DNA of 64,000 nucleotides from Paenibacillus sp. E222 (GTDB taxonomy: Bacteria > Bacillota > Bacilli > Paenibacillales > Paenibacillaceae): assembly GCF_013401555.1 (NCBI RefSeq), contig NZ_CP058552.1, positions 4,836,001-4,900,000 of the forward strand, read 5' to 3'. The translations under genes and the position numbers were made by a program. Positions within the stretch are counted from its first letter, which is position 1. Every line of letters begins with the position of its first letter. The notes beneath the pieces are model-generated. The model was not told where the DNA came from and ran no database searches. It saw nothing but the letters and a program-made list of their open reading frames with translations. Positions 1-64,000 of the stretch are shown one piece after another.

Positions 1-324
1 TTTGCATATAATTTTCTCCAGACGGAATTGTGTCTGTGCCACTGCACGTTCCTTAGCTTTGTGCATGAGCAAAAATTGTTTTCTGGCATCGAGAGGAGGA
101 TCTCCTTGTCGAATCAGTTCTGTGTAAACCTCAATATCCTCAATAGACATATCCGTATCTTTCAAAGCGATAACCAACTCCAGCCACTCTAGGACTTCGT
201 TCGAATATTCTCTTCTACCTGAAGCATTACGTTCCACATGAGGTAAGCTGTCTTCTTGTTCATAATAGCGCAGGGTGGAGCGACGTAAACCTGTAATTTT
301 CTCAACTTCACTAATACTGTACAT
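1..324 (-). CDS. MerR family transcriptional regulator, 3' end outside window
   Basis: DNA-binding regulator of the MerR family; 108 codons are present and the C-terminus runs off the left edge. Translation from the ATG at 322-324 gives a typical MerR winged-helix start (MYSISEVEKITGLRRSTLRY) followed by the dimerisation-helix region (QFRLEKII). It is a close paralogue of the complete MerR at 20950-21318, differing at scattered positions. A palindromic site 20 nt upstream of its start recurs near the paralogue, suggesting autoregulation. Its target gene probably lies left of the window; by analogy with the paralogue it may be a short-chain dehydrogenase. Family call is firm, ligand unknown. 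Confidence 0.85.
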   Translation of the reverse strand, partial: MYSISEVEKITGLRRSTLRYYEQEDSLPHVERNASGRREYSNEVLEWLELVIALKDTDMSIEDIEVYTELIRQGDPPLDARKQFLLMHKAKERAVAQTQFRLEKIICK

Positions 325-343
325 GCCAAACGATCCTTTCATA

Positions 344-362
344 GTTAAAGTTAACTTGAAGT
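344..362. promoter_or_regulatory. Probable MerR operator, copy 1
   Basis: The 19-mer GTTAAAGTTAACTTGAAGT contains a near-palindrome (CAAGTTAACTTTAAC on the other strand) and lies 20 nt upstream of the MerR start at 324. Exactly the same 19-mer occurs at 20909-20927, between the paralogous MerR and its SDR partner. MerR proteins classically bind such dyads between -35 and -10. The identity of the two copies is seen in the sequence; binding is inferred. Confidence 0.6.
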
Positions 363-486
363 GAATTGCACACTAGTAACGTGTTATATGCCAAATCAAA
401 GACTGATCACAGTCAGCGGTAAAATATAAACGACAACGAAATGACTTATGCATGCTGATGTTATGAAGTTTTAAAGCATAGAATCC

Positions 487-1281
487 TCATTTTAGATAGT
501 TACTCACATTGTTCTTAAAATCTCGTGGTGTCATGCCGTAAATAGCCTGGAACACCCGATTGAACGTACGCTGGCTATCGAATCCTGCATTCATCCACAC
601 CGTTGTTAGAGACGCATCTGTGGTACGAATTAGCATGGAAGCATACTCAACCCGAAGCATCGATAGATAGTTTCGTAGATTCATCTTGAATCGCTTGGAG
701 AAGATGCGAGAAATATAATATTTACTTACGTTAAACTCGGAGGCAAGTGTGTCTAGGGTGATGGGCTCGGTGAAATGTGTTGCTAAGTATTCCATCAGCT
801 TCTTGGATAAATCCTGCACGGGGAGTTGCTGTACTTGTTCAAATTCAATTTTGCGCAATAGATGCGCGATGATGATGTGAATCCAACCAAGCTTAATGGC
901 ATAATCATCATCCCGTTTCACTTTCTCAAATGCAATTGCAACGTCTTCATGAACATATGGTTTAGTAATAGTTGGATTCTTAGGATGGAAGCGAGTCAGA
1001 TCAGGAAACAGACCGCCTAAGAGCTTGGGATGGATAATAATTAACACCTCCCTCGTATAGGAATTCCCAGTTGTTTCGTAACGGTGAACCATATCAGGGA
1101 ATATCATTGCTGCGTCACCTTCGTGCAAATCATACGTTTGATCATTCACTTCAATCCGTTGAGACCCTGAAATGACATATAGAATTTCAAGATATCCATG
1201 CATATGTGGAGGGAAAGAAATCTCCTTCAAATTCCAGATAACCGATAATTCATCCTTACGAATCTCATAAAAAGGTAACAT
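487..1281 (-). CDS. AraC family transcriptional regulator (cupin sensor + HTH)
   Basis: 264-residue cytoplasmic one-component regulator. The N-terminal half has the AraC cupin pattern (FPPHMHGYLEILYVISG, then EGDAAMIFPDMVHRY), which binds an effector. The C-terminal ~100 residues carry two helix-turn-helices (LASEFNVSKYYISRIFSKRF and WMNAGFDSQRTFNRVFQ). The frame extends further upstream, but the ATG at 1281 has GGAGG (complement of 1291-1295) 9 nt before it, so it is preferred. It is divergent from the membrane AraC-type regulator at 1496, with a cre match between. Neighbouring pectin genes suggest control of pectin or rhamnogalacturonan use. Confidence 0.88.
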   Translation of the reverse strand: MLPFYEIRKDELSVIWNLKEISFPPHMHGYLEILYVISGSQRIEVNDQTYDLHEGDAAMIFPDMVHRYETTGNSYTREVLIIIHPKLLGGLFPDLTRFHPKNPTITKPYVHEDVAIAFEKVKRDDDYAIKLGWIHIIIAHLLRKIEFEQVQQLPVQDLSKKLMEYLATHFTEPITLDTLASEFNVSKYYISRIFSKRFKMNLRNYLSMLRVEYASMLIRTTDASLTTVWMNAGFDSQRTFNRVFQAIYGMTPRDFKNNVSNYLK

Positions 1282-1409
1282 CCGTCTTAACCTCCAGTGC
1301 AATTTTTGGCTAGTTTTATATTCTTTATGTCTATATTCTTGTTCATTGCCATGATAAACTCTAGTGTGACGAGATCTACAACGGCTCATAATTTTTATAG
1401 TACGGCAAA

Positions 1410-1424
1410 ATGCAAGCGATTACA
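1410..1424 (+). promoter_or_regulatory. cre site (CcpA catabolite repression)
   Basis: ATGCAAGCGATTACA matches every fixed position of the Gram-positive cre consensus WTGNAANCGNWNNCW. It lies in the intergenic region of the divergent AraC-type genes at 1281 and 1496, where CcpA binding could repress both. The match is direct; in vivo use is inferred. Confidence 0.65.
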
Positions 1425-1495
1425 TGACTGCCGTGAAGGGTTTCATGACAAATGGACTCAAGATGTACCAATTCAAACAGATGGAGGAGCAGGAC

Positions 1496-3736
1496 ATGCG
1501 AAAGAGTAAAACGTTTACGAATATCTTTGTCTCGATCCTACTCCTTAGCATTGGACTCGTTGTAGGTTTTGGGAGTTATATCTATGTTTCAACTACAAAA
1601 TCGGTAATAGAGCGTGTAAGCGAGGGGCACCAAAGCTTAATTCTGCAGGTGAGAAATACACTGGAACAAAAAATTCAAACCATTGAATATGCTTTTGCCA
1701 CGTACAGTACGACGCCATCGTTTCGTAAGGTCATTAACAGTCCATTAAGCGGGCAAGATTATGAAGCATATCGCGAACTGAATTCCCAGCTAGGTTATAT
1801 TGCAACGATGGGGCTTGATGGCGTGCAGTATTCGCTTGTGAGTCTGAAGCAAAATTGGAGCCTGTCTAACGGATCGTTATCACGAATTACAGATGAAGAG
1901 AAGCAACAGATGCAAGCCTTATTCGCTGATCCGGAAGGCAATAACCTCTATTGGACCAAAACTAAGGAAGGTCTTCGATTGCTGCATGCGTTACCGATGT
2001 ATTCGAAGGACAAAGAAGCCATTGCGATGTCGGACATCTCTTTGCGAACACTGAATCAATCCCTACAGACGCAATCCGATGCTCCTATCTACATTTTGAA
2101 CAAACAGGGTGAATTGCTCTATGCAGCTTTAACCGAACAAAGCCCTATATCTGCTGAGCAAATGAGCTTAATCAGCAAACAAATAGTTAATGAGCCTCCT
2201 TCAGGACAGATTACAATTCCTGCTGCATCGGGTGATTCAATTATGGGCTTGTACGCCCGTTCTACTTATAATGGATGGACTTATATCACACTTCCGAATC
2301 AAAAAGAAGTCAGCCAAGCCCTATCATCGACCCGTTTGGGTTTAATTGTAATGGGTGCCGTCATTATGGCTCTGATGATCATTCTTGCATACATTATAGC
2401 TTTACGGCTTGCCAAGCCCGTTCTTCAAATTCAGCATAGTCTTGGCGGACGTGCTGAGAGAACGGTCAAGGACGAGGTCGGTTGGATCATTCAGTCGATC
2501 CATTCTATTGTTTCAGAGAAACAACATCTCGAACAGCTTATCCATCTTGAAAAGCCCAAACTTGAAACACAATTTGTTCTAAATGTACTACAGAATAGGT
2601 TAACCAGGGAAGAGATCCATAGCTATCTTGAACGATTCGCATATACAAAGATGCACAACGAGATGTATGCAACGATGTTGATTCAGATTGACCGTCCCGG
2701 GAAAGGGGCGCTGGCTGATAAAGATACACTGCTGTTGGCCGTTAATCAGTTAGTGCAGGAGATCATCCCCCCGTCCCAACGGATGTTACCCGTCGTGTTG
2801 AATGAACGGACACAAGCAACGATATTATCCTTCGCTGGCAGTTCTTCAGACAATCGAGAAGTGATATTGCAATATGCCAAAAGGGTTATTCAATTGTCTC
2901 GCGAGTATTGGTCCGCTTCAGTCAGTGTGGGCTTCAGTGGTCAATATGAAGACCTGATGAATACCCGGGAAGCCTGTGATATGAGTCTTGAAGCATTGTA
3001 CCAGCGTCTTAAGCTAGGCAAAGAGTCCGTTATTTTCTATGAGGATATCTTACGTGTTGGCAGCGGACCTACCTTACTTCACTACCCTACAGAATTGGAG
3101 AGTCGGCTGTTCGATGCCATACGTCTTGGTGACAAAGAAGAGGTGACACGTACGTTATACCCGCTGTTAGCAGATATGATGAAGCATAACCTTAATCCAA
3201 TGAATCTGGAGATCACATTGATTCGATTCGTGAACAATTTGATTCAGTTGGAGCAGCTCATTGGTACGGACGTGTTGCTTACACAGAGTAACGGCACATT
3301 GTATCATCGACTGCTGCATACGCTGAATCCGGAAGAAGTTGAACACATTCTTGTTCACGAAGTCATCTATCCTATGGTAGATAGTATGCAGGAGAGAGCG
3401 AGCCAACAGTTTCGCACACTTGCAGATCGTATGGCCTCTATTGTACGCACGGAATACGACCAGGACTTGTCACTGGAATCCATAAGTGAACGATTGCATT
3501 ATACGCCGAACTATCTAAGTAGCATTTTCCGTAAAGAGTACAATATGACCTTTAGCGAGTACTTAATGAATGTCAGACTAGATGTAGCAAGGAAATGGTT
3601 GGTGGACACGAACATGCCCATTAAAGATATAGCCGAACGACTGGGATATCAGAATTCCCAGAACTTTATACGTACTTTTCGGAAAAAAGAGAATCTCACC
3701 CCTGGTGCATATCGAAGGGTGCGGATGGATAGCTGA
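1496..3736 (+). CDS. Membrane-bound AraC family regulator (sensor + HTH)
   Basis: 746-residue one-component sensor-regulator. An N-terminal membrane helix (FVSILLLSIGLVVGFGSYIY, about residues 12-32) is followed by an extracytoplasmic, probably Cache-like domain of ~250 residues and a second helix around residues 285-305 (MGAVIMALMIILAYIIAL). A cytoplasmic region follows, and the last ~100 residues form an AraC HTH (ISERLHYTPNYLSSIFRKEY, IAERLGYQNSQNFIRTFRKK). The reading frame is open from 1424, but the ATG at 1496 follows GGAGGA at 1483-1488 with good spacing. Proteins of this type in Paenibacillus usually sit beside LplABC-type importers, as here, and control them in response to an external sugar. 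Confidence 0.87.
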   Translation: MRKSKTFTNIFVSILLLSIGLVVGFGSYIYVSTTKSVIERVSEGHQSLILQVRNTLEQKIQTIEYAFATYSTTPSFRKVINSPLSGQDYEAYRELNSQLGYIATMGLDGVQYSLVSLKQNWSLSNGSLSRITDEEKQQMQALFADPEGNNLYWTKTKEGLRLLHALPMYSKDKEAIAMSDISLRTLNQSLQTQSDAPIYILNKQGELLYAALTEQSPISAEQMSLISKQIVNEPPSGQITIPAASGDSIMGLYARSTYNGWTYITLPNQKEVSQALSSTRLGLIVMGAVIMALMIILAYIIALRLAKPVLQIQHSLGGRAERTVKDEVGWIIQSIHSIVSEKQHLEQLIHLEKPKLETQFVLNVLQNRLTREEIHSYLERFAYTKMHNEMYATMLIQIDRPGKGALADKDTLLLAVNQLVQEIIPPSQRMLPVVLNERTQATILSFAGSSSDNREVILQYAKRVIQLSREYWSASVSVGFSGQYEDLMNTREACDMSLEALYQRLKLGKESVIFYEDILRVGSGPTLLHYPTELESRLFDAIRLGDKEEVTRTLYPLLADMMKHNLNPMNLEITLIRFVNNLIQLEQLIGTDVLLTQSNGTLYHRLLHTLNPEEVEHILVHEVIYPMVDSMQERASQQFRTLADRMASIVRTEYDQDLSLESISERLHYTPNYLSSIFRKEYNMTFSEYLMNVRLDVARKWLVDTNMPIKDIAERLGYQNSQNFIRTFRKKENLTPGAYRRVRMDS

Positions 3737-3812
3737 GCATCCCAGTATATGTTAGCAGTATCCGATAATCCGTAAGCACCTTCGAAATTCAACTCCACTC
3801 CATGTAAGCGTA

Positions 3813-3848
3813 AATCCCCTCAGGTTGATCCCGAGGGGATTGTTATTT
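3813..3848. terminator. Rho-independent terminator between convergent genes
   Basis: AATCCCCTC and GAGGGGATT form a 9-bp stem followed by GTTATTTT. It lies between the regulator ending at 3736 and the convergent permease gene ending at 3866, so it may serve both strands. Confidence 0.75.
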
Positions 3849-3865
3849 TCCATATGTGCCTCATC

Positions 3866-4750
3866 TCAACCTTTCACTGAACCAAGTAAAGCGCCTTTGG
3901 TAAAGTGCTTCTGCACGAAAGGATACGCGAGCAGCATCGGTACAGTAGCCACAACAATGACACTCATCTTAATGGTCTGTGATGGAGGGACAATGTCTAC
4001 AACCGAGCTGTTGCCATCCATGCCACTGGAGACAATTACAATCTGGCGGAGCAATACTTGTAGTGGCCACATCGTGGACTCGTTGAGATATAGGATCGCA
4101 TTCATATACGTGTTCCAATAGGATACGCCATAGAACAGGGATAAGGTAGCAATGGAAGGTAGAGCCAATGGAATCATAATCTGCAGCAAAATCCGAAAGT
4201 CGTTGGCACCATCAATTTTGGCAGATTCCTCTAGACTATCCGGTAGCGCCTGGAAGAAATTGCGCATGATGATCAGGTTGAATGCATTGATTGCAGTAGG
4301 GATAATCATGGACCAGTACGAATCGATTAACCCAACGGCTTTCACAACTAGGAAGGTGGGAATCATACCCCCGCTGAACAACATCGAGAAGACGACCAAG
4401 AAATTGATAAAGTTCCGTCCTAAGAGATATCTTCTGGATAACCCGTAAGCCATAAGTGCCGTCAGCGTCATACTGACAATGGTTCCTGCCAGCGTGATGA
4501 AGATGGATACGCCGAGTCCTTTGAAGATGGTAGGTGTGGAGAAGATGTAACGATAGGCATCAAGCGAGAAGGATGTCGGAAACAGAATAAACTTCTTCTG
4601 TACAATCTCCTGCGTGGAAGCGAAGGAACTGGCAACGACGTTTACGAAGGGTAATAGGCAGGCCAGGGAGAAAAGAAGCAAGAACGTATAATTTATTACA
4701 TTGAATATGACGCCACCGAGTTGTTCCTTTTTAACATTGTGTTTGGACAT
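3866..4750 (-). CDS. Carbohydrate ABC transporter permease, LplC/YtcP type
   Basis: 294-residue inner-membrane permease of the CUT1 (MalG-like) class. Six hydrophobic segments are visible, with the ATPase-docking EAA loop near residues 187-215 (EESAKIDGANDFRILLQI) and the family C-terminus FVQKHFTKGALLGSVKG. It should pair with the LplB-type permease at 5063 and the binding protein at 6151. Such genes are normally collinear, but here this one is on the opposite strand, divergent from its partners with a 312-bp spacer. No ATPase gene is nearby, as is usual for importers that borrow an MsmX-type ATPase. Substrate is probably a pectin-derived oligosaccharide, judged only by context. Confidence 0.92.
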   Translation of the reverse strand: MSKHNVKKEQLGGVIFNVINYTFLLLFSLACLLPFVNVVASSFASTQEIVQKKFILFPTSFSLDAYRYIFSTPTIFKGLGVSIFITLAGTIVSMTLTALMAYGLSRRYLLGRNFINFLVVFSMLFSGGMIPTFLVVKAVGLIDSYWSMIIPTAINAFNLIIMRNFFQALPDSLEESAKIDGANDFRILLQIMIPLALPSIATLSLFYGVSYWNTYMNAILYLNESTMWPLQVLLRQIVIVSSGMDGNSSVVDIVPPSQTIKMSVIVVATVPMLLAYPFVQKHFTKGALLGSVKG

Positions 4751-5062
4751 CTGATATGTTCCTCCTTGTTAAGTAGTGATTCTCCCTTACCATAACAAGC
4801 GAAGAATATTACGTACATAATCCTGACCTACTGACTTGAAATGGAACGTTGTAGTGATGCAAAAGCTTTGAAATACCATGATAATCCATATTACCAATAA
4901 TAATCATGATCTACGATCTGCACCTGTTCATCTGGCCTTAAGCCGCGCTGGACGGGGATTCCTTCAACTACAATAGCTAATGATTATGTACGGAATCGCT
5001 TACATCTCATATGCTTAGGAAGCATTCAACTACACCATCCCAAACAAGGAGGTCAGCAAGCA
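4751..5062. promoter_or_regulatory. Divergent permease promoter region with cre-like site
   Basis: 312-bp spacer between the two divergent permease genes. ACGGAATCGCTTACA at 4990-5004 matches the cre consensus except at the second base. AAGGAGG at 5046-5052 is the ribosome site for the GTG start at 5063. No open frame of note was seen. Both transporter halves would be controlled from here. Confidence 0.5.
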
Positions 5063-6028
5063 GTGAGAGAATCTGAGCCATCAGTCGTTTCGTTGCAACA
5101 CAAAGCATATCGGAATACAGGATTAGGTCACTATTTGAGAAACGCTGCATCCAACAAGCTTCTTTATTTAATGATTCTTCCCGGTTTTATCTACTTTGTG
5201 ATCTTCAAGTATTTTCCGATGGGCGGACTTATTATTTCATTTCAGGATTATCAGCCGTATCTAGGAATTAGAGATAGTCCATGGGTGGGCTTCAAACATT
5301 TTGTCCGTCTGTTCACGGAACCAACCTTCGCCATGCTACTTAGTAATACATTGATCTTGTTCGCGCTTGAATTAGTGATTTTCTTCCCGATTCCGATCAT
5401 CCTTGCACTCATGATGAATGAAGTACGACACAGATTATTCCGAAACTCCATTCAAACGATCGTATATATCCCACATTTCATGTCATGGGTGATTATCGTC
5501 TCCATTACGTACGTGTTTCTTAGTGTGGATGGGGGCGTCGTCAATGAAATTATAGCTGCATTGGGTGGTAGCAAGATCAGCTTCTTAACTTCACCTGAAT
5601 GGCTTCGTCCGATGTATATTTTGCAGATTATATGGAAGGAAGCCGGTTGGTCAACGATCATCTACCTCGCAGCTATTACTGTTGTAGATACCCAGCTGTA
5701 TGAAGCTGCCGAGATGGACGGTGCGTCTAGATTGCGTAAAATGTGGCATGTAACTTTACCCGCCATACGTCCGGTCATTATTACACTGTTGATTCTCAAA
5801 ATCGGAAACACGCTAGAACTTGGCTTTGAACATATGTACTTGTTACTGAATTCGCTTAACCGGGAGGTAGGTGAGATATTTGATACGTATATCTTCACGG
5901 CAGGTTTGAAGAACGGACAATTGAGCTTTAGTACAACGGTTGGATTGTTCAAAGGTCTGGTAGGTTTGGTGCTGGTTATGTTCGCTAATCGTCTCGCCAA
6001 AAAATTAGGAGAAGACGGCGTTTACTAG
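5063..6028 (+). CDS. Carbohydrate ABC transporter permease, LplB type
   Basis: 321-residue permease of the MalF-like CUT1 class. It shows the LplB signature after the first helix (FPMGGLIISFQDYQPYLGI, SPWVGFKHF), several further membrane helices, and an EAA loop (YEAAEMDGASRLRKMWHVTL). The GTG start at 5063 follows AAGGAGG by 10 nt. It is followed 123 bp downstream by the cognate binding-protein gene and faces away from the LplC-type permease at 4750. Expected role is uptake of oligosaccharides released by the pectin enzymes downstream. Confidence 0.92.
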   Translation: MRESEPSVVSLQHKAYRNTGLGHYLRNAASNKLLYLMILPGFIYFVIFKYFPMGGLIISFQDYQPYLGIRDSPWVGFKHFVRLFTEPTFAMLLSNTLILFALELVIFFPIPIILALMMNEVRHRLFRNSIQTIVYIPHFMSWVIIVSITYVFLSVDGGVVNEIIAALGGSKISFLTSPEWLRPMYILQIIWKEAGWSTIIYLAAITVVDTQLYEAAEMDGASRLRKMWHVTLPAIRPVIITLLILKIGNTLELGFEHMYLLLNSLNREVGEIFDTYIFTAGLKNGQLSFSTTVGLFKGLVGLVLVMFANRLAKKLGEDGVY

Positions 6029-6150
6029 CAGCTATCCCAAATGACAACCATGATGTACTGGTAAAATCTAATCGTTGTTATGCTTCAATAGTTCGTATGG
6101 TGTGGGAGCAACTCGGATTGACCATAAATTGGTGAAAAGGGGATTGAACG

Positions 6151-7656
6151 ATGAGATATAGAACTTCCAAATTGTTAGCGCTTACGTTAAGCGGAGCCTT
6201 ACTGTTATCTGCCTGTTCCGGAGGAAGTGGGGATTCAGGAACCAATGCTGATGGGAAAACAACGATTAGTTGGTTGAATATCATGCATACCGCTTCACCA
6301 CCTACAGACACTGTGCTTAACAAAATCGAAGAGATTACGGATGTGGACATACAGTTTTCCTGGATTCCGGATGCCTCTAAGGAAGAACGGCTTAATACTT
6401 CACTTGCTTCCGGTTCTCTCGCTGACATCGTATCCTTGACGATTCTGGAGAATTCTTCGGTTCGCAATGCGCTCAAAGCAGGCGTCTTCTGGGAGGTTGG
6501 TCCGTATCTCGATGAATTCCCAAACCTGAAAGGCATATCTCAGGATATGCGCAATTCGGCATCCATTGAAGGGAAGTTATACGGTATTCCGATGCAAAAG
6601 CAGGTAGCGCGCAATGGTGTTATTTTACGTAAAGACTGGCTCGATAAGGTTGGCTTGCCTGTGCCCAAAACAACGGCAGAACTCATGGAAGTGGCAAAGG
6701 CATTTACAGAACAAGATCCCGATGGCAATGGCGTGAAAGACACAACCGGATTCATTGACCGCAGTGATTTGGTATTTGGTGCGTTTAAGACCCTGGGATC
6801 TTACTTTGGGACACCAAGTGGTTGGGCGATTAGTGAGGATGGCAAAGTGACACCTGAGTTTGAGTCCGAAGGTTACATTCAGGCGATGGATTATATGAAA
6901 GAGCTGTACACCAATGGATACATTAATCAGGATTTTGCCGTAACAGCCAAGAAGGATCAGCAGGAAGGCTTCGCACAGGGCAAGGCAGGGATCTACGTGG
7001 GTGCTCTATTTGATAGCAAGGGGCTGTTCAATCTTGCCCAAGGTGTCCAAGATGATATGGAGCTTGTGATGGTCAATGATATTACGTCCACAGGAAACGA
7101 AAGTGATCGAGCGATATGGTCGACATCCAATGGCGTAGGAGGATTGCTTGCATTTCCTAAATCGGAGGTCAAGGACGAAGCCGAATTGAAACGTATTCTG
7201 AAGTTTATGGATGATCTGATGAGTGAAGAGGTATTTACCTTGATGACGTATGGTATCAAAGATGTGCACTATAGCCTCGACGAGAACAATGGTGCCACCA
7301 TAATTAATACCAAGTTATGGGAGCAAGAGGTACAGCCATTTTCTTCCTCGCGCCCTAACGAGAACGGATATGCCATTGTGGATGCTGACCCACTCCGTAT
7401 TGAATCGACACGGTTAATTGAAGAAAATACAACCTTTGCCGTACTGAACCCAGTGTATTCGCTGGAATCACCAACGTTCTCAGAACAAGGTTCTGAGTTG
7501 CAGAAGATCATCACGGATGCAACATACAAGTATATCCTGGGCAAGATGGATCGTGTCGGCTTCCAGAATGCTATTGATACCTGGAGAAAGTCGGGCGGCG
7601 ACAAAATCATCACCGAATATGAGGCAGCGCACCAAGCCGTATTAAACAATAAATAA
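6151..7656 (+). CDS. Extracellular solute-binding lipoprotein (ABC importer)
   Basis: 501-residue sugar-binding lipoprotein. A short charged N-terminus and hydrophobic core end in the lipobox LLSAC, so the mature protein should be anchored at the new N-terminal cysteine near residue 21. The rest fits family 1 binding proteins of the LplA type, including a DPDGNGVKDTTGF calcium-loop-like stretch common in this subgroup. GGGG lies upstream of the ATG at 6151. It is downstream of the LplB-type permease and upstream of a GH105 gene, which suggests unsaturated rhamnogalacturonan or pectin oligosaccharides as ligand. Confidence 0.92.
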   Translation: MRYRTSKLLALTLSGALLLSACSGGSGDSGTNADGKTTISWLNIMHTASPPTDTVLNKIEEITDVDIQFSWIPDASKEERLNTSLASGSLADIVSLTILENSSVRNALKAGVFWEVGPYLDEFPNLKGISQDMRNSASIEGKLYGIPMQKQVARNGVILRKDWLDKVGLPVPKTTAELMEVAKAFTEQDPDGNGVKDTTGFIDRSDLVFGAFKTLGSYFGTPSGWAISEDGKVTPEFESEGYIQAMDYMKELYTNGYINQDFAVTAKKDQQEGFAQGKAGIYVGALFDSKGLFNLAQGVQDDMELVMVNDITSTGNESDRAIWSTSNGVGGLLAFPKSEVKDEAELKRILKFMDDLMSEEVFTLMTYGIKDVHYSLDENNGATIINTKLWEQEVQPFSSSRPNENGYAIVDADPLRIESTRLIEENTTFAVLNPVYSLESPTFSEQGSELQKIITDATYKYILGKMDRVGFQNAIDTWRKSGGDKIITEYEAAHQAVLNNK

Positions 7657-7689
7657 ATAGCAAATATGTACCGAGGAGGAACTCTACAG

Positions 7690-8832
7690 ATGCTTGAAAC
7701 AAAATCTGCTATGGATCTATGGGCAGCCAAAACAGCCGCATCCATCATGGAGCGAACCCCTAAGCTGTATGAAGAGAACGGGCATCACGGCAAGTGGTCT
7801 TATGATTATGGCGTAGTGCTAAAAGGATTTGAACGATTAGGGCAAGCGACAGGTGATGAGCAATATGCACAATATATCCAGCATAATATGGACTATTTTA
7901 TTCAAGATGATGGATCGATCCGGGGATATCGGATGGATGAACATAATATCGATCATTTGAATAATGGCAAGCTGATGTTCGGCCTGTATGACAGGACAGG
8001 GAAAATAAAATATAAGCTTGCGGCTGGATTGCTACGTGAACAACTTGTGACTCACCCACGCACATCAGAGGGAGCTTTCTGGCACAAGCAAGTATATCCC
8101 TATCAGATCTGGTTGGATGGTCTCTATATGGGAGCCCCTTTCTATCTGGAGTACTTGCTTCGCTGGGAGCCAGAAGAGGACTTATTGAACGATGTTACTA
8201 AGCAATTTATATTGTGTGCCCAACATACCCGAGACGATGCTACAGGACTGCTCTATCACGCTTGGGATGAACAACGCGTTCAGCCTTGGAGCCATTCAGT
8301 AACAGGACAATCACCAAACTTCTGGGGCAGATCTATCGGCTGGTTTGTTATGGCTTTAGTCGATGTCCTGGAGTTATTACCAAGCCATCATCCCGATTAT
8401 AGCAAGTTGGTTGATATTTTCACAGATACGATGACTGCGCTGCGCACCTATCAGCATACAGCTAGTGGGGTATGGTATCAGGTGGTGAATGAGGGAGATC
8501 GCAAAGGAAATTATCTGGAAGCTTCAGCATCCAGCATGATTGTCTACGCCATGGCCAAAGGGATTCGGCTAGGATGGTTACCGCGGGAATGGGAACTGAC
8601 ATTGAATCATGCTTATGCAGGATTAATCTCTGAATTCGTAATGGAGACCAATCAGGGTTGGGTGAATCTCTACAAAAACTGCCAGGTTGCAGGGCTCGGT
8701 GGAGATGCAAGGCGTGACGGAAGTTACGCGTATTATATAAGTGAACCAATTATAACGAATGATCAAAAAGGAATGGGAGCTTTCTTGCTCGCATGTACCG
8801 AATACGAGTACTTGCTGCATGCCAAAGTTTAA
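7690..8832 (+). CDS. GH105 unsaturated rhamnogalacturonyl hydrolase (YteR-like)
   Basis: 380-residue, signal-less cytoplasmic enzyme of the (alpha/alpha)6-barrel GH88/GH105 group. It removes the 4,5-unsaturated uronic acid left at the non-reducing end by lyases. WLDGLYMGAPF carries the aspartate equivalent to the catalytic Asp143 of Bacillus YteR, and the HAWDE motif with its conserved histidine follows. The open frame begins at 7666, but the ATG at 7690 follows AGGAGG with 10-nt spacing and removes eight unlikely residues. It lies 33 bp after the binding-protein gene, so probably co-transcribed; imported unsaturated oligomers would be its substrate. Confidence 0.9.
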   Translation: MLETKSAMDLWAAKTAASIMERTPKLYEENGHHGKWSYDYGVVLKGFERLGQATGDEQYAQYIQHNMDYFIQDDGSIRGYRMDEHNIDHLNNGKLMFGLYDRTGKIKYKLAAGLLREQLVTHPRTSEGAFWHKQVYPYQIWLDGLYMGAPFYLEYLLRWEPEEDLLNDVTKQFILCAQHTRDDATGLLYHAWDEQRVQPWSHSVTGQSPNFWGRSIGWFVMALVDVLELLPSHHPDYSKLVDIFTDTMTALRTYQHTASGVWYQVVNEGDRKGNYLEASASSMIVYAMAKGIRLGWLPREWELTLNHAYAGLISEFVMETNQGWVNLYKNCQVAGLGGDARRDGSYAYYISEPIITNDQKGMGAFLLACTEYEYLLHAKV

Positions 8833-8846
8833 CGATCTATGACGAG

Positions 8847-8926
8847 ACCCGTTGGATAGGAAACCTAGAACGTGATCGCAGAAAGAGTACGGATAGGTTT
8901 CAGATTACAACGGGTTTTCGCATCCC
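8847..8926 (+). terminator. Two-layer stem after GH105, possible terminator
   Basis: ACCCGTTG at 8847-8854 pairs perfectly with CAACGGGT at 8908-8915, and inside it GAAACCT (8860-8866) pairs with AGGTTTC (8895-8901). TTTTCG and a later TTTT follow. This could be a terminator or mRNA-stabilising fold separating the cytoplasmic GH105 message from the exported pectinase gene. Confidence 0.4.
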
Positions 8927-9055
8927 TTTTGCTAATAACGCTTATTACGTTGAGGAGGTGATGCCAGATTAGAGAAAGGTTTATCGCATGAGCATCTGGC
9001 TCTCAGTGAGGTAACATTCTTTACAATTACATGTAAACCGGAGGAGGAAGATTCG

Positions 9056-12000
9056 TTGAAAAGAATGGTATCATTCGTATTGGTCGTTTTGATGTTATTC
9101 AGTTTGCTACCAGGTATGGTTGCTGCAGAAGATGAAGCTACTCCATTATTGCCCGCATTTCCCGGTGCTGAAGGCGGCGGTAAGTACGTGACAGGTGGTA
9201 GGGGAGGGTCAGTGTATGAAGTGACCACCCTCGCCGATTCCGGCCCTGGATCACTTCGAGATGCTGTTAGTCAGAGTGATACCACCGTAGTATTCAGAGT
9301 GGGAGGAACGATTCATCTAGAATCCCCTCTGGCGATTACCGGTTCTAATATCACGATTGCTGGACAGACAGCTCCAGGAGAAGGAATCACTGTATCCGAT
9401 TATTGGACCACATTCCAAGCGGACAACATTATCGTCAGGCATATGCGCTTCCGGCTTGGGGATAAGCACCCTAGTGAGGATGACGTATTCGGTGGACGAT
9501 ACCACAAAAACATTATGATCGACCACTCGTCGTTTACCTGGTCTGTTGACGAAGTACTGAGTATGTACGCCAACGAGAATACAACTGTGCAGTGGTCTGT
9601 CATCGCTGAGAGCATGCTGATGACTACGCATCAGAAGGGGCGGCATGGATATGCAGGTATCTGGGGAGGGAACAACACCTCCTTCCATCACAACATCATT
9701 GCTCATAACGTGAGCCGTAACCCGAGATTTGCAGGGGCTCCTGGTTTTAATACCGAGTCTTACAACAATATTGTCTACAATTGGGGCTTCTTCTCTGCTT
9801 ATGGCGGTGAGGAGGGCAACTATAACCTCATGAATAACTACTATAAATACGGACCGAATACGTATCGAAATGCCCGGGATCAGATTTTCCTTGATGTTGC
9901 ACCTGATACACGATTACATGTGAGTGGCAATGTCGTGGACAGTTATCCCGATGTCACAGCGGACAACTGGTTAGGTGTGGGAGAACTTGCGAATCCAGAT
10001 TCCAAACTACTCGCTCCTGTGCAGATGGCTAATCCCACATCCATGGACGATGCAGAAACAGCCTATGAGCAAGTTCTTGCAAAAGCAGGTGCAAGTCTGC
10101 CTAGACGGGACGCCATCGATGCTCGAATTGTAAATGATGTGAAAAACCGCACGGGACAACATATTAATTCACAAAAGGAAGTTGGCGGTTACCTTGAGTT
10201 TGAGGAGATGGCTTCAGCTCTGGTTGACTCAGATCATGACGGTATGCCCGACGAATGGGAGATCAGTATGGGACTCGATCCGAATGATCCTGCTGACCGT
10301 AACGAGATACATGAATCAGGTTATACCTATCTGGAGACATACCTGAACAGCATTGCTGGCAACGGATCTATGAATCCCACGGTTACCCTTCAGTCACCAG
10401 CCAATCATACCGTTCAGACTGAAGGGTCTTCCGTTGAGATCACGGCTTCTGCGTCAGATATAGACGGCAGCATTGCCAAAGTGGAATTTTACCACAACGA
10501 TGTGAAACTGGGGGAAGATGATACAGAGCCTTACACGTTTACATGGGAAGATGTGCAGGATGGCACGCATTATCTCACTACCAGAGCGATCGATGACTCA
10601 GGGACTTCAACGCAGTCCAACAATGTCACAATTCACGTTAACAAGCAGAACAGTATTGCACCGTGGTCATCCACCGATATTGGAGAACCGGGCATTACGG
10701 GTCATACACAATTGGGAGCTAGTGATACTGACGTTACGGTAAAATCATCTGGAGATATCAGTGGAGAGACGGATCATTTCCACTATGCTTACCAAACCTT
10801 AGAAGGAAATGGTGAAATTGTAGCTAGAGTTGATCAGGTGACAGCTACCGACGATGGAGCCGAAGCAGGTGTTATGATTCGTAAAAGCCTGGATGCGTCA
10901 TCTCCGTTTATTGCCGCCATGGTCACTTATGTGAAGGGTGGACAACAAGCGGTTAGCCTCGTTCGTGATGGAGCGGGCAACGAAGTTGTACATCAGGAAA
11001 AGGGCAGCATGGTCACACTACCGTATTGGGTAAAGCTAGTACGACTTGGGGATCAAGTGACTTCACTCGTATCCAAGGACGGTAACGATTGGTTTGTTAT
11101 CGATTCGCAATCATTCCCGGCTGACGAAACGGTCTACATCGGATTGGCAGCCGATGCTTCCAAACCGGATGATGAAGTTGATAAGCTCAATACATCTGTT
11201 TTCTCCAATGCATCTGTTCAGGAGTTGCCTGCTGATTTCCCGACAGCACCTACTGACCTTATAGCTGAGCCAGACCTCAAGTCGATTCAGTTACATTGGG
11301 ATGATGTGCAAAGTGCGGACTCTTATTCGATATATAGAGCAGAGATTCCGGGTGGTCCATACACGTTGCAGCAAGAGGGGATTACGACCACCACTTACAC
11401 AGATCCCAATCTCACTGTAGGTAAAGCCTATTATTATGCTGTAAAGGCTACGAATGATCATGGCACAAGCTTCTATTCCAATGAGGCTAGTGCAGCAGCG
11501 AAAGGAGAGCTGGAAACTATCTATTATTTGGAAGATGATTTTGAAGATATCGAGATCAATACGACACCAGCAAGTTACACCGTACTACCTGATCCACAGA
11601 CGAATGACCTTAAAGTCGTTGTGACCCAGATTCCCACAGGAACGACAGGGAACTCGTCTACGAAGGCGCTCATGCTGTACGACAATGAGGCTGGGATTGC
11701 CCAATTCGTAAGATCCTTTCCACCACAACAGGGTAGCTTTGTGTTTGAGGCAGATATTATGTCTCAAGGCTGGCCAGGCACATCAACAGTTCTGCAATTG
11801 CAAAATGGAACGGGCAGTCGCACCGCACTCTCCATCGAGCTACGCAAACCTTCTGCTCCGGTAGCAGAGGATCAATATACGCTAATTTACAAAAAAGACG
11901 GCAAAGATCACAAATTAATGGATGCACCGGTCAATAACCAATGGTACAACTTCAAGATCGTTGGTAATGTGGCCTCGCAAAAAGCGGATATATATATTGA

Positions 12001-14149
12001 TGACGTCCGCGTCGCAGATGATGTCCCGTTCCAGGCCGATGTGACTACCGATGGTGTTGGACGAATGTTTGCCAGAACACCAGGCACGGGTAAAGGGACA
12101 CTGTTCTATGACAATGTCAAACTATATGTTGAACCCGTTAGTTCTCCCAAAGGGCTTCGCACTGAGCCAGGCAATGGTATGGTGAGATTACACTGGGAGG
12201 AAGTGGACGGGGCTTCTACGTACAATGTAAAGCGTAGTATCCAGTCCGCGAACGACTATGAATTGATTGCTTCTGAATTAACTGAGAAAACCTACATTGA
12301 CGAAGAGGTCACCAATGGAACAACCTACACATATGTCGTGACGGCCGTTGGTCCTTTGGGCGAGAGCGGCAATTCCAACACGTCTTCAGTGACACCCTCG
12401 GAGGATGCTGTACGACCGGAAGTGCCTGAGAATCTGAAGGCTGTTGCGAGAAACGCACAAGCAGATTTAACGTGGGATGAAGTCGAAGCAGCTAATTACT
12501 ACACCGTAAAACGCAGTCTGCAAGCTGAAGGTCCATATACAACTGTGTCGTCTCGCACTGCTTTTCCTACTCTTCGGGATGGGGGATTGGATAATGGAAC
12601 GACCTACTATTACGTCGTATCTGCTACTGGTATTGCAGGAGAGGGCGTAGATTCTGACCCTATTGCTATAACACCGACCGTAGCTCTATCTACTCCCCAA
12701 GTCACAGTAGAGTCTCTTCCCGAATCTGTTTCGATCACGTGGGAGGCTATAGAAGGAGCTTCGACTTATGTGATCAAGCGTGCAACGTCCGTGACTGGAA
12801 CTTACGATGTTATTGCTGATCAGGAATCAGGAACTTCCTATGTGGACACAGGACTCGTGAACAGCAAGCCCTATTATTACAAGGTATCCGCAATTGCTCA
12901 AGGTACCCGAAGTCTTGACTCCGCAGCCGTTGGCATACGACCAGCTCTGGATGATGGTAGACCTCAGACCCCGTCAGAGATTCGTGCTGAGCCAGGTGAA
13001 AGTACAATCACTCTTACTTGGCAAGAAGCCGAGGGGGCTGAGGAATATGGAGTGAAACGAAGTGAATCACCCGAAGGGCCATTCGTTACTGTAGCTTCCA
13101 ATGTAAATGATACCTCATTCTCTGATATGCAGTTAATCAATGGCACTGCCTATTATTATGTCATTACGGCATTGAATGAAGTTGGCGAGAGCATGTCGTC
13201 CGCTCCAGTCTCTGAAATACCTGCAACGGTTCTAACGGTGGCATCTGATGGAAGTGCACAATATGAACAGGTTCAGGAAGCTATACATGCTGTTCCGGAC
13301 AATAGCACGCTTCCTACCATCATACGAATCAAGGACGGAATTTACCGTGAGAAGCTGGACGTTCCGTCCAGCAAAAAACATCTGCGAATCATTGGAGAGA
13401 GTCGGGAGGGTACTGTGCTGATCTATGGTGATTCTGCCAGCACATTGGATTCATCTGGTAATCCACTCGGTACCTCAGGCAGCTATAGCTTCCGGGTGCA
13501 GACAAACGATTTTACGGCTGAGCATCTGACGATACAAAATGATGCTGGCGACAATGCAGGTCAAGCGGTTGCTCTGCTGGCTCGCGGTGATCGTCTGGTA
13601 TTCCGGGACGTTAGTCTAAAGGGTTGGCAGGACACACTTTATGTGAACGATGGAAGACAATATTATGTGGATAGTTATATTGAGGGTGATGTCGACTTTA
13701 TCTTTGGCAATGCAACGGCATTGTTTGAGAACAGCGTCATTCACAGCTTAAGCAATGGTTACATTACTGCAGCATCCACCGCGGAAGAGAAGTCTGGTTA
13801 TGTATTCCTGAATAGCCGTATTACTGGCGATTCTAGTCTTGCTGGAACTATACCTCTTGGTAGACCATGGAGACCTTATGCCAATGTAGTCTATATCAAC
13901 AGCTATATGGGTAATCACATTAGTTCATCCGGATGGAATAACTGGAGTAACCCGGATAATGAACGTACGGCACGTTTTGGCGAATTTGCTAGTTACGGGC
14001 CAGGAGCGAATCCCAAAGCACGTTTTAACTGGACGACTCAGTTGACGGCGGAAGAAGCAGAGAAATATCTGCCTGCCCAGCTCTTTGCCGGAGCGGATGA
14101 GTGGAATCCAGCCACAGAACTTTCACTCGTGCAAGAGAGCGCTGATTGA
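9056..14149 (+). CDS. Exported multidomain pectate lyase-pectin methylesterase (PL1 + CE8)
   Basis: 1,697-residue secreted enzyme. Residues 1-24 form a signal peptide (start TTG after GGAGGAGG). Residues ~30-370 are a PL1-type pectate lyase helix (FPGAEGGGKYVTGGRGG, then GSLRDAV). About 390-430 is acidic and calcium-binding-like (DSDHDGMPDEWE). About 445-530 is an Ig-like domain, ~540-720 a beta-sandwich, and fibronectin III repeats lie at ~728-815 and ~1030-1390 around a LamG-like sandwich at ~820-1020. Residues ~1395-1697 are a CE8 methylesterase with LKGWQDTLYV, the aspartate-bearing DVDFIFGNA and GRPWRPY. The methylesterase would expose polygalacturonate to the lyase. No cell-wall anchor is visible. 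Confidence 0.92.
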   Translation: MKRMVSFVLVVLMLFSLLPGMVAAEDEATPLLPAFPGAEGGGKYVTGGRGGSVYEVTTLADSGPGSLRDAVSQSDTTVVFRVGGTIHLESPLAITGSNITIAGQTAPGEGITVSDYWTTFQADNIIVRHMRFRLGDKHPSEDDVFGGRYHKNIMIDHSSFTWSVDEVLSMYANENTTVQWSVIAESMLMTTHQKGRHGYAGIWGGNNTSFHHNIIAHNVSRNPRFAGAPGFNTESYNNIVYNWGFFSAYGGEEGNYNLMNNYYKYGPNTYRNARDQIFLDVAPDTRLHVSGNVVDSYPDVTADNWLGVGELANPDSKLLAPVQMANPTSMDDAETAYEQVLAKAGASLPRRDAIDARIVNDVKNRTGQHINSQKEVGGYLEFEEMASALVDSDHDGMPDEWEISMGLDPNDPADRNEIHESGYTYLETYLNSIAGNGSMNPTVTLQSPANHTVQTEGSSVEITASASDIDGSIAKVEFYHNDVKLGEDDTEPYTFTWEDVQDGTHYLTTRAIDDSGTSTQSNNVTIHVNKQNSIAPWSSTDIGEPGITGHTQLGASDTDVTVKSSGDISGETDHFHYAYQTLEGNGEIVARVDQVTATDDGAEAGVMIRKSLDASSPFIAAMVTYVKGGQQAVSLVRDGAGNEVVHQEKGSMVTLPYWVKLVRLGDQVTSLVSKDGNDWFVIDSQSFPADETVYIGLAADASKPDDEVDKLNTSVFSNASVQELPADFPTAPTDLIAEPDLKSIQLHWDDVQSADSYSIYRAEIPGGPYTLQQEGITTTTYTDPNLTVGKAYYYAVKATNDHGTSFYSNEASAAAKGELETIYYLEDDFEDIEINTTPASYTVLPDPQTNDLKVVVTQIPTGTTGNSSTKALMLYDNEAGIAQFVRSFPPQQGSFVFEADIMSQGWPGTSTVLQLQNGTGSRTALSIELRKPSAPVAEDQYTLIYKKDGKDHKLMDAPVNNQWYNFKIVGNVASQKADIYIDDVRVADDVPFQADVTTDGVGRMFARTPGTGKGTLFYDNVKLYVEPVSSPKGLRTEPGNGMVRLHWEEVDGASTYNVKRSIQSANDYELIASELTEKTYIDEEVTNGTTYTYVVTAVGPLGESGNSNTSSVTPSEDAVRPEVPENLKAVARNAQADLTWDEVEAANYYTVKRSLQAEGPYTTVSSRTAFPTLRDGGLDNGTTYYYVVSATGIAGEGVDSDPIAITPTVALSTPQVTVESLPESVSITWEAIEGASTYVIKRATSVTGTYDVIADQESGTSYVDTGLVNSKPYYYKVSAIAQGTRSLDSAAVGIRPALDDGRPQTPSEIRAEPGESTITLTWQEAEGAEEYGVKRSESPEGPFVTVASNVNDTSFSDMQLINGTAYYYVITALNEVGESMSSAPVSEIPATVLTVASDGSAQYEQVQEAIHAVPDNSTLPTIIRIKDGIYREKLDVPSSKKHLRIIGESREGTVLIYGDSASTLDSSGNPLGTSGSYSFRVQTNDFTAEHLTIQNDAGDNAGQAVALLARGDRLVFRDVSLKGWQDTLYVNDGRQYYVDSYIEGDVDFIFGNATALFENSVIHSLSNGYITAASTAEEKSGYVFLNSRITGDSSLAGTIPLGRPWRPYANVVYINSYMGNHISSSGWNNWSNPDNERTARFGEFASYGPGANPKARFNWTTQLTAEEAEKYLPAQLFAGADEWNPATELSLVQESAD

Positions 14150-14183
14150 TAATCTATAACATTTGAATGAAGGAGAAGTTGAC

Positions 14184-15791
14184 GTGAAAACATTTCGCAA
14201 CCCCGTGTTGCCGGGATTCCATCCAGATCCGTCGGCCATTCGTGTAGGAGAAGACTATTATCTCGTTACGTCCAGTTTCGAATACTTTCCCGGCGTGCCT
14301 TTATTCCATAGTAAGGATCTGGTTCATTGGCAGCAGCTAGGCCATGTTCTTGATCGTGCTTCACAGCTTAATTTGGATGGGATTATACCTTCTCGGGGCA
14401 TATGGGCTCCAACAATCCGGTATCATAACGGCATATTCTATATGATTACTACATTTGTTGATAACGAAAAGAAGGAACATAACTTCTATGTAACCACGAC
14501 CGATCCGTCAGGTGATTGGTCTGATCCCATCTGGTTGGAACATGCCCCAGGCATTGATCCGTCCCTATTTTTCGATGAAGACGGCAGAGTGTACTATACG
14601 GGAAACCGGATTCCACCTGAAGGTCAGGAATACCCCAAACATATGGATATCTGGCTTCAGGAAATTGATCTGGAGCAGGGTAGGCTTATCGGTGAGAAAG
14701 TAAGCATATGGCAGGGTGCCCTTAAGGTGGCTCATGCTCAGGAAGGGCCGCATATCTATAAGAAAGATGACTGGTATTACTTGTTGATTGCGGAGGGAGG
14801 AACTGGCCATACTCATGCCGTGACCATCGCGCGAAGCCGTAACATCACAGGGCCTTATGAAGGGCACCGCGCCAACCCAATTTTAACACATCGACATCTG
14901 GGAAGAGCGTATCCGATTGTTAATGTAGGTCATGCGGAACTGATTGAAACACAACAAGGTGAGTGGTGGTTACTATGTCTTGCATCCAGAACAGCCGGAG
15001 GATACTACCGAAACTTGGGTCGGGAAACATTCATGGCACCCGTACAATGGGAACAGGAGTGGCCTGTTGTTAGTCCAGGGGTGGGCAGATTGGAGCTAGA
15101 AACGAGATCACCTAACCTGCCTGAAGTGCGGTGGTCAAGTGTATCAATTCGGGACGATTTCGAAGAGAATTCTCTATCTCCGATATGGAATTTTCTGAGA
15201 ACGCCGCGCAGAGAATTTTGGAGTTTGACAGAACGTCCGGGACATCTGCGTCTGCATTTGAAAAATGAACAATTGACGGAACAGGGGAATCCCGCTTTCG
15301 TTGGTAGGCGGCAACAGCACCTGACTTTCAGTGCTTCCACACATATGGAGTTTAGAGCTCGGCATGCAGGAGAAGTGGCAGGAGTTACCGTATTTCACAA
15401 TGAAAATTACCACTTTCGTATGGAGTTGGCAATGGAGCAAGGAAAGGCTACTATTCGACTTGTAGAAAGACAGGGTGGAACAGACAAACTGCTGAGCGCA
15501 AAGCGATGGAATGAATGTCATATTCAGTTGAAGGTCGTAGCTCAATATCAGGACTATAGTTTTTACTATCGCTCAACGGATAACGCTTTGTGGGAAGTCT
15601 TATTCGAAAATGCTGATGGACGTTTACTCAGTACGGATCGTGCTGGGGGATTTACTGGGACATTTATTGGTCTGTACGGAAATGTTCAAACGGATTCAGA
15701 TAACGAAGAGGTGTTTAGTCAAGATAACAATCGTCAACAATATTCGTTTGTTGATTTCGATTGGTTTGATTATCAGGGTGTTGATGAATGA
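14184..15791 (+). CDS. GH43 beta-xylosidase/alpha-arabinofuranosidase-like enzyme
   Basis: 535-residue two-domain glycoside hydrolase without signal peptide. The N-terminal five-bladed propeller has the GH43 acidic triad: FHPDPSAI (general base), GIDPSLFFDEDG (pKa modulator) and AQEGPHIYKKDDWYYL (general acid). The C-terminal ~200 residues form the usual beta-sandwich of this subfamily, ending VDFDWFDYQG. GTG at 14184 follows AAGGAG (14170-14175) by 8 nt; the TTG at 14163 precedes the ribosome site and is unlikely. It lies 34 bp after the pectinase and probably trims arabinose or xylose side chains from imported oligomers. A shard of a relative's C-terminus sits at 19690. Confidence 0.9.
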   Translation: MKTFRNPVLPGFHPDPSAIRVGEDYYLVTSSFEYFPGVPLFHSKDLVHWQQLGHVLDRASQLNLDGIIPSRGIWAPTIRYHNGIFYMITTFVDNEKKEHNFYVTTTDPSGDWSDPIWLEHAPGIDPSLFFDEDGRVYYTGNRIPPEGQEYPKHMDIWLQEIDLEQGRLIGEKVSIWQGALKVAHAQEGPHIYKKDDWYYLLIAEGGTGHTHAVTIARSRNITGPYEGHRANPILTHRHLGRAYPIVNVGHAELIETQQGEWWLLCLASRTAGGYYRNLGRETFMAPVQWEQEWPVVSPGVGRLELETRSPNLPEVRWSSVSIRDDFEENSLSPIWNFLRTPRREFWSLTERPGHLRLHLKNEQLTEQGNPAFVGRRQQHLTFSASTHMEFRARHAGEVAGVTVFHNENYHFRMELAMEQGKATIRLVERQGGTDKLLSAKRWNECHIQLKVVAQYQDYSFYYRSTDNALWEVLFENADGRLLSTDRAGGFTGTFIGLYGNVQTDSDNEEVFSQDNNRQQYSFVDFDWFDYQGVDE

Positions 15792-15904
15792 TATGAGAAA
15801 CCGCCCTTAATTTTACACACTAATAGCAAAGTGGGATAATATTTAACTATGTCTATAACTAAAGAAGCAATGCAGATAACTCAAGTTAAAAGTAATTTCA
15901 ACAA

Positions 15905-15990
15905 GTGGTTTACAGTGGCAATGAAGAAGTGTTACAACAGATTTGGATCAATCTTTTGGATAATGTAATTAAATTTTCCATTTAGTGTCG
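15905..15990 (+). pseudogene. Histidine-kinase shard (copy A)
   Basis: GTGGTTTACAGTGGCAATGA and the next ~65 bases align base by base, with few changes, to 28909-28978 in the intact kinase gene (the stretch encoding YSGNEEVIQQIW and NLLDNAIKFS). Only the ATPase-domain start is left and no frame is open. It is a relic of an OmpR-type sensor gene. Confidence 0.8.
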
Positions 15991-16023
15991 TTTTCTATAG
16001 ATAAATTGGACTTGTTTAACGTG

Positions 16024-16067
16024 AAAACAGTTGGCAGCCGGATAATTGCGGCTGCCAACTGTTTTTT
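16024..16067 (+). terminator. Strong rho-independent terminator
   Basis: AACAGTTGGCAGCC pairs with GGCTGCCAACTGTT, followed by a T run. It follows the kinase shard, as a decayed version does in copy B, so it was probably the terminator of the ancestral two-component operon; it may now terminate the GH43 transcript. Confidence 0.85.
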
Positions 16068-16225
16068 GCATTCAAGCATTTCTTTGCGGTCATATGACAC
16101 TGATGGTATGGAGATTCCTGAATTCTTGCTCTAGATTTCACTTAGTTTATTTTCAGTTTAGTTTTGTCAGGTAGTATTTACTCTGGCGGAATAAAATGCG
16201 TATCAAGTTAAGCCGAACACGGAAC

Positions 16226-16525
16226 CATAGCGGATTCGTGTCTGAAGGCTACCACATCCTTTATTGTACGTTGGAAGGGGCGCATCGATCTTACTTATTT
16301 CTTAGCATCCAGGAGGTGATCGTTTTATGCCAATTGCCCATATGGTAATGCAAGCAGCATATCAAGGAGAAGATAATAAACCTAAAGGAGATGTTTGTTG
16401 ATAAAGATAACGCTGGCGAAGGGACGCTAAGAAGAATAAGAAAGAAAAGCTTTGGCTGGTACAAGAAAGTCATAGCATCCAATGGTTCAGACTTGGACTA
16501 GAATCATCAGACACGAACCGTTATG
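16226..16525. repeat. ~300-bp nested palindrome, MITE-like
   Basis: The ends are inverted repeats: ATAGCGGATTCGTGTCTGA near 16227 against TCAGACACGAACCGTTATG at 16507-16525. Nested within, CTTACTTATTTCTTAGCATC (16290) pairs with GACGCTAAGAAGAATAAG (16423), and TTTATTGTAC with GTACAAGAAA. The loop holds a 24-codon frame, 16327-16401, starting MPIAHMVMQAAYQ behind AGGAGGTGAT; copy B has lost that ATG, so it is not counted as a gene. The structure resembles a non-autonomous transposable element or a large hairpin. Copy B keeps only the left arm and loop. Confidence 0.55.
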
Positions 16526-16530
16526 TCGAG

Positions 16531-16980
16531 GGACAAGAACATATTCCCATTGAAGTCGCTAATTTAGCGGCTTTTTTATTTTATCGGTACAAGTTCTTGT
16601 CCCGAGCCAAGGACAAGAACTTGTACCGATTGCCGAGATGGACAAGAACATGTTCCCATTTCCGATTAGATGAATATCTAAGTATGAGAAGTGGGTCTCT
16701 TTTGAGCGACTAACAGACCACAAGATGGAATATGATCAAGATACCTGCTTCAACGCTAGGAGGTATTTCCACTGGATCTGTAATCCCATTTGAATTGGAT
16801 AAAATAAGCTCCTTAATAAGGCACTTTAGCAAAGAAAAGGGGAGGAAGCTGAATGTAATTTTAGATCAAGGGAGGGGAAAAATATGCAGATATTGCACTT
16901 TGTGCTGATTTGTCATTGTTATGGACAAGAACTTGAACCGATTACCGTACTGGACAAGAACATATTCCTTTTGCCGATTA
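16531..16980. repeat. GGACAAGAAC repeat family, six copies in direct and inverted orientation
   Basis: Units beginning GGACAAGAAC followed by ATATTCCC, TTGTACCGATTGCC, ATGTTCCCATTTCCGATTAG or similar occur at 16531, 16611, 16640, 16923 and 16952, with one inverted at 16585-16602. The inverted and next direct copy form a perfect 18-bp stem, CGGTACAAGTTCTTGTCC against 16611-16628. No gene is seen between 16403 and 17085 apart from these. Confidence 0.7.
16553..16580 (+). terminator. Probable terminator
   Basis: AGTCGCTAA and TTAGCGGCT form a short stem followed by TTTTTTATTTT, inside the repeat-rich intergenic region. Confidence 0.55.
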
Positions 16981-17196
16981 GACTTATATCTAATTATTAT
17001 TCTCCCCGTGAATTAATTAAAACTAATGAGCAGGTTAGCGTATTTTCGTGTCTTTCTCAGGTTTTTTACGCCCCCGACGATCTTAGAGAAACCGCCCTTA
17101 ATTTTACACACTAATAGCAAATTGGGATAATATTTAACTATATCTATAACTAAAGAAGCAATGCAGATAACTCAAGTTAAAAGTAATTTCAAAAAG

Positions 17197-17392
17197 TGGT
17201 TTACAGTGGCAATGAAGAATTGTTACATCAGTTTTGGATAATACAATTAAATTTTTCCACACAGATAGCTTAATTGAGATTCATTTTGGCATACAGGATC
17301 ATGGGATAGTAGAAATTTGCAATGGCGATATAATCGCACAGAGCGAGCGGGGGAGAGACAGTAAATTTGGTGTCCTTTTCTATAGATAAATT
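17197..17392 (+). pseudogene. Histidine-kinase C-terminal shard (copy B)
   Basis: The segment aligns to the intact kinase at 28909-29240: the NLLDNAIKFSHTD region, IHFSIQDHG, then after an internal deletion VELCQGDIIVNSEQGRGSK and the natural stop context. Frameshifts and stops break it. It ends where the decayed terminator begins, as expected for the 3' end of a gene. Confidence 0.8.
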
Positions 17393-17407
17393 GGACTTGT
17401 TTAACGT

Positions 17408-17452
17408 AAAAACAGTTGGCAGCCGGATAATTCCGGCGTTCAGCTGTTTTTT
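17408..17452 (+). terminator. Decayed copy of the 16024 terminator
   Basis: The left arm AACAGTTGGCAGCCGG is conserved but the right arm has several substitutions (CCGGCGTTCAGCTGTT), which weakens the stem; the T run remains. Confidence 0.5.
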
Positions 17453-17759
17453 GCATTCAATCATTTCTATGCGGTCATATGACACTGATGGTATGGAGAT
17501 TCCTGAATTCTTGCTCCAGATTTCACTTAGTTTATTTTCAGTTTAGTTTTGTCAGATAGTATTTACTCTGGCGGAATAAAATGCGTATTAAGTTAAGCCG
17601 AACACGGAACCATAGCGGATTCGTGTCTGAAGGCTACCACATCGTTAATTACGTTGGAAGATCTTACTTATTTCTTAGCATCCAGGAGGTGATCGTTTTA
17701 TTCCAATTATCCATATGGTAATGCAAGCAGCATATCAAGGAGAAAATAAACCTAAAGGA

Positions 17760-18189
17760 GATGTTAGGAGTTGAAGAAGAAAGTCGTCATGTCATTAAAT
17801 TGAGTCGAAATATATAAGGGAATTCCATACGCTGCTCCGTCTACCGACAAATTACGTTGGAAAGCTCCGCTGCCAGTAGAACCATAGAGCGGTGTACGCG
17901 ATACAATTGCTTGGAGTGTAAGCGCAATTCAACCACAACAGGCTCCATATTCACGGTACACCAAGGAGTTCATCAATGATATTGGAGACCAAATTCAGGC
18001 GTTGAAATGGTGCAAAATAATATAGCGCAATTTGGAGGAGATCCTTACAATGTTACCGTTATAGGGAAATTTTCCGGTGCGATTTTGGTGAATGCGCCAA
18101 CCGTTTCTCCTGTGGCTCAAAGTTTATTTTCCAAGACAGTGGTCATAAGCTCTGTAAATATCGAATTGCCCACGAATAGTGATGATTAA
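17760..18189 (+). pseudogene. Type B carboxylesterase remnant
   Basis: Fragments of a PnbA-like carboxylesterase are legible in order: GIPYAAPSTDKLRWKAPLP, a stop, SGVRDTIAW, then after a deletion of over 100 residues QALKWVQNNIAQFGGDPYNV and VIGKFSGA in place of the expected nucleophile motif GESAG, then QSLFSKTVV. Stop codons, the deletion and the altered motif make it non-functional. It lies directly upstream of the intact esterase at 18203. The complete relative is at 36680. Confidence 0.82.
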
Positions 18190-18202
18190 AGGAGAATGCA
18201 AA

Positions 18203-19228
18203 ATGAAAAAAAATAAATTTCTTAAATTTTTAGGTTGGTTTTTAGGAATTTTACTTTGTATGGGTATGGTAGGTTATATAGCAGTTACAAATAACCCACA
18301 ATTAGTAGTAGGTATCATTCAAAAAGGAATATATAAAGAAGCGAATCCCAATAGTTTTGAACCGTTAAATGGAGCGTATAAAGGTCTCAAAGCAAATGGT
18401 CAATACTTAATTAGTGAAATTAGATACAGTGAAGAATATCCAAATAGTTATCTTGATATTATTTACCCTGATAATAATACTGAAGTAGATCGTCCCACTC
18501 TTTTCTATTTTCACGGAGGAGGATTTTTTGGGGGAAGTAAAAATATGGGAGACCCTCTTGCTGAAAGTGAGGCTACTTATTTAATCGATGATATTGTGGC
18601 TAAGGGATATAATGTGGTTAATGTAGATTATGCTTTAGTACCTGATTATCATTTTCCAACTCCGTTAGTGCAAATGAATCAGGCAATAGCATATATTAAA
18701 CAACACGCTGAAGAATATAATCTTAATGTGAACAATGTTGTTTTAATGGGTTCTTCGGCAGGAGGAATTATGACATCTCAATATGGAAGCATTCTTACGA
18801 ATGAACATTATGCAAGTTTACTAGGCATAGTACCAAGTATTGAAAAAGATAAAGTAAAGGCACTCGTAATTGACGATGCACCATTAGATTATAAAAATTT
18901 TCCACTAGGAACAAAAATGTTAGTAGGGAACTATGTTTCTGGATCGATTTATTTAAGCGATGATGAAATTAAAAAATACAACAACATTTACCATATAACT
19001 AGTGAATATCCAGCAACTTTCTTATTAGGGAGTGAATATCGTAAAGATATGCTTACATTACACGAGGCACTTGAAAAGGTAGATGTAGAAAATGAGTTAG
19101 TAGATCCGTTAGTTGAATATGGAATTGAAAAACCACACGGATTTGTTGCAAATTTACGAAATGATGAAATCTCTATGGAAGCATTCCATAGATTTATAGA
19201 TTTCATAAATAATGAGACAAAAAAATAA
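18203..19228 (+). CDS. Membrane-anchored alpha/beta hydrolase (esterase)
   Basis: 341-residue esterase of the HSL/acetyl-hydrolase type. An N-terminal hydrophobic helix (FLKFLGWFLGILLCMGMVGY) suggests anchoring on the outer face of the membrane. HGGGFFGGSKN gives the oxyanion hole, GSSAGG the nucleophile, DDAPLDY precedes the acid region and EKPHGFV the catalytic histidine. AAAGGAG lies 8 nt before the ATG at 18203; the frame is open slightly upstream. Codon use is markedly AT-rich compared with the pectin locus, suggesting separate acquisition. Its closest relatives in the window are the broken copies at 25125-26060. Substrate unknown. Confidence 0.85.
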   Translation: MKKNKFLKFLGWFLGILLCMGMVGYIAVTNNPQLVVGIIQKGIYKEANPNSFEPLNGAYKGLKANGQYLISEIRYSEEYPNSYLDIIYPDNNTEVDRPTLFYFHGGGFFGGSKNMGDPLAESEATYLIDDIVAKGYNVVNVDYALVPDYHFPTPLVQMNQAIAYIKQHAEEYNLNVNNVVLMGSSAGGIMTSQYGSILTNEHYASLLGIVPSIEKDKVKALVIDDAPLDYKNFPLGTKMLVGNYVSGSIYLSDDEIKKYNNIYHITSEYPATFLLGSEYRKDMLTLHEALEKVDVENELVDPLVEYGIEKPHGFVANLRNDEISMEAFHRFIDFINNETKK

Positions 19229-19373
19229 AAATGAATGTTTAAGGTTAAATATCCCTGAATCCGTGATGCTTGCCATGTGTCAGCACTAGATTTATAGAAG
19301 CTAATGAACGTAAAATGAAGAAAATGTTGTGTTTTCTAGCATTCTTTAATTTGTACCACAAAGGTGAATGTTC

Positions 19374-19690
19374 ATGGCTCCTAAATTTACCCTTGAAGCG
19401 TCCAGCGACTTTCTCATATCGTGGGCAGGACTTGTAATTGATGGTCAGATGTTAGATCAAACTCAACTGAACAGACGCTTGAATCATACGGGCATTGATG
19501 ACGTCGAAGTGCCTCATCTCTCACGAGGATATCGTTCGTGCTTATCTCGGTCTGTTGTGCCAAGGCAAGAGTGACATGGATCATATCGAGTCTATCGAAA
19601 GGATCACTTTTTCCCAAAGCTTTAGGGATCTGAAAGATGACCTCTGCACCTACGATGCGACAACGCTTGGATCAAGCCGCTCTTGGTGGG
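19374..19690 (+). pseudogene. Transposase N-terminal remnant, probably IS1380 family
   Basis: Two overlapping frames read as one broken protein: APKFTLEASSDFLISWAGLV, DGQMLDQTQLNRRLNHTGID, VPHLS, then one frame over HEDIVRAYLGLLCQGKSD and MDHIESIERITF. The pattern resembles the N-terminus of IS1380-type transposases. A frameshift lies near 19525 and the catalytic part is missing. Family assignment is from memory of motif style and moderately sure. Confidence 0.6.
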
Positions 19691-19810
19691 GAATGGTAAA
19701 CGAATGGGAAGTTTTAGTAAAATATGCGAATGGTCGGTTGCTCAGATATCAAAAATTCTACTGTTGATTTTGATTGGTTTGATTACGGAGGGATTGAAAT
19801 CATGAGATCA
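19690..19810 (+). pseudogene. Shard of a GH43 C-terminus
   Basis: WEVLVKYANGRLL and, one frame over, VDFDWFDYGGIE match the end of the GH43 enzyme at 14184 (WEVLFENADGRLL and VDFDWFDYQGVDE). Only about 120 bp remain, fused to the transposase remnant, so it marks the broken edge of a lost second GH43 gene. Confidence 0.75.
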
Positions 19811-19873
19811 TAAAATAGCGTAGACAAGTAGAAAGCAAGGAGTAACAATGAAAAAGTTTTAATTTTTATAATA

Positions 19874-19920
19874 GAAAACACAAAATGCCGCTAAAGTTAG
19901 CGGCATTTTGTGTTTTCTTT
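19874..19920 (+). terminator. Strong bidirectional terminator
   Basis: GAAAACACAAAATGCCGCTAA pairs along its whole length with the complementary arm ending TTTTGTGTTTTC around an AGT loop, a ~20-bp stem with A and T runs on its flanks. It follows the GH43 shard. Confidence 0.85.
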
Positions 19921-20024
19921 AAGTCTGGCAACTTAGATGTTGAAGCCCATGTTGTATGCTCGATATTTTAGCATTTATAAGATAACAAGAGGTTTCACCT
20001 ATCATCTTATTTTATCCATTAGCC

Positions 20025-20870
20025 TTAATCTTTGTAATCCGCATCAATGGTTGTTTCTTTCCATTCTTCCATGCTTTCAAGCAGGAGGGTAAATTTGTGT
20101 TTGGCCGCTTGATAAGCTTGTTGCCCCAGAAGCAAACGGAGAGGGGGGGAGGGAATTTCAACAATACGAATGAGTGCCTCGGCTAATTTAACAGGATCGC
20201 CGGCTTCTTGACCAGCCCCAAGTTGAACCCCTTGCAACATTTGACCCACAATGGATTCTTTGTATTCAGGTATGGATGTCTCGGTCTTCACAGAAGAGCG
20301 ACCGCCCCAATCTGTGCGGAAGCTACTTGGCTCAATCAAAGACACATGAATATTAAAAGGAGCAAGTTCTTGCGCAAGACTTTCCGAAATCCCTTCAACT
20401 GCGTATTTTGTAGCGTGATAATATCCAAGTGTCGGGAATGAAGTCAGACCACCAATGGAAGAAAAGTTGATAATATGTCCACTTTTTTGATTGCGCATGT
20501 GAGGAAGTACGGCATTTGTTACATGCATCAGCCCCCAAAAGTTGATTTCGAACATGCGGCGAGTCTCCTCTTCAATACTTTCTTCTACTGAACTGAAATA
20601 TCCGATGCCCGCATTGTTCACTAAGACATCAATACGATTAAACTTTTCAATCGTTTGATCAATAGCCGTACGAATTTGATCTGGACTGGTCACATCCAAC
20701 GGGAGCATGAGCGTACTTTCTTCATGGCCCGCGGTAATATCTGTGATCTGCTCCACATTACGAGCAGTTACGACCACTTTATATCCAGCACGAATCGCTT
20801 GTTCAGCGATCTGACGTCCAAACCCTGTTGAGCATCCAGTAATAAACCAAACCTTATCTTGTTGAGACAA
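20025..20870 (-). CDS. SDR family oxidoreductase
   Basis: 281-residue classical short-chain dehydrogenase. The NAD(P)-binding loop is TGCSTGFG, followed by NNAGIGY, the catalytic serine in IINFSSIGG, and YHATKYAVEG with the YxxxK pair. TTG at 20870 lies about 8 nt after AAGGAG and is preferred; the GTG at 20879 abuts that site. It is downstream of a MerR gene on the same strand, with a palindrome shared with the other MerR gene in the gap, so a MerR-controlled aldehyde or ketone reductase is likely. Substrate unknown. Confidence 0.9.
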   Translation of the reverse strand: MSQQDKVWFITGCSTGFGRQIAEQAIRAGYKVVVTARNVEQITDITAGHEESTLMLPLDVTSPDQIRTAIDQTIEKFNRIDVLVNNAGIGYFSSVEESIEEETRRMFEINFWGLMHVTNAVLPHMRNQKSGHIINFSSIGGLTSFPTLGYYHATKYAVEGISESLAQELAPFNIHVSLIEPSSFRTDWGGRSSVKTETSIPEYKESIVGQMLQGVQLGAGQEAGDPVKLAEALIRIVEIPSPPLRLLLGQQAYQAAKHKFTLLLESMEEWKETTIDADYKD

Positions 20871-20908
20871 TATAATCACTCCTTCAAGTTGATAACCATA
20901 CTTTAAAT

Positions 20909-20927
20909 GTTAAAGTTAACTTGAAGT
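20909..20927. promoter_or_regulatory. Probable MerR operator, copy 2
   Basis: The same 19-mer as at 344-362 lies between the MerR gene and the SDR start. A weaker relative, GTTAGAGTTCACTTTATGT, lies at 21338-21356 upstream of the MerR start, so the regulator may control both itself and the SDR. Confidence 0.6.
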
Positions 20928-20949
20928 CAATATTTTTTTTACAAAGCTT

Positions 20950-21318
20950 TTATTTCATCTTTTTAAACATTAATACATCGTAGATCGCGATCTTGCGAAT
21001 GATCTTTTCCAAATGGAATTGCGTCTGTGCTACAGACTGTTCGACCTTGGCCTTGTGCTCCAACAAGAAATACTTTCTGGCATCCAGCGATACGTCACCT
21101 TGCCGAATCAACTCTGTGTATGCCTTTATATCCTCAATGGACATTCCAGTGTCTTTCAGAGCAATGACCAACTCCAGCCATTCGAGTACCTCATCCGAAT
21201 ATTCTCTCCTACCTGATGTACCTCTCTGTACATGAGGCAATATACCTTCCTGCTCATAATAGCGAAGAGTAGAGGGTCGAAGGCCGGTAATTCTTTCGAT
21301 CTCGCTGATACTATACAT
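20950..21318 (-). CDS. MerR family transcriptional regulator
   Basis: 122-residue regulator with a MerR winged helix (MYSISEIERITGLRPSTLRY, YEQEGILPHV), a middle region, and a dimerisation coiled coil (QTQFHLEKIIRKIAIYDVLM). There is no cysteine-rich metal loop, so it belongs with the redox- or aldehyde-responsive or orphan MerR group. Near-identical to the truncated MerR at the left edge. It is followed by the SDR gene after a 79-bp gap carrying the shared operator. Confidence 0.9.
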   Translation of the reverse strand: MYSISEIERITGLRPSTLRYYEQEGILPHVQRGTSGRREYSDEVLEWLELVIALKDTGMSIEDIKAYTELIRQGDVSLDARKYFLLEHKAKVEQSVAQTQFHLEKIIRKIAIYDVLMFKKMK

Positions 21319-21498
21319 GATTGAGTATCCTTTCGTTGTTAGAGTTCACTTTATGTTTAGCTCACCCAAAATCCCCGTTGAAACTAAGTCTATAAGAAGA
21401 ACTACTCCCTCTTCAGAGAAAAGGAGTAATTAGTAGCATGATGGTTTATGCAAAACAGCCTAGACTCATTCTTATCCGAATGCCTCACAAAATAGAAA

Positions 21499-22185
21499 TT
21501 ATTGTCTAGTATCAAATAAAGTTTTTGAAATTTTTTGGGTTAAATAATCGATATGAGGAACGATGAGATTATCATCCACCAAATGGAGCTTTTCAGGTCT
21601 GAATAACTGTAACTTTTTCAATTTGTAAAAATCATAAAGTACTTGTTCGATAGTCAAACCATTCATCAACAGATATTTAGTATCTAACATCGTATTTAAT
21701 AATTGGTCCTGCAGAATTAGTACTTGTCCGTTTAATTCATTGAATACACTATTTCTCATACCCTCATGATAAAAGGTGAGCAATTGTTTTTCTCTTTCTT
21801 GTGTGACGACTAATAATTGTTCGTAAATTTCTGGGTAAACACTAAAAAGATCATGTTTATACTCCTCAGTAACAAACATCGTTAAAGAAACAGATTGTTC
21901 AAATAGCTGCTGAAAGCGCACAGCATATAAACTTTCTTCTTCTGGTGGTTCCCCAATAATCACCTCTTTAAAGTAATCAATAATTGTATTGGTAACGATC
22001 TGAATAATCTCTTCTTTTGTTGAGAAATACTTATATAAAGTAACTCTACTAATATTCATGATCTTTGCTATCTCATCCATACTCAAAGAATGAAATCCAC
22101 TCTTTCGTATAAATGGTAATAATCTAAAAAGTAATTTTTCCTGGGTTTGAAGAAACTTCTGCATTTTTTTTTGCTCATCCTTCAA
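21499..22185 (-). CDS. TetR/AcrR family transcriptional regulator
   Basis: About 228 residues. The N-terminal HTH reads SLSMDEIAKIMNISRVTLYK followed by YFSTKEEIIQ, the TetR signature; the C-terminal helical ligand domain is unassigned. The TTG at 22185 is about 8 nt after AGGGGG and is preferred to a GTG nine bases upstream that overlaps it. It is divergent from the aldo/keto reductase at 22329, which is its likely target. The 180-bp gap downstream towards the MerR gene shows nothing notable. Confidence 0.88.
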   Translation of the reverse strand: MKDEQKKMQKFLQTQEKLLFRLLPFIRKSGFHSLSMDEIAKIMNISRVTLYKYFSTKEEIIQIVTNTIIDYFKEVIIGEPPEEESLYAVRFQQLFEQSVSLTMFVTEEYKHDLFSVYPEIYEQLLVVTQEREKQLLTFYHEGMRNSVFNELNGQVLILQDQLLNTMLDTKYLLMNGLTIEQVLYDFYKLKKLQLFRPEKLHLVDDNLIVPHIDYLTQKISKTLFDTRQ

Positions 22186-22328
22186 ATTAGTCACCCCCTT
22201 ATGTAAATAGTATAACTGAAAATAAACATTTTATAAACATTACTTAGTTAACACTAAATATAAAAGTTGTAAAGTTTGCTTAACAATGATATGCTTATCT
22301 CGATTCCACTCACAAAGGAGAGAGCGCA

Positions 22329-23297
22329 TTGAAAACAAGAAAATTAGGCAATAGTGATGTTACAGTATCTACTATCGGGTTAGGTCTTATGGGTATGTCT
22401 GGGGTATATGGGCAGAGTAATGATGAGCAATCAATCAAAACAATACAAAGAGCTGTGGACATAGGTGTAAATTTGTTAGATACTGCTGATGTGTATGGAA
22501 ACGGGCATAATGAAGAATTGCTCGGTCGAGCACTGAAAGGCCGTAGAGATCAAGCAATTGTTGCTACGAAGTTTGCAATCGGTCCTAATTTTCAAGGGGT
22601 TAATGGGCATCCAGACTATGTAAGAAAAGCAATAGAGGATAGCCTGCGCAGACTAGATCTCGATTATATTGATCTCTATTATCAACATCGCGTGGATCCA
22701 AGTGTTCCAATCGAAGAAACAGTTGGAGCTATGGCAGACTTAATTAAGGAAGGGAAAGTTCGTTTTCTCGGGTTATCCGAAGCATCAGCACAAACGATAA
22801 GACGTGCTCATTCTGTACATCCTATTTCTGCTCTACAAACGGAATACTCCCTTTGGAGCAGAGACGTAGAGAATGAAATTCTGCCAGTTATTAATGAACT
22901 AGGTATTACGTTTGTTGCTTACAGCCCTTTAAGTCGCGGATTTATTTCGGGGGAAATACGAAAATTTGAGGATCTTGCAGCTGATGATGTTCGCAGATAT
23001 TTACCACGTTTTCAACCAGATAATTTTCAAAAGAATGTAGACATTACAGATGAAATTACAAGAATTGCTAAAGAAAAAGGATGTACACCTTCACAGTTGG
23101 CATTGGCTTGGACGATCGCTAAAGGTGCGCTACCAATACCAGGCACAAGACGTGTCCATTATTTAGAGGAGAATGCTGGTGCTGCGGATATCACGCTGAC
23201 ATCAGATGACTTGACACGAATTGAAGCTGTTAGCCCTGAATCAGCCGTTCAAGGTGGGAGATACGATGAAAATAGTATGAAAGGTCTCAATCTCTAG
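22329..23297 (+). CDS. Aldo/keto reductase
   Basis: 322-residue NADPH-dependent reductase of the YajO/YhdN type. Catalytic tetrad residues are visible: [16 protein letters not shown] (Asp, Tyr), VATKFAIG (Lys) and [14 protein letters not shown] (His). The C-terminal cofactor motif reads [13 protein letters not shown]. It starts with TTG behind AAAGGAG and is followed by a strong terminator. It is divergent from a TetR gene, a frequent pairing in aldehyde detoxification. Confidence 0.92.
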
Positions 23298-23308
23298 GAA
23301 ATTTATAC

Positions 23309-23356
23309 AAAAAAACAACCGCTCCCAATTAAACCAGGGAGCGGTTGTTTTTTTGT
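23309..23356. terminator. Rho-independent terminator
   Basis: AAAAACAACCGCTCCC and GGGAGCGGTTGTTTTTTT form a 14-bp-plus stem with A and T runs, serving the aldo/keto reductase and possibly the convergent hydrolase gene. Confidence 0.9.
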
Positions 23357-23378
23357 ATTTCATATTAAATTGTTATTT

Positions 23379-24530
23379 CTAATCCAAATTTTTAACTCTT
23401 ACATCTTGCCAATTTGTTGTATTCTTCATGATTTCCGGAGCGTTCCCACGAAATACCTTACTTGCTTCATTATCATTCATCAGAGTATAACGAAACCAAG
23501 CTGTCATATATCCATCTGCGTGAGAAAGAGTGTGACCATGCTCGACATTTTTCCTTCTTGCCATGACAGCAGGTATGCCTTTACTTAGATCGGAATAGTT
23601 CTCATATAATGATTTGTAAGGTGAAATGAGTTCCGCATCCGATTCGCCTGTGCTTGCTAACATGAAATATGGTATTTTTATTTGGGTAACGTCGTAGTCC
23701 CATTTTAAGGATTTAGCAAGTTCCAACCCCGGCGTGCTGGCAGTATAGATCGACGTAAACATATCACTGTTGCTGAATCTAGTTACCGCATTGATGGCTC
23801 CAACTCCTCCTTGTGAATGTCCAGATATGCCAATGTTATTTGTATCTAACCTATCATAAAAGATACTATCTGTATCACTATTCAAGCCTAAAATAAATTT
23901 TAAAGCGTCGGAAGATGACTGTCCCGACCACGAGCTATCATCATCATTTCCTATAACGACAAATCCCCAAGAAGCCAGATGTTTAAAGACTTCACTAAAT
24001 TTCGAAAATGGTACACCGGTACCATTGGCTATAACAACGATAGGGTGTTTTTCAGAGCTTTGCTCAAGTAATGAGGGATACCATACTTTAAACTTATCGA
24101 ATAATTTTTCATCACTTTTAAATTCAATGTCGCTAGTTTTGAATTCTCCAAGTCTGGTATATTTTTTTTCAATGGGGTAGGCAGCATCAACTTTATTGTA
24201 ATACTTCTTTTCGATCATAGGCTGATTCAGAATCTGTTTGAAAATTAAAAAACCGAACAGTAGCCATAACCCTGTTGCAATGAGAACAGAAAGTACCATA
24301 GCTATCTTACCGAGCTTCTTATTGGGTTTCCCAATGGGAAGCTTATTTTTATCAGTCCTACAACCAAAAATGATCTGGAGCAAATCAATTAAAACACCCA
24401 GCCCTAAAAAACCAACTGTAAAAAGATATAATATGCCAGTGACTATTTTTCCTTCATAAAACCGGTGTATTCCAAATACACCCAAAAATAAACAAAGTAG
24501 AATATCTATAATTTTCGACCTTTTTGACAA
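23379..24530 (-). CDS. TM2 domain-alpha/beta hydrolase fusion
   Basis: 383-residue membrane protein. The first ~60 residues form a TM2 domain with two helices and the turn motif (LFLGVFGIHRFYEGK, GLGVLIDLLQII). A third helix follows near residues 72-98. The rest is an extracytoplasmic alpha/beta hydrolase resembling the dienelactone hydrolase/acylhydrolase group: NGTGVP oxyanion region, GHSQGG nucleophile, HGHTLSHADG with the likely catalytic histidine. TTG start follows AAGGAGG. It is divergent from a TetR-type gene. The combination is unusual; substrate unknown. Confidence 0.83.
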   Translation of the reverse strand: MSKRSKIIDILLCLFLGVFGIHRFYEGKIVTGILYLFTVGFLGLGVLIDLLQIIFGCRTDKNKLPIGKPNKKLGKIAMVLSVLIATGLWLLFGFLIFKQILNQPMIEKKYYNKVDAAYPIEKKYTRLGEFKTSDIEFKSDEKLFDKFKVWYPSLLEQSSEKHPIVVIANGTGVPFSKFSEVFKHLASWGFVVIGNDDDSSWSGQSSSDALKFILGLNSDTDSIFYDRLDTNNIGISGHSQGGVGAINAVTRFSNSDMFTSIYTASTPGLELAKSLKWDYDVTQIKIPYFMLASTGESDAELISPYKSLYENYSDLSKGIPAVMARRKNVEHGHTLSHADGYMTAWFRYTLMNDNEASKVFRGNAPEIMKNTTNWQDVRVKNLD

Positions 24531-24623
24531 AATGTAACCTCCTTGACAACCTCTTGATGCAGCTGTATCATTTTTGCGCGAGACAATGTTAAGGAGTCGA
24601 TTACAAAATCTCTCTTAGAACTT

Positions 24624-25073
24624 ATGGAAAATCGCTCATTCGATGAAATCACCATAACGGATATAGTGAAAAATGCTTTAGTCGGCCGTGCGTCCTTTTA
24701 TCGAAACTTCTTTAGTAAAGAAGATGTATTAAAACAGTATCTACTCCGTTTGATTAGCGAATGGGGGACAGAATTTGAAAATAGTGAAAATCCCAACATT
24801 GTTGTAAGTTTGTTCGGTCATTATAAAAAGTATAGCCAGTATTACCTTCTGCTTTATCGTTCAGGTTTATCCTATTTGGTATTAGATAATATTAGGACGG
24901 TATGTGGTCCAAAGCCAGATCAAGATGATATACCCGCATACTTTAGCGCATGGTTTGCCGGAGCCTTGTTTGGTTGGATTGACGAATGGATTACACGGGG
25001 GATGAAACAAGAACCTGAGGAAATGGCGAGGTTATTAGAGGAGGTTGATCGGCGTTCTAAAGAAATGATTTAA
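24624..25073 (+). CDS. TetR/AcrR-type regulator, start uncertain, possibly 5'-truncated
   Basis: 149 residues from the ATG at 24624. Homology to a TetR HTH clearly begins upstream: in frame from about 24579 one reads RDNVKESITKSLLELMENRS, but no ATG, GTG or TTG lies between the stop at 24555 and 24624. From 24624 the protein would lack the first helix of the HTH (FDEITITDIVKNALVGRASF remains). It may use a rare start or be a damaged gene. It is divergent from the TM2-hydrolase gene, its likely target. Confidence 0.7.
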   Translation: MENRSFDEITITDIVKNALVGRASFYRNFFSKEDVLKQYLLRLISEWGTEFENSENPNIVVSLFGHYKKYSQYYLLLYRSGLSYLVLDNIRTVCGPKPDQDDIPAYFSAWFAGALFGWIDEWITRGMKQEPEEMARLLEEVDRRSKEMI

Positions 25074-25124
25074 TGTAACGAGAGAATGAAAGGAAGGAGC
25101 CATCGGCTCCTTCACACTCTGATA

Positions 25125-26060
25125 TTATTTTGTGAGACTGCCTTTTGTATACTTATCAATAAATTGCACTAATCTCTTAAAAGCTTCTTGTGCGTTTTTG
25201 TCTGTTCTTAAATTTGCTAAGTAACCATGGGCGATGTCACCATGTGTTTTATCTAAATAAAAATAGTCATTATCTACCTCATATGATGTAAGCTTATCGG
25301 ACAATGCCTGCATATCTTTTGGAAACCCATCGCCATTGGCAGCATTGATAAATGAAGGGGGATAATCACCGTTTACATGCAAAATAGCATTATATTGTTC
25401 TGCAAGTTTGCTGCTATTGAATTCATTAGTGCCTATACCTAGGTAGTTACCAATGATAACTCTTGTAGCAAAATTAAGTTCGTCAGTCTTTATCGGTGCA
25501 TCGTCAATTACTAAAGCTTTTACTTCTTTGGTAGTAAGTAATGGATGGATGTTGAAACTATCCGCATAATCTTTGAAGAAATAATTGCGCCATATTCTTC
25601 TTATTAAGGTATCCGTATTAAGATACGATATGTCCAAATAGCTATTGGATAATCGCTGTTAATATAGTTTATTACACTAAACTGGTTTGCTATCTCCTTA
25701 TTATTAAAGAATACAGAATCATCTAAATTATTGGCTACGAGTACTTTGATAGAAAAAATTATCAAAAGAAGGAATATCAAGCGGTGCATCAACAACAAGT
25801 GCTTTAACATCATCTGAGGTTAATTTAGGCAATTCTGCGAAGTTAAAAACTTTCGCGTAGTCAGAACTAGATAGGATGGCAACATACTGTGCTGTCATAA
25901 TGGCCCCCAACAGTTCTTTGTTTGGCACATTCGTAATGTGCCAATATCTAATATTGCTGTATTTAGAGTCCAACGTATGATCTGGAATATCATTGTTATA
26001 TTCATCGCTTCTTCATCAGATTGGAATAAATCTGTCATTGCATCATTTTGGAGATACCCC
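25125..26060 (-). pseudogene. Two fused, broken alpha/beta hydrolase copies
   Basis: Both halves match the esterase at 18203. The promoter-proximal part reads GAIMTAQYVAILSSSDYAKV, VKALVVDAPLD, then one frame over EIANQFSVINYINSDYP. It then jumps back in homology to TKEVKALVIDDAPI, VIIGNYLGIG and the natural C-terminus AHGYLANLRTDKNAQEAF. So the C-terminal half of one copy is joined to a truncated second copy. The N-terminal HGGG and nucleophile regions are missing, and frameshifts lie near 25640 and 25740. Confidence 0.8.
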
Positions 26061-26102
26061 GAAGTGAATAAGTGACTCCAAATCCCCGTTTACAACATTG
26101 AA

Positions 26103-27272
26103 CTATTTATCCAATAAATCTAGTCCATAACTATTAATATTTCCATTTATTGCATTAATAATCCAGTCAGCTATACTTTTATCTTCTGAATATTTCTTAC
26201 TATAAAAATTAGGAGAAGGTAAGATGGTATGCGGAGTTAAATTTTTTCCATCTTTATTTTTCTCTATCTCATTCCAAATATAAATTCCGACATTAGGAAT
26301 GTTCTCTTGTAAATCAGCTACCATTTTTGCAAGGTCTTTTTCATAGATATCGCCATTTTCATTTGTTGTGGATAAAATTCCATTTCTAAAATAAGATTGG
26401 TATGTGCTTAGTGCTTCATCTCTTAAAGAACTACCAAATAGAATTTTTATTTTATTACCATATTTTTTTGATAGGCTGGTTAAACTGTCTAAGGTAATAT
26501 TATCACTCACTAATCTATCTGAAATCTCTTTTGGCGTTTGCCACATATTTTCAGCGACATCATGCCAAGTGTCCGTTAAAAGTAATGAACTATCTACAGC
26601 TACTGTTACATTATTTACTTGAGGAAAATACTGTGTAATAATATCATCTGCAAGTAATGAGGTACCAAATCCTCCTGCACTAAAACCTGCGATAAGAAGT
26701 GTATCTGGATTAGGTATATATTTCATCGCTTCTTTCATAAAAGAAGTGTAGTTAATATATCCATTATGATAAAGAATTTGTTTATTACCATTTAAGTCTG
26801 TATATTCATATTCGCCACTTCCTGCATGAAGATCTCCTGTTGAATAAGGTATTGCTAATATTGTCCAATCTTTGAAAGGATTTTCTTTATTATTACTTGC
26901 TATTCCAAATTTAACACCAAAGTCAACGTCAGCATAATCTGCATAAAAACCGCCGTCATCATTTAAAGGTCTTGCAGCTGTGTATTCATCTACTGCTAAT
27001 CCACCACCAAAGAAATATACTAATGTTTTATTTTCTTTTCCCACTTTTATTAAACTATGCCAATCCTTTCCGTTTGAAGACTTAGTTCCTTCTGGAGTTA
27101 TACGATACCATTCTCCTACTTTTGGTTCACCACTTAATTCTGGTGCTTTCCATTTCAGAAAATTTTGTAATCCTACATAACCGACAACACCAATAATTAC
27201 TAGAATCCCTAACACTAAGGCTGATATTTTCCATCTCTTTTTCAGTTTTTTCTGTTTGATTTTATTACTCAT
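26103..27272 (-). CDS. Membrane-anchored pectinacetylesterase-like hydrolase
   Basis: 389-residue hydrolase with a basic N-terminus and one membrane helix (ISALVLGILVIIGVVGYVGL), so the enzyme probably faces outwards. The body matches the PAE/Notum-like fold seen four more times in this window: YFFGGGLAVDEYTAARP (oxyanion), IPYSTGDLHAGSGEYEY, GFSAGGFG (nucleophile serine), VDSSLLL (acid region) and LTPHTIL (histidine). It is AT-rich, unlike the soluble paralogues at 40126, 62149 and 63276. It is divergent from the two-component system at 27513, which may control it. Acetyl-ester substrate is inferred from family. Confidence 0.83.
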   Translation of the reverse strand: MSNKIKQKKLKKRWKISALVLGILVIIGVVGYVGLQNFLKWKAPELSGEPKVGEWYRITPEGTKSSNGKDWHSLIKVGKENKTLVYFFGGGLAVDEYTAARPLNDDGGFYADYADVDFGVKFGIASNNKENPFKDWTILAIPYSTGDLHAGSGEYEYTDLNGNKQILYHNGYINYTSFMKEAMKYIPNPDTLLIAGFSAGGFGTSLLADDIITQYFPQVNNVTVAVDSSLLLTDTWHDVAENMWQTPKEISDRLVSDNITLDSLTSLSKKYGNKIKILFGSSLRDEALSTYQSYFRNGILSTTNENGDIYEKDLAKMVADLQENIPNVGIYIWNEIEKNKDGKNLTPHTILPSPNFYSKKYSEDKSIADWIINAINGNINSYGLDLLDK

Positions 27273-27512
27273 TTTAATTTTCCTTTTCTGTAAGTTTATT
27301 TTTGAAATTGATTTGCTTCTTATATAGCTATAGCCGTATCTTTATCTTTTCAATCAATAGCATTCCTCCTTGATCTTTTCATAGGTCGTTATATATGGAA
27401 ACAGCACTAGTTTAGCTGTACAATGTAAACTGAAACTCAACTGTATATGTTTATTTTCAATTTACTTTTCAACGGTAAAATGAGACATCTTATGATTAGA
27501 GGAGATATTTCT

Positions 27513-28190
27513 ATGTTAAATATATTAGTGGTAGAGGATGACGAAAGTACCAGAAAGTTAATGTGTGTGGTCTTACAAACGAGAGGATTCACAACATACT
27601 GGGCGGAAGACGGGATAAAAGCGCTAGAGATTATTGAGAGTCAGCATATAGATTTAGTGGTACTTGATTTAATGATGCCTAATATGGACGGTTATGAATT
27701 GACACGTCAACTTCGGATATTCTCGGAATACCTCCCAATCTTGATGGTTACCGCCAAACAGGAGCCGAAAGATAAAAGGCAGGGATTTCTTGCTGGTACT
27801 GATGACTACATGATAAAACCAGTAGATGAAGAGGAGCTGGTTCTTCGGATTAAAGCGCTCCTACGTAGAGCAAGGATTGCCAGTGAACAAAAGCTAACCA
27901 TCGGGAACGTTGTACTCGACTATGATAAGCTGGCAGTAACACGCGCAGATGAAGTTAGCATCCTTCCAGCGAAGGAGTTTTACCTGTTATTTAAATTACT
28001 TTCATATCCAAACATGATATTCACCCGTCTGCAGCTAATGGATGAAATCTGGGGTATGGAATCGTCAACAGATGACCACACACTTACAGTTCATATTAAT
28101 CGCTTACGGAACCGTTTCCGAGACTGGAAAGAGTTTGAGATTATCGCGGTTAGAGGACTCGGTTATAAGGCGGTGATTCAAGCAAAATGA
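27513..28190 (+). CDS. OmpR-family response regulator
   Basis: 225-residue two-component regulator. The receiver has VVEDDES, the phospho-accepting aspartate in LVVLDLMMPNMDG, the TAK switch and the lysine in MIKPVDEE. The C-terminal winged helix ends VHINRLRNRFRD and VRGLGYKA. The frame is open from 27447 but ATG at 27513 follows AGAGGAG. It overlaps the kinase gene by 4 nt (ATGA), so they are co-translated. Targets may include the divergent acetylesterase-like gene. Confidence 0.93.
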   Translation: MLNILVVEDDESTRKLMCVVLQTRGFTTYWAEDGIKALEIIESQHIDLVVLDLMMPNMDGYELTRQLRIFSEYLPILMVTAKQEPKDKRQGFLAGTDDYMIKPVDEEELVLRIKALLRRARIASEQKLTIGNVVLDYDKLAVTRADEVSILPAKEFYLLFKLLSYPNMIFTRLQLMDEIWGMESSTDDHTLTVHINRLRNRFRDWKEFEIIAVRGLGYKAVIQAK

Positions 28191-29242
28191 GAGATTTTTT
28201 TCGCAAACGAATAAGTCTCACGATCACCTTAGTAATGTTTGTTTTCGGTGTGTTGGTGGCTACATTCTTACTGCTAATTGGCGGTGGGTTTCTCCTACAG
28301 TATCTTGGTGTGATTTCACTTGCTCCTTCCCCGAATCAAGGATTAGGTGAACGTTTGCTCTCAATTCTTTTTCTTTTTGGCCTATGTGTATTAATAGGAA
28401 CTTCACTTACTGCCTTTCTCAGCAAGAAAGCATTGAACCCCATACGAAAGGTCATTGATTCGATCCATAGGGTTGCGGATGGCGATTTTAGCGTTAAGGT
28501 CAATTTGAAAGGGATTGGAGAGTTGGAAGAATTATCGGAAAGCTTTAATAAAATGACGAAAGAATTGGCAGGTATTGAGACGCTAAGAAGTGATTTTATC
28601 AACAACTTTTCCCATGAATTTAAAACACCTATTGTTTCGGTTCGTGGTTTTGCCAAAATTTTAAAAGAGAATCCTTTATCTGAGGAAGACAGACAAGAAT
28701 ATCTTGACATTATCATTAAGGAATCTGAGCGTTTAGCTACGCTCTCCACCAATGTACTTACTTTGGCGAAATATGAGAATCTTGAAATTCTAATGGATAA
28801 AAATCCGTTTAGGCTGGACGAACAGATCAGAAGAACTATCATATTAATGGAACCTAAGTGGTCAGTTAAGGCTATAACCATTAATTTGAAATTAGAAGAA
28901 GTGGTTTACAGTGGCAATGAAGAAGTGATACAGCAGATTTGGATTAATCTTTTGGATAATGCGATTAAGTTTTCCCACACAGATGGCTTGATTGAAATCA
29001 CCCTTGCCATCTTCAATGAAGAGATTCATTTTAGTATCCAGGATCACGGGGTTGGCATGGATGAACATACGAAGGCTCATCTTTTTGATAAGTTCTTTCA
29101 GGGTGATTCTTCTCATGCCAAAAAAGGGTATGGACTAGGACTTCCTTTGGTAAAACGCATAGTAGAACTTTGCCAAGGCGATATTATCGTAAACAGCGAG
29201 CAAGGCAGGGGCAGTAAATTAACGGTTGTCCTTTATAAATAA
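28187..29242 (+). CDS. Sensor histidine kinase (HAMP, HisKA, HATPase)
   Basis: 351-residue membrane kinase. Two helices near residues 10-45 and 60-85 enclose a very short external loop, suggesting intramembrane sensing. A HAMP linker follows, then HisKA with the phospho-histidine in NNFSHEFKTPIVS, N box NLLDNAIKFSH, DHGVGMDE and GYGLGLPLVKRI. It partners the regulator overlapping upstream. Shards of a close paralogue lie at 15905 and 17197, showing that this cassette was once duplicated. Confidence 0.93.
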   Translation: MRDFFRKRISLTITLVMFVFGVLVATFLLLIGGGFLLQYLGVISLAPSPNQGLGERLLSILFLFGLCVLIGTSLTAFLSKKALNPIRKVIDSIHRVADGDFSVKVNLKGIGELEELSESFNKMTKELAGIETLRSDFINNFSHEFKTPIVSVRGFAKILKENPLSEEDRQEYLDIIIKESERLATLSTNVLTLAKYENLEILMDKNPFRLDEQIRRTIILMEPKWSVKAITINLKLEEVVYSGNEEVIQQIWINLLDNAIKFSHTDGLIEITLAIFNEEIHFSIQDHGVGMDEHTKAHLFDKFFQGDSSHAKKGYGLGLPLVKRIVELCQGDIIVNSEQGRGSKLTVVLYK

Positions 29243-29261
29243 ATTTTCGTGAATATAATAA

Positions 29262-29298
29262 GGCTAGCTTCGGCATAAAACGGAGTTAGCCTATTCTT
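29262..29298 (+). terminator. Probable terminator of the two-component operon
   Basis: AAGGCTAGCTTCG pairs imperfectly with CGGAGTTAGCCTT-like sequence and is followed by ATTCTTGTTT. Confidence 0.5.
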
Positions 29299-29377
29299 GT
29301 TTAACCTAAATAGCTGCTAAGAAAAAATTCGTCTGGTGCAGATACAACAAGGCATGATTCTGTTAAAAAGTAAGAAG

Positions 29378-29413
29378 AGAGAGGTTCTCTAGCATATCGG
29401 GAACCTCTTTTGT
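29378..29413 (+). terminator. Terminator-like hairpin
   Basis: AGAGAGGTTCTC and GGGAACCTCTTTT form a stem followed by TTTGTGG, in the 330-bp gene-free stretch after the kinase. Confidence 0.65.
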
Positions 29414-29475
29414 GGTGCTTGATGAGGACCGGTCCCCTTGTATTAATTACTTAAACAATTTTTGGAGTGCCAGAC

Positions 29476-29538
29476 TTTAGAATGCGATATATATGTTTAA
29501 ATTCCTTTATTTCACCCTTAGGGCCCCTGTTCTATACT
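29476..29538 (+). promoter_or_regulatory. Shared promoter module M1
   Basis: AATGCGATAT at 29481, ATGTTT at 29493-29498, ATTCCTTTATTTCA, then TATACT at 29533-29538 after a 34-nt gap. It is one of seven such modules. The unit downstream is a broken metallo-hydrolase and then an intact esterase. Its -10 is less ideal than in the other copies. Confidence 0.7.
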
Positions 29539-29579
29539 TAGGGAAAATAAGTCTACGCTAGCTTGTATAGGTCACAAAA

Positions 29580-30144
29580 CTACGGCAAAAGGATTGGAAT
29601 CTGATAGGAAGCGATAAGGCCATGCTGATTGATACTAGCTATGGCCTGACCGACATGCCGCAGGCCATTCGGGAAATCACTGCTCTCCCGCTGCAGGTCG
29701 TCAATACACACGGCCATATCGACTATACTCGCGGGAAGCACTTGTTTAATACTGTATTGTTATCCGATTTAGACAACGAGGTTTTCGAACGTCACAACGA
29801 TGCTGAAGCGGTGTTCGAGCTGTTTAAAAAATGATCCCAGTTCCCATTCTACCTTTTAATTGGTTGTTATGGCCTGCCTTGAAAAGAAGGATTAAATACA
29901 GCCCGCCGGTACATCAGCCGTTGCCGAAGGTGGGATATTTGAACTGGGCGGACGCCTGGTGCGGATTATTGAAACGCCTGGACATACGATGGGATGCATC
30001 TCTTTACTGGACGAAAAGAACGGGTGGCTATTCGCAGGCGACATTAATTGTTATGGCGGCGTGCTGCTGTATTTCCCGGAATCCTCCAATGTGGAAACAT
30101 TCCGAGATACCATCCGCAAGCTGCGTAATCTTGGAGACTTATAA
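29580..30144 (+). pseudogene. Metallo-beta-lactamase-fold hydrolase, frameshifted
   Basis: MLIDTSYGLTDMPQAIREI and VVNTHGHIDYTRG (the HxHxD metal motif) open the gene from 29622. A stop at 29832 and frame changes follow, and IIETPGHTMGCISLLDEK with LFAGDINC continues in another frame to 30144. The order fits a YcbL/GloB-like MBL hydrolase; the reading frame is broken at least twice, so the product is unlikely to be active. Module M1 precedes it. Confidence 0.8.
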
Positions 30145-30197
30145 ACAAGCGTGCGACCGAGCCATAATGGATTGTGAATTCAAGGAGGATAGACGGG

Positions 30198-31127
30198 ATG
30201 GTAAAAAGGCTTAAAATAGCTTTGATAAAATACGTATTAAGAAAAAAACGAAAGAAACTAATGAAAAAAAATCTTATTGGAGAGCGCTTTATTGTCCCAA
30301 GAGTTGGATTGGATGGAGTGGAGACGATTTTGTATCGTCCAAAGACAGCCGGCTCAGGAACAATTCCGGTTCTATTTAATGTACATGGCGGAGGATTTGT
30401 AGGCGGAGATGCTTCGCAGCTAGATTCTTATTGCAGTGAAATGGCAGAAAGAATTCCTGCATTTATCGTCAATATAAATTATAAAAAGATTGATATCCAT
30501 CCCTTTCCCTATCCTCAAATGGAGTTGCATGATACGGTTCTATATTTTTCGGATCATGCAAACGACTATGGAATTGATCCATCAAAGTTTGTCTTAATTG
30601 GTTACAGTGCCGGCGCCCATTTATGTGCGGGGGCAGCAATGAAATTAAAAGAAAACGGATTTTCTCTCGCTGGTCAAATTCTTGCATATCCATTTCTAGA
30701 TTTTACTTTTGGTAGAACAGACGATGTAAGTATAGATAAAACGGGAAAGGTGATGGGACTGATTGAAGAAGTTCTCTTTCCCGATTTAAATGTAAGAGAG
30801 GCGTTAGTTTCGCCTGTATTGGCAAGAAATGAAGATTTGGCAGGCCTAGCACCTGCAACAATTATTGTATGTGAAGAGGATGAACTTCTACCACAAGCAG
30901 TTCAATACGCAAAGCGGCTGGAAGAGGTTGGTGTTCCAGTTCGTTTCAAACAATATCCGGAGGCCAAGCATGGTTTTTTAGAAGTAAACCACCCTGAATA
31001 TGCTGCTGAGAAGAGTATCGCTAGGTCCCCTGAGCAGGAAAAAATTATGTGTGAGTGTAAGGGGTATCTCATACAAGAATTAGCCAAATATTTCAAGGAT
31101 TCGTCCGAACGGGAATGGAACATTTAA
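30198..31127 (+). CDS. Alpha/beta hydrolase (HSL-type esterase)
   Basis: 309-residue esterase/lipase. NVHGGGFVGGDAS gives the oxyanion hole, IGYSAGAHL the nucleophile, EEDELLPQ the acid and AKHGFLE the histidine. ATG at 30198 follows AAGGAGG by 9 nt; the upstream in-frame codons are part of the leader. There is no signal peptide: the basic N-terminus (MVKRLKIALIKYVLRKKRKK) is not clearly hydrophobic. It may be read from module M1 through the broken MBL gene. Substrate unknown. Confidence 0.87.
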   Translation: MVKRLKIALIKYVLRKKRKKLMKKNLIGERFIVPRVGLDGVETILYRPKTAGSGTIPVLFNVHGGGFVGGDASQLDSYCSEMAERIPAFIVNINYKKIDIHPFPYPQMELHDTVLYFSDHANDYGIDPSKFVLIGYSAGAHLCAGAAMKLKENGFSLAGQILAYPFLDFTFGRTDDVSIDKTGKVMGLIEEVLFPDLNVREALVSPVLARNEDLAGLAPATIIVCEEDELLPQAVQYAKRLEEVGVPVRFKQYPEAKHGFLEVNHPEYAAEKSIARSPEQEKIMCECKGYLIQELAKYFKDSSEREWNI

Positions 31128-31348
31128 ACGAAAATCCTCCGATTATTAGAACGAAAAAATTGTGAAAGCTGCACTAAGTATGTAGTAACCAATACAGAAA
31201 CGACCGCAACTAAATCGAATGGGTTGTTGGAAAAGTGAGGAATAATATGGAATCAAAAAATTAATGGTTATGTCTTTCTATTTCTTTACTGCTCTGTACT
31301 CCAGCTTATTTTAAATCACCATTTTTTCTATGTCTTGTTATAGTTATT

Positions 31349-31573
31349 TTGGATGTTGCATTGCCAATACTGGCTTTAATGGACTTGGGAATCTTATCGC
31401 ACCAAATCTCCTATATCCCAGGCTGGGTACTCTTGGCAGCTGGAATCTGTGGAATCTATTTGGCCTCAGCTATTGTGGTCAATGATTCGTTTGGTCGAAC
31501 AATTTATCCGAACCCGGGACCCCTAGTTAAAGATAAGGACGGTTCGATGCTGGGGAAGATGTACACCGAATAA
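31349..31573 (+). pseudogene. Membrane-protein remnant, unrecognised
   Basis: A 74-codon frame encodes two hydrophobic segments (ALPILALMDLGILSHQI, GWVLLAAGICGIYLASAIVV) and a polar end. Hydrophobic coding also appears upstream in another frame (MSFYFFTALYSS-like near 31270), suggesting a frameshifted gene. I do not recognise the family. The remaining 31128-31700 holds no other clear feature. Confidence 0.35.
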
Positions 31574-31699
31574 TATTCCATTACTAAATGAAACTGATTT
31601 AAAATCAGCTATCAAGCCGACGCTGAAACGTGATGGTGCCAAAGGTTAACCGAAGTAAGGCTCCCGAGGCACTCCCATGAGTTTCTTGGGAGTTTTCTT

Positions 31700-31866
31700 A
31701 CATCGCTTCGTGTTTATATTGTCAAAAAATTCAACAATACGGGCGAGGATTTGGAAGATTTAATCTCAATAGGCACTATCGGATTGATTAAAGCAATAGA
31801 GTCTTACTCCCCCGACAAGGGTACCAAGTTGGCCACCTTTGCCGATCGATGTATTAAAAACGATTA
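31700..31866 (+). pseudogene. Sporulation sigma factor fragment (SigK/SigE-like)
   Basis: [40 protein letters not shown] and [12 protein letters not shown] match region 2 of sporulation sigma factors, with the -10-binding core. It has no start and passes without a stop at about 31866 into an acetylesterase-like fragment. It is a dead fragment; the intact gene must be elsewhere. Confidence 0.8.
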
Positions 31867-32137
31867 CATTAATCACGGTACTCTTGAACTAACGCTGGAA
31901 CAGAGTCTGCAATTTGAGATGGACTTTAAGAAGATGTACAAGCGATGAAGACCGAAATCCCCGGCATGGGCATCTTCCTGTTAGATACCCCGGCTTCCGG
32001 GTTTGACCCGGAACTTCTGGGTATACAGCATACCTTTATTCTTGACCAAGCGTTTTCTCAACCTGTAAAGAATGACATCAGCCTTCATGATTAGATGTGG
32101 AGTGCAGTGAATGGAACTGTTACCGACGTAGATCGAT
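31867..32137 (+). pseudogene. Pectinacetylesterase-like C-terminal remnant
   Basis: [17 protein letters not shown] continues in the sigma-fragment frame; after a 1-nt shift near 31945, [27 protein letters not shown] and a stop before MWSAVNGTV complete the family C-terminus. It matches residues ~275-360 of the protein at 62149 closely. The N-terminal two thirds are missing. Confidence 0.85.
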
Positions 32138-32140
32138 GCA

Positions 32141-32263
32141 GCAGCGAGAATGTCTTGTTGGTCATCGGTAAAAACGGAATGGAATTCGCGAAGTTCAAAA
32201 TCGTTCTTGCCAGCTCGATAGAAGATGGGATTTGTCATGACTTGGCGAAGCGGGGTATTCAAA
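32141..32263 (+). other. Unrecognised coding-like remnant
   Basis: A frame without a start reads SENVLLVIGKNGMEFAKFKI then VLASSIEDGICHDLAKRGI and a stop. It looks like the end of a real protein because of its composition and its abrupt joins on both sides, but I cannot name a family. Confidence 0.3.
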
Positions 32264-32311
32264 ATCAATAAGAGCAATGTAACTCTATCATCAAGAAAAG
32301 AGGGAATTGGT

Positions 32312-32655
32312 ATGCCCAATGACGGTACATTTGAATTGCTTGCCGGATTGCAAAGTAAAAACCAGTCCGCTATGACTGTATAACGGGCCTGTTTACAATA
32401 TGATTCCCGGGAGTGCATGATTACCTTGGTCTATTCCGGTTGTTACTGTATCAAGTCTCCCATTACAATCGTTCCCCAGCGGCCCGGCTTGATCTACATC
32501 GACGGCAAGGCAAAGGAAGCCCTGTGATCGAAAAGCCCACGACGATGTTCGGACAGTTGGGCGGCATTGTCGCCCGGGAATATTTGCTGGAACATGATCG
32601 GGAATATGAGATTCGCTATGCAGTCAGAATGGAGATAAGGCGGTGTCTCGAACGG
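32312..32655 (+). pseudogene. GH3 N-terminal remnant
   Basis: AAGAAAAGAGGGAATT then ATGCCCAATGACGG, followed by DGTFELLAGL and later PVIEKPTTMFGQLGGIVARE and YLLEHDREYEIRYA, match the first ~115 residues of the GH3 enzyme at 45724. It has early stops and frameshifts. The conserved ATG after GAGGGA supports choosing 45724 as the start of the intact gene. Confidence 0.85.
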
Positions 32656-32664
32656 TCTCCTACG

Positions 32665-32760
32665 TTGCTATTATACTGAGGTGTGCCGCAGAACGAGAAA
32701 ACCCTTGCCGGAGGATAAGGTGCGGTGCTCCAGGATAGATTCCGGCTTTTCGAGTTGAAA
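32665..32760 (+). pseudogene. Short duplicate of a GH5 segment
   Basis: GCCGCAGAACGAGAAAACCC and the following ~70 bases repeat 33430-33512 of the GH5 gene (RRMRKTLPEDKVVVFHDGFQ) with several changes. It lies upstream of the GH5 start, so part of the 3' half was copied ahead of the gene. Confidence 0.75.
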
Positions 32761-32800
32761 GCTGTGCAGAAACCCAAATATATAAACAGGGGAAATAACA

Positions 32801-33919
32801 ATGAAGCGTATCAAAGGCGTAAACTTGGGCAATTGGCTTGTTCTGGAAAAGTGGATGAATCCGACTATGTTTGCTGGCACGGAGTGCGAGGATGAGACAT
32901 GGTTTTGCAGAACCTTGCCCCAGGAATTGAAGATGGACCGATATCACCAGCATCGATAGACATATATTACTGAACGTGATTTTGCTTATATTGCAGATAA
33001 AGGATTGAATGCCATACGGATTCCTGTTCCCTATTTCATCTTCGGAGATGTGAAGCCGTTCGTTGGCTGTGTGGAGTATCTGGATAAGGCCTTTAATTGG
33101 GCGGAGAAATACGGCCTACAGATTCTGATCGACCTTCATACTGCACCGGGCAGTCAGAATGGTTTCGATAACGGAGGAATCTGTGGGGTATGCAAGTGGG
33201 GCCAGAATCCGGAGGAAGTAGAATTTGTTCTGAACGTACTGGAGCGTCTGGCGCAGCGCTATGGGAACCGTGAAGGATTATGAGGGATCGAGATCCTCAA
33301 TGAGCCGATAATCGATGAACTGTGGAAGCTTTGGAATATTCCCAAACGTTACCCGGCAGTTGATGAGGAGGAAGCGGAGGGATCAACTGGAATCCCGAAA
33401 GACCTTCTGCGTAGCTTCTATATTGAGGCCTACCGCAGAATGAGAAAAACTTTGCCGGAGGATAAGGTGGTTGTGTTCCATGATGGATTCCAGCTTCTCG
33501 AGTGGAAAGACTTCATGAGAGAAGAGGAGTTCGTGAATGTCGTTCTGGATACCCATCAGTATCTTATGGCGGCAGATAATCCGGAGTGCAGTAACAAATT
33601 GGAGGATTACATTGAATATATCGAGAATAACTTCGTAAAGGGTGTTGGCGAGATGCAGAAATATTTTCCGGTCATCATCGGAGAGTGGTGTATCTTTAAC
33701 AGCACGGAGGGTCTTAAGGGGATGAGCCGAGATGATCAAAAGCAAATTTATCAACAAATTGCCCATGCAAAGCTGCAGGCTTGGGAGAATGGGGCTGGAT
33801 GGTTCTACTGGAGCTACAAGCTGCTGCTGGATACAGTGAATGTAGCTGGATCCGAGGGCTTGGACAGCTTTGATATGGGAAAATGTTTTGATCAGGACTG
33901 GCTGCCAAATCAGTTTTGA
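32801..33919 (+). pseudogene. GH5 glucanase-like gene with two in-frame stops
   Basis: 372 codons in a single frame encode a GH5 enzyme, probably beta-1,3-glucanase-like: MKRIKGVNLGNWLVLEKW, AIRIPVPY, the acid/base in EILNEP, HQYLMAA, and the nucleophile in VIIGEWCIFN, then WENGAGWFYWSYK. TAG at 32957 and TGA at 33281 (where Trp is expected, before GIEILNEP) interrupt it. No frameshift is seen, so loss is recent. GGGG lies before the ATG. Without readthrough neither fragment has both catalytic residues. Confidence 0.88.
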
Positions 33920-33924
33920 TAAAA

Positions 33925-33980
33925 TCTTATCTAGAGTGAAGGGCAGAACAACCTGCCCCTCCTCATCAAACCGTACGACA
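33925..33980 (-). other. Group II intron 3' end remnant
   Basis: On the minus strand CGTACGGTTTGATGAGGAGG followed by GGGCAGGTTGTTCTGCCC and TTCACTCTA resembles the end of domain V and the domain VI hairpin of bacterial group II introns. The rest is missing. Assignment is by recollection of the usual 3' end and is moderately sure. Confidence 0.5.
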
Positions 33981-35470
33981 GACTGTCTAACAATTATTTA
34001 AAAATCTTCATTTTCGGCATGAAAATAAAAGACATTTGTCGAATCTCTATATCAAGGGAGATGAGCGTGTATGCCTTATGTCGAAGGTGAAGATAGACAT
34101 CAAATTTATTTACTGCCCAATACGTTGGATGACTTTGTCGAAGAAGAAAGTCCTGTCCGAGTCATCGATGCTTACGTCGATAGTTTGGTCCGAGAAGAAT
34201 TGGAGTTTCGGGTTTATTCAGGTACCAAAGCGGGACAAAAACCTTATCACCGGGAAGATCTTCTCAAGCTCTACCTTTACTGCTATATGAACGGCATCCG
34301 CTCCCCTCGCAAGATGGAAACCGAAACGAAAAAAAACATTGAACTGATGTGGCTAATTGGCAAACTTCAGCCGGACCACGGCACGCTATCTGATTTCATG
34401 AAAAATAACCAATCAGCCATAAAGAAGCTGTTTAGAGAGTTCAACTTAATGTTAAAAGGTTTCGGATTGATTGATGGTCAACTTGTCGCCATTGACGGCA
34501 CAAAAATAAAGGCAAACTGCTCTAAAAAGCATCACATTAATGCCACTATTATCGGTAAGAAACTAGAGCATATCAATGAAAAAAATAGATGCATATTTGC
34601 ATGAATTTTTAAAGGAGGACAATCGTCAAAAAAAGCAAGAAATCACTGGAAAGTTAAACGTCTATCAGAAGAGAATGCATGCGTTGCAGGTAATTAGGTG
34701 AAAACCAGCTTTGTGTTACCGATCCGGCTGCCAAATCAATGAAAAACAACGGAAAGTATGAAATTTGTTTCAATGTTCAAACTGCAGTGGACAGCAAATA
34801 TAAACTAATCATGGACTGCGATACGGTCAATGATATCAACGACCAAGGGCAGTTATCTAATATGGTCGCATAAAATAAAGGTTTTTTTCGTGATCAAAAA
34901 ACTACAAATGTGGCCGATACAGGCTATTATAATTACCTTGAAATAATTAACGTTGTTGACGAAAGCACAGAACTCTTAATTAAGCCGCAAAAGGGAAAGC
35001 AAAACAAGGTGTCCAGTGGATTTGATAAAGCGAACATTAAATATGATTCCATAAACGATAGATATATTTGCCCGTTGGGTTATGAATTACCTTTCAAATG
35101 GAATGGAAAACAAGATGGGAAAGAGTATAGGCGTTACACTTGCGAAGCCTTCGTTTTTTGTGGACAAAAAGAGTCCTGTACTTCTGCCAAAGGCGGAAGG
35201 TCGGTAACCAGACTTAGTGACGAAGAAGTAATCGAACAAATTACCGAAAATACGCGTAAACAAAGTAATATTTATAAGCAAAGAGGACACATTGTTGAAC
35301 ACCCTTTCGGGACGATAAAACGTCACTGGGGCTATACATACTTTTTAACACGAGGGTTGGCATCAGTAGGTACTGAGACCAATTTGTCTTGTCTATAATT
35401 TAAAGAGAATGATCAAAATTGCATGAATCCACGTTTTAAAGAGTACTCAGCTATCAGTTGTTAGACAGTC
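33981..35470 (+). mobile_element. IS1182-family-like insertion sequence, inactive
   Basis: A ~1,490-bp element bounded by perfect 13-bp inverted repeats, GACTGTCTAACAA at 33981 and TTGTTAGACAGTC at 35458-35470. It contains one broken transposase gene. The immediate outer flanks are themselves inverted repeats (CCTCATCAAACCGTACG at left, the reverse complement with one mismatch at right), so the element sits in the middle of a palindrome. Confidence 0.8.
34071..35398 (+). pseudogene. IS1182-family transposase, frameshifted
   Basis: The N-terminal 177 codons (LLPNTLDDFVEEESPVRVID, then PYHREDLLKLYLYCYMNGIR and GQLVAIDGTKIKANCSKKH with the first catalytic aspartate) end in a frameshift near 34590. 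Further pieces follow in other frames: DPAAKSMKNNGKYEICFNVQ, a stop near 34871, VADTGYYNYLEI and HIVEHPFGTIKRHWGYTYF. All DDE-region segments are recognisable but not in one frame, so the IS cannot move by itself. Confidence 0.87.
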
Positions 35471-35483
35471 AGACGTATGGTTT

Positions 35484-35700
35484 GATGAGGTGGACGAATT
35501 GGACAAAAAACTGATCGGTCGAGGTCTGCGATTCGTACACTACACGGACGACAGTAATATCTTTGTGGGGAGTAAGAGAGCGGGAAGCATCTTATGGAAT
35601 CGATGAACCGGTTTACAGAAAGAAAGCGAAAAGTGAAACGGGAGGAAAGTGTGGTAGCCAGACCCTGGCACTGGAAGTTCTTAAGGTTTAGATTCCTGTG
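35484..35700 (+). pseudogene. Group II intron reverse transcriptase fragment
   Basis: DEVDELDKKLIGRGLRFVHY followed by TDDSNIFVGSKRAG matches the polymerase active-site region (YADD, here YTDD) of intron-encoded reverse transcriptases; frameshifted pieces MESMNRFTERK, KVKREESVVARPW and KFLRFRF continue it. Both ends are missing. It abuts the right palindromic flank of the IS. Confidence 0.8.
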
Positions 35701-35717
35701 GCTATTCTCACTTTCCT

Positions 35718-36398
35718 TTGGGACTTTCCGCTCAAAGCAATAAGGATGAGTTTGCTAAAGGTTTTCTTTATCTATTCCGCTGGATTTTCGGCAAAGACTT
35801 CGACTTCACGAAGTTTGATTTTAATCATGATGTAGATTTTGTTGACGAACAGTTGGCCCCGATTCTTAATGCAAATAGCACAGAATTGCAGGATTTTAAG
35901 AACGCCGGCGGAAAAATCATCATGCTGCACGGCACGGCCGACCCGATTATCCCGTACACGGACTCCCTACAATACTATGAGCGGGTGATCCAAGCACAGA
36001 ACGGTCTAGAGAATACGCAAACGTTCTTTCGGTATTTCATCATCCCGGGGCTTGCTCATGTCTTCGATGGTCCCGGCGTTCAGGACATTGGAATCAGATT
36101 CCGGGCAACGCCCAAGGATAGAGAGCATGACGCGCTTACCGCACTTTCCTCATGGGTAGAAGAGGGGATTGCTCCAGAACGGCTACTTCCTGTTGCCTTT
36201 AAAAATGGTTCTTTGCTGAATGGTTTTTTATTAGACGAATACGAACATGAAAGGCCTGTATACACCTATCCGAACCAAGCGGTATATGAATCGGGAGATC
36301 CGAATAATCCGGAAAAATATAGGAAAGTGAAGCTGATTTTTTGGAAATTTTCCAAAACTTGCTCCCGAGTACCTGGCTTGATGCTACAACTCAGTTAA
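35718..36398 (+). pseudogene. Tannase/feruloyl esterase C-terminal part
   Basis: 226 codons match the C-terminal half of tannase-family esterases: FAKGFLYLFRWIFGKDFDF, GGKIIMLHGTADPIIPYTDS with the catalytic aspartate, and GLAHVFDGPG with the histidine. The N-terminal half with the serine motif is absent; the gene begins where the intron fragment ends. It cannot be active. It shows that a hydroxycinnamate or gallate esterase once belonged to this island. Confidence 0.83.
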
Positions 36399-36436
36399 AT
36401 GAGATAATTTATCATACAGGCAAAGATACTAGCTTT

Positions 36437-36472
36437 GCTGACGCCGAAATACAATGGCGTCAGCTTTTTTTA
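36437..36472 (+). terminator. Rho-independent terminator
   Basis: GCTGACGCC and GGCGTCAGC form a 9-bp stem followed by TTTTTTTAT, after the tannase fragment. Confidence 0.9.
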
Positions 36473-36488
36473 TAATTGTGTACCGACA

Positions 36489-36554
36489 ACTTAATAACGA
36501 GATATGTATGTTTGTATTCCTCTATATCAACCGCTAAATACCCGGACCTATAAT
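36489..36554 (+). promoter_or_regulatory. Shared promoter module M2
   Basis: AACGAGATAT, ATGTTT at 36508-36513, ATTCCTCTATATCA and TATAAT at 36549-36554 with a 35-nt gap. It drives the carboxylesterase at 36680, 126 bp downstream. Confidence 0.75.
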
Positions 36555-36679
36555 TATATTGTGACCGATGAAAATGAGGGGAGCAGTAGGATGGTTTACG
36601 AAAAAAGTGAAAGATATAAAATGTTAGGAAATAAGAACTTCATCCAAAGTGATGGATTAGGATTGGGGGAGTTGCTTCT

Positions 36680-38281
36680 ATGAAATATGGAGAAAAAGGG
36701 TGGTCACTGGTTAAGGAAGCTAATCCGGTTGTAGAGATTAATACCGGGAAAATCAAAGGGTTTAACCGGAATGGGAATGGTGTTTTTTTAGGGATTCCCT
36801 ATGGTGACAACTGCGATGGAGAATATCGCTTCAAAGAGCCCCGTCCCGCTCTTCCATGGGACGGTATATGGGATTGCACGCGATACGGTCCTATTGCAAT
36901 GCAAGAGCAGGGGTCACTTGAAGGAGTACCGGAACCAGTGAGAAAAATACTGCTGGATTATGGGAATCATTTTACCGGAGGTATTCCGTTTGACAAGAGT
37001 AAAGAATATTGCGATGAGAATTGCTTAGTACTGAACGTGGTAACTCCTGGAGTTGATGAGAAAAAACGGCCGGTCATGGTTTATATTCATGGTGGTGGTT
37101 ATACATCCGGCTCGGGAGCAGTAATAGCAGCCATTTGTGATTCTTTGGTGGATGAAGAAGACGTTGTGATTGTGACCGTTAATCATAGATTAAATATTTT
37201 TGGAGGACTGTATCTTGGAGAGTTTGATGAGGCATACGCTAATTCTGGAATTGTAGGGCAGTTAGACCTCGTTATGGCTCTGCAGTGGGTCAAGAACAAT
37301 ATTCAAAAGTTCGGCGGTGATCCAGCTAATGTTACTTTAATTGGTGAATCCGGCGGCGGAATAAAAATCGGTCACCTGATGGCAATGCCTGATGCAAAAG
37401 GCCTGTTTTCAAAAGCAATTAATATTAGCGGATCCATTCCGATCGGAGCCAAAACAAAAGAACAGGGAACGGCAGAAACCTTGAAAGTTTTGGAGCAATT
37501 GGGGATTGCAAAAGAGGACTGGAGAAAGCTTCTGGAATTACCTGCAGAAACGATAACGGATAGTCTTCGAGGGTTAAGGTTGATACAGGAAGACACTACT
37601 CCTTTTTATCCAACACCGGATGGGGTACATATTCCATTTAATGTTGAACGCGACTATAAAGCCTATGCTGTTTCAGCAGAGGTGCCGCTTCTGGTAGGTG
37701 CTTCAGAGGAAGAATTGCATATGGACTTATTAAAGAATCCGAAGATGACTTGGGAAAATGTAAGAACCGAACTGCTTAATCAAGAATTTGCGGAGGTGCA
37801 ATCCTTAAAGGGGCTGTCAGAAAGTAATGTAGACACGCTAATCCAGACCTTCCGGAATGCGTGCAACGACCAAAAACATCCATGGCAGATTTTAGTGCAA
37901 ATTGTTTCCATGCGTCATTTTCTAGGGGGAGGAGCCTATAAGTCGGCCATTGCAAAAGCAGGGCAAAAGACTGCGCCGGTATGGCACTATATGACGAGCT
38001 ATGATACTCCGATACCTGGCGTGGAAGGTTTGGCTTGTGCGTGGCATACAGCTGAATTACCATTGATTTTTCGTGCTGTTTATCATGAAGAAGCTGAGAA
38101 GCTTTCACGGCTCTTGGCGCACTCCTTTGCTTCTTTTGCCCGGACTGATTCTCCGGAAACGGATGAGCTGGATTGGCCTGAATTCACCATGGAAGATAAG
38201 AAAACAATGTTATTTGACGAGAAATGTACCTGGAAATATGATCCCTATAAAACTATTCACGATATTCTGGCAGTCTTTTAA
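36680..38281 (+). CDS. Type B carboxylesterase (PnbA-like)
   Basis: 533-residue alpha/beta-hydrolase esterase without signal peptide. VFLGIPYG and the W-containing N-terminal signature, CLVLNVVTP, YIHGGGYTSGSG (oxyanion), LIGESGGG (nucleophile serine; the usual motif is GESAGG or GESAGA) and a C-terminal CAWHTAELP histidine region are all present. ATG follows GGGGGAG. Module M2 lies upstream and a second esterase gene follows 29 bp downstream, so the two form an operon. Likely removes acyl groups from small plant-derived substrates; specificity unknown. Confidence 0.92.
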   Translation: MKYGEKGWSLVKEANPVVEINTGKIKGFNRNGNGVFLGIPYGDNCDGEYRFKEPRPALPWDGIWDCTRYGPIAMQEQGSLEGVPEPVRKILLDYGNHFTGGIPFDKSKEYCDENCLVLNVVTPGVDEKKRPVMVYIHGGGYTSGSGAVIAAICDSLVDEEDVVIVTVNHRLNIFGGLYLGEFDEAYANSGIVGQLDLVMALQWVKNNIQKFGGDPANVTLIGESGGGIKIGHLMAMPDAKGLFSKAINISGSIPIGAKTKEQGTAETLKVLEQLGIAKEDWRKLLELPAETITDSLRGLRLIQEDTTPFYPTPDGVHIPFNVERDYKAYAVSAEVPLLVGASEEELHMDLLKNPKMTWENVRTELLNQEFAEVQSLKGLSESNVDTLIQTFRNACNDQKHPWQILVQIVSMRHFLGGGAYKSAIAKAGQKTAPVWHYMTSYDTPIPGVEGLACAWHTAELPLIFRAVYHEEAEKLSRLLAHSFASFARTDSPETDELDWPEFTMEDKKTMLFDEKCTWKYDPYKTIHDILAVF

Positions 38282-38310
38282 GTAGATAATATTATTTAGG
38301 GAGGATAGTT

Positions 38311-39468
38311 ATGAGGAAATATGATGAATCCGATCTTAAACACTTGCAGGATAAATATGAAACTGTTGAGTTAAACGGAGTTACTATCCAAGTCAAAAAG
38401 ATTCCCGGCGAAGAACGGGAGGGTTATATGGATCCATGGGTAATTGAAACCATTAATCCGGCAGCACTTACCCGGGCTGATGGAGCTATTACAGAGAACA
38501 CAAACGCAACACTGGATGCAATGATGAGCCAAATGAGTCCAGAGCAATTTTTGGTTGCCCTTCGTAATGTGATGGAAGGTTCAGCTACTGATTCTACCTT
38601 CAAAGAGGAGTGGTTCGAATGCGATATCGACGTACAACTGGAGGAGCTGATACTTCATGGAAACCGGGTAGGACTCTGGCGTTATAATGTACCTGGTGAT
38701 GAATACGGATTGCGCCCCTGCTTCATTCATATTCATGGCGGAGGCTGGTTTGCGGGCCATCCCAGAGGGAACGATAATTTCTTGAGATACATTGCCGAAA
38801 AAGCGGATGCAGTGGTATTTGATATTGATTATTCCCTGTCACCGGAGTTCCAGTATCCAAATGGCTTGAATGATTGCTACAACGCCTTGAAGCACATTCA
38901 CGAACATTCGGAAGTATATGGTGTTGATAAGAATAGGATCGCTGTAGGAGGCGGAAGCGCGGGAGGCAATTATACTACTGCACTCGCGCTCCGGGCCCGG
39001 GACGAAGGTCTTCCCTTGATTGCATTGCAAATTCCGATGGTTCCTGCAGTTCTTTTAGCAAAGGATGGAGCTGCCGCTGGCTACACATGGGATCCGTCTC
39101 AATTTACAGTTGCACCTGAGACACAAAGGTTCGTCCCTGAGATTAAGGACCCCCAACATGATCCGCATATGGATATCATGATAGCTGGTTATCTGGGAGA
39201 TGCCGATCCAACAGATCCGTATGCGTCACCCCTGCTGGCAGAAAATTTTACGGGCCTGCCACCGGCTCTGATCATCACCAGCGAATTTGACGCACTTCGC
39301 CTTCAAGGTGAATTTTACGGCAGCCAGCTTGCAAATGCGAATGTTCCTGTGCGGATTATCCGTTATAAAGGTCAGACCCATAGCAGTGTTGGCAACAGTA
39401 CATTCGGCATCGTTCCACAGAGTGAGGATTGCGCCTTCGAAATCGTCAAAGCGATTGGCGAGCTTTGA
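38311..39468 (+). CDS. Alpha/beta hydrolase (HSL-type esterase)
   Basis: 385-residue esterase. HIHGGGWFAGHPRG is the oxyanion motif, GGGSAGGNY the nucleophile, SEFDALRLQ the acid and GQTHSS the histidine region. The first ~130 residues are an N-terminal cap-like extension. GGGAGG precedes the ATG by 9 nt. It is the second gene of the M2 operon, followed by a good terminator. A remnant of a close paralogue (C-terminal third) lies at 54629. Confidence 0.9.
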   Translation: MRKYDESDLKHLQDKYETVELNGVTIQVKKIPGEEREGYMDPWVIETINPAALTRADGAITENTNATLDAMMSQMSPEQFLVALRNVMEGSATDSTFKEEWFECDIDVQLEELILHGNRVGLWRYNVPGDEYGLRPCFIHIHGGGWFAGHPRGNDNFLRYIAEKADAVVFDIDYSLSPEFQYPNGLNDCYNALKHIHEHSEVYGVDKNRIAVGGGSAGGNYTTALALRARDEGLPLIALQIPMVPAVLLAKDGAAAGYTWDPSQFTVAPETQRFVPEIKDPQHDPHMDIMIAGYLGDADPTDPYASPLLAENFTGLPPALIITSEFDALRLQGEFYGSQLANANVPVRIIRYKGQTHSSVGNSTFGIVPQSEDCAFEIVKAIGEL

Positions 39469-39498
39469 TACAAAATTGACTATCCTCAGGCGTAATAT

Positions 39499-39537
39499 AA
39501 AAAGTCCCGGTTCAGTTTTCCGAATCGGGACTTTTAT
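39499..39537. terminator. Rho-independent terminator
   Basis: AAAAAGTCCCGG and a CGGGACTTTTTAT-like arm surround a short loop; ends the M2 operon. Confidence 0.85.
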
Positions 39538-39540
39538 AAT

Positions 39541-39735
39541 CTTATATTGGATAAGAAAACCTTCGAAATATTCCAGTACCAGGAGGGCCATTGCATTCCT
39601 GGCATATTTAAACTCGTCATGGCCAGAGCAAATGATACAGCGGATTATGCACAATGAACTTCATAATCCTGCCATGAAACAGTCATATCTAAGCCCTCTA
39701 CGACATTTGCCGTAAACGATTAGCAGCTGGTACAC
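39541..39735 (-). pseudogene. YesN-type response-regulator N-terminal remnant
   Basis: On the minus strand the start VYQLLIV and, after an internal deletion that removes the phospho-acceptor segment, IRCIICSGHDEFKYARNAMA match the regulator at 57841-59451 (MYQLLIVDD, IRCIILSGHDEFEYARKAMA). Upstream, the promoter and module M3 are in the same arrangement as around the intact gene. So a yesN-promoter-module block was duplicated here and the regulator decayed. Confidence 0.82.
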
Positions 39736-39796
39736 AATTTAATAATTTGGTTCCTTCGGTTGGAGCTAGACTCCCATTTCAGTTGAGATAAACCCC

Positions 39797-39917
39797 ATTA
39801 TAAGAATCCGTGAAACGGCTGGCAATGTCTATAGAGTGGAAATCGGCTGCAACTTTCAAATGCGATATGCATGTTTGGATTCCATTATTTCGAAGCTTAA
39901 ATATGTAGAACTATAAT
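39797..39917. promoter_or_regulatory. Divergent control region: yesN-remnant promoter and module M3
   Basis: Towards the minus strand, TTGCCA (39825-39820), a 17-bp spacer and TATAAT (39802-39797) form the promoter of the dead regulator. Towards the plus strand, ATGCGATATGC, ATGTTT at 39871-39876, ATTCCATTATTTCG and TATAAT at 39912-39917 (35-nt gap) form module M3, driving the operon at 40126. Confidence 0.75.
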
Positions 39918-40125
39918 GAAGTTAATTCAACCATTAAGGAATTTATATTGTCTTTTGTTATGCTTTAATTATATTGATATTTCATGGTTGGAAAGTTGTT
40001 GTATGGATGGGAGCGTTATTAGGAAAAGGGAGAGTGTAGTTAGAGCGAAATGACTAACTCTATCTTAGGGCCAATTATGAACACGCTTTTTTGTATTGGA
40101 GAATAACTTTAAAGGAGCGAAGCTT

Positions 40126-41235
40126 ATGTTGGAAAATAGTATTGAAGCATATAAAAAGTATTTGCAAGAGCATCAGTTACCAGTATTAGAGGGTGTACCA
40201 GATTCAGGAAAGTGGTATAGAGTCCCGGTTCCAGGAGCTACTTGTGCAGGAGGATCTCCTTACTGGGGATATCTGAGAAAAGGAACAGAGTCAGGCCTCA
40301 TTGTATTCTTCTTAGGTGGAGGCGTATCACTTAATGCATATACGGCAGCGCGGCCAACACGACTAAGTGTACCGGGTGAGAATTTTTATTTTGACGAGCA
40401 TTCATTACCGTTTAACGATGCGGCATTTGACCGGGGAATATTTGATGATGCGCCGGAGAATCCTTTCCGGAACTGGAGCTGCATCTTTGTCAGCTATGCT
40501 ACAGGTGATTTTCATGTGGGAAATGGCGATTATCACTATACAGCACCGGACGGATCTCCAGCTGTGCTGCATCATCATGGCTACACCAATTACAGCGGGC
40601 TTATGCAGCAAGCAGTAAAGCATCTTTCAACACCCGCAAAACTGCTAATTACCGGCACAAGCGGGGGCGCCTTCGGTGCTTCGGCTCTGGCCTCAGACGT
40701 CATGAGTTATTTTCCTAATTGCCGTGATGTAACTGTATGCCCTGACAGTGCTTTGCTTCTTTATAACCAATGGAATACAATAGCCCAAAATGTCTGGCAG
40801 TCGAATGAGAAAATTTGGAAGCAGATTCAGGGTCCAAATATTACTCTTGATTGGTTGCGCGCCCTCTATGCCGAGAAGGGGGATGATGTACGGTATCTAT
40901 ATGTTAATTCCATTAGAGATAGTGCTTTCGCAATGTATCAACACTATATTGATAGTGGCACTATGGAAATTACGAGGGAACACTGCCTGAAATTCCAGAA
41001 GGATCTCAAAGAGATGGTTGATACGCTGAAGAATGAGATCCCCGGCATTAATTTTTTTCTGTTCGAGAACCCGACTGAGAATTTACAACCAGAATTAATG
41101 GGGACAATGCATACGCTGATCCACGATCCCGAATTTTCCCGTCCAGTCAAAGGCGGCATCAGCCTGCGGGATTGGCTATGGAGTGCCGTGAATGATACGG
41201 TTTCCGATGTAGGTATGGAACTTCTTGACGCATAA
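40126..41235 (+). CDS. Pectinacetylesterase-like hydrolase
   Basis: 369-residue cytoplasmic protein of the PAE/Notum-like family. WYRVPVPGATCAGGSPYWGY, FFLGGGVSLNAYTAARP (oxyanion), FVSYATGDFHVGNGDYHY, GTSGGAFGASALASDV (nucleophile serine) and CPDSALLL match the family in order; MHTLIHD carries the likely histidine. ATG follows AAAGGAGCGAAGCTT, the same leader as the paralogue at 63276. It is the first gene of the M3 operon, ahead of a GH3 and another esterase. Acetyl ester cleavage on imported oligosaccharides is inferred. Confidence 0.85.
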   Translation: MLENSIEAYKKYLQEHQLPVLEGVPDSGKWYRVPVPGATCAGGSPYWGYLRKGTESGLIVFFLGGGVSLNAYTAARPTRLSVPGENFYFDEHSLPFNDAAFDRGIFDDAPENPFRNWSCIFVSYATGDFHVGNGDYHYTAPDGSPAVLHHHGYTNYSGLMQQAVKHLSTPAKLLITGTSGGAFGASALASDVMSYFPNCRDVTVCPDSALLLYNQWNTIAQNVWQSNEKIWKQIQGPNITLDWLRALYAEKGDDVRYLYVNSIRDSAFAMYQHYIDSGTMEITREHCLKFQKDLKEMVDTLKNEIPGINFFLFENPTENLQPELMGTMHTLIHDPEFSRPVKGGISLRDWLWSAVNDTVSDVGMELLDA

Positions 41236-41273
41236 ATAATTTTTACGCCACCATACTTTTTAATAAAAGGAGA

Positions 41274-43781
41274 ATGACGTTATTGGAATTATACCCCTAT
41301 GAATTGGAGCACATCGATACCTTACGTAATCATGCATCAGAATGTATGGTTCTGTTGAAGACAAACGGCGACTTCCCACTTAGAAATACTGGTGAGATCG
41401 CCCTGTACGGCAGTGGCTCGCGCCAGACGATCAAAGGCGGTACCGGATCAGGTGACGTGAACTCCAGGTACTATGTCACCGTGGAGCAAGGCTTGGAGAA
41501 TGCTGGGTTTACTATCACCACCAAGGACTGGATGGATCGTTACGATTGTGTGCAGAAGCAGGCTCATCAGGAGTTTGTTGCTGGCATCAAGTCCAAGGCT
41601 CAGGCCACCGGCGTTCCAGCGATCATGCTGGGTATGGGCGCGGTGATGCCGGAACCGGAATACGAACTGCCATTTGAGGCAGTGGGCGATACGGCGATTT
41701 ACGTGCTTTCGCGCATTTCAGGGGAAGGATCGGATCGTAATGCTGTAGACGGTGATTTGAAGCTGACCCAGACTGAGATTCGTGATATTTTGAATCTTGC
41801 AAAAACCTACAAGCACTTCATGCTGGTGCTGAATGTGGGCGGTGTGGTCGACCTGACACCGGTGCTAGAGGTGCCAAATATCCTGATTTTGTCCCAGTTG
41901 GGCGTGGTTACCGGCGATGCGCTCGCGGATGTGCTTCTCGGCCAAAGCTATCCCTCCGGCAAGCTGACTGCCACCTGGTCTGCCTGGGGTGATTATTCCC
42001 AGATAGGAGATTTCGGCCAAGAGGACGATACCCGCTACCGCGAGGGCGTATATGTAGGCTACCGCTATTTTGACAGCGCAGCCAAAACACCGCTTTTCCC
42101 CTTTGGCTACGGTCTGGGCTATACGCAATTCAGTATTGTTGAGTCAGTTGTCTCATTGGACGGCAGCCATGTCAATGTTACCGTAACTGTTAAAAACATG
42201 GGTTCTACTTCTGGGAAGGAGGTAGTTCAACTGTACGTCTCGGTTCCTTCAGGCAAACTGGACCAGCCATTCCAGACGCTCGCGGCCTTTACCAAGACCA
42301 AAGAGCTGGCTGCAGCGCAGTCTCAGCAGGTTACCTTGAGCTTTGCAATGGAAGAGTTGTCCTCATTCGACACAGAGCGGGCCGTTGATGTGCTGGAAGC
42401 GGGTGATTATCTGCTGCGCGTAGGAAACAGCAGCCGGGACACCCGTATTTGCGGCATCATTCGGATGGACCAAGAGTTAATTATACGGCAGCTGTCCCAC
42501 GCAGGTGGAACGCCGGATTTCGACGACTGGAAGCCGGAAGCGCAGCAATGGACTTATGCCGGGGAAGCCGATGAAAGAGCCAATGCTCCGGTATTGGATC
42601 TTAGTGCAAATGCTTTTGCCGCAGTGTTGAAGCCTGTTGTGCCGGAAATCGACTCAGCCGTACGGGATCTGGTCGAAGGCCTATCAGACAGTGAATTGGC
42701 CTGGCTCTGTGTAGGGCATTATCGCTCCGGCAACGAGAGCGGCAGCGTCATCGGCAATGCAGCCTTTGCGGTAGCAGGTGCGGCTGGGGAGACCACCACG
42801 CGGCTGAAAGAAAAGGGCGTTCCTTCTCTTGTCATGTCAGATGGTCCGGCCGGTCTGCGGCTCAGCCGTCAGTACGGTGTGGATGAATCAGGCGTTTACG
42901 CTGTAGGAGATTCAATTCCGTCGGCACTTCTTGATTTTATGGATGATACGGTGATGCAGGCTCTCGGATTGCAAAAATCGGGCGGAGCGGAGCGTAGTGG
43001 CAGGATTTTCGACCAGTATTGTACCGCATTGCCTATCGGTACGGCTCTAGCTCAAAGCTGGAATCTGGATTTCTGCCGAGCCTGTGGTGATATCGTAGGT
43101 GATGAGATGGAGCGCTTTGGTGTGCATCTGTGGCTTGCTCCGGCATTTAACATACACCGTAGTCCGCTATGCGGCCGGAATTATGAATATTTCTCCGAAG
43201 ACCCGCTTATCAGTGGCAGAGTGGCTGCAGCCATTACGCTGGGTGTGCAGCGTCATCCCGGCTGTGGTGTAACAATTAAGCACTACGTAGCTAACAATCA
43301 GGAAACCAACCGTTTCCGCTCTAATAGTGTCGTCAGCGAACGAGCTCTGCGGGACATCTATATGCGCGGGTTCAAAATCTGCATCGAAGAATCACAGCCC
43401 CACACCTTAATGACCTCCTATAATTTACTCAACGGGGTTCACACCTCTGAGCGTAAAGACATTATCGACGGTGTTTTACGCGAGGAATGGGGCTTTGACG
43501 GGATAGTCATTTCGGACTGGGTCGTTGGCGGTGTTCAACATGGGGTTAAAAAGTATCCTTACGCTACGGCAGCAAAGAGCATTAAGGCTGGCAACGATGT
43601 GATGATGCCCGGCGGCGAGGCGGATTACACGGATGTGCTAACGGCCCTTGCTGGCACGAACAAAGCTGTCACACTAACACGTAAGGAAGTTCAGGATTGT
43701 GCTGCACGCATTATCCATATAGCGCTCCGACTGACGGAAGCCCAAACAGAGCCATCTATCATTAATGGAATGGGAGTCTGA
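41274..43781 (+). CDS. GH3 glycosidase, permuted domain order
   Basis: 835-residue cytoplasmic GH3 enzyme. The domains are in the reversed order known from rumen bacteria: the alpha/beta sandwich domain and a fibronectin-like domain first (LFPFGYGLGYTQFSIV, VTVKNMGSTSGKEVVQLYVS), then the TIM barrel (HLWLAPAFNIHRSPLCGRNY, TIKHYVANNQE). The nucleophile aspartate is in IVISDWV near residue 745. ATG at 41274 almost touches AAGGAG, so a TTG at 41283 could be the real start. It lies 38 bp after the acetylesterase-like gene. Sugar specificity cannot be read. Confidence 0.9.
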   Translation: MTLLELYPYELEHIDTLRNHASECMVLLKTNGDFPLRNTGEIALYGSGSRQTIKGGTGSGDVNSRYYVTVEQGLENAGFTITTKDWMDRYDCVQKQAHQEFVAGIKSKAQATGVPAIMLGMGAVMPEPEYELPFEAVGDTAIYVLSRISGEGSDRNAVDGDLKLTQTEIRDILNLAKTYKHFMLVLNVGGVVDLTPVLEVPNILILSQLGVVTGDALADVLLGQSYPSGKLTATWSAWGDYSQIGDFGQEDDTRYREGVYVGYRYFDSAAKTPLFPFGYGLGYTQFSIVESVVSLDGSHVNVTVTVKNMGSTSGKEVVQLYVSVPSGKLDQPFQTLAAFTKTKELAAAQSQQVTLSFAMEELSSFDTERAVDVLEAGDYLLRVGNSSRDTRICGIIRMDQELIIRQLSHAGGTPDFDDWKPEAQQWTYAGEADERANAPVLDLSANAFAAVLKPVVPEIDSAVRDLVEGLSDSELAWLCVGHYRSGNESGSVIGNAAFAVAGAAGETTTRLKEKGVPSLVMSDGPAGLRLSRQYGVDESGVYAVGDSIPSALLDFMDDTVMQALGLQKSGGAERSGRIFDQYCTALPIGTALAQSWNLDFCRACGDIVGDEMERFGVHLWLAPAFNIHRSPLCGRNYEYFSEDPLISGRVAAAITLGVQRHPGCGVTIKHYVANNQETNRFRSNSVVSERALRDIYMRGFKICIEESQPHTLMTSYNLLNGVHTSERKDIIDGVLREEWGFDGIVISDWVVGGVQHGVKKYPYATAAKSIKAGNDVMMPGGEADYTDVLTALAGTNKAVTLTRKEVQDCAARIIHIALRLTEAQTEPSIINGMGV

Positions 43782-43786
43782 ATGAT

Positions 43787-44815
43787 ATGAAAGTACATGA
43801 ATTGATTTTGAATGAAACACGAAATGTAAAGTTTTCGGCTTGGATTCAAGATGTAGGCGGCGAATTTGGCAAGCTGGAGAAGCGCCCAGCCATTCTGATT
43901 CTGCCTGGCGGTGGATATAGCTTCTGCTCTGACCGGGAAGCGGAGGTTGTCGCTGCTCCTTATATGAAGGCCGGATTTCAAGCCTTCATTCTTCGTTATT
44001 CTACGGGAGAGCACAAGGATTGGCCCAATCCACTCAATGATTACGAGCAGGCTATGGAGCTGATCCTTAGCAAGGAGGATGAATGGCATGTGCAGACGGA
44101 CAAGATCGCGGTTCTCGGATTTTCAGCTGGCGGACATCTGGCCGCTTGTGCAGCCACTAAAGGTAAGCACCGGCCTAATGCAGCAATCCTCGGTTACGCC
44201 GCTCTATCACAAGAAACAGCAGATATGTGCCAGCCGGGAATGCCTTCGCCGATTAATGATGTCGACAAAGATACCTGTCCCTTTTTCCTGTTCGCCACTC
44301 GGGACGACAGTATCGTGCCAGTGCAGGATACTGTGGACTTTGAAAAGGCGCTGCTTGACAATGGAATTATGTTTGAGTCTCATATCTATGCCTATGGTAT
44401 GCATGGATTTAGCACCGGTGAAAGCTACTTGAATCCTAATAAAAATTGCAATCGTGTCTCGCATTGGGTACAGGACAGCATCGAATGGCTGAAAGATGTG
44501 TTCGGCACACTGCAGGCGGACGGCCTCGGTGCCCCTGCTTGTTCTGGTAAAGTTAGCGGAGACTGGGATGAGATGTTGTCTGCAGACTGCACCATGACCC
44601 ATTTGCGGAAGCAGCCGGTTGAAGTGCAGCAGCTGCTGACCGAGGTCATTGTTGTTCTGGACGCGATTGTAGCGCAGAAAACGGGAAAAGGGTCGAATAT
44701 GACCCCGTTTTTCAAGAATATCAAGCTTAGGGATTTGATGACAATGATCGGCCAGCCGGAAAGTACCATTGAACAGATAGATGCAGCGCTCCAGCAGCGC
44801 TCCAATGTGCGCTGA
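43787..44815 (+). CDS. Alpha/beta hydrolase, acetyl-xylan-esterase-like, with C-terminal extension
   Basis: 342-residue esterase. LPGGGYSFCSDRE (oxyanion), LGFSAGGHLAA (nucleophile), ATRDDSIVP (acid) and GMHGFSTG (histidine) define a BD-FAE/Axe-type hydrolase over the first ~240 residues. The last ~95 residues are a helical extension that resembles nothing I recognise (LTEVIVVLDAIVAQKTGK, LRDLMTMIGQP). GGGAG precedes the ATG, which is 5 bp after the GH3 stop, so it is the third gene of the M3 operon. Confidence 0.87.
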   Translation: MKVHELILNETRNVKFSAWIQDVGGEFGKLEKRPAILILPGGGYSFCSDREAEVVAAPYMKAGFQAFILRYSTGEHKDWPNPLNDYEQAMELILSKEDEWHVQTDKIAVLGFSAGGHLAACAATKGKHRPNAAILGYAALSQETADMCQPGMPSPINDVDKDTCPFFLFATRDDSIVPVQDTVDFEKALLDNGIMFESHIYAYGMHGFSTGESYLNPNKNCNRVSHWVQDSIEWLKDVFGTLQADGLGAPACSGKVSGDWDEMLSADCTMTHLRKQPVEVQQLLTEVIVVLDAIVAQKTGKGSNMTPFFKNIKLRDLMTMIGQPESTIEQIDAALQQRSNVR

Positions 44816-44866
44816 TCTGCTGCAAACAGAAAGAATTTTATATTAGCCCAAAAGGAGCGCTGGTGC

Positions 44867-45215
44867 ATGTTTGGACATATTGAAGAACTTCTTTTAAAGC
44901 ATCAGTTACCGGTGTTAAAGTGAGAGCCTGAGACAGGACAATGGTACAGGCTTCCGTTTCCTAGAGCAATTAGTGCAGAAGGCTTGCCTTACTTGGGCGT
45001 TTGGACTGGCTGCGAGCCCTATATGCCTATGAAACCCAGATCCCCAGTATGGGCATCTACCTACTAGACACCCCAGATGCTGGTTCTGATCCGGATTTCT
45101 TGGCTACACAGCATACGTTTATTCTAGTCCATGAGTTTTCCTAACTGGCAAAGAATAACGTCAGCCTCCTGGAGTGGATGTGGGGTGCAGTGAATGGGAA
45201 TGCTGCAAATCCATT
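44867..45215 (+). pseudogene. Pectinacetylesterase-like gene with internal deletions
   Basis: From an ATG behind AAAGGAG, MFGHIEELLLKHQLPVLK, a stop, then TGQWYRLPFPRAISAEGLPY, an abrupt join to LDWLRALYAYE, and QIPSMGIYLLDTPDAG to HTFIL and WMWGAVNG match the family N- and C-termini. The central ~230 residues with the catalytic serine are lost. It occupies fourth place in the M3 operon. Confidence 0.85.
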
Positions 45216-45299
45216 ACTCACGGCTTCGCATCAGGAACTTCACAATAAAGTTATGTATTCAAACAAGTAATGCCTCTTTCGATGAACATGAGATACTAA

Positions 45300-45450
45300 G
45301 AAATCGAGCGGTTGAATGCAGTGATGAAACAAACTTCGGACAAACGACTCTATGAAAGGTACCTGGCCGTCCATCTTCGTCTGGAAGGACATACGTTTGA
45401 AGAGATCGGTAATCTGCTCAGTCACGCGTCAAACCATCGGACTATGAACG
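45300..45450 (+). pseudogene. Transposase N-terminal fragment, probably IS630-like
   Basis: MKQTSDKRLYERYLAVHLRL followed by EGHTFEEIGNLLSHAS resembles the DNA-binding start of IS630-type transposases; homology stops after ~45 residues. No catalytic part or inverted repeat was found nearby. Confidence 0.5.
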
Positions 45451-45523
45451 CTCGTTGCGACAAGAAGGCAACCATGCTTAAGACCATTTGCCAAGGTAAT
45501 GAGCGGCTTATATATATGTTGCA

Positions 45524-45590
45524 GAACTTAAAATGCGATACGAATGTTTGAATTCCTTTATATCATCGAATAATTGGGGGGACCTATAAT
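45524..45590 (+). promoter_or_regulatory. Shared promoter module M4
   Basis: AATGCGATAC, ATGTTT at 45544-45549, ATTCCTTTATATCA and TATAAT at 45585-45590 with a 35-nt gap. It drives the GH3 gene at 45724. Confidence 0.78.
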
Positions 45591-45723
45591 TAAATAGATA
45601 AGCGCACAGGAGAGCGGTCATGATGCACTTATAAATTACATGATTAACTTACTTGTGCGAAGAAAATGACTGTGTGATCCGGCGACAGCCGGATGCTCCA
45701 TGACTAAGAAAAGAGGGAATTTT

Positions 45724-48402
45724 ATGCCAATCGACGGAACATTTGAATTACTTGCTGGACTGCATGACGACAACCAGGCAGCTATGTCTTTTCTCCAGAA
45801 GCCTGTCTACAATCTTGACGAAATGGATCGCCGGGAGTCTATGATCTCCTTGGTCTATTCTGGCTGTTTCTGTATCAAGTCTTCCAAGCACATCGATCCC
45901 CAGCAACCCGGCATGGTTTATATCGACGGCGAAGCCACTGAAGCTCCATTGATCGAAAAGCCCACGACGATGTTCGGGCAGTTGGTCGGTATCATTGTCC
46001 GAAAATACCTGCTTGAATACAACAAGGAACATGAAGTCCGTTATGCAGGTGCTTATGACACCGATGGTATAGAGATCTCGGAATTCACCTTCAAGCTTAA
46101 GACACTGCCCCGGATCGAGCCCGGCGTCAAATACCCGGAGCATGACGCCATCGTGCTGCAGGCAGCCCGTGAAGGCGCAGTTTTGTTGAAGAACAATAAT
46201 ACGCTTCCCCTGTCATCCGGTAGCTGTGTGAACGTTTTCGGCGCTGCCGCAGTGGTCTTCCGGCTAGGCTGTCTGGGTGCTGGTAAAATTAATCCCCGTT
46301 ACGGTATCCGGGTGAAGGAAGGTATTGAGAAGTACTCCTCCTTGAAGCTCAACCAGGAGCTGTATGATTTCTATACCGAAGAGAGGGATGTCTTTCCACC
46401 GGGGGATATGGTTACTCGAGCCAAGGACCGTAGTGGAACCGCTGTTGTTTTCATCACCCGCGGTAGCAGTGAAGCCCATGATGTTCCTATGGATAAGGGC
46501 GGTTATTACCTGACCGATCAAGAACGGGAGCTGATTCGAAAAATCACTGCTACCTTTGGGAAAACGGTTGCAATTTTGAATGTGGCTCATCCCATTGAAA
46601 CAAAATGGATTGAGGAATACGATGTAGACGCCGTCCTGCTGACTGGACTTTCCGGCATGGCTGGCGGCCGCGCCTTGGCCGAAATTCTCGATGGAACAGT
46701 CAATCCCTCCGGCAAGCTGCCTAACACCTGGGCCTACGACTACCACGATTATCCGAGTGCTCCGAACTTCCTGACCAAAGATCAGATCGCAAAGAAATCC
46801 GTAGGAGCCCCAATTCAATACGCCACCACGGTGTATGAAGAAGGGTTGTATGTCGGGTACCGCTACTTCGATACCTTCCAAAAGCCAGCTGCCTACCTGT
46901 TCGGTCATGGTCTCAGTTATACGACTTTTGATACCAAACTGAAGTCAACCGCCAAAACGGATGCCTGCGGTACGCAGATGGACATTGAAGTTACAAATAC
47001 CGGCACCAGAGCAGGCAAGGAAGTCGTTATGCTTTATGCCCACTTTGAAGGCGGGGAACTGGAGCAACCGGACAAGCGTTTGGTGGCCTTCGCCAAGACT
47101 AAGGAATTGCTCCCTGGCGAGGCTCAGATTCTCTGCCTAGAGGTCAGTGAGAAGCGTCTGAAATCCTACAGCGAAGCTGAGGCAGCGTGGATCATCGAAC
47201 CGGGAAGAATAAGTTTTCTTCTTGGCGGAGCCCCCAATAGGACAACGCTGGTCTGGTCAGTGGACGTTGCAGACAAGATCATAGTATCCCAGGTCAAGAA
47301 CAGGGTAGCACCTCCCTTCCCAATCAAGGAGCTGTCCGCCAAAAACTCTAACGGGACCTATCCTCAAGGCGAAATGACCAAAGTGTATACGGCGGAGGAG
47401 AGCGGGGGGAAGCTTCCTTTCAAAAATAGCCGTGCCGCTGTTGGTGGCGATGGTGATATTCCTATCGAGCATACTGTGGAACGTGTGATCCGTTTCCCCG
47501 AACTGGTGAAAGATCCTGTGCTGGTAGAACAGTTTGTGGCCCAGATGACCGACTACGAGTTAGCCCGCTTAAGTATTGGCGGCCAAACCGGCTGGGGCAT
47601 CGAGGATAACGGCTATGCGGGAACTCTTTTCAATGAAGAAGCCCTGGACAAATATGAGATACCTGACTATTTCTTTGCCGACGGAAACAATGGTCTCAAC
47701 ATGTTCGAGGTCAACATTGGCTTCCCAGTCTCCACTACGGTATGCGCCAGCTTCAACGAGGAGCTATCTTATGCCGAGGGTGCCGCCATTGCCCGGGAAG
47801 CCAAAGACATGAATCTGCATTGTCTGCTGGCTCCAGCTCTCAACCTGCAGCGTAATCCACTCTGTGGACGGCATACGGAGTACTTCAGTGAAGATCCGTT
47901 CCTCGCCGGTCGTATGGCTGGCCAGGAGAGCCGTGGATTTGAAGAATCTGGTATCTCCAGCTGCATGAAACATTTCTTCGCCAACAACGCAGAGACTATG
48001 CGTAACACCAACCACAGCATTATGAGTGAACGTACTGCCAGGGAGTTGTATCTGGCTGCATTTGAAACCGCTTTTGAAGTAAATAAACCGGACACGGTGA
48101 TGACCGGCTACAACGCGGCAAACGGTGCCTACTGCTCAAATGACGAGGAGCTGCTCCGCGGCATCCTGCGGGAGGAATTTGGCTTTACGGGTTATGTCAT
48201 GACAGACTGGAACGGCTATGGTGATGAAGGGATGGCAGCCCCACTTGCCGCCGGAGTAAGTTGGTTGGCACCGGGAAGTCCTGATGACACCCTGGTTACG
48301 CCAATCGAAGCAGCACTGAAATCCGGTGATCTATCTCGGGCCCGGGTGCAGAAGAACCTGGTTGATCTAATCAAGGTCGTTCTCAAGTATCGAGAGGCAT
48401 GA
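45724..48402 (+). CDS. GH3 glycosidase, permuted domain order
   Basis: 892-residue cytoplasmic GH3 enzyme. It starts with an ~110-residue extension (DGTFELLAGLHDDNQAAMSF) not present in the 41274 enzyme, then the sandwich domain (AAREGAVLLKNNNTLPL), a fibronectin-like part (DIEVTNTGTRAGKEVVMLYA), and the TIM barrel at the C-terminal end with LLAPALNLQRNPLCGRHTEY, SCMKHFFANNAE and the nucleophile in YVMTDWNGYG. The frame opens at 45700, but ATG at 45724 follows GAGGGA and is the position conserved in the remnant at 32312. It is a single-gene unit under module M4. Confidence 0.9.
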   Translation: MPIDGTFELLAGLHDDNQAAMSFLQKPVYNLDEMDRRESMISLVYSGCFCIKSSKHIDPQQPGMVYIDGEATEAPLIEKPTTMFGQLVGIIVRKYLLEYNKEHEVRYAGAYDTDGIEISEFTFKLKTLPRIEPGVKYPEHDAIVLQAAREGAVLLKNNNTLPLSSGSCVNVFGAAAVVFRLGCLGAGKINPRYGIRVKEGIEKYSSLKLNQELYDFYTEERDVFPPGDMVTRAKDRSGTAVVFITRGSSEAHDVPMDKGGYYLTDQERELIRKITATFGKTVAILNVAHPIETKWIEEYDVDAVLLTGLSGMAGGRALAEILDGTVNPSGKLPNTWAYDYHDYPSAPNFLTKDQIAKKSVGAPIQYATTVYEEGLYVGYRYFDTFQKPAAYLFGHGLSYTTFDTKLKSTAKTDACGTQMDIEVTNTGTRAGKEVVMLYAHFEGGELEQPDKRLVAFAKTKELLPGEAQILCLEVSEKRLKSYSEAEAAWIIEPGRISFLLGGAPNRTTLVWSVDVADKIIVSQVKNRVAPPFPIKELSAKNSNGTYPQGEMTKVYTAEESGGKLPFKNSRAAVGGDGDIPIEHTVERVIRFPELVKDPVLVEQFVAQMTDYELARLSIGGQTGWGIEDNGYAGTLFNEEALDKYEIPDYFFADGNNGLNMFEVNIGFPVSTTVCASFNEELSYAEGAAIAREAKDMNLHCLLAPALNLQRNPLCGRHTEYFSEDPFLAGRMAGQESRGFEESGISSCMKHFFANNAETMRNTNHSIMSERTARELYLAAFETAFEVNKPDTVMTGYNAANGAYCSNDEELLRGILREEFGFTGYVMTDWNGYGDEGMAAPLAAGVSWLAPGSPDDTLVTPIEAALKSGDLSRARVQKNLVDLIKVVLKYREA

Positions 48403-48535
48403 CAGATCTGTGGCTATGAAAATTTGCAATATCTGTGTTCTTTAATGATTCTGATTGAATAGAACCGTTAGGATGCGAGTCTTGAACTTATATATAGTTA
48501 AGAAAATTAAGGTCATTTCGTTAAATAATGAGCGG

Positions 48536-48566
48536 ATAGGTTCTCGGGTAAATGAGAACCTATTTT
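48536..48566 (+). terminator. Rho-independent terminator
   Basis: ATAGGTTCTC and GAGAACCTAT form a 10-bp stem followed by TTTGTGTG, 130 bp after the GH3 gene. Confidence 0.75.
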
Positions 48567-48644
48567 GTGTGCTTGACCGCACAGCGAGTAAGCAGATGAA
48601 GATTAGGATTATCCCAGTCAATGATATAAAAGAAGATTGCAATA

Positions 48645-48776
48645 ATGAAGTTTCGAAAAGTTCAAACCCTGGCAGGTCTGGTGGAGGGAATACCTTGCGG
48701 AAATCCGACTTACACAGTATTTAAAGGGATCCCTTATGCCCAATTGGAGCAGGTTTATGATCGAAAAGGGCAATGA
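48645..48776 (+). pseudogene. Type B carboxylesterase N-terminal shard
   Basis: 43 codons, MKFRKVQTLAGLVEGIPCGN and TVFKGIPYAQ, match the start of PnbA-like esterases and then stop. It is the third carboxylesterase locus in the window, counting 17760 and 36680. Confidence 0.75.
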
Positions 48777-48838
48777 ATTAGCTAAGTAACCAAACTTCCC
48801 TGATCACATGGATGGCATGTCCAAACGGACAAAATAGA

Positions 48839-48889
48839 AAGGCAGTAGATGAACTTGATTGTGATACAATCCAGATCATCACTGCCTTA
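48839..48889. repeat. Imperfect ~24-bp inverted repeat
   Basis: AAGGCAGTAGATGAACTTGA and the complementary arm TCCAGATCATCACTGCCTT flank a short loop. It lies between the carboxylesterase shard and the 3' end of the kinase gene and may act as terminator of the kinase (minus strand) or be a mobile-element relic. Confidence 0.4.
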
Positions 48890-48933
48890 TCCTTTGGAAC
48901 TCTATATAGTTTCATCAACTTGACAATGGGAGA

Positions 48934-50610
48934 CTATTCCTCTGGTTGGCTGCTGTTATCCCAGATCAGCTCAATGCGAATTCCACCTAGCTTACTCTGA
49001 GCAATATTTAAGCTCGCTTTGGAGCCTAGCTGAATAAGCATTCGTTGCCGTATGTTCCATAAGGCGCAGCCCATTGTCTCATCCAGCGGTTGTTCAATAC
49101 GGTGCAGCAGGCTCTGGATCTCTTCCGGCTGCATGCCACTCCCGTCGTCTTCTACAACCAAAGAGTACCGGTCTCCAACGTCAGTACCGGATATGTGGAT
49201 AAGCACGGCACTTTGCTTCTTCTCAATTCCGTGAATTACGCTGTTCTCTACCAACGGTTGAATAAGCAGCTTGGGAACAAGCAAGGACATCATGGATTCC
49301 GGAATATTGATTTGCGTATGCAGGCGGTTGATTCGCAAACTCTGGATATTAAGATAATTACGGACAACGCCAATTTCTTTTTCAAGGGTGGTAAGTGGAT
49401 CGTTGATCCGCGTTGTATATCTGAAATATTCAGCCAGGTTCTGGGTCATGGCATTCACAGCTTCGTCATTTCCCATACGGTTCATATTGTTGATAAAGAA
49501 CAGGCAATTATATAAAAAATGCGGGTTAATTTGAGCCTGCAGTTGTTTAACCAATGCTTCTCTTGAAATGATTTTTTCTTTGTATACATTTTCAATCAAG
49601 TCTTCGATTTGCTGTGCCATATGGTTGAAATTGTGATAAAGAATAGTAAACTCAGCATTAGACGTTCTACTGATCCGGTGCGAGAAGTCGCCCTTTTGTA
49701 GATGACGGACACCTTTCAGCAAGGTGAGAATGGGGACTTGTACTTTCCTGTAGAAAAAAATGACCGTTACCATTCCGGACAAAAATAACAGAACACAGGT
49801 GATGTAAAAGAAGACTTGTGTCCTTACAATGGGTTGGAGCGCTTTGTCCAGAGGAACATAATCCACCATGTACCAACCTAATGTTTCCGCTTTCAAAAAA
49901 CTGACCATATAATCTATATTACCGGTTGTTATTAACTCGGTTCCTTCGTTTTTATCCCGCATCTTTGGTGACATTTTGGAGACCAGTTCCTGGACTTGAG
50001 TGGTATGAAAGGAACGGTTTGCTATGATGATGGAATCAGAGTAATAAAAAAAGGGATCATTATTTTCTAACTTGGCCGAGTCAAGCAAATTTTCCAAATT
50101 AGCCTTAGGAAAGGTTACCCGAACCGTAAACTGATCATATTTCCTGTACATGGAGAATAACTTTTGTGACCTATCCAATATCCATTGTCCTTCTGCCAAG
50201 TCATCTGGTGGGGGGGACTGGTTTTGAGATGAACCTACCCATTTGTTCAGCAGGGTTGAGTAAATGTCAATTTGGACATTCCAGCCCTGTGTAAAGCTTT
50301 GCAGTTTCATTTTGTCCGAGAGATCAAGCATAAGCTGATCCTGATCGTAATTATCCATCAGGTCCACAGATTTCAGCAGCCCCATTTTGGAGTCCGCATT
50401 TAGAGCAACAGACAGCATGTCAAGCTGCTCAACATTGTAATCTAAGGAATTGACCAAGATACGCAGTCGGTTCAGGTTGTTCGTTTCAATATCCTTTTTC
50501 ACAGTGCTTAAACTAGTCTCCACGGTGTAAGAATACATCATCAAGACAACTATCGTTGAAAATAAAATAATAATTACCGCGCTGAGAAAGGTTCGATATT
50601 GCTTTAACAT
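48934..50610 (-). CDS. YesM-type sensor histidine kinase
   Basis: 558-residue membrane kinase of the LytS/YesM class. Membrane helices near residues 8-30 and ~270-292 (VFFYITCVLLFLSGMVTVIF) enclose a ~240-residue external sensor. HAMP follows, then the His_kinase domain with QLQAQINPHFLYNCLFFI (phospho-histidine) and a HATPase domain (PLVENSVIHGIEKK, VVEDDGSGM). The frame opens at 50694, but ATG at 50610 follows AAAGGA and the promoter at 50641-50669 lies inside that extension. It is divergent from the binding-protein gene at 50842, and its partner is presumably the YesN-type regulator at 57841. Confidence 0.93.
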   Translation of the reverse strand: MLKQYRTFLSAVIIILFSTIVVLMMYSYTVETSLSTVKKDIETNNLNRLRILVNSLDYNVEQLDMLSVALNADSKMGLLKSVDLMDNYDQDQLMLDLSDKMKLQSFTQGWNVQIDIYSTLLNKWVGSSQNQSPPPDDLAEGQWILDRSQKLFSMYRKYDQFTVRVTFPKANLENLLDSAKLENNDPFFYYSDSIIIANRSFHTTQVQELVSKMSPKMRDKNEGTELITTGNIDYMVSFLKAETLGWYMVDYVPLDKALQPIVRTQVFFYITCVLLFLSGMVTVIFFYRKVQVPILTLLKGVRHLQKGDFSHRISRTSNAEFTILYHNFNHMAQQIEDLIENVYKEKIISREALVKQLQAQINPHFLYNCLFFINNMNRMGNDEAVNAMTQNLAEYFRYTTRINDPLTTLEKEIGVVRNYLNIQSLRINRLHTQINIPESMMSLLVPKLLIQPLVENSVIHGIEKKQSAVLIHISGTDVGDRYSLVVEDDGSGMQPEEIQSLLHRIEQPLDETMGCALWNIRQRMLIQLGSKASLNIAQSKLGGIRIELIWDNSSQPEE

Positions 50611-50640
50611 GACAACAATCCTTTGCAAAGAGGTAACCCC

Positions 50641-50804
50641 ATTATATGAATTTGTGATTCCAATGGCAATGCGTATCACTTGGAATATGAACATAACTTT
50701 GGAATGCGATATTGATGTTTAAATTCCTCTATCACGCCTGTTTAGAATACGATATGTGATGTTGCGAAAGCGTTATTTAATAACCGTATGCGAATTTTTA
50801 TAAT
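50641..50804. promoter_or_regulatory. Divergent yesM promoter and tandem module M5
   Basis: Minus strand: TTGCCA (50669-50664), 17-bp spacer, TATAAT (50646-50641) for the kinase. Plus strand: module M5a has AATGCGATATTG, ATGTTT at 50715-50720 and ATTCCTCTATC but only a weak -10. A second copy, M5b (AGAATACGATAT from 50744, ATGTTG at 50759-50764), has TATAAT at 50799-50804 after exactly 34 nt. So the binding-protein gene has two tandem sites. Confidence 0.75.
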
Positions 50805-50841
50805 TAAAGTGAATTCAAAAAACATTATCAGGGGGTTCTAC

Positions 50842-52551
50842 ATGAATATGAAAACGAGAGTGCTGACCACAGCACTTACTGCAACGCTGCTAACGACAGG
50901 GATACTGGGTTGCAGTAATACCAATAATCAGGGCAGCGGCGAAAATAAAAATGCGAACACGCAAACAAAAACACTAAATGTCGTGAATGGAAAAATTGAA
51001 CCGGCAGCGTCGTTTACCACCGTTAGGGGAGAAAATCCGGGCTATAAATATAGAGAAGGAGAATCCGTTACGGACAATGTATTCACCCGCTGGGCCGAGA
51101 ACAAATTTGGCGTACAGATTAAAACTTTATGGACAGGCGGCGCTACGGATGGTTCGTATGATACGAAATTGAAACTCATGCTCTCTGCGAACGACGAATT
51201 GCCAGATATCGTAATGTCGGGTAGTCCCGCTAACACCAATCTTCTCATCGATTCGGGCAAGTTCATGGAAGTGGAAGAAGTGTTCGAGAAATACGCTTCT
51301 CCAACTTGGAAAAGTGCGTTAGCCGATATGAAGGATCCCTGGTTATCGGTCACTCGAGACGGCAAAAAGATGGCGATTCCAGGAACTTCTACAGATTACG
51401 GGCAATCAAACAACGTTTTATGGATCCGTCAGGACTGGCTGGACAAGCTCAAGTTGAAAGCACCTACTACAATTGAAGAGCTGGAAACGGTCATGGATGC
51501 CTTCGTCAATCAGGATCCAGACGGTAATGGGCAGAAAGATACGTTTGCCCTGGATTTTGCCATGAAGGATAAGATGACTGGCAGCACCCTTGGAGACGGA
51601 TCCTGGATCTTTGGACTTTACGGGGCCATGCCGGAAAGATGGTATCCAGGAGAAGACGGCAAGCTTCAAAATGGTTCAATTCTACCGGGGGTCAAGCAGG
51701 GCTTAATGAAGATGAAAGAGTGGAAGGATAAAGGGTATTTTGCGAGCGATATTGCGTTACATGACCCCAATACAATTGTCACCGCGGTCACATCTAATAA
51801 GGTTGGGATTGTCGCAGCGCCTTCTTTCTTCATCCAATATCCTGGTTCCATGCTGCTCGCGACCAACCCTACGGCGATGTTCAAACCCTATCCGCTGCCG
51901 CATGGGGTCAATGGCCCAGCTTTGCATACCTATTTTACGATATCCGGCGGGACCGTGATCAATAAAGATATTTCGGATGAAGCGCTTCAAGCCTACTTTC
52001 ATTATATGAACTCGATGTATGCTGTCTACGAATCCGATAATCCTCTTGAATATTTCAAAGGATTTCAGGAGGGCTACCAATATGTTGTCAAAGATGGAAA
52101 GATTGTAACCGATGAGAAAGAGATTCCCGGTGGAAAGATTAATTCGAACGATTACATTTTTGGAAGCATGCCGGATGTTTCCTCAAAGATGAAGGAAATA
52201 ACATTAAAAGTGGCAAAGAAAGAAGAACTCACAGAGAAAGATCGTGCCTTTATGCAAGCTCTTGGGATTGCAGACGACACCAATCCATTACAAAGAATCG
52301 TGTACGATGCGATGCTTATATCCATGGATGAAGAATCCTCGCGCGTAAGGGAACATTACATGGGTCCGGTAACGTCCACCATGTCGTCCAGAAATGAGCT
52401 GCTGCAAAAAATGCAAATGGAGACATTCTCGAAGATCATCTATGGACAGTCTCCGGTGGATGCGTTTGATCAATTTGTAGAGAAATGGAAGTCTTCGGGC
52501 GGTGATACCATTACAAAAGAAGTGAATGAATGGTACGATTCCGTCAAATAG
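50842..52551 (+). CDS. Extracellular solute-binding lipoprotein (ABC importer)
   Basis: 569-residue lipoprotein of the LplA/family 1 type. The signal peptide ends in the lipobox ILGC near residue 22, followed by a polar N/Q-rich linker. DPDGNGQKDTFAL is a calcium-loop-like segment shared with the binding protein at 6151. The frame opens at 50788, but ATG at 50842 follows AGGGGG. It is driven by the tandem module M5; its permeases follow as a separate unit under module M6. It ends the unit at a strong terminator, so binding protein and permeases can be made in different amounts. Confidence 0.92.
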   Translation: MNMKTRVLTTALTATLLTTGILGCSNTNNQGSGENKNANTQTKTLNVVNGKIEPAASFTTVRGENPGYKYREGESVTDNVFTRWAENKFGVQIKTLWTGGATDGSYDTKLKLMLSANDELPDIVMSGSPANTNLLIDSGKFMEVEEVFEKYASPTWKSALADMKDPWLSVTRDGKKMAIPGTSTDYGQSNNVLWIRQDWLDKLKLKAPTTIEELETVMDAFVNQDPDGNGQKDTFALDFAMKDKMTGSTLGDGSWIFGLYGAMPERWYPGEDGKLQNGSILPGVKQGLMKMKEWKDKGYFASDIALHDPNTIVTAVTSNKVGIVAAPSFFIQYPGSMLLATNPTAMFKPYPLPHGVNGPALHTYFTISGGTVINKDISDEALQAYFHYMNSMYAVYESDNPLEYFKGFQEGYQYVVKDGKIVTDEKEIPGGKINSNDYIFGSMPDVSSKMKEITLKVAKKEELTEKDRAFMQALGIADDTNPLQRIVYDAMLISMDEESSRVREHYMGPVTSTMSSRNELLQKMQMETFSKIIYGQSPVDAFDQFVEKWKSSGGDTITKEVNEWYDSVK

Positions 52552-52565
52552 CCTATTATTGATCA

Positions 52566-52611
52566 GCGGTCTTGATGTGGATTCACGCATCAAGACCGCT
52601 CTTTTTTTTGG
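52566..52611 (+). terminator. Strong rho-independent terminator
   Basis: GCGGTCTTGATG pairs with CATCAAGACCGC, then TCTTTTTTTT. Separates the binding-protein and permease units. Confidence 0.93.
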
Positions 52612-52633
52612 AGCCGGCCTCCATAATTATAAT

Positions 52634-52697
52634 ATTTAGAATGCGTTATTGGTATTTGCATTGCTTTATATCAAGCCGAAATGCCCATCACTATAAT
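52634..52697 (+). promoter_or_regulatory. Shared promoter module M6
   Basis: AATGCGTTAT, a diverged GTATTT at 52652-52657, ATTGCTTTATATCA and TATAAT at 52692-52697, with a 34-nt gap. It drives the permease genes. Confidence 0.7.
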
Positions 52698-52737
52698 AAA
52701 AAATAGATTACAAGAATCAGGTGGGAGGATTTAGACA

Positions 52738-53679
52738 ATGGGCATGAATACTGCTGTACCTGCTGTACCGGCAAAAAAAAAGAAATTCACTAGACAAAAA
52801 GGTAGCTGGGGATTATACCTTATGCTCCTGCCCGCTGTGGTACTGACCGCAATTTTTGTCTACATACCCATGAGCGGCCTGTTAATGGCCTTTCAGGATT
52901 ATAAGCCCTCTCTGGGGATTTCCAAATCTCCTTGGGTCGGGTTGGACCAATTCAAGTTTTTATTTGAATATCCCGACAGCATGCAGGTCATTTGGAACAC
53001 GCTGAAAATTTCGTTTCTCAAATTAGCCATTGGCATGTTCAGTACCCTTGCGTTTGCGCTGCTGATCAATGAGGTGAAACACAAATTTCTGCGCACCTCG
53101 GTTCAAACCTTTGTGTTTCTGCCTCACTTCATTTCCTGGGTGGTGCTCGGCGGTATCTTCATTCAGCTGTTGAATCCGGAATATGGATTAGTGAACCAAC
53201 TGCTGAAAGCCTTGGGTCACGAGCCCGTGTTCTTTCTGGGCAGCAACCACTGGTTTGTGCCAATCGTGCTCTTTACGGATGCATGGAAAGAATTCGGTTA
53301 CGGGTCCATCATTTATCTAGCGGCCCTGGTGGGCATTAATCCGGCTCTCTATGAAGCCGCTCAGCTTGACGGAGCGAACAAACTGAAACAAATGTTGAAT
53401 ATTACCCTTCCCAGCCTGATCCCCACTATCTGTGTCATGCTGACGATCTCCCTGGGCGGTGTGCTCAATGCAGGCTTTGACCAAATCTTCAACTTGTACA
53501 ATCCGCTGGTCTATGAGAGCGGCGATATCATCGATACCTTCGTGTTCCGTATCGGTTTGATCGGCGGGAATTTCAGTTTCGGTACAGCAATCGGATTGTT
53601 CAAGTCTGTAGTGGGCCTGATCCTGATTCTAGGCGGATACCGGCTCGCCTACAAAGTTGCAGGTTATAAGATTTTCTAA
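52738..53679 (+). CDS. Carbohydrate ABC transporter permease, LplB type
   Basis: 313-residue MalF-like permease. A lysine-rich N-terminus precedes six helices; VYIPMSGLLMAFQDYKPSLG and SPWVGLDQF are the LplB signature and YEAAQLDGANKLKQMLNI the EAA loop. GGGAGG precedes the ATG. The next gene begins 11 bp downstream. It is paired with the binding protein at 50842; no ATPase gene is present. Confidence 0.93.
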   Translation: MGMNTAVPAVPAKKKKFTRQKGSWGLYLMLLPAVVLTAIFVYIPMSGLLMAFQDYKPSLGISKSPWVGLDQFKFLFEYPDSMQVIWNTLKISFLKLAIGMFSTLAFALLINEVKHKFLRTSVQTFVFLPHFISWVVLGGIFIQLLNPEYGLVNQLLKALGHEPVFFLGSNHWFVPIVLFTDAWKEFGYGSIIYLAALVGINPALYEAAQLDGANKLKQMLNITLPSLIPTICVMLTISLGGVLNAGFDQIFNLYNPLVYESGDIIDTFVFRIGLIGGNFSFGTAIGLFKSVVGLILILGGYRLAYKVAGYKIF

Positions 53680-53690
53680 GGAGTGGACCT

Positions 53691-54563
53691 ATGCGTAGAA
53701 CAGCCAAATTCAGTACATTTCAACTCATCAACAATATCATCATGGTCATGCTGGCCGTGATCTGCATCCTGCCGTTTCTTCATGTTTTGTCTGTATCCTT
53801 AAGTTCCAGTGCAGCTGTATCTGCCAATAAAGTAACCTTTTGGCCGATTGGGTTGAATTTGAACTCTTACAGCAGGGCGCTGGAAGATACCCAATTGCTT
53901 CGTTCCCTCTGGATTTCGGTGGAACGGACCTTGTTAAGTGTAACGTTGGGGCTGACGGTGACCAGTATGGCAGCTTATGTACTGTCCAAAGGCGGAGGGC
54001 AGAAAGGGATTGCGGGCTACAAGTGGTTTGTCGGATTTTTTATTGTAGCCATGCTTTTCAACGGAGGGATGATTCCGACGTATCTGGTGGTGACCAAAAT
54101 GGGTCTGTATAACACCATATGGGCGCTGATCCTGCCGACGATGATCAATGTATTTAATATCATCCTGATTATGAATTTTTTCAAGGCATTACCGCAGGAG
54201 CTGGAAGAAGCAGCATTTATAGATGGTGCCGGGCACTGGAAAGTGTATCTGAGAGTGATGTTACCCTTGTCGCTGCCGGTCATGGCAACAGTAGGGCTGT
54301 TCACGGTGGTAGGAGAATGGAATGAATGGTTGGCGGGTCAAATCTATATGAAGCCGGAAAACGCCCCGCTGAGTACGTTCTTGAAGGCCGCTATATCGAT
54401 GCCAAATATTGATATCAAGAATGCAGAAGCCGCAGCGAAATTCAATGCATTGTCCCTGAATTCTGCCCAAATCTTCATCGGAGCTTTGCCGATCTTGCTG
54501 ATCTATCCCTTCCTCCAAAAATTCTTTGCGAAAGGTATAGTGATTGGGGCAGTGAAGGAGTAG
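53691..54563 (+). CDS. Carbohydrate ABC transporter permease, LplC/YtcP type
   Basis: 290-residue MalG-like permease with six helices, EAA loop EEAAFIDGAGHWKVYLRV and the C-terminus FLQKFFAKGIVIGAVKE, very similar in layout to the protein at 3866. It is translationally close to the LplB-type gene (11-bp gap). Together with 50842 it forms the second importer of the window, and all are under shared modules. Confidence 0.93.
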   Translation: MRRTAKFSTFQLINNIIMVMLAVICILPFLHVLSVSLSSSAAVSANKVTFWPIGLNLNSYSRALEDTQLLRSLWISVERTLLSVTLGLTVTSMAAYVLSKGGGQKGIAGYKWFVGFFIVAMLFNGGMIPTYLVVTKMGLYNTIWALILPTMINVFNIILIMNFFKALPQELEEAAFIDGAGHWKVYLRVMLPLSLPVMATVGLFTVVGEWNEWLAGQIYMKPENAPLSTFLKAAISMPNIDIKNAEAAAKFNALSLNSAQIFIGALPILLIYPFLQKFFAKGIVIGAVKE

Positions 54564-54628
54564 CACGACAAGCCTGATAAAAATACAGTTATTCAAAGAA
54601 GAAGAATGATCGCACCATAGATTGGGGC

Positions 54629-54921
54629 TTGCACTTGATGGCTCAGAATTATATGGGCAAAGAGCCGCAAAGTAATATATACTTTTCACCCATGTTGGCG
54701 GATGATCTTAGCGGGCTGCCGCCTGCGCTGGTCGTTACTGCTGAGCTGGATGGCCTGCGGCTGGAAGCAGAACATTATGCAGGTAAGCTGAAAAAATATG
54801 GTTTAAATGTTTAATTTTAACTTATCAGTGGAACTAGCCACGATTCACTAGCTTACTTCGGGCTTTTTCCGGCAGGTGAAGCGTGTGTTATTGAAATTGT
54901 GAACGAACTGACCAAGCTCTG
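54629..54921 (+). pseudogene. HSL-type esterase C-terminal remnant
   Basis: [40 protein letters not shown], two stops, then LISGTSHDSLAYFG and VIEIVNELTKL match the last ~110 residues of the esterase at 38311. The serine and oxyanion regions are absent. It lies between the permeases and a GH3 gene, showing where an esterase gene was lost from the operon. Confidence 0.83.
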
Positions 54922-54938
54922 ATAGGAGGATGAATGAG

Positions 54939-57752
54939 ATGAGTGAGACAAACTTTGACTTGCAACGCTACGCTGTGAAAGCGCGGCAAGCCGTAGCAGA
55001 AGGTGTTGTACTGCTTAAAAATGACTGCAATGTTTTGCCGCTTGCACCAGGGAGAAAAGTCGCGCTGTTTGGCCGATCACAGTTTAACTATTACAAAAGC
55101 GGTACCGGTTCCGGGGGGATGGTCAATACCAAATACGTTGTTGGCATTGCAGAGGCTTTGGAAAGTAAAGAAGGCTATGAGATCAATCAGGCGGTCAAGC
55201 AGTTTTATCTCGATTGGGTGAAAGAGCATCCGTTTGAGAAAGGTGCGGGTTGGGGTAAGGAACCGTGGTTCCAAGAAGAAATGCTGCTTGATGCTGATCT
55301 GGTTATGCAAGCGGCTAAGGAGTCAGAAACGGCAATCGTCTTGCTTGGCCGCACAGCCGGGGAAGATCAGGATAACAAGCCGGAAGCCGGTAGCTATTTA
55401 CTGACAGAAGCCGAGGAAGCTATGTTGGAAATGGTATGCAATGGATTTGAACGGACCGTGGTGCTGCTGAATGTGGGCAACATCATAGATATGAAGTGGG
55501 TGGAGAAATATAATCCTTCTGCTGTGATGTATGTCTGGCAAGGTGGACAGGAAGGTGGAAACGGTGTTCTCGATGTATTGACTGGAAGGGTAAGTCCGAG
55601 CGGGAGAATGACGGACACCATAGCAAGGGACATTGAGGATTATCCGTCCACGGCTAATCATGGGGGATCAAAACGCAATTTTTACCAGGAAGATATCTAT
55701 GTTGGATACCGCTACTTTGAGACTTTTGCCAAAGACCGTGTCTTGTATCCATTTGGCTTCGGCCTGTCCTACACCACATTTGAAACACGGACAGAACGGA
55801 TAGAGCAATTGAACGACAGTGTCCAGATTAATGTTACAGTCACCAATACCGGAAACAGACCAGGGAAACAGGTCATCCAGGTCTACTGTCAAGCTCCGCA
55901 AGGCAAGCTGGGTAAGTCAGCCCGCGTACTCGCCGGCTTTGCGAAAACCAAAGAGCTGCTTCCGGGCGGGAAACAATCCGTTGAAATTGAAATTCCCCAT
56001 AAAGCAATAGCGTCCTATGATGATTCAGGAATCACGGGCTGTAAATCGGCTTGGGTATTGGAGGCTGGAAGCTACATCTTCCATGTGGGGGATCATGTGA
56101 GGGAGGCGAAATCTTGCGGCAGCATTGCCATAGACAAGCTTCAGGTACTGGAGCAGTTACAAGAGGCCATGGCACCGGTTGCTGCATTTGAGCGAATGCG
56201 CTGTGCCCCTGACGGTAGTCTGATCTATGAACCGGTTCCATTACGGACCATAGAACCGAAGGCGCGCCGCGAGGAAACTCTTCCAGAAGAAATCCCTTAT
56301 ACTGGTGACAAAGGATATAAGCTGACAGACGTGAAATCGAGCATAGTCAGCATGGAGGATTATATTGCTCAACTTTCGGATGAAGATTTATGCTGTATTG
56401 TGCGCGGCGAAGGCATGAGCAGTCCAAAGGTTACACCGGGCACAGCCGGTGCATTCGGCGGTGTTACAAAGAGGCTGGAAGCTTTCGGAATCCCCGTTGC
56501 CTGCTCAGCAGATGGTCCGAGCGGTATTCGAATGGACTGTGGCAATTTAGCATTTTCCATGCCCAATGGAACCTGCCTGGGCTGTACTTTTAACGAAGAA
56601 TTGCTGAAAGAACTGTATATGTACGAAGGTTTGGAACTGCGGAAAAACCATGTAGACACTTTGCTTGGACCGGGAATGAACATCCACCGTAATCCTCTGA
56701 ATGGCCGGAATTTTGAATATTTTAGTGAGGACCCGTTCCTGACAGGCCGGATGGTGGTTGCCCAACTGCAAGGTATGAATCCATATGATGTGACGGGCAC
56801 CATCAAACATTTTGCGTGCAACAGCCAGGAGGCCCATCGTAACACAGTGGAGGCAGTAGTTTCGGAACGGGCCCTGCGGGAGATTTATCTGCGCGGGTTT
56901 GAAATGGCGGTCAAAGAGGGCAATGCGATTTCGGTTATGACCTCATATAACCCGATCAATGGCTATTGGTCTGCCAGCAACTATGATCTTACAACCACAA
57001 TTCTGCGGGGAGAGTGGGGCTTCAGAGGGATTGTAATGACCGATTGGTGGGCAATGGGAAATGACGAAGGAGAAGAAGGCAGTGTCCAGAATGTGGCAGC
57101 AATGATAAGGGCACAGAATGACTTGTTCATGGTAGTAAGCGACTCCGAGCAGAACGCCAGAGGAGATAACTCCGCAGAAGCTATGCAAAAGGGAACGGTA
57201 ACACGCGGTGAATATCAGCGCTCAGCAATGAATATTTGTCGCTATTTGATGGGAACAACAGCCTTTAACCGGATGCAGGGATTGGAAACAGAACTGGACA
57301 AGGCATTGACTGCATACCGGAAAGAGGAAGGCGATGTAGTCCTGGAGATGATTTCGGTTCCTGTGGAGAAGGAGGCTATTGTGCCAGGGGAGATATTTGA
57401 TACCTCAAGAGGACAGAGTACGTATCTTCGAGCTATCTTGCAGGAGCGTGGACTTTATCGAGTGGAGTTGACTTGCCGCGCGGCGGCCGGGAACAGTCAA
57501 CTTGCCCAAATCCCTGTGAGCATCTTTCATGATAATGACATCCTTCTAACCCTTACGTTGACAGGAGAGGATACGGAATGGAAAACTATATCCTTTGATA
57601 TCCAGCAGCCAATATTACAAAAAACTGTACATTTCAGGTTGGTCTTTGGTCAAAGCGGAATGGAAGTGAAGGGGTTCAAGATCATTATGACAAGTTCTTT
57701 GGAAGAACGTATTCTCCAAGCAATGGCTGCCCCAGGCAGTCAGCTTCAGTAA
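54939..57752 (+). CDS. GH3 glycosidase, permuted domain order, with C-terminal beta-sandwich
   Basis: 937-residue cytoplasmic GH3. The sandwich domain (VAEGVVLLKNDCNVLPLAPG, YPFGFGLSYTTFETR) precedes the TIM barrel (LGPGMNIHRNPLNGRNFEYF, TIKHFACNSQE, nucleophile in VMTDWWAMGN). The last ~140 residues form an extra beta-rich, carbohydrate-binding-module-like domain (YRVELTCRAAAGNSQLAQI). ATG at 54939 is 9 nt after AGGAGG; one at 54930 abuts it. It probably belongs to the M6 operon behind the permeases. The three GH3s differ enough to suggest different substrates. Confidence 0.88.
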   Translation: MSETNFDLQRYAVKARQAVAEGVVLLKNDCNVLPLAPGRKVALFGRSQFNYYKSGTGSGGMVNTKYVVGIAEALESKEGYEINQAVKQFYLDWVKEHPFEKGAGWGKEPWFQEEMLLDADLVMQAAKESETAIVLLGRTAGEDQDNKPEAGSYLLTEAEEAMLEMVCNGFERTVVLLNVGNIIDMKWVEKYNPSAVMYVWQGGQEGGNGVLDVLTGRVSPSGRMTDTIARDIEDYPSTANHGGSKRNFYQEDIYVGYRYFETFAKDRVLYPFGFGLSYTTFETRTERIEQLNDSVQINVTVTNTGNRPGKQVIQVYCQAPQGKLGKSARVLAGFAKTKELLPGGKQSVEIEIPHKAIASYDDSGITGCKSAWVLEAGSYIFHVGDHVREAKSCGSIAIDKLQVLEQLQEAMAPVAAFERMRCAPDGSLIYEPVPLRTIEPKARREETLPEEIPYTGDKGYKLTDVKSSIVSMEDYIAQLSDEDLCCIVRGEGMSSPKVTPGTAGAFGGVTKRLEAFGIPVACSADGPSGIRMDCGNLAFSMPNGTCLGCTFNEELLKELYMYEGLELRKNHVDTLLGPGMNIHRNPLNGRNFEYFSEDPFLTGRMVVAQLQGMNPYDVTGTIKHFACNSQEAHRNTVEAVVSERALREIYLRGFEMAVKEGNAISVMTSYNPINGYWSASNYDLTTTILRGEWGFRGIVMTDWWAMGNDEGEEGSVQNVAAMIRAQNDLFMVVSDSEQNARGDNSAEAMQKGTVTRGEYQRSAMNICRYLMGTTAFNRMQGLETELDKALTAYRKEEGDVVLEMISVPVEKEAIVPGEIFDTSRGQSTYLRAILQERGLYRVELTCRAAAGNSQLAQIPVSIFHDNDILLTLTLTGEDTEWKTISFDIQQPILQKTVHFRLVFGQSGMEVKGFKIIMTSSLEERILQAMAAPGSQLQ

Positions 57753-57768
57753 ATGGTGTAACCTAGCC

Positions 57769-57814
57769 AAAAAGGCTCCCGGTAATTGTTGAAAATTACC
57801 AGGGAGCCTTTTCG
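57769..57814. terminator. Bidirectional terminator
   Basis: AAAAGGCTCCC with GGTAATT pairs with AATTACC and GGGAGCCTTTT; A and T runs flank both sides. It lies between the convergent GH3 and yesN-type genes. Confidence 0.9.
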
Positions 57815-57840
57815 CGTGTAATTGATCAATAAGTATAAGC

Positions 57841-59451
57841 TTAACGATTCCGGTAGTCCTGCGGCGTCGTGCCAAAATGTTCTTTGAAAATTTTAATGAA
57901 ATGGGGGGTGGCCTGAAAGCCCAGCTGATCGCTGATTTCAGCTATTTTTAAGTCGGTATTTCGCAGGAGATGTATGGCTCCTTCCATTCGAAATTGAAAA
58001 ATATAATCACCAATCGTTTCATTCATAACCGTCTTGTAAATTTTGGAGAGATAAACAGGATGCAGCCCCACATGGTCGGCAATGATTTGCAGTGAAATCC
58101 CCTCGGACAAATGTTCATGAATAAACGTCCGGACTTTAGCGGCAATCTGCTGTTGCGCATTCTCCATTTGAGTCGACGTCTTAGCTTTTAGTGCTGCTAT
58201 AATTTTACTGGCCCAGTCATAGATTCGTTGTCTTGAAAGATGTCCCTTCTTGCGGAGCAACAAATCGAATTCTGGTCCCATCTGATCATATAGACTGGAC
58301 CCATTGGGTTGGAAACACATCGTGAATGAGGATGAGAGATATAGCAGCACCGTAAATAATTGATCCTGTGAAAGATCGTGAGATTGTTCGTCTGCATTGC
58401 CGCCGACAACGAGCAATTCATCGATCTTGGCAATCGCCTCGTCCCAGTTGCCTGAGTCCAGCAGCGTTGAAAGTGCAGGCGGAGCATATAATTTTTTGAT
58501 GATGGAGCTCTGAGGCTGCTCACTTTTTTCATTAATGGTCAGGAAGAAGCTTTTATTATTTCCGATATTCCGGTTAATGGCGTTGATTGCAGCCAGATAT
58601 AAGTTTTGCAGGTCGCCAGGAAACTTGGCGATATTGCTTAGGCAGATTGAGAGTGAGCCTTTCAGGAATTTTTGGACATGATTCTGCAGCTTTACTGCGA
58701 ACGAATCCACCAAATGCAAAGCGTCTTGCTGGTTGCCTTTGATGAGAAAAACTAAATATCCCTGCTCGGTGACGCAATGCCATAAACTGAACAGTTTTTG
58801 GAACACTTCATCAGCAATGTTTGTTACGGCATATTCAAGGAGCGATAAGGATTGAAGGTCGTACCCTGAGAAGTCCTCCTCCATGCGAACAACCATCATC
58901 ATGTAGGGGTCATCGAACCGGAAGGGAACGCCTACCAGAGCAAGTCTCTCTTCCAAAACCTCATGGCGGATGATCTTGTTCTTGAGCAGGTCGTTAAGCA
59001 GCTGTGACCGCAGTAGCGGGAGATTAGCCTCCAGCGTTTGCTTAATGCGCTGGAAGGATATCACTTCCTTCCACTCCTCTTCCACCTGCTGAATCGCTTT
59101 CTTAACAGAGTTAATTAACTCTGTATAATCGATTGGCTTCAGCAAGTAATCCAGTGTCTGATAAGCCATGGCTTTCCTGGCATATTCAAACTCGTCATGG
59201 CCCGAAAGAATGATACAGCGGATTTTGTGTGAATAATGCTGCATCACTTCGATCAATTCCAATCCGGACATTTCAGGCATCTGAATGTCTGTAATCATAA
59301 TGTCTATCGAATGTTTGGCCGCAATGAGCAGTGCTTCTTGCGCCGAGTATGCACAATGAACCTCTTCTATTCCATAATCCTTCCATTGCACAGTCATTGC
59401 CAGACTATCTACGACAGAGGTTTCGTCGTCAACGATAAGCAGTTGGTACAT
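57841..59451 (-). CDS. YesN-type response regulator (REC + AraC HTH)
   Basis: 536-residue two-component regulator. The receiver (residues 1-120) has IVDDE, the phospho-accepting aspartate in IMITDIQMPEMSG and the lysine in YLLKPIDY. A ~300-residue middle region follows, and the C-terminus has two HTHs (IADHVGLHPVYLSKIYKTVM, ISDQLGFQATPHFIKIFKEH). It has its own sigma-A promoter (TTGCCA, 17 bp, TATAAT complement of 59534-59506). Divergent from the GH43-like operon with module M7. It is the best candidate to bind the modules. Its partner kinase at 48934 has the same promoter. Confidence 0.94.
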   Translation of the reverse strand: MYQLLIVDDETSVVDSLAMTVQWKDYGIEEVHCAYSAQEALLIAAKHSIDIMITDIQMPEMSGLELIEVMQHYSHKIRCIILSGHDEFEYARKAMAYQTLDYLLKPIDYTELINSVKKAIQQVEEEWKEVISFQRIKQTLEANLPLLRSQLLNDLLKNKIIRHEVLEERLALVGVPFRFDDPYMMMVVRMEEDFSGYDLQSLSLLEYAVTNIADEVFQKLFSLWHCVTEQGYLVFLIKGNQQDALHLVDSFAVKLQNHVQKFLKGSLSICLSNIAKFPGDLQNLYLAAINAINRNIGNNKSFFLTINEKSEQPQSSIIKKLYAPPALSTLLDSGNWDEAIAKIDELLVVGGNADEQSHDLSQDQLFTVLLYLSSSFTMCFQPNGSSLYDQMGPEFDLLLRKKGHLSRQRIYDWASKIIAALKAKTSTQMENAQQQIAAKVRTFIHEHLSEGISLQIIADHVGLHPVYLSKIYKTVMNETIGDYIFQFRMEGAIHLLRNTDLKIAEISDQLGFQATPHFIKIFKEHFGTTPQDYRNR

Positions 59452-59505
59452 AATTTGATTCCTCCGGTTGGTTGCTGATCTCCCATTTCTGCTTGAGGTA
59501 ACCCT

Positions 59506-59626
59506 ATTATATGAATCTGTTGGCCGGCTGGCAATGTCTATAGATTGGAATTCAGCCGCATATTAGAAATGAGATATATATGTTTGGATTCCTTTATATC
59601 AACGCCTAAATACAGGAACCTATAAT
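59506..59626. promoter_or_regulatory. Divergent yesN promoter and module M7
   Basis: Minus strand: TTGCCA (59534-59529), 17-bp spacer, TATAAT (59511-59506). Plus strand: AAATGAGATATAT, ATGTTT at 59580-59585, ATTCCTTTATATCA, and TATAAT at 59621-59626 with a 35-nt gap. The -35 position of the plus promoter (ATCAAC) is poor, which fits an activator-dependent promoter. Confidence 0.78.
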
Positions 59627-59699
59627 TAAGCTGTGAGGAAAGTATAGAATTGTCAGCATATGACTAAAATCTGATACCAAGAAAGGATCCAAATCATCT

Positions 59700-60752
59700 A
59701 TGCAAACATCAATTAAACCGGGGCAAATCTGGCTGGATACGGAAGGCAAACGAATTCAAGCTCACGCAGGTTCCATCTTCTACGAGAATGATACTTTCTA
59801 TTGGTACGGTGAGAACAAGGGGAAGACAACTCCGGGCAGCGGAATCTGGCACTGGGGAGTCCGTTGTTATTCGTCCAAGGACCTTTACAATTGGCAAGAT
59901 GAGGGGGTGATTATTCCCCCTGTGGAAAATGATCCTGCTTCTTCGCTTCATCCAACCAGTTATATGGACCGTCCACACATTATTTTCAACAAGAATACCG
60001 GGAAGTATATTTGCTTCCTGAAAATAATGGAAAAGGATAGCACCCAAACCCTGACCATAATGTCCGCAGATCGATTGCTGGGGCCCTATACTATGATTAC
60101 AACCAAGTACCGCCCGTTAAATATGAGCGCCGGTGATTTCGACCTGGCGGTTGCACGGGACGGGAAAGCGTATTATTACTTCGAAAGGGTTCACAGTGAA
60201 TTGATTTGTGCAGATTTGACCGCAGATTATACGGGTGTAACGGGATATTATTCAACTCATTTCCCAAATCTTTATCCGCCTTACGTCCGCGAAGCACCGG
60301 CATATTTTACAAGAAAAAACCTGCATTATTTGGTGACCTCTGGTACGACAAGTTACAATCCGAATCCATCAGAAGTTGCATGTTCACGGACCTTCCACGG
60401 CCCATTTGAAATTCTGGGTAATCCGCATGTGAATGATCCTACGAATACCTCCTTCTGTTCCCAGGTATCTTCGATATTCAAGCATCCGAAGAAAAAAGAT
60501 CTTTATATTGCTTTGGCTGACCGTTGGATTACCGATGAAGAAGGAATGATTCCTTATGACATTCTTTCGGACGCTTACGACCGATACTTCAATCCAGACC
60601 GCCAGAATGAACCTGTTACGTTCACCGGTTCCACTTTTAATGTGAATGAGAATACTCATAAAGCAGATTATGTATGGCTACCCTTCCGGTTCGACGGGAA
60701 GATGGCCTATCTGGACTGGAAAGACGAGTGGCGCATCGAAGACTATGATTAA
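59700..60752 (+). CDS. GH43-like glycoside hydrolase
   Basis: 350-residue single-domain beta-propeller enzyme without signal peptide. IQAHAGSIFYENDTFYWYGE is the start typical of the exo-beta-1,3-galactanase-like GH43 subgroup; MDRPHIIFNKNTGKYICFLK, YVREAPAYFTRKNLHYLVTS and the later WLPFRF segment fit further blades. The GH43 aspartate, aspartate and glutamate positions are plausible but I cannot place all three with certainty. First gene of the M7 operon. A galactan or arabinogalactan side-chain substrate is a guess from subgroup resemblance. Confidence 0.82.
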   Translation: MQTSIKPGQIWLDTEGKRIQAHAGSIFYENDTFYWYGENKGKTTPGSGIWHWGVRCYSSKDLYNWQDEGVIIPPVENDPASSLHPTSYMDRPHIIFNKNTGKYICFLKIMEKDSTQTLTIMSADRLLGPYTMITTKYRPLNMSAGDFDLAVARDGKAYYYFERVHSELICADLTADYTGVTGYYSTHFPNLYPPYVREAPAYFTRKNLHYLVTSGTTSYNPNPSEVACSRTFHGPFEILGNPHVNDPTNTSFCSQVSSIFKHPKKKDLYIALADRWITDEEGMIPYDILSDAYDRYFNPDRQNEPVTFTGSTFNVNENTHKADYVWLPFRFDGKMAYLDWKDEWRIEDYD

Positions 60753-60776
60753 TCCTGGAGCGAAGGAGGAACATGT

Positions 60777-62132
60777 ATGAAACGTGATATCCGAAGAATG
60801 ATGGCACTTTTATCGGAAGCAAATGTTAAAGAGCAGGAACTGCCTTTCTCCGTTGAGAAACGGGATATTGAAATTCCTTTCATTTCAAAAGACGGCACCG
60901 TATGCCGGCGTTATATCCGTATCTATCTACCGGAACCGGCACCTGAACCAAAGCCGCTGGTGTTCATCGCGCATTACGAAATGCCCGAGAATGACGCCAC
61001 GTTGAACCTTTATTTGATGAACGGCTGGGCTGTATCGACACCGATCGATTTTAAGCCAGAGTATAACGGAAGCCTGGTGGACGACGACCTGATATTCAAT
61101 AGCGCCGCATTATCAGCAGTCAGGAAGCAGCCTGGCATCGACCGGACGCGTATCGTAGTCAGCGGCGGAAGCGCCGGCGGCTATATGACGCAGATGTTGT
61201 CTGTTCTGCATCTTGGAATCTGCTGCTCCATTTCCTTCAGTGGTATTACAAATATATTGTTTAACATGAAGTATCTTCAGTCAGCAAACAATCATAACAA
61301 GGATGTTCTGGAAACGCTAACTGAAGAGGAACGAAAAGACTTCATCCGCTGCCTGGAAGTGATTCCTGTGCCTATAGTTGGTGCCATTTTCGGACAGTTT
61401 GCTCCAATTCTGGCAAAGATCGAGGAGAATCCCAATAGTGAGATTTGGAACGCTATGTCTCCATCCTTCATGGCAGGATGTTTAACCGATCCGATATTAT
61501 TTTCTCATTTTACCTCTGACTTATTGGTACCCGTTGATCAATTGACAAAACGATTTACATATGCTGATCTGGACGAGTCCCTTCCCGAGGGATTCCGTAT
61601 CCGTATGTCGGAGTTTCCGCTTCAAGAAAAGGTGCAGCGATCAATGGCTGAAATGCTTCCTGCAGATGATTTATTTGAGCATCTCTGTCCGGCACCGCAA
61701 ACATCAGGTGAAAATTTCAAGCTCTCCTTCGATAGAACCAAACGTTTCAACATCGTTGTATTCGATGAAGGCAATGCCGAAGCAGAAGGGGGGCATTTCA
61801 AAAAAATGGATCTCGGGCCCATTGACGCCACCGATTACATACATGCACAGCTTCAGAGGTCGTCCAGGGAAACAAACTGGCTGACCGTCGGGAAGTTGGC
61901 GCTCATGGCTGAGCGGTATGCGGGGAAAGGATTCCTGATTCCCGGGAAGGCTGGCATCGATGATATCGTCTATGGATCGGTTGCTATGAACCGTCAGGAG
62001 GTTCTTGAGGAGCTGTCAGAGTTTGGCGAACACCATCGTGAGGAATTAGTCGATACATTCTGTGCAGCAATGGCTGCAAAACCGGAACTTGCGGATGTAC
62101 TGGATGAGATCCAAGGCCGGCTATTAATCTAA
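60777..62132 (+). CDS. Alpha/beta hydrolase of unusual size, putative esterase
   Basis: 451-residue protein. VFIAHYEMPEND takes the oxyanion position, IVVSGGSAGGYMTQML is a clear nucleophile elbow, and a long insertion rich in helices (residues ~170-290) follows. FNIVVFDEGNAEAEGGHFKK may hold the acid and histidine. AAGGAGG precedes the ATG. Second gene of the M7 operon, 24 bp after the GH43-like gene and 16 bp before an acetylesterase-like gene. I do not recognise a characterised family; esterase activity is inferred from the elbow. Confidence 0.75.
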   Translation: MKRDIRRMMALLSEANVKEQELPFSVEKRDIEIPFISKDGTVCRRYIRIYLPEPAPEPKPLVFIAHYEMPENDATLNLYLMNGWAVSTPIDFKPEYNGSLVDDDLIFNSAALSAVRKQPGIDRTRIVVSGGSAGGYMTQMLSVLHLGICCSISFSGITNILFNMKYLQSANNHNKDVLETLTEEERKDFIRCLEVIPVPIVGAIFGQFAPILAKIEENPNSEIWNAMSPSFMAGCLTDPILFSHFTSDLLVPVDQLTKRFTYADLDESLPEGFRIRMSEFPLQEKVQRSMAEMLPADDLFEHLCPAPQTSGENFKLSFDRTKRFNIVVFDEGNAEAEGGHFKKMDLGPIDATDYIHAQLQRSSRETNWLTVGKLALMAERYAGKGFLIPGKAGIDDIVYGSVAMNRQEVLEELSEFGEHHREELVDTFCAAMAAKPELADVLDEIQGRLLI

Positions 62133-62148
62133 TAAGGAGCGCTGTCAT

Positions 62149-63243
62149 ATGGTTGAAAATGACGAAGAGTTAAGAGAATATTTTCCCGAGCAATTCCCGG
62201 TATTAGAGGGGGAGCCGGAAGCCGGACAATGGTACAGGCTCCCGGTTCCCGGAGCAATAAGTGCAGATGGCTTGCCTTACTGGGGATTCCTGCGGAAAGG
62301 AACAGAGCCGGGCCTTATCGTTTATTTCTCCGGTGGAGGTGTATCGCTGAATGCATATATGGCGGCACGTCCCAATAAGTTAAATGAGACATCGGAGACA
62401 TTTTATTTTGACGGCAAAGCGTTGCCGTACATCGATGCATTCGCAAAGCGAGGCATCTTTGACCCTTCCCAAGATAATCCGTTCCGAAATTGGAGCTGCA
62501 TCTTGGTAAGCTATACGACAGGTGACTTCCATGTGGGGAATGGCGACTACCCTTATACAGCAATAGACGGTTCGCCTGCTGTGCTGCATCATCATGGCTA
62601 TCGGAACTATCGGGGGCTTATGGAGCAAGCGATTAAATTTATATCTGTACCAGCGAAACTGCTGATCACCGGCGGCAGTGCGGGCGCTTTCGGTGCTTCA
62701 GCTTTAGCTGCGGATGTCATGGATTATTTCCCGGAGTGCCGGGATGTGACCTGCTGCCCGGATAGCTCTTTGATGCTCTATAACGATTGGCAGGAAGTTG
62801 CTCAGCATGTCTGGCAGGCAAATGAACGGATATGGAAACCGCTGCACAGTCCAAATATTTGTCTTGACTGGCTGCGCGACCTCTATACTGAGAAGGGTGA
62901 CAGTGTACGGTATCTTTATATATGCTCCATTAGGGATAGTGCATTGGCCACGTATCAACATTTTATTGATCACGGTACTATGGAGCTTACGAGGGAACAG
63001 AGTCTGCAATTCGAAAAGGATCTTAGGGATATGACCGATGTGATGAAGGCCGAAATCCCCGGCATTGGAATATTCCTGCTGGATACCCCCGAAACGGGGC
63101 TTGATTCGGAGCTCCTAGGTACACAGCATACCTTCCTTCACACCCCAGAGTTTTTCCAGCCTGTCAGTAATGGCGTCAGTCTTCGGGAATGGCTGTGGAA
63201 TGCCGTCAATGGAACCATTTCTAGTATAGGGCTGCAACGTTGA
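62149..63243 (+). CDS. Pectinacetylesterase-like hydrolase
   Basis: 364-residue cytoplasmic PAE-like protein. WYRLPVPGAISADGLPYWGF, YFSGGGVSLNAYMAARP, SYTTGDFHVGNGDYPY, ITGGSAGAFGASALAADV (nucleophile), CPDSSLML and TQHTFLH appear in family order. AAGGAG lies before the ATG. It is the third gene of the M7 operon and is followed 32 bp later by a closely related fourth gene. The remnant at 31867 is most like this copy. Acetyl ester activity is inferred from family. Confidence 0.86.
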   Translation: MVENDEELREYFPEQFPVLEGEPEAGQWYRLPVPGAISADGLPYWGFLRKGTEPGLIVYFSGGGVSLNAYMAARPNKLNETSETFYFDGKALPYIDAFAKRGIFDPSQDNPFRNWSCILVSYTTGDFHVGNGDYPYTAIDGSPAVLHHHGYRNYRGLMEQAIKFISVPAKLLITGGSAGAFGASALAADVMDYFPECRDVTCCPDSSLMLYNDWQEVAQHVWQANERIWKPLHSPNICLDWLRDLYTEKGDSVRYLYICSIRDSALATYQHFIDHGTMELTREQSLQFEKDLRDMTDVMKAEIPGIGIFLLDTPETGLDSELLGTQHTFLHTPEFFQPVSNGVSLREWLWNAVNGTISSIGLQR

Positions 63244-63275
63244 AAAGGCCCAAAACTTTAAAGGAGCGAAACCTA

Positions 63276-64000
63276 ATGTTTGATAATGTAGAAGAGTATA
63301 AAAAATATCTCCAAGAGCATCAGTTACCTGTGTTAGAGGGAGTGCCGGATAAAGGACAGTGGTATAGAGTTCCTGTTCCTGGAGCCATTTGTGCAGGAGG
63401 CTCGCCTTACTGGGGCTACCTGCGTAAAGGAACAGAGCCGGGGCTTATCGTCTTCTTTTTGGGGGGAGGCGTATCATTGAATGCTTATACGGCCGCACGG
63501 CCAACTCGGTTAGGTGCGCAAGAAGAGAATTTTTATGTTGACGATAAGGCATTGCAATTTAACGATTTGGCATTTAATCGCGGAATCTTTGATGAAACAC
63601 CGGATAATCCTTTTAGGAACTGGAGTTTCATCTTCGTCAGCTACGCTACAGGAGATTTTCATGTGGGAAATGGCGATTATCATTATACAGCAAGAGACGG
63701 CTCTCCTGCGGTGCTGCACCATCATGGGTACTCCAACTACAGCGGGCTTATGGAGCAAGCGACGAAACATCTATCTACACCGACAAAACTGTTGATTACG
63801 GGAACAAGTGGCGGCGCATTCGGTGCTGCAGCCTTAACTTCGGATGTCATGAGTTATTTTCCGGAGTGCCGTGATGTAACCTGCTGCCCTGATAGCGCTT
63901 TGTTACTTAATGACCAGTGGAAGACAATAGCACAGAACATCTGGCAGGCGAGCGAACGGATATGGGAGCCGCTCCAGGGTCCAAATATCTGCCTTGACTG
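63276..64000 (+). CDS. Pectinacetylesterase-like hydrolase, 3' end outside window
   Basis: 241 codons present, cut by the right edge. YRVPVPGAICAGGSPYWGYL, FFLGGGVSLNAYTAARPTRL, FVSYATGDFHVGNGDYHY, ITGTSGGAFGAAALTSDVM and CPDSALLL make it nearly identical in motif pattern to the protein at 40126, including the leader AAAGGAGCGAA before ATG. So this gene and 40126 are recent paralogues, whereas 62149 is more distant. Fourth gene of the M7 operon. Confidence 0.86.
   Translation, partial: MFDNVEEYKKYLQEHQLPVLEGVPDKGQWYRVPVPGAICAGGSPYWGYLRKGTEPGLIVFFLGGGVSLNAYTAARPTRLGAQEENFYVDDKALQFNDLAFNRGIFDETPDNPFRNWSFIFVSYATGDFHVGNGDYHYTARDGSPAVLHHHGYSNYSGLMEQATKHLSTPTKLLITGTSGGAFGAAALTSDVMSYFPECRDVTCCPDSALLLNDQWKTIAQNIWQASERIWEPLQGPNICLD

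Follow-up and report, generated by a model that had tools for sequence, protein, structure and literature searches.

A shared operator-promoter module, probably served by one YesN-type two-component activator, in a single glycan-use cluster of Paenibacillus sp. E222

Introduction

AraC-type activators bind direct repeats: E. coli AraC at araBAD and XylS at Pm each use two direct-repeat half-sites about two helical turns apart, of which the downstream one lies at the -35 position. AraC and XylS bind their ligand themselves, whereas in the regulator considered here a receiver domain stands in for the ligand domain. At Pm, the direct repeats are of 15 bp (PMC9722767).

The closest described systems pair such a regulator with a sensor kinase. 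Local YesM/YesN-type systems of Caldicellulosiruptor bescii (AviRS, MosSQ, AxeRS and BxgRS) control a neighbouring carbohydrate ABC importer (PMC8579813). XydR of the XydS/XydR pair in Clostridium cellulolyticum, a 532-aa protein with a receiver and an AraC-type HTH, activates plant-wall genes, and gel shifts were obtained upstream of its targets (PMC3572039); a -35 is clearly predicted at both of its target promoters, and no operator consensus is given for it. For pneumococcal YesN, a conserved upstream sequence was sought across species, and the authors reported no clear repeat motif (PMC11034029).

Operators of YesN-type regulators are often undefined; here we describe the sequence and geometry of one such operator and identify its likely regulator, in a window (the whole stretch analysed) of 64,000 nt from a soil bacterium. 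Like the C. bescii systems, this locus combines a two-component regulator with an importer and has its regulon clustered with the regulator; unlike them, it has a single operator serving up to ten operons within 51 kb, and its kinase and regulator genes lie ~7 kb apart, each adjoining a module. It shares the architecture of a receiver plus an AraC-type HTH with XydR, but differs from that system in having 9–10 promoters that share a defined repeat of 20 bp and lack a good -35. The pneumococcal protein belongs to the same name class, yet here the repeat is clear and was found genome-wide. The mechanism that we propose is of a known kind. A search of titles and abstract beginnings in the open-licence literature returned no paper on this operator, which is weak evidence of absence.

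Results

Seven modules and their core

The initial annotation had described seven modules, each made of three short blocks ahead of a -10. All seven were present where it had placed them: a position weight matrix (PWM) for the 34-bp core, AATGCGATATnnATGTTTnnATTCCTTTATATCA, scored 43.0–52.3 bits at the modules (Table 1) versus -2.6 bits at the best other position in the window. When each site was left out of its own matrix, the scores were 25.5–48.7, with the rest of the window at or below -0.3, and the top PWM score in 50 Markov shuffles was 6.4. The blocks themselves proved to be a consensus rather than fixed sequences, since AATGCGATAT is exact in three of the seven modules and GTATTT replaces ATGTTT in the module at 52634. 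Single short blocks were discarded as evidence because they occur at chance frequency (95 matches versus 90 expected, and 14 versus 11 in a second block search), and the literal pattern ATGTTTN{8,24}ATTCCTTTAT had zero matches in the genome, the real gap being 2. The TGGCAATG block found 5′ of 39851, 50697 and 59562, considered as an extra operator, is accounted for by the -35 of divergent promoters.

Averaged over 45 module pairs, identity was 0.74 in the core; the 15 bases directly upstream of it gave 0.41, the spacer 0.35 and the two outer flanks 0.29 and 0.30. The core is a direct repeat with a period of 20 bp, a feature that had been overlooked (identity 0.50 over our ten sites, next-best lag 0.37). 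Six ungapped sites from other genomes gave 0.59 at lag 20 and 0.43 at the next-best lag, and an extra base in 4 of 11 foreign sites brings the repeat period to 21. Direct-repeat half-sites about two helical turns apart are the arrangement of class II AraC-type promoters.

Table 1. Features of the locus, in window positions unless otherwise stated; the seven module cores of 34 bp are 1–4, 5a, 6 and 7
Feature	Position	Strand	-10 or context	Downstream genes	Basis
YesN-type response regulator, 536 aa, proposed activator	57841..59451	-			Pfam; co-occurrence
YesM-type sensor kinase (HAMP, His_kinase, HATPase_c)	48934..50610, listed to 50694	-			Pfam
Module 1 core	29481..29514	+	TATACT at 29533-29538	broken open frame, then esterase 30174-31127	PWM; Pfam (genes)
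Module 2 core	36496..36529	+	TATAAT at 36549	carboxylesterase 36680-38281, esterase 38311-39468	PWM; Pfam (genes)
Module 3 core	39859..39892	+	TATAAT at 39912	PAE-like 40096-41235, domain-swapped GH3 41274-43781, BD-FAE esterase 43787-44815	PWM; Pfam (genes)
Module 4 core	45532..45565	+	TATAAT at 45585	GH3 45700-48402	PWM; Pfam (genes)
Module 5a, strong core	50703..50736	+	between kinase and solute-binding protein genes		PWM
Module 5b, degraded second copy	50746..50780	+	TATAAT at 50799, in register	solute-binding protein gene ending at 52551; start listed at 50788 but likely 50842	
Module 6 core	52640..52673	+	TATAAT at 52692	permeases 52738-53679 and 53691-54563, then GH3 54930-57752	PWM; Pfam (genes)
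Module 7 core	59568..59601	+	TATAAT at 59621; between regulator gene and GH43	GH43 59700-60752, peptidase-S9-like 60777-62132, PAE-like 62149-63243	PWM; Pfam (genes)
Eighth and ninth sites, outside window	4902527 and 4916738 (window coordinates 66.5 and 80.7 kb)				genome scan
Tenth, weaker site	L022:1940 (77.9 kb)		same stretch as eighth and ninth		
Divergent promoter, regulator gene	59506..59534	-	TTGCCA-N17-TATAAT		
Divergent promoter, kinase gene	50641..50669	-	TTGCCA-N17-TATAAT		
Decayed copy of regulator-gene promoter and 5′ end	39587..39900	-	joined to module 3, core included		blastn

Promoter geometry

The gap from ATGTTT to the -10 is 34 nt at 29476 and 52634 and 35 nt at 36489, 39851, 45524 and 59562. 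The claim of a constant gap therefore held for six modules and for the second copy at 50697, but not for the strong first copy there, where no -10 lies at the usual distance. The second copy (50746), 43 bp further downstream, is degraded; its TATAAT is at 35 nt, and it scored E = 7.7 with the foreign-site model. A -10 stood in register at 9 of the 10 sites, against a background of 1.5%, and the marked -10s were TATAAT at nine sites and TATACT at one. As the initial annotation had stated, there is no good -35: the best match at the ten module promoters was 2–4 of 6, resembling random positions, and a poor -35 combined with a good -10 is again the class II AraC-type pattern. Assuming a start 7 bp after the -10, the downstream half-site would span about -45 to -32, as computed from the -10 alone. 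The broken frame after module 1 (29831-30214), previously called an MBL gene, had no Pfam match.

Confinement to one cluster

A profile of the 34-bp core, run over the 7.5-Mb genome, found nine sites at E<=0.0014, all on the same strand within 51 kb, with the next match at chance level. Two of the nine lie just past the window and had been missed. All nine sit in a single glycan-use cluster, and the outcome named beforehand as refuting, a motif frequent ahead of unrelated genes, was not seen in this genome-wide search. A profile built from 11 foreign sites recovered the same nine places; these sites had been chosen for motif likeness (seven by matrix scores of 14.6–36.9, one at 5.5 and three intergenic ones by eye), so that this reverse test is not fully independent.

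The regulator and its kinase

The regulator at 57841 has a receiver domain (PF00072, residues 5-116, 8.9e-24) and a C-terminal AraC-type double HTH (PF12833, residues 457-536, 8.9e-19). Its receiver and HTH separately matched solved pieces of AraC-type response regulators (6swf, 6swb, 6swl, 6swi and 3lsg; 5.5e-22 to 2.2e-11); among the 60 of 104 structure matches listed, no best stretch covers both domains, and these five entries tell us nothing about the present operator. A comparison with PADLOC, looking for a defence link, gave zero matches. A YesM-type kinase of the cognate kind lies nearby (48934-50694 as listed, with PF06580 and HAMP), and its start is more likely at 50610 than at the listed 50694, given the position of its divergent promoter. 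The initial annotation had overlooked this gene, which also adjoins a module.

Motif and regulator co-occur across genera

In ten other genomes, the same motif occurs beside a regulator-kinase operon whose regulator is 54–66% identical to ours, and nine genomes carry the site between the YesMN operon and a divergent importer. Of the 16 diverged (54–66%) loci fetched, 10 have a kinase relative as the direct neighbour of the regulator. Motif and regulator occur together in 18 of 20 regulator-bearing genomes versus 6 of 374 others. Ten of those 18 genomes had supplied training sites; among the ten regulator-bearing genomes that had not, the motif was present in eight, four of them forming the close group that defines the motif, and in four of six outside that group. 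Physical linkage of motif and regulator means that part of this co-occurrence is due to shared inheritance.

A model built from the window only, run on 394 genomes, gave matches beyond the multi-site group in five genomes. Three of the five carry the regulator, and the distance from site to regulator is 1.8 kb in G342 and G350. In G114 and G146 the regulator is present (61%) and no motif was found at E<=0.01. Of the six motif genomes lacking the regulator, G165 has a deletion, and in G132 a regulator ortholog near the site is frame-broken; the other four are at chance level (~3.7 expected), and kinase, regulator and importer relatives are absent from their 3-kb loci. Core matches in G110 and G141 (E 0.002–0.007), which have no regulator at >=54%, were treated as chance, about four being expected in 394 genomes. 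G165 keeps the kinase and the sites, and no regulator ortholog was found in it; it seems to be a natural strain that has lost the regulator and kept its sites. Recognition helices are nearly unchanged among orthologs, yet they are similar even in a 45% relative (G233), so the helices do not discriminate.

Discussion

A single activator and its competitors

We consider it very probable that the modules are operator-promoters of a single two-component activator, the YesN-type regulator at 57841. The earlier choice of this protein gains support from comparative genomics: its orthologs adjoin the same motif in genomes where the OmpR-type protein at 27447 did not turn up in the 17–20 kb fetched. 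The genome encodes at least 150 AraC-type HTH domains, so picking this regulator was not trivial, and the modules might be operators of another AraC-type protein or of the OmpR-type protein at 27447-28190, the YesN linkage being incidental. The OmpR-type pair lies directly upstream of module 1 and is 91–92% identical in G098, G133 and G165, and in pieces in G208; it had no match at E<=1e-40, however, in 17 regulator-centred loci of diverged genomes, and it was rejected as the common regulator; motif and YesN-type regulator stand together in ten of those 17. The direct repeat suits an AraC-type dimer, and the position between YesMN operon and divergent importer, recurring in nine genomes, also speaks against a different protein, which we regard as unlikely. 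We think it quite improbable that the regulator is a repressor, or dual, keeping the promoter occluded until a signal arrives. The overlap of the downstream half-site with the -35 position and the placing of the 59568 and 50703 modules between divergent promoters would suit such a role, but promoters with -35 matches of 2–4 of 6 would be weak anyway without an activator, and a fixed helical phase to the -10 is something that a repressor could do without.

Recent duplication of promoter-bearing DNA, with the core under no selection, could explain why 52640 and L021:6527 share 98% upstream and why 39859 keeps regulator-gene fragments; as the whole cause of module likeness it is very hard to credit, given a median identity over the 45 pairs that is 0.74 in the core and drops to 0.33 in the spacer, 0.30 downstream and 0.23 upstream, and a core that accompanies 54–66% identical regulators in other genomes. 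We give just as little credence to an alternative sigma factor reading the modules as -35-like elements, or to an RNA leader element. A fixed distance from block to -10 would also be expected of a sigma factor, but the -10 is the ordinary housekeeping TATAAT and a 34-bp block of 20-bp direct repeat exceeds any -35; the core lies upstream of the -10, and no Rfam family reached its gathering score in 29000-64000.

With the YesN-type regulator as activator, the kinase would respond to a plant-derived saccharide outside the cell and pass phosphate to the regulator, a dimer of which would bind the two half-sites of the 20-bp repeat. The downstream half-site would occupy the place of the missing -35 hexamer, so that polymerase would be recruited by a class II contact, and the constant 34/35-nt gap would hold protein and -10 on the correct helix face. 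We infer the direction of regulation, activation rather than repression, from position alone. Their ordinary promoters would give kinase and regulator a basal level of production. The targets would comprise two ABC importers, esterases and enzymes of families GH3, GH43, GH2 and GH78; a GH106 enzyme probably also belongs to an operon. The cluster seems to serve the use of rhamnose-bearing plant sugars: GH78, GH106, GH3, GH2, GH43 and the esterases suggest acylated, rhamnose-bearing plant glycosides as substrate, and none of the 46 proteins scanned, which represent part of the genes, was named as an endo-acting pectinase.

History of the regulon

The decayed regulator-gene fragment joined to module 3 shows 80% identity over 162 bp and 87% over 63 bp, and the regulon seems to have grown partly by copying of the regulator's own promoter. 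The regulon is 97–98% identical to that of another genome, whereas the rpoC stretch is 84% identical between the two, and judging from these sequences it seems to have been transferred horizontally between genera. A plasmid origin was rejected, 45400-50900 having no megablast match in the plasmid collection. The fragment at the 39851 module, the duplication history and the transfer had all gone unremarked in the initial annotation.

We tentatively suggest, at a little less than even chance, a self-contained mobile regulon that grew by promoter capture and moved between genera as one piece. The ancestral unit would have been one operator between the kinase-regulator and importer operons; segments with this divergent promoter would then have been copied before new hydrolase operons, module 3 still bearing the regulator-gene fragment copied along, and the kinase and regulator genes would have been pulled apart. 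The whole regulon, operators included, would then have crossed genera together, and with the regulator travelling alongside its operators, regulators of the new host would never have been needed. Intermediates of such growth may be visible in a module that carries a fossil of the regulator gene copied with it, and in a regulon nearly identical between genera that differ by 16% in the rpoC stretch.

Promoter modules in the window and across the genome

The seven promoter modules listed in the initial annotation are all present, and their 34-bp cores align without gaps. A matrix built from these cores scored its own sites at 43.0–52.3 bits, far above the rest of the window (at most −2.6 at all other places in the 64 kb). 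In leave-one-out matrices each omitted site scored 25.5–48.7, with nothing elsewhere in the window above −0.3, and the top score in Markov shuffles (n = 50) was 6.4. Taken singly, the short blocks were insufficient to carry the module claim. The annotation had also called for a whole-genome motif search. For this we used a structure-free covariance model made from the seven cores alone, with the −10 left out, and scored 150 of 2708 first-look candidates in the 7,516,894-base genome. Nine places passed at E ≤ 0.0014. They all lie on the + strand, spanning 4865481–4916770, and the match ranked tenth had an E of 0.84. Both places outside the window carry TATAAT at the standard distance, though the model excluded the −10. 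A weaker site, L022:1940, was picked up when the matrix was run over the fetched sequence and was absent from the matches of the seven-core genome scan; it has a counterpart at a like place in two related genomes, G133 and G165.

Modules and other features of the cluster (plain coordinates are window positions; L021 and L022 are stretches of this genome that extend beyond the window)
Feature	Position	Strand	Remarks
Module core	29481	+	
Module core	36496	+	
Module core (module 3)	39859	+	
Module core	45532	+	
Module core, first tandem copy	50703	+	labelled 50697 in the initial annotation
Module core	52640	+	
Module core	59568	+	
Module core, outside window	L021:6527 (4902527)	+	upstream of permeases, then GH78, GH3, GH106 genes
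Module core, outside window	L022:4738 (4916738)	+	upstream of GH78 gene
Weaker site	L022:1940		17.8 bits; upstream of GH2 gene; TATAAT at 53
Regulator, YesN-type	57841–59451	−	receiver and AraC-type double HTH
Kinase, YesM-type	48934–50694	−	sensor with HAMP and His_kinase
OmpR-type pair	27447–29242		
Decayed regulator promoter and 5′ end	39587–39900	−	80% over 162 bp, 87% over 63 bp
GCGAAAGCGTTATTT	50764–50779		between tandem module and its −10
ABC importers	50788–54563; L021:4726–8440		
GH3 proteins	41274–43781; 45700–48402; 54930–57752		C-terminal domain precedes N-terminal domain
GH3 protein	L021:11317		usual domain order
Fragmented transposase	34071–35398		DUF772, DDE_Tnp_1_6
Truncated tannase/feruloyl esterase gene	35718–36398		C-terminal piece alone (profile 321–487)
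Pectinacetylesterase-like (PAE) matches, weak	26103–27272; 40096–41235; 62149–63243; L021:3240–4382		

The constant gap of 34 or 35 nt reported between ATGTTT and the −10 held at six window sites. At the tandem it failed for the strong first copy, which has no −10 at that distance, and held for a degraded second copy 43 bp downstream, where TATAAT is in register. The same arrangement, a first copy and then the start of a second, occurs at the corresponding position in G208, G098, G133 and G165. By eye, the kinase–permease promoter region of three relatives (L089, L090, L093) likewise shows a pair of motif-like copies separated by about 50 bp. The tandem's GCGAAAGCGTTATTT resembles the catabolite-repression consensus and is a candidate site of that kind.

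Measured from the core, the −10 lies at 18 at both permease promoters and 29481, and at 19 at the remaining sites that have one. It was in register at 9/10 cores of this genome, against a background of 1.5% across sampled window positions, and at 39/46 when the non-independent sites of four related genomes were added (G208 7/9, G098 8/9, G133 10/11, G165 5/7). In agreement with the reported lack of a good −35, the best match at the ten module promoters was 2–4 of 6, the same as at random positions; the kinase and regulator promoters read TTGCCA-N17-TATAAT.

Association of the motif with the regulator

With the three best candidates per genome scored, a regulator at least 54% identical was found in 20 of the 394 family genomes, the next level down being 45%; in 16 of the 20, identity was 54–66%. 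We fetched 17–20 kb around the regulator in each of these 16 diverged genomes and around G233, a genome at the 45% level. The kinase gene directly precedes the regulator gene in 10/16 diverged loci, and in 9 of those 10 an importer permease pair is divergent from the two genes. The motif of the modules recurs at these loci: TTAAG-ATnGCGnTAT-nnAnnTTTGG-ATnGCGnTATaTCG, followed at 18/19 by a −10-like hexamer, occupies the kinase-regulator/importer intergenic region or, in G120, precedes the kinase gene. Eleven such foreign sites from 10 genomes were aligned (seven found by matrix scan at 14.6–36.9 bits, one at 5.5, and three, from G034, G010 and G372, by eye). Their half-sites are often near-identical and 20 bp apart (21 in 4/11). 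Among the lags compared (8–26), lag 20 gave the highest identity: 0.59 in the six foreign sites tested, all ungapped, where no other lag exceeded 0.43, and 0.50 in the ten sites of this genome, where the next best was 0.37. Both HTH recognition segments are near-invariant across 16 aligned orthologs; they give no discrimination, because the G233 protein is similar there too.

The window-only model, run on the 394 genomes before any foreign site was used (E ≤ 0.01), matched ten genomes, with about four chance matches expected. Five were multi-site (this genome, G098, G133, G165 and G208), and G110, G120, G141, G342 and G350 had single matches. No regulator of at least 54% identity was found in G110 and G141. 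The other three have it, at 1.8 kb from the site in both G342 and G350 and at 30 kb in G120. On this genome, the nine best matches of the 11-foreign-site model were the nine seven-core places (E 1.3e-5 to 0.10; next 1.95), and the second tandem copy had an E of 7.7. This recovery indicates consistency more than independence, because the foreign sites were chosen for likeness.

At E ≤ 0.01 the foreign-site model matched 24 of the 394 genomes: 18 of the 20 bearing the regulator (all except G114 and G146) versus 6 of the 374 others. Ten of those 18 were donors of training sites; among non-donors 8/10 were matched, or 4/6 (G094, G093, G147, G082) once the close group that had served to define the motif was set aside. 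In 17 of these 18 genomes less than 2 kb separates the regulator from its nearest site; in G082 the distance is about 14 kb. As for the six others, G132 has an ortholog broken in two frames (L147:11316–12910), accompanied by kinase and importer relatives and about 14 kb from the motif, and G165 has the kinase and sites and lacks the regulator ortholog. The remaining four (G199, G212, G347 and G384) match weakly, at E 3e-4 to 9e-3, where chance alone would give about 3.7; in the 3-kb loci of these four, no kinase, regulator or importer relative was found at E ≤ 1e-10. The OmpR-type pair was considered as a common cause; it is present in close relatives and was not found in the fetched 17–20 kb of the diverged loci, and therefore cannot be one.

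Taken together, the position, the lack of a −35, the direct repeat and the type of regulator lead us to propose that a phosphorylated regulator dimer would effect class II activation at the modules, as is known for AraC at araBAD. The putative regulon is of a known type, and what appears unusual is the completeness of its putative operator and the legibility of its history. Local two-component systems adjoining carbohydrate importers are already known (PMC8579813), XydR is a close functional parallel to our regulator (PMC3572039), and a clear YesN repeat was not found in pneumococcus (PMC11034029).

History of the cluster

Over the 45 pairs of the ten module regions, mean identity was 0.74 in the core, compared with 0.41 in the adjoining 15 upstream bases, 0.29 farther upstream, 0.35 across the spacer and 0.30 on the downstream side; core conservation is, on these comparisons, attributable to selection beyond mere copying. 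Copying is nonetheless apparent: the alignments show it for the pair 52640/L021:6527 (upstream identity 0.98) and the trio 39859, 50703 and 59568 (0.62–0.75). Joined to module 3, on the minus strand, is a degenerate copy of the regulator promoter and 5′ end; the module therefore arose as a copy of the divergent promoter that serves the regulator, a promoter whose layout the 50703 module shares. No copying track was found for 29481, 36496, 45532 and L022:4738. The multi-operon form occurs in this genome, G208, G098 and G133, and in part in G165. The diverged regulator-bearing genomes with a match have small sets of sites, with 1–3 matches per genome (E ≤ 0.01, strict filters).

Relative to G133 (L104–L106), the G165 contig (L096 and L107) jumps between two permease copies, omitting about 21 kb and with it the regulator plus four of the sites; G165 still has the kinase and further sites, and no regulator ortholog was found elsewhere in the assembly. 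The gap may reflect misassembly; a recombination deletion is the likely reading, and if the deletion is real, G165 would be a natural regulator-minus strain. The cluster is 97–98% identical to that of G208 over most of 35.7–73.5 kb (~38 kb) and 92% at 27.3–31.3 kb; against G133, identity is 83–89% in longer colinear pieces at 41–63 kb and reaches 97% at 77.8–83.7 kb. For rpoC, identity over a 978-base stretch is 84% with G208 and 95–96% with G133 and G098. The disparity between cluster and rpoC identity to G208 fits recent horizontal transfer between genera, as defined by the genome collection.

Other genes in the cluster

The two ABC importers are near-identical, with solute-binding proteins 94% and permeases 99–100% identical. 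A fragmented transposase lies within the cluster, and the four PAE-like matches fall in one region, the proteins being 36–81% identical to the 40096 one in aligned pieces.
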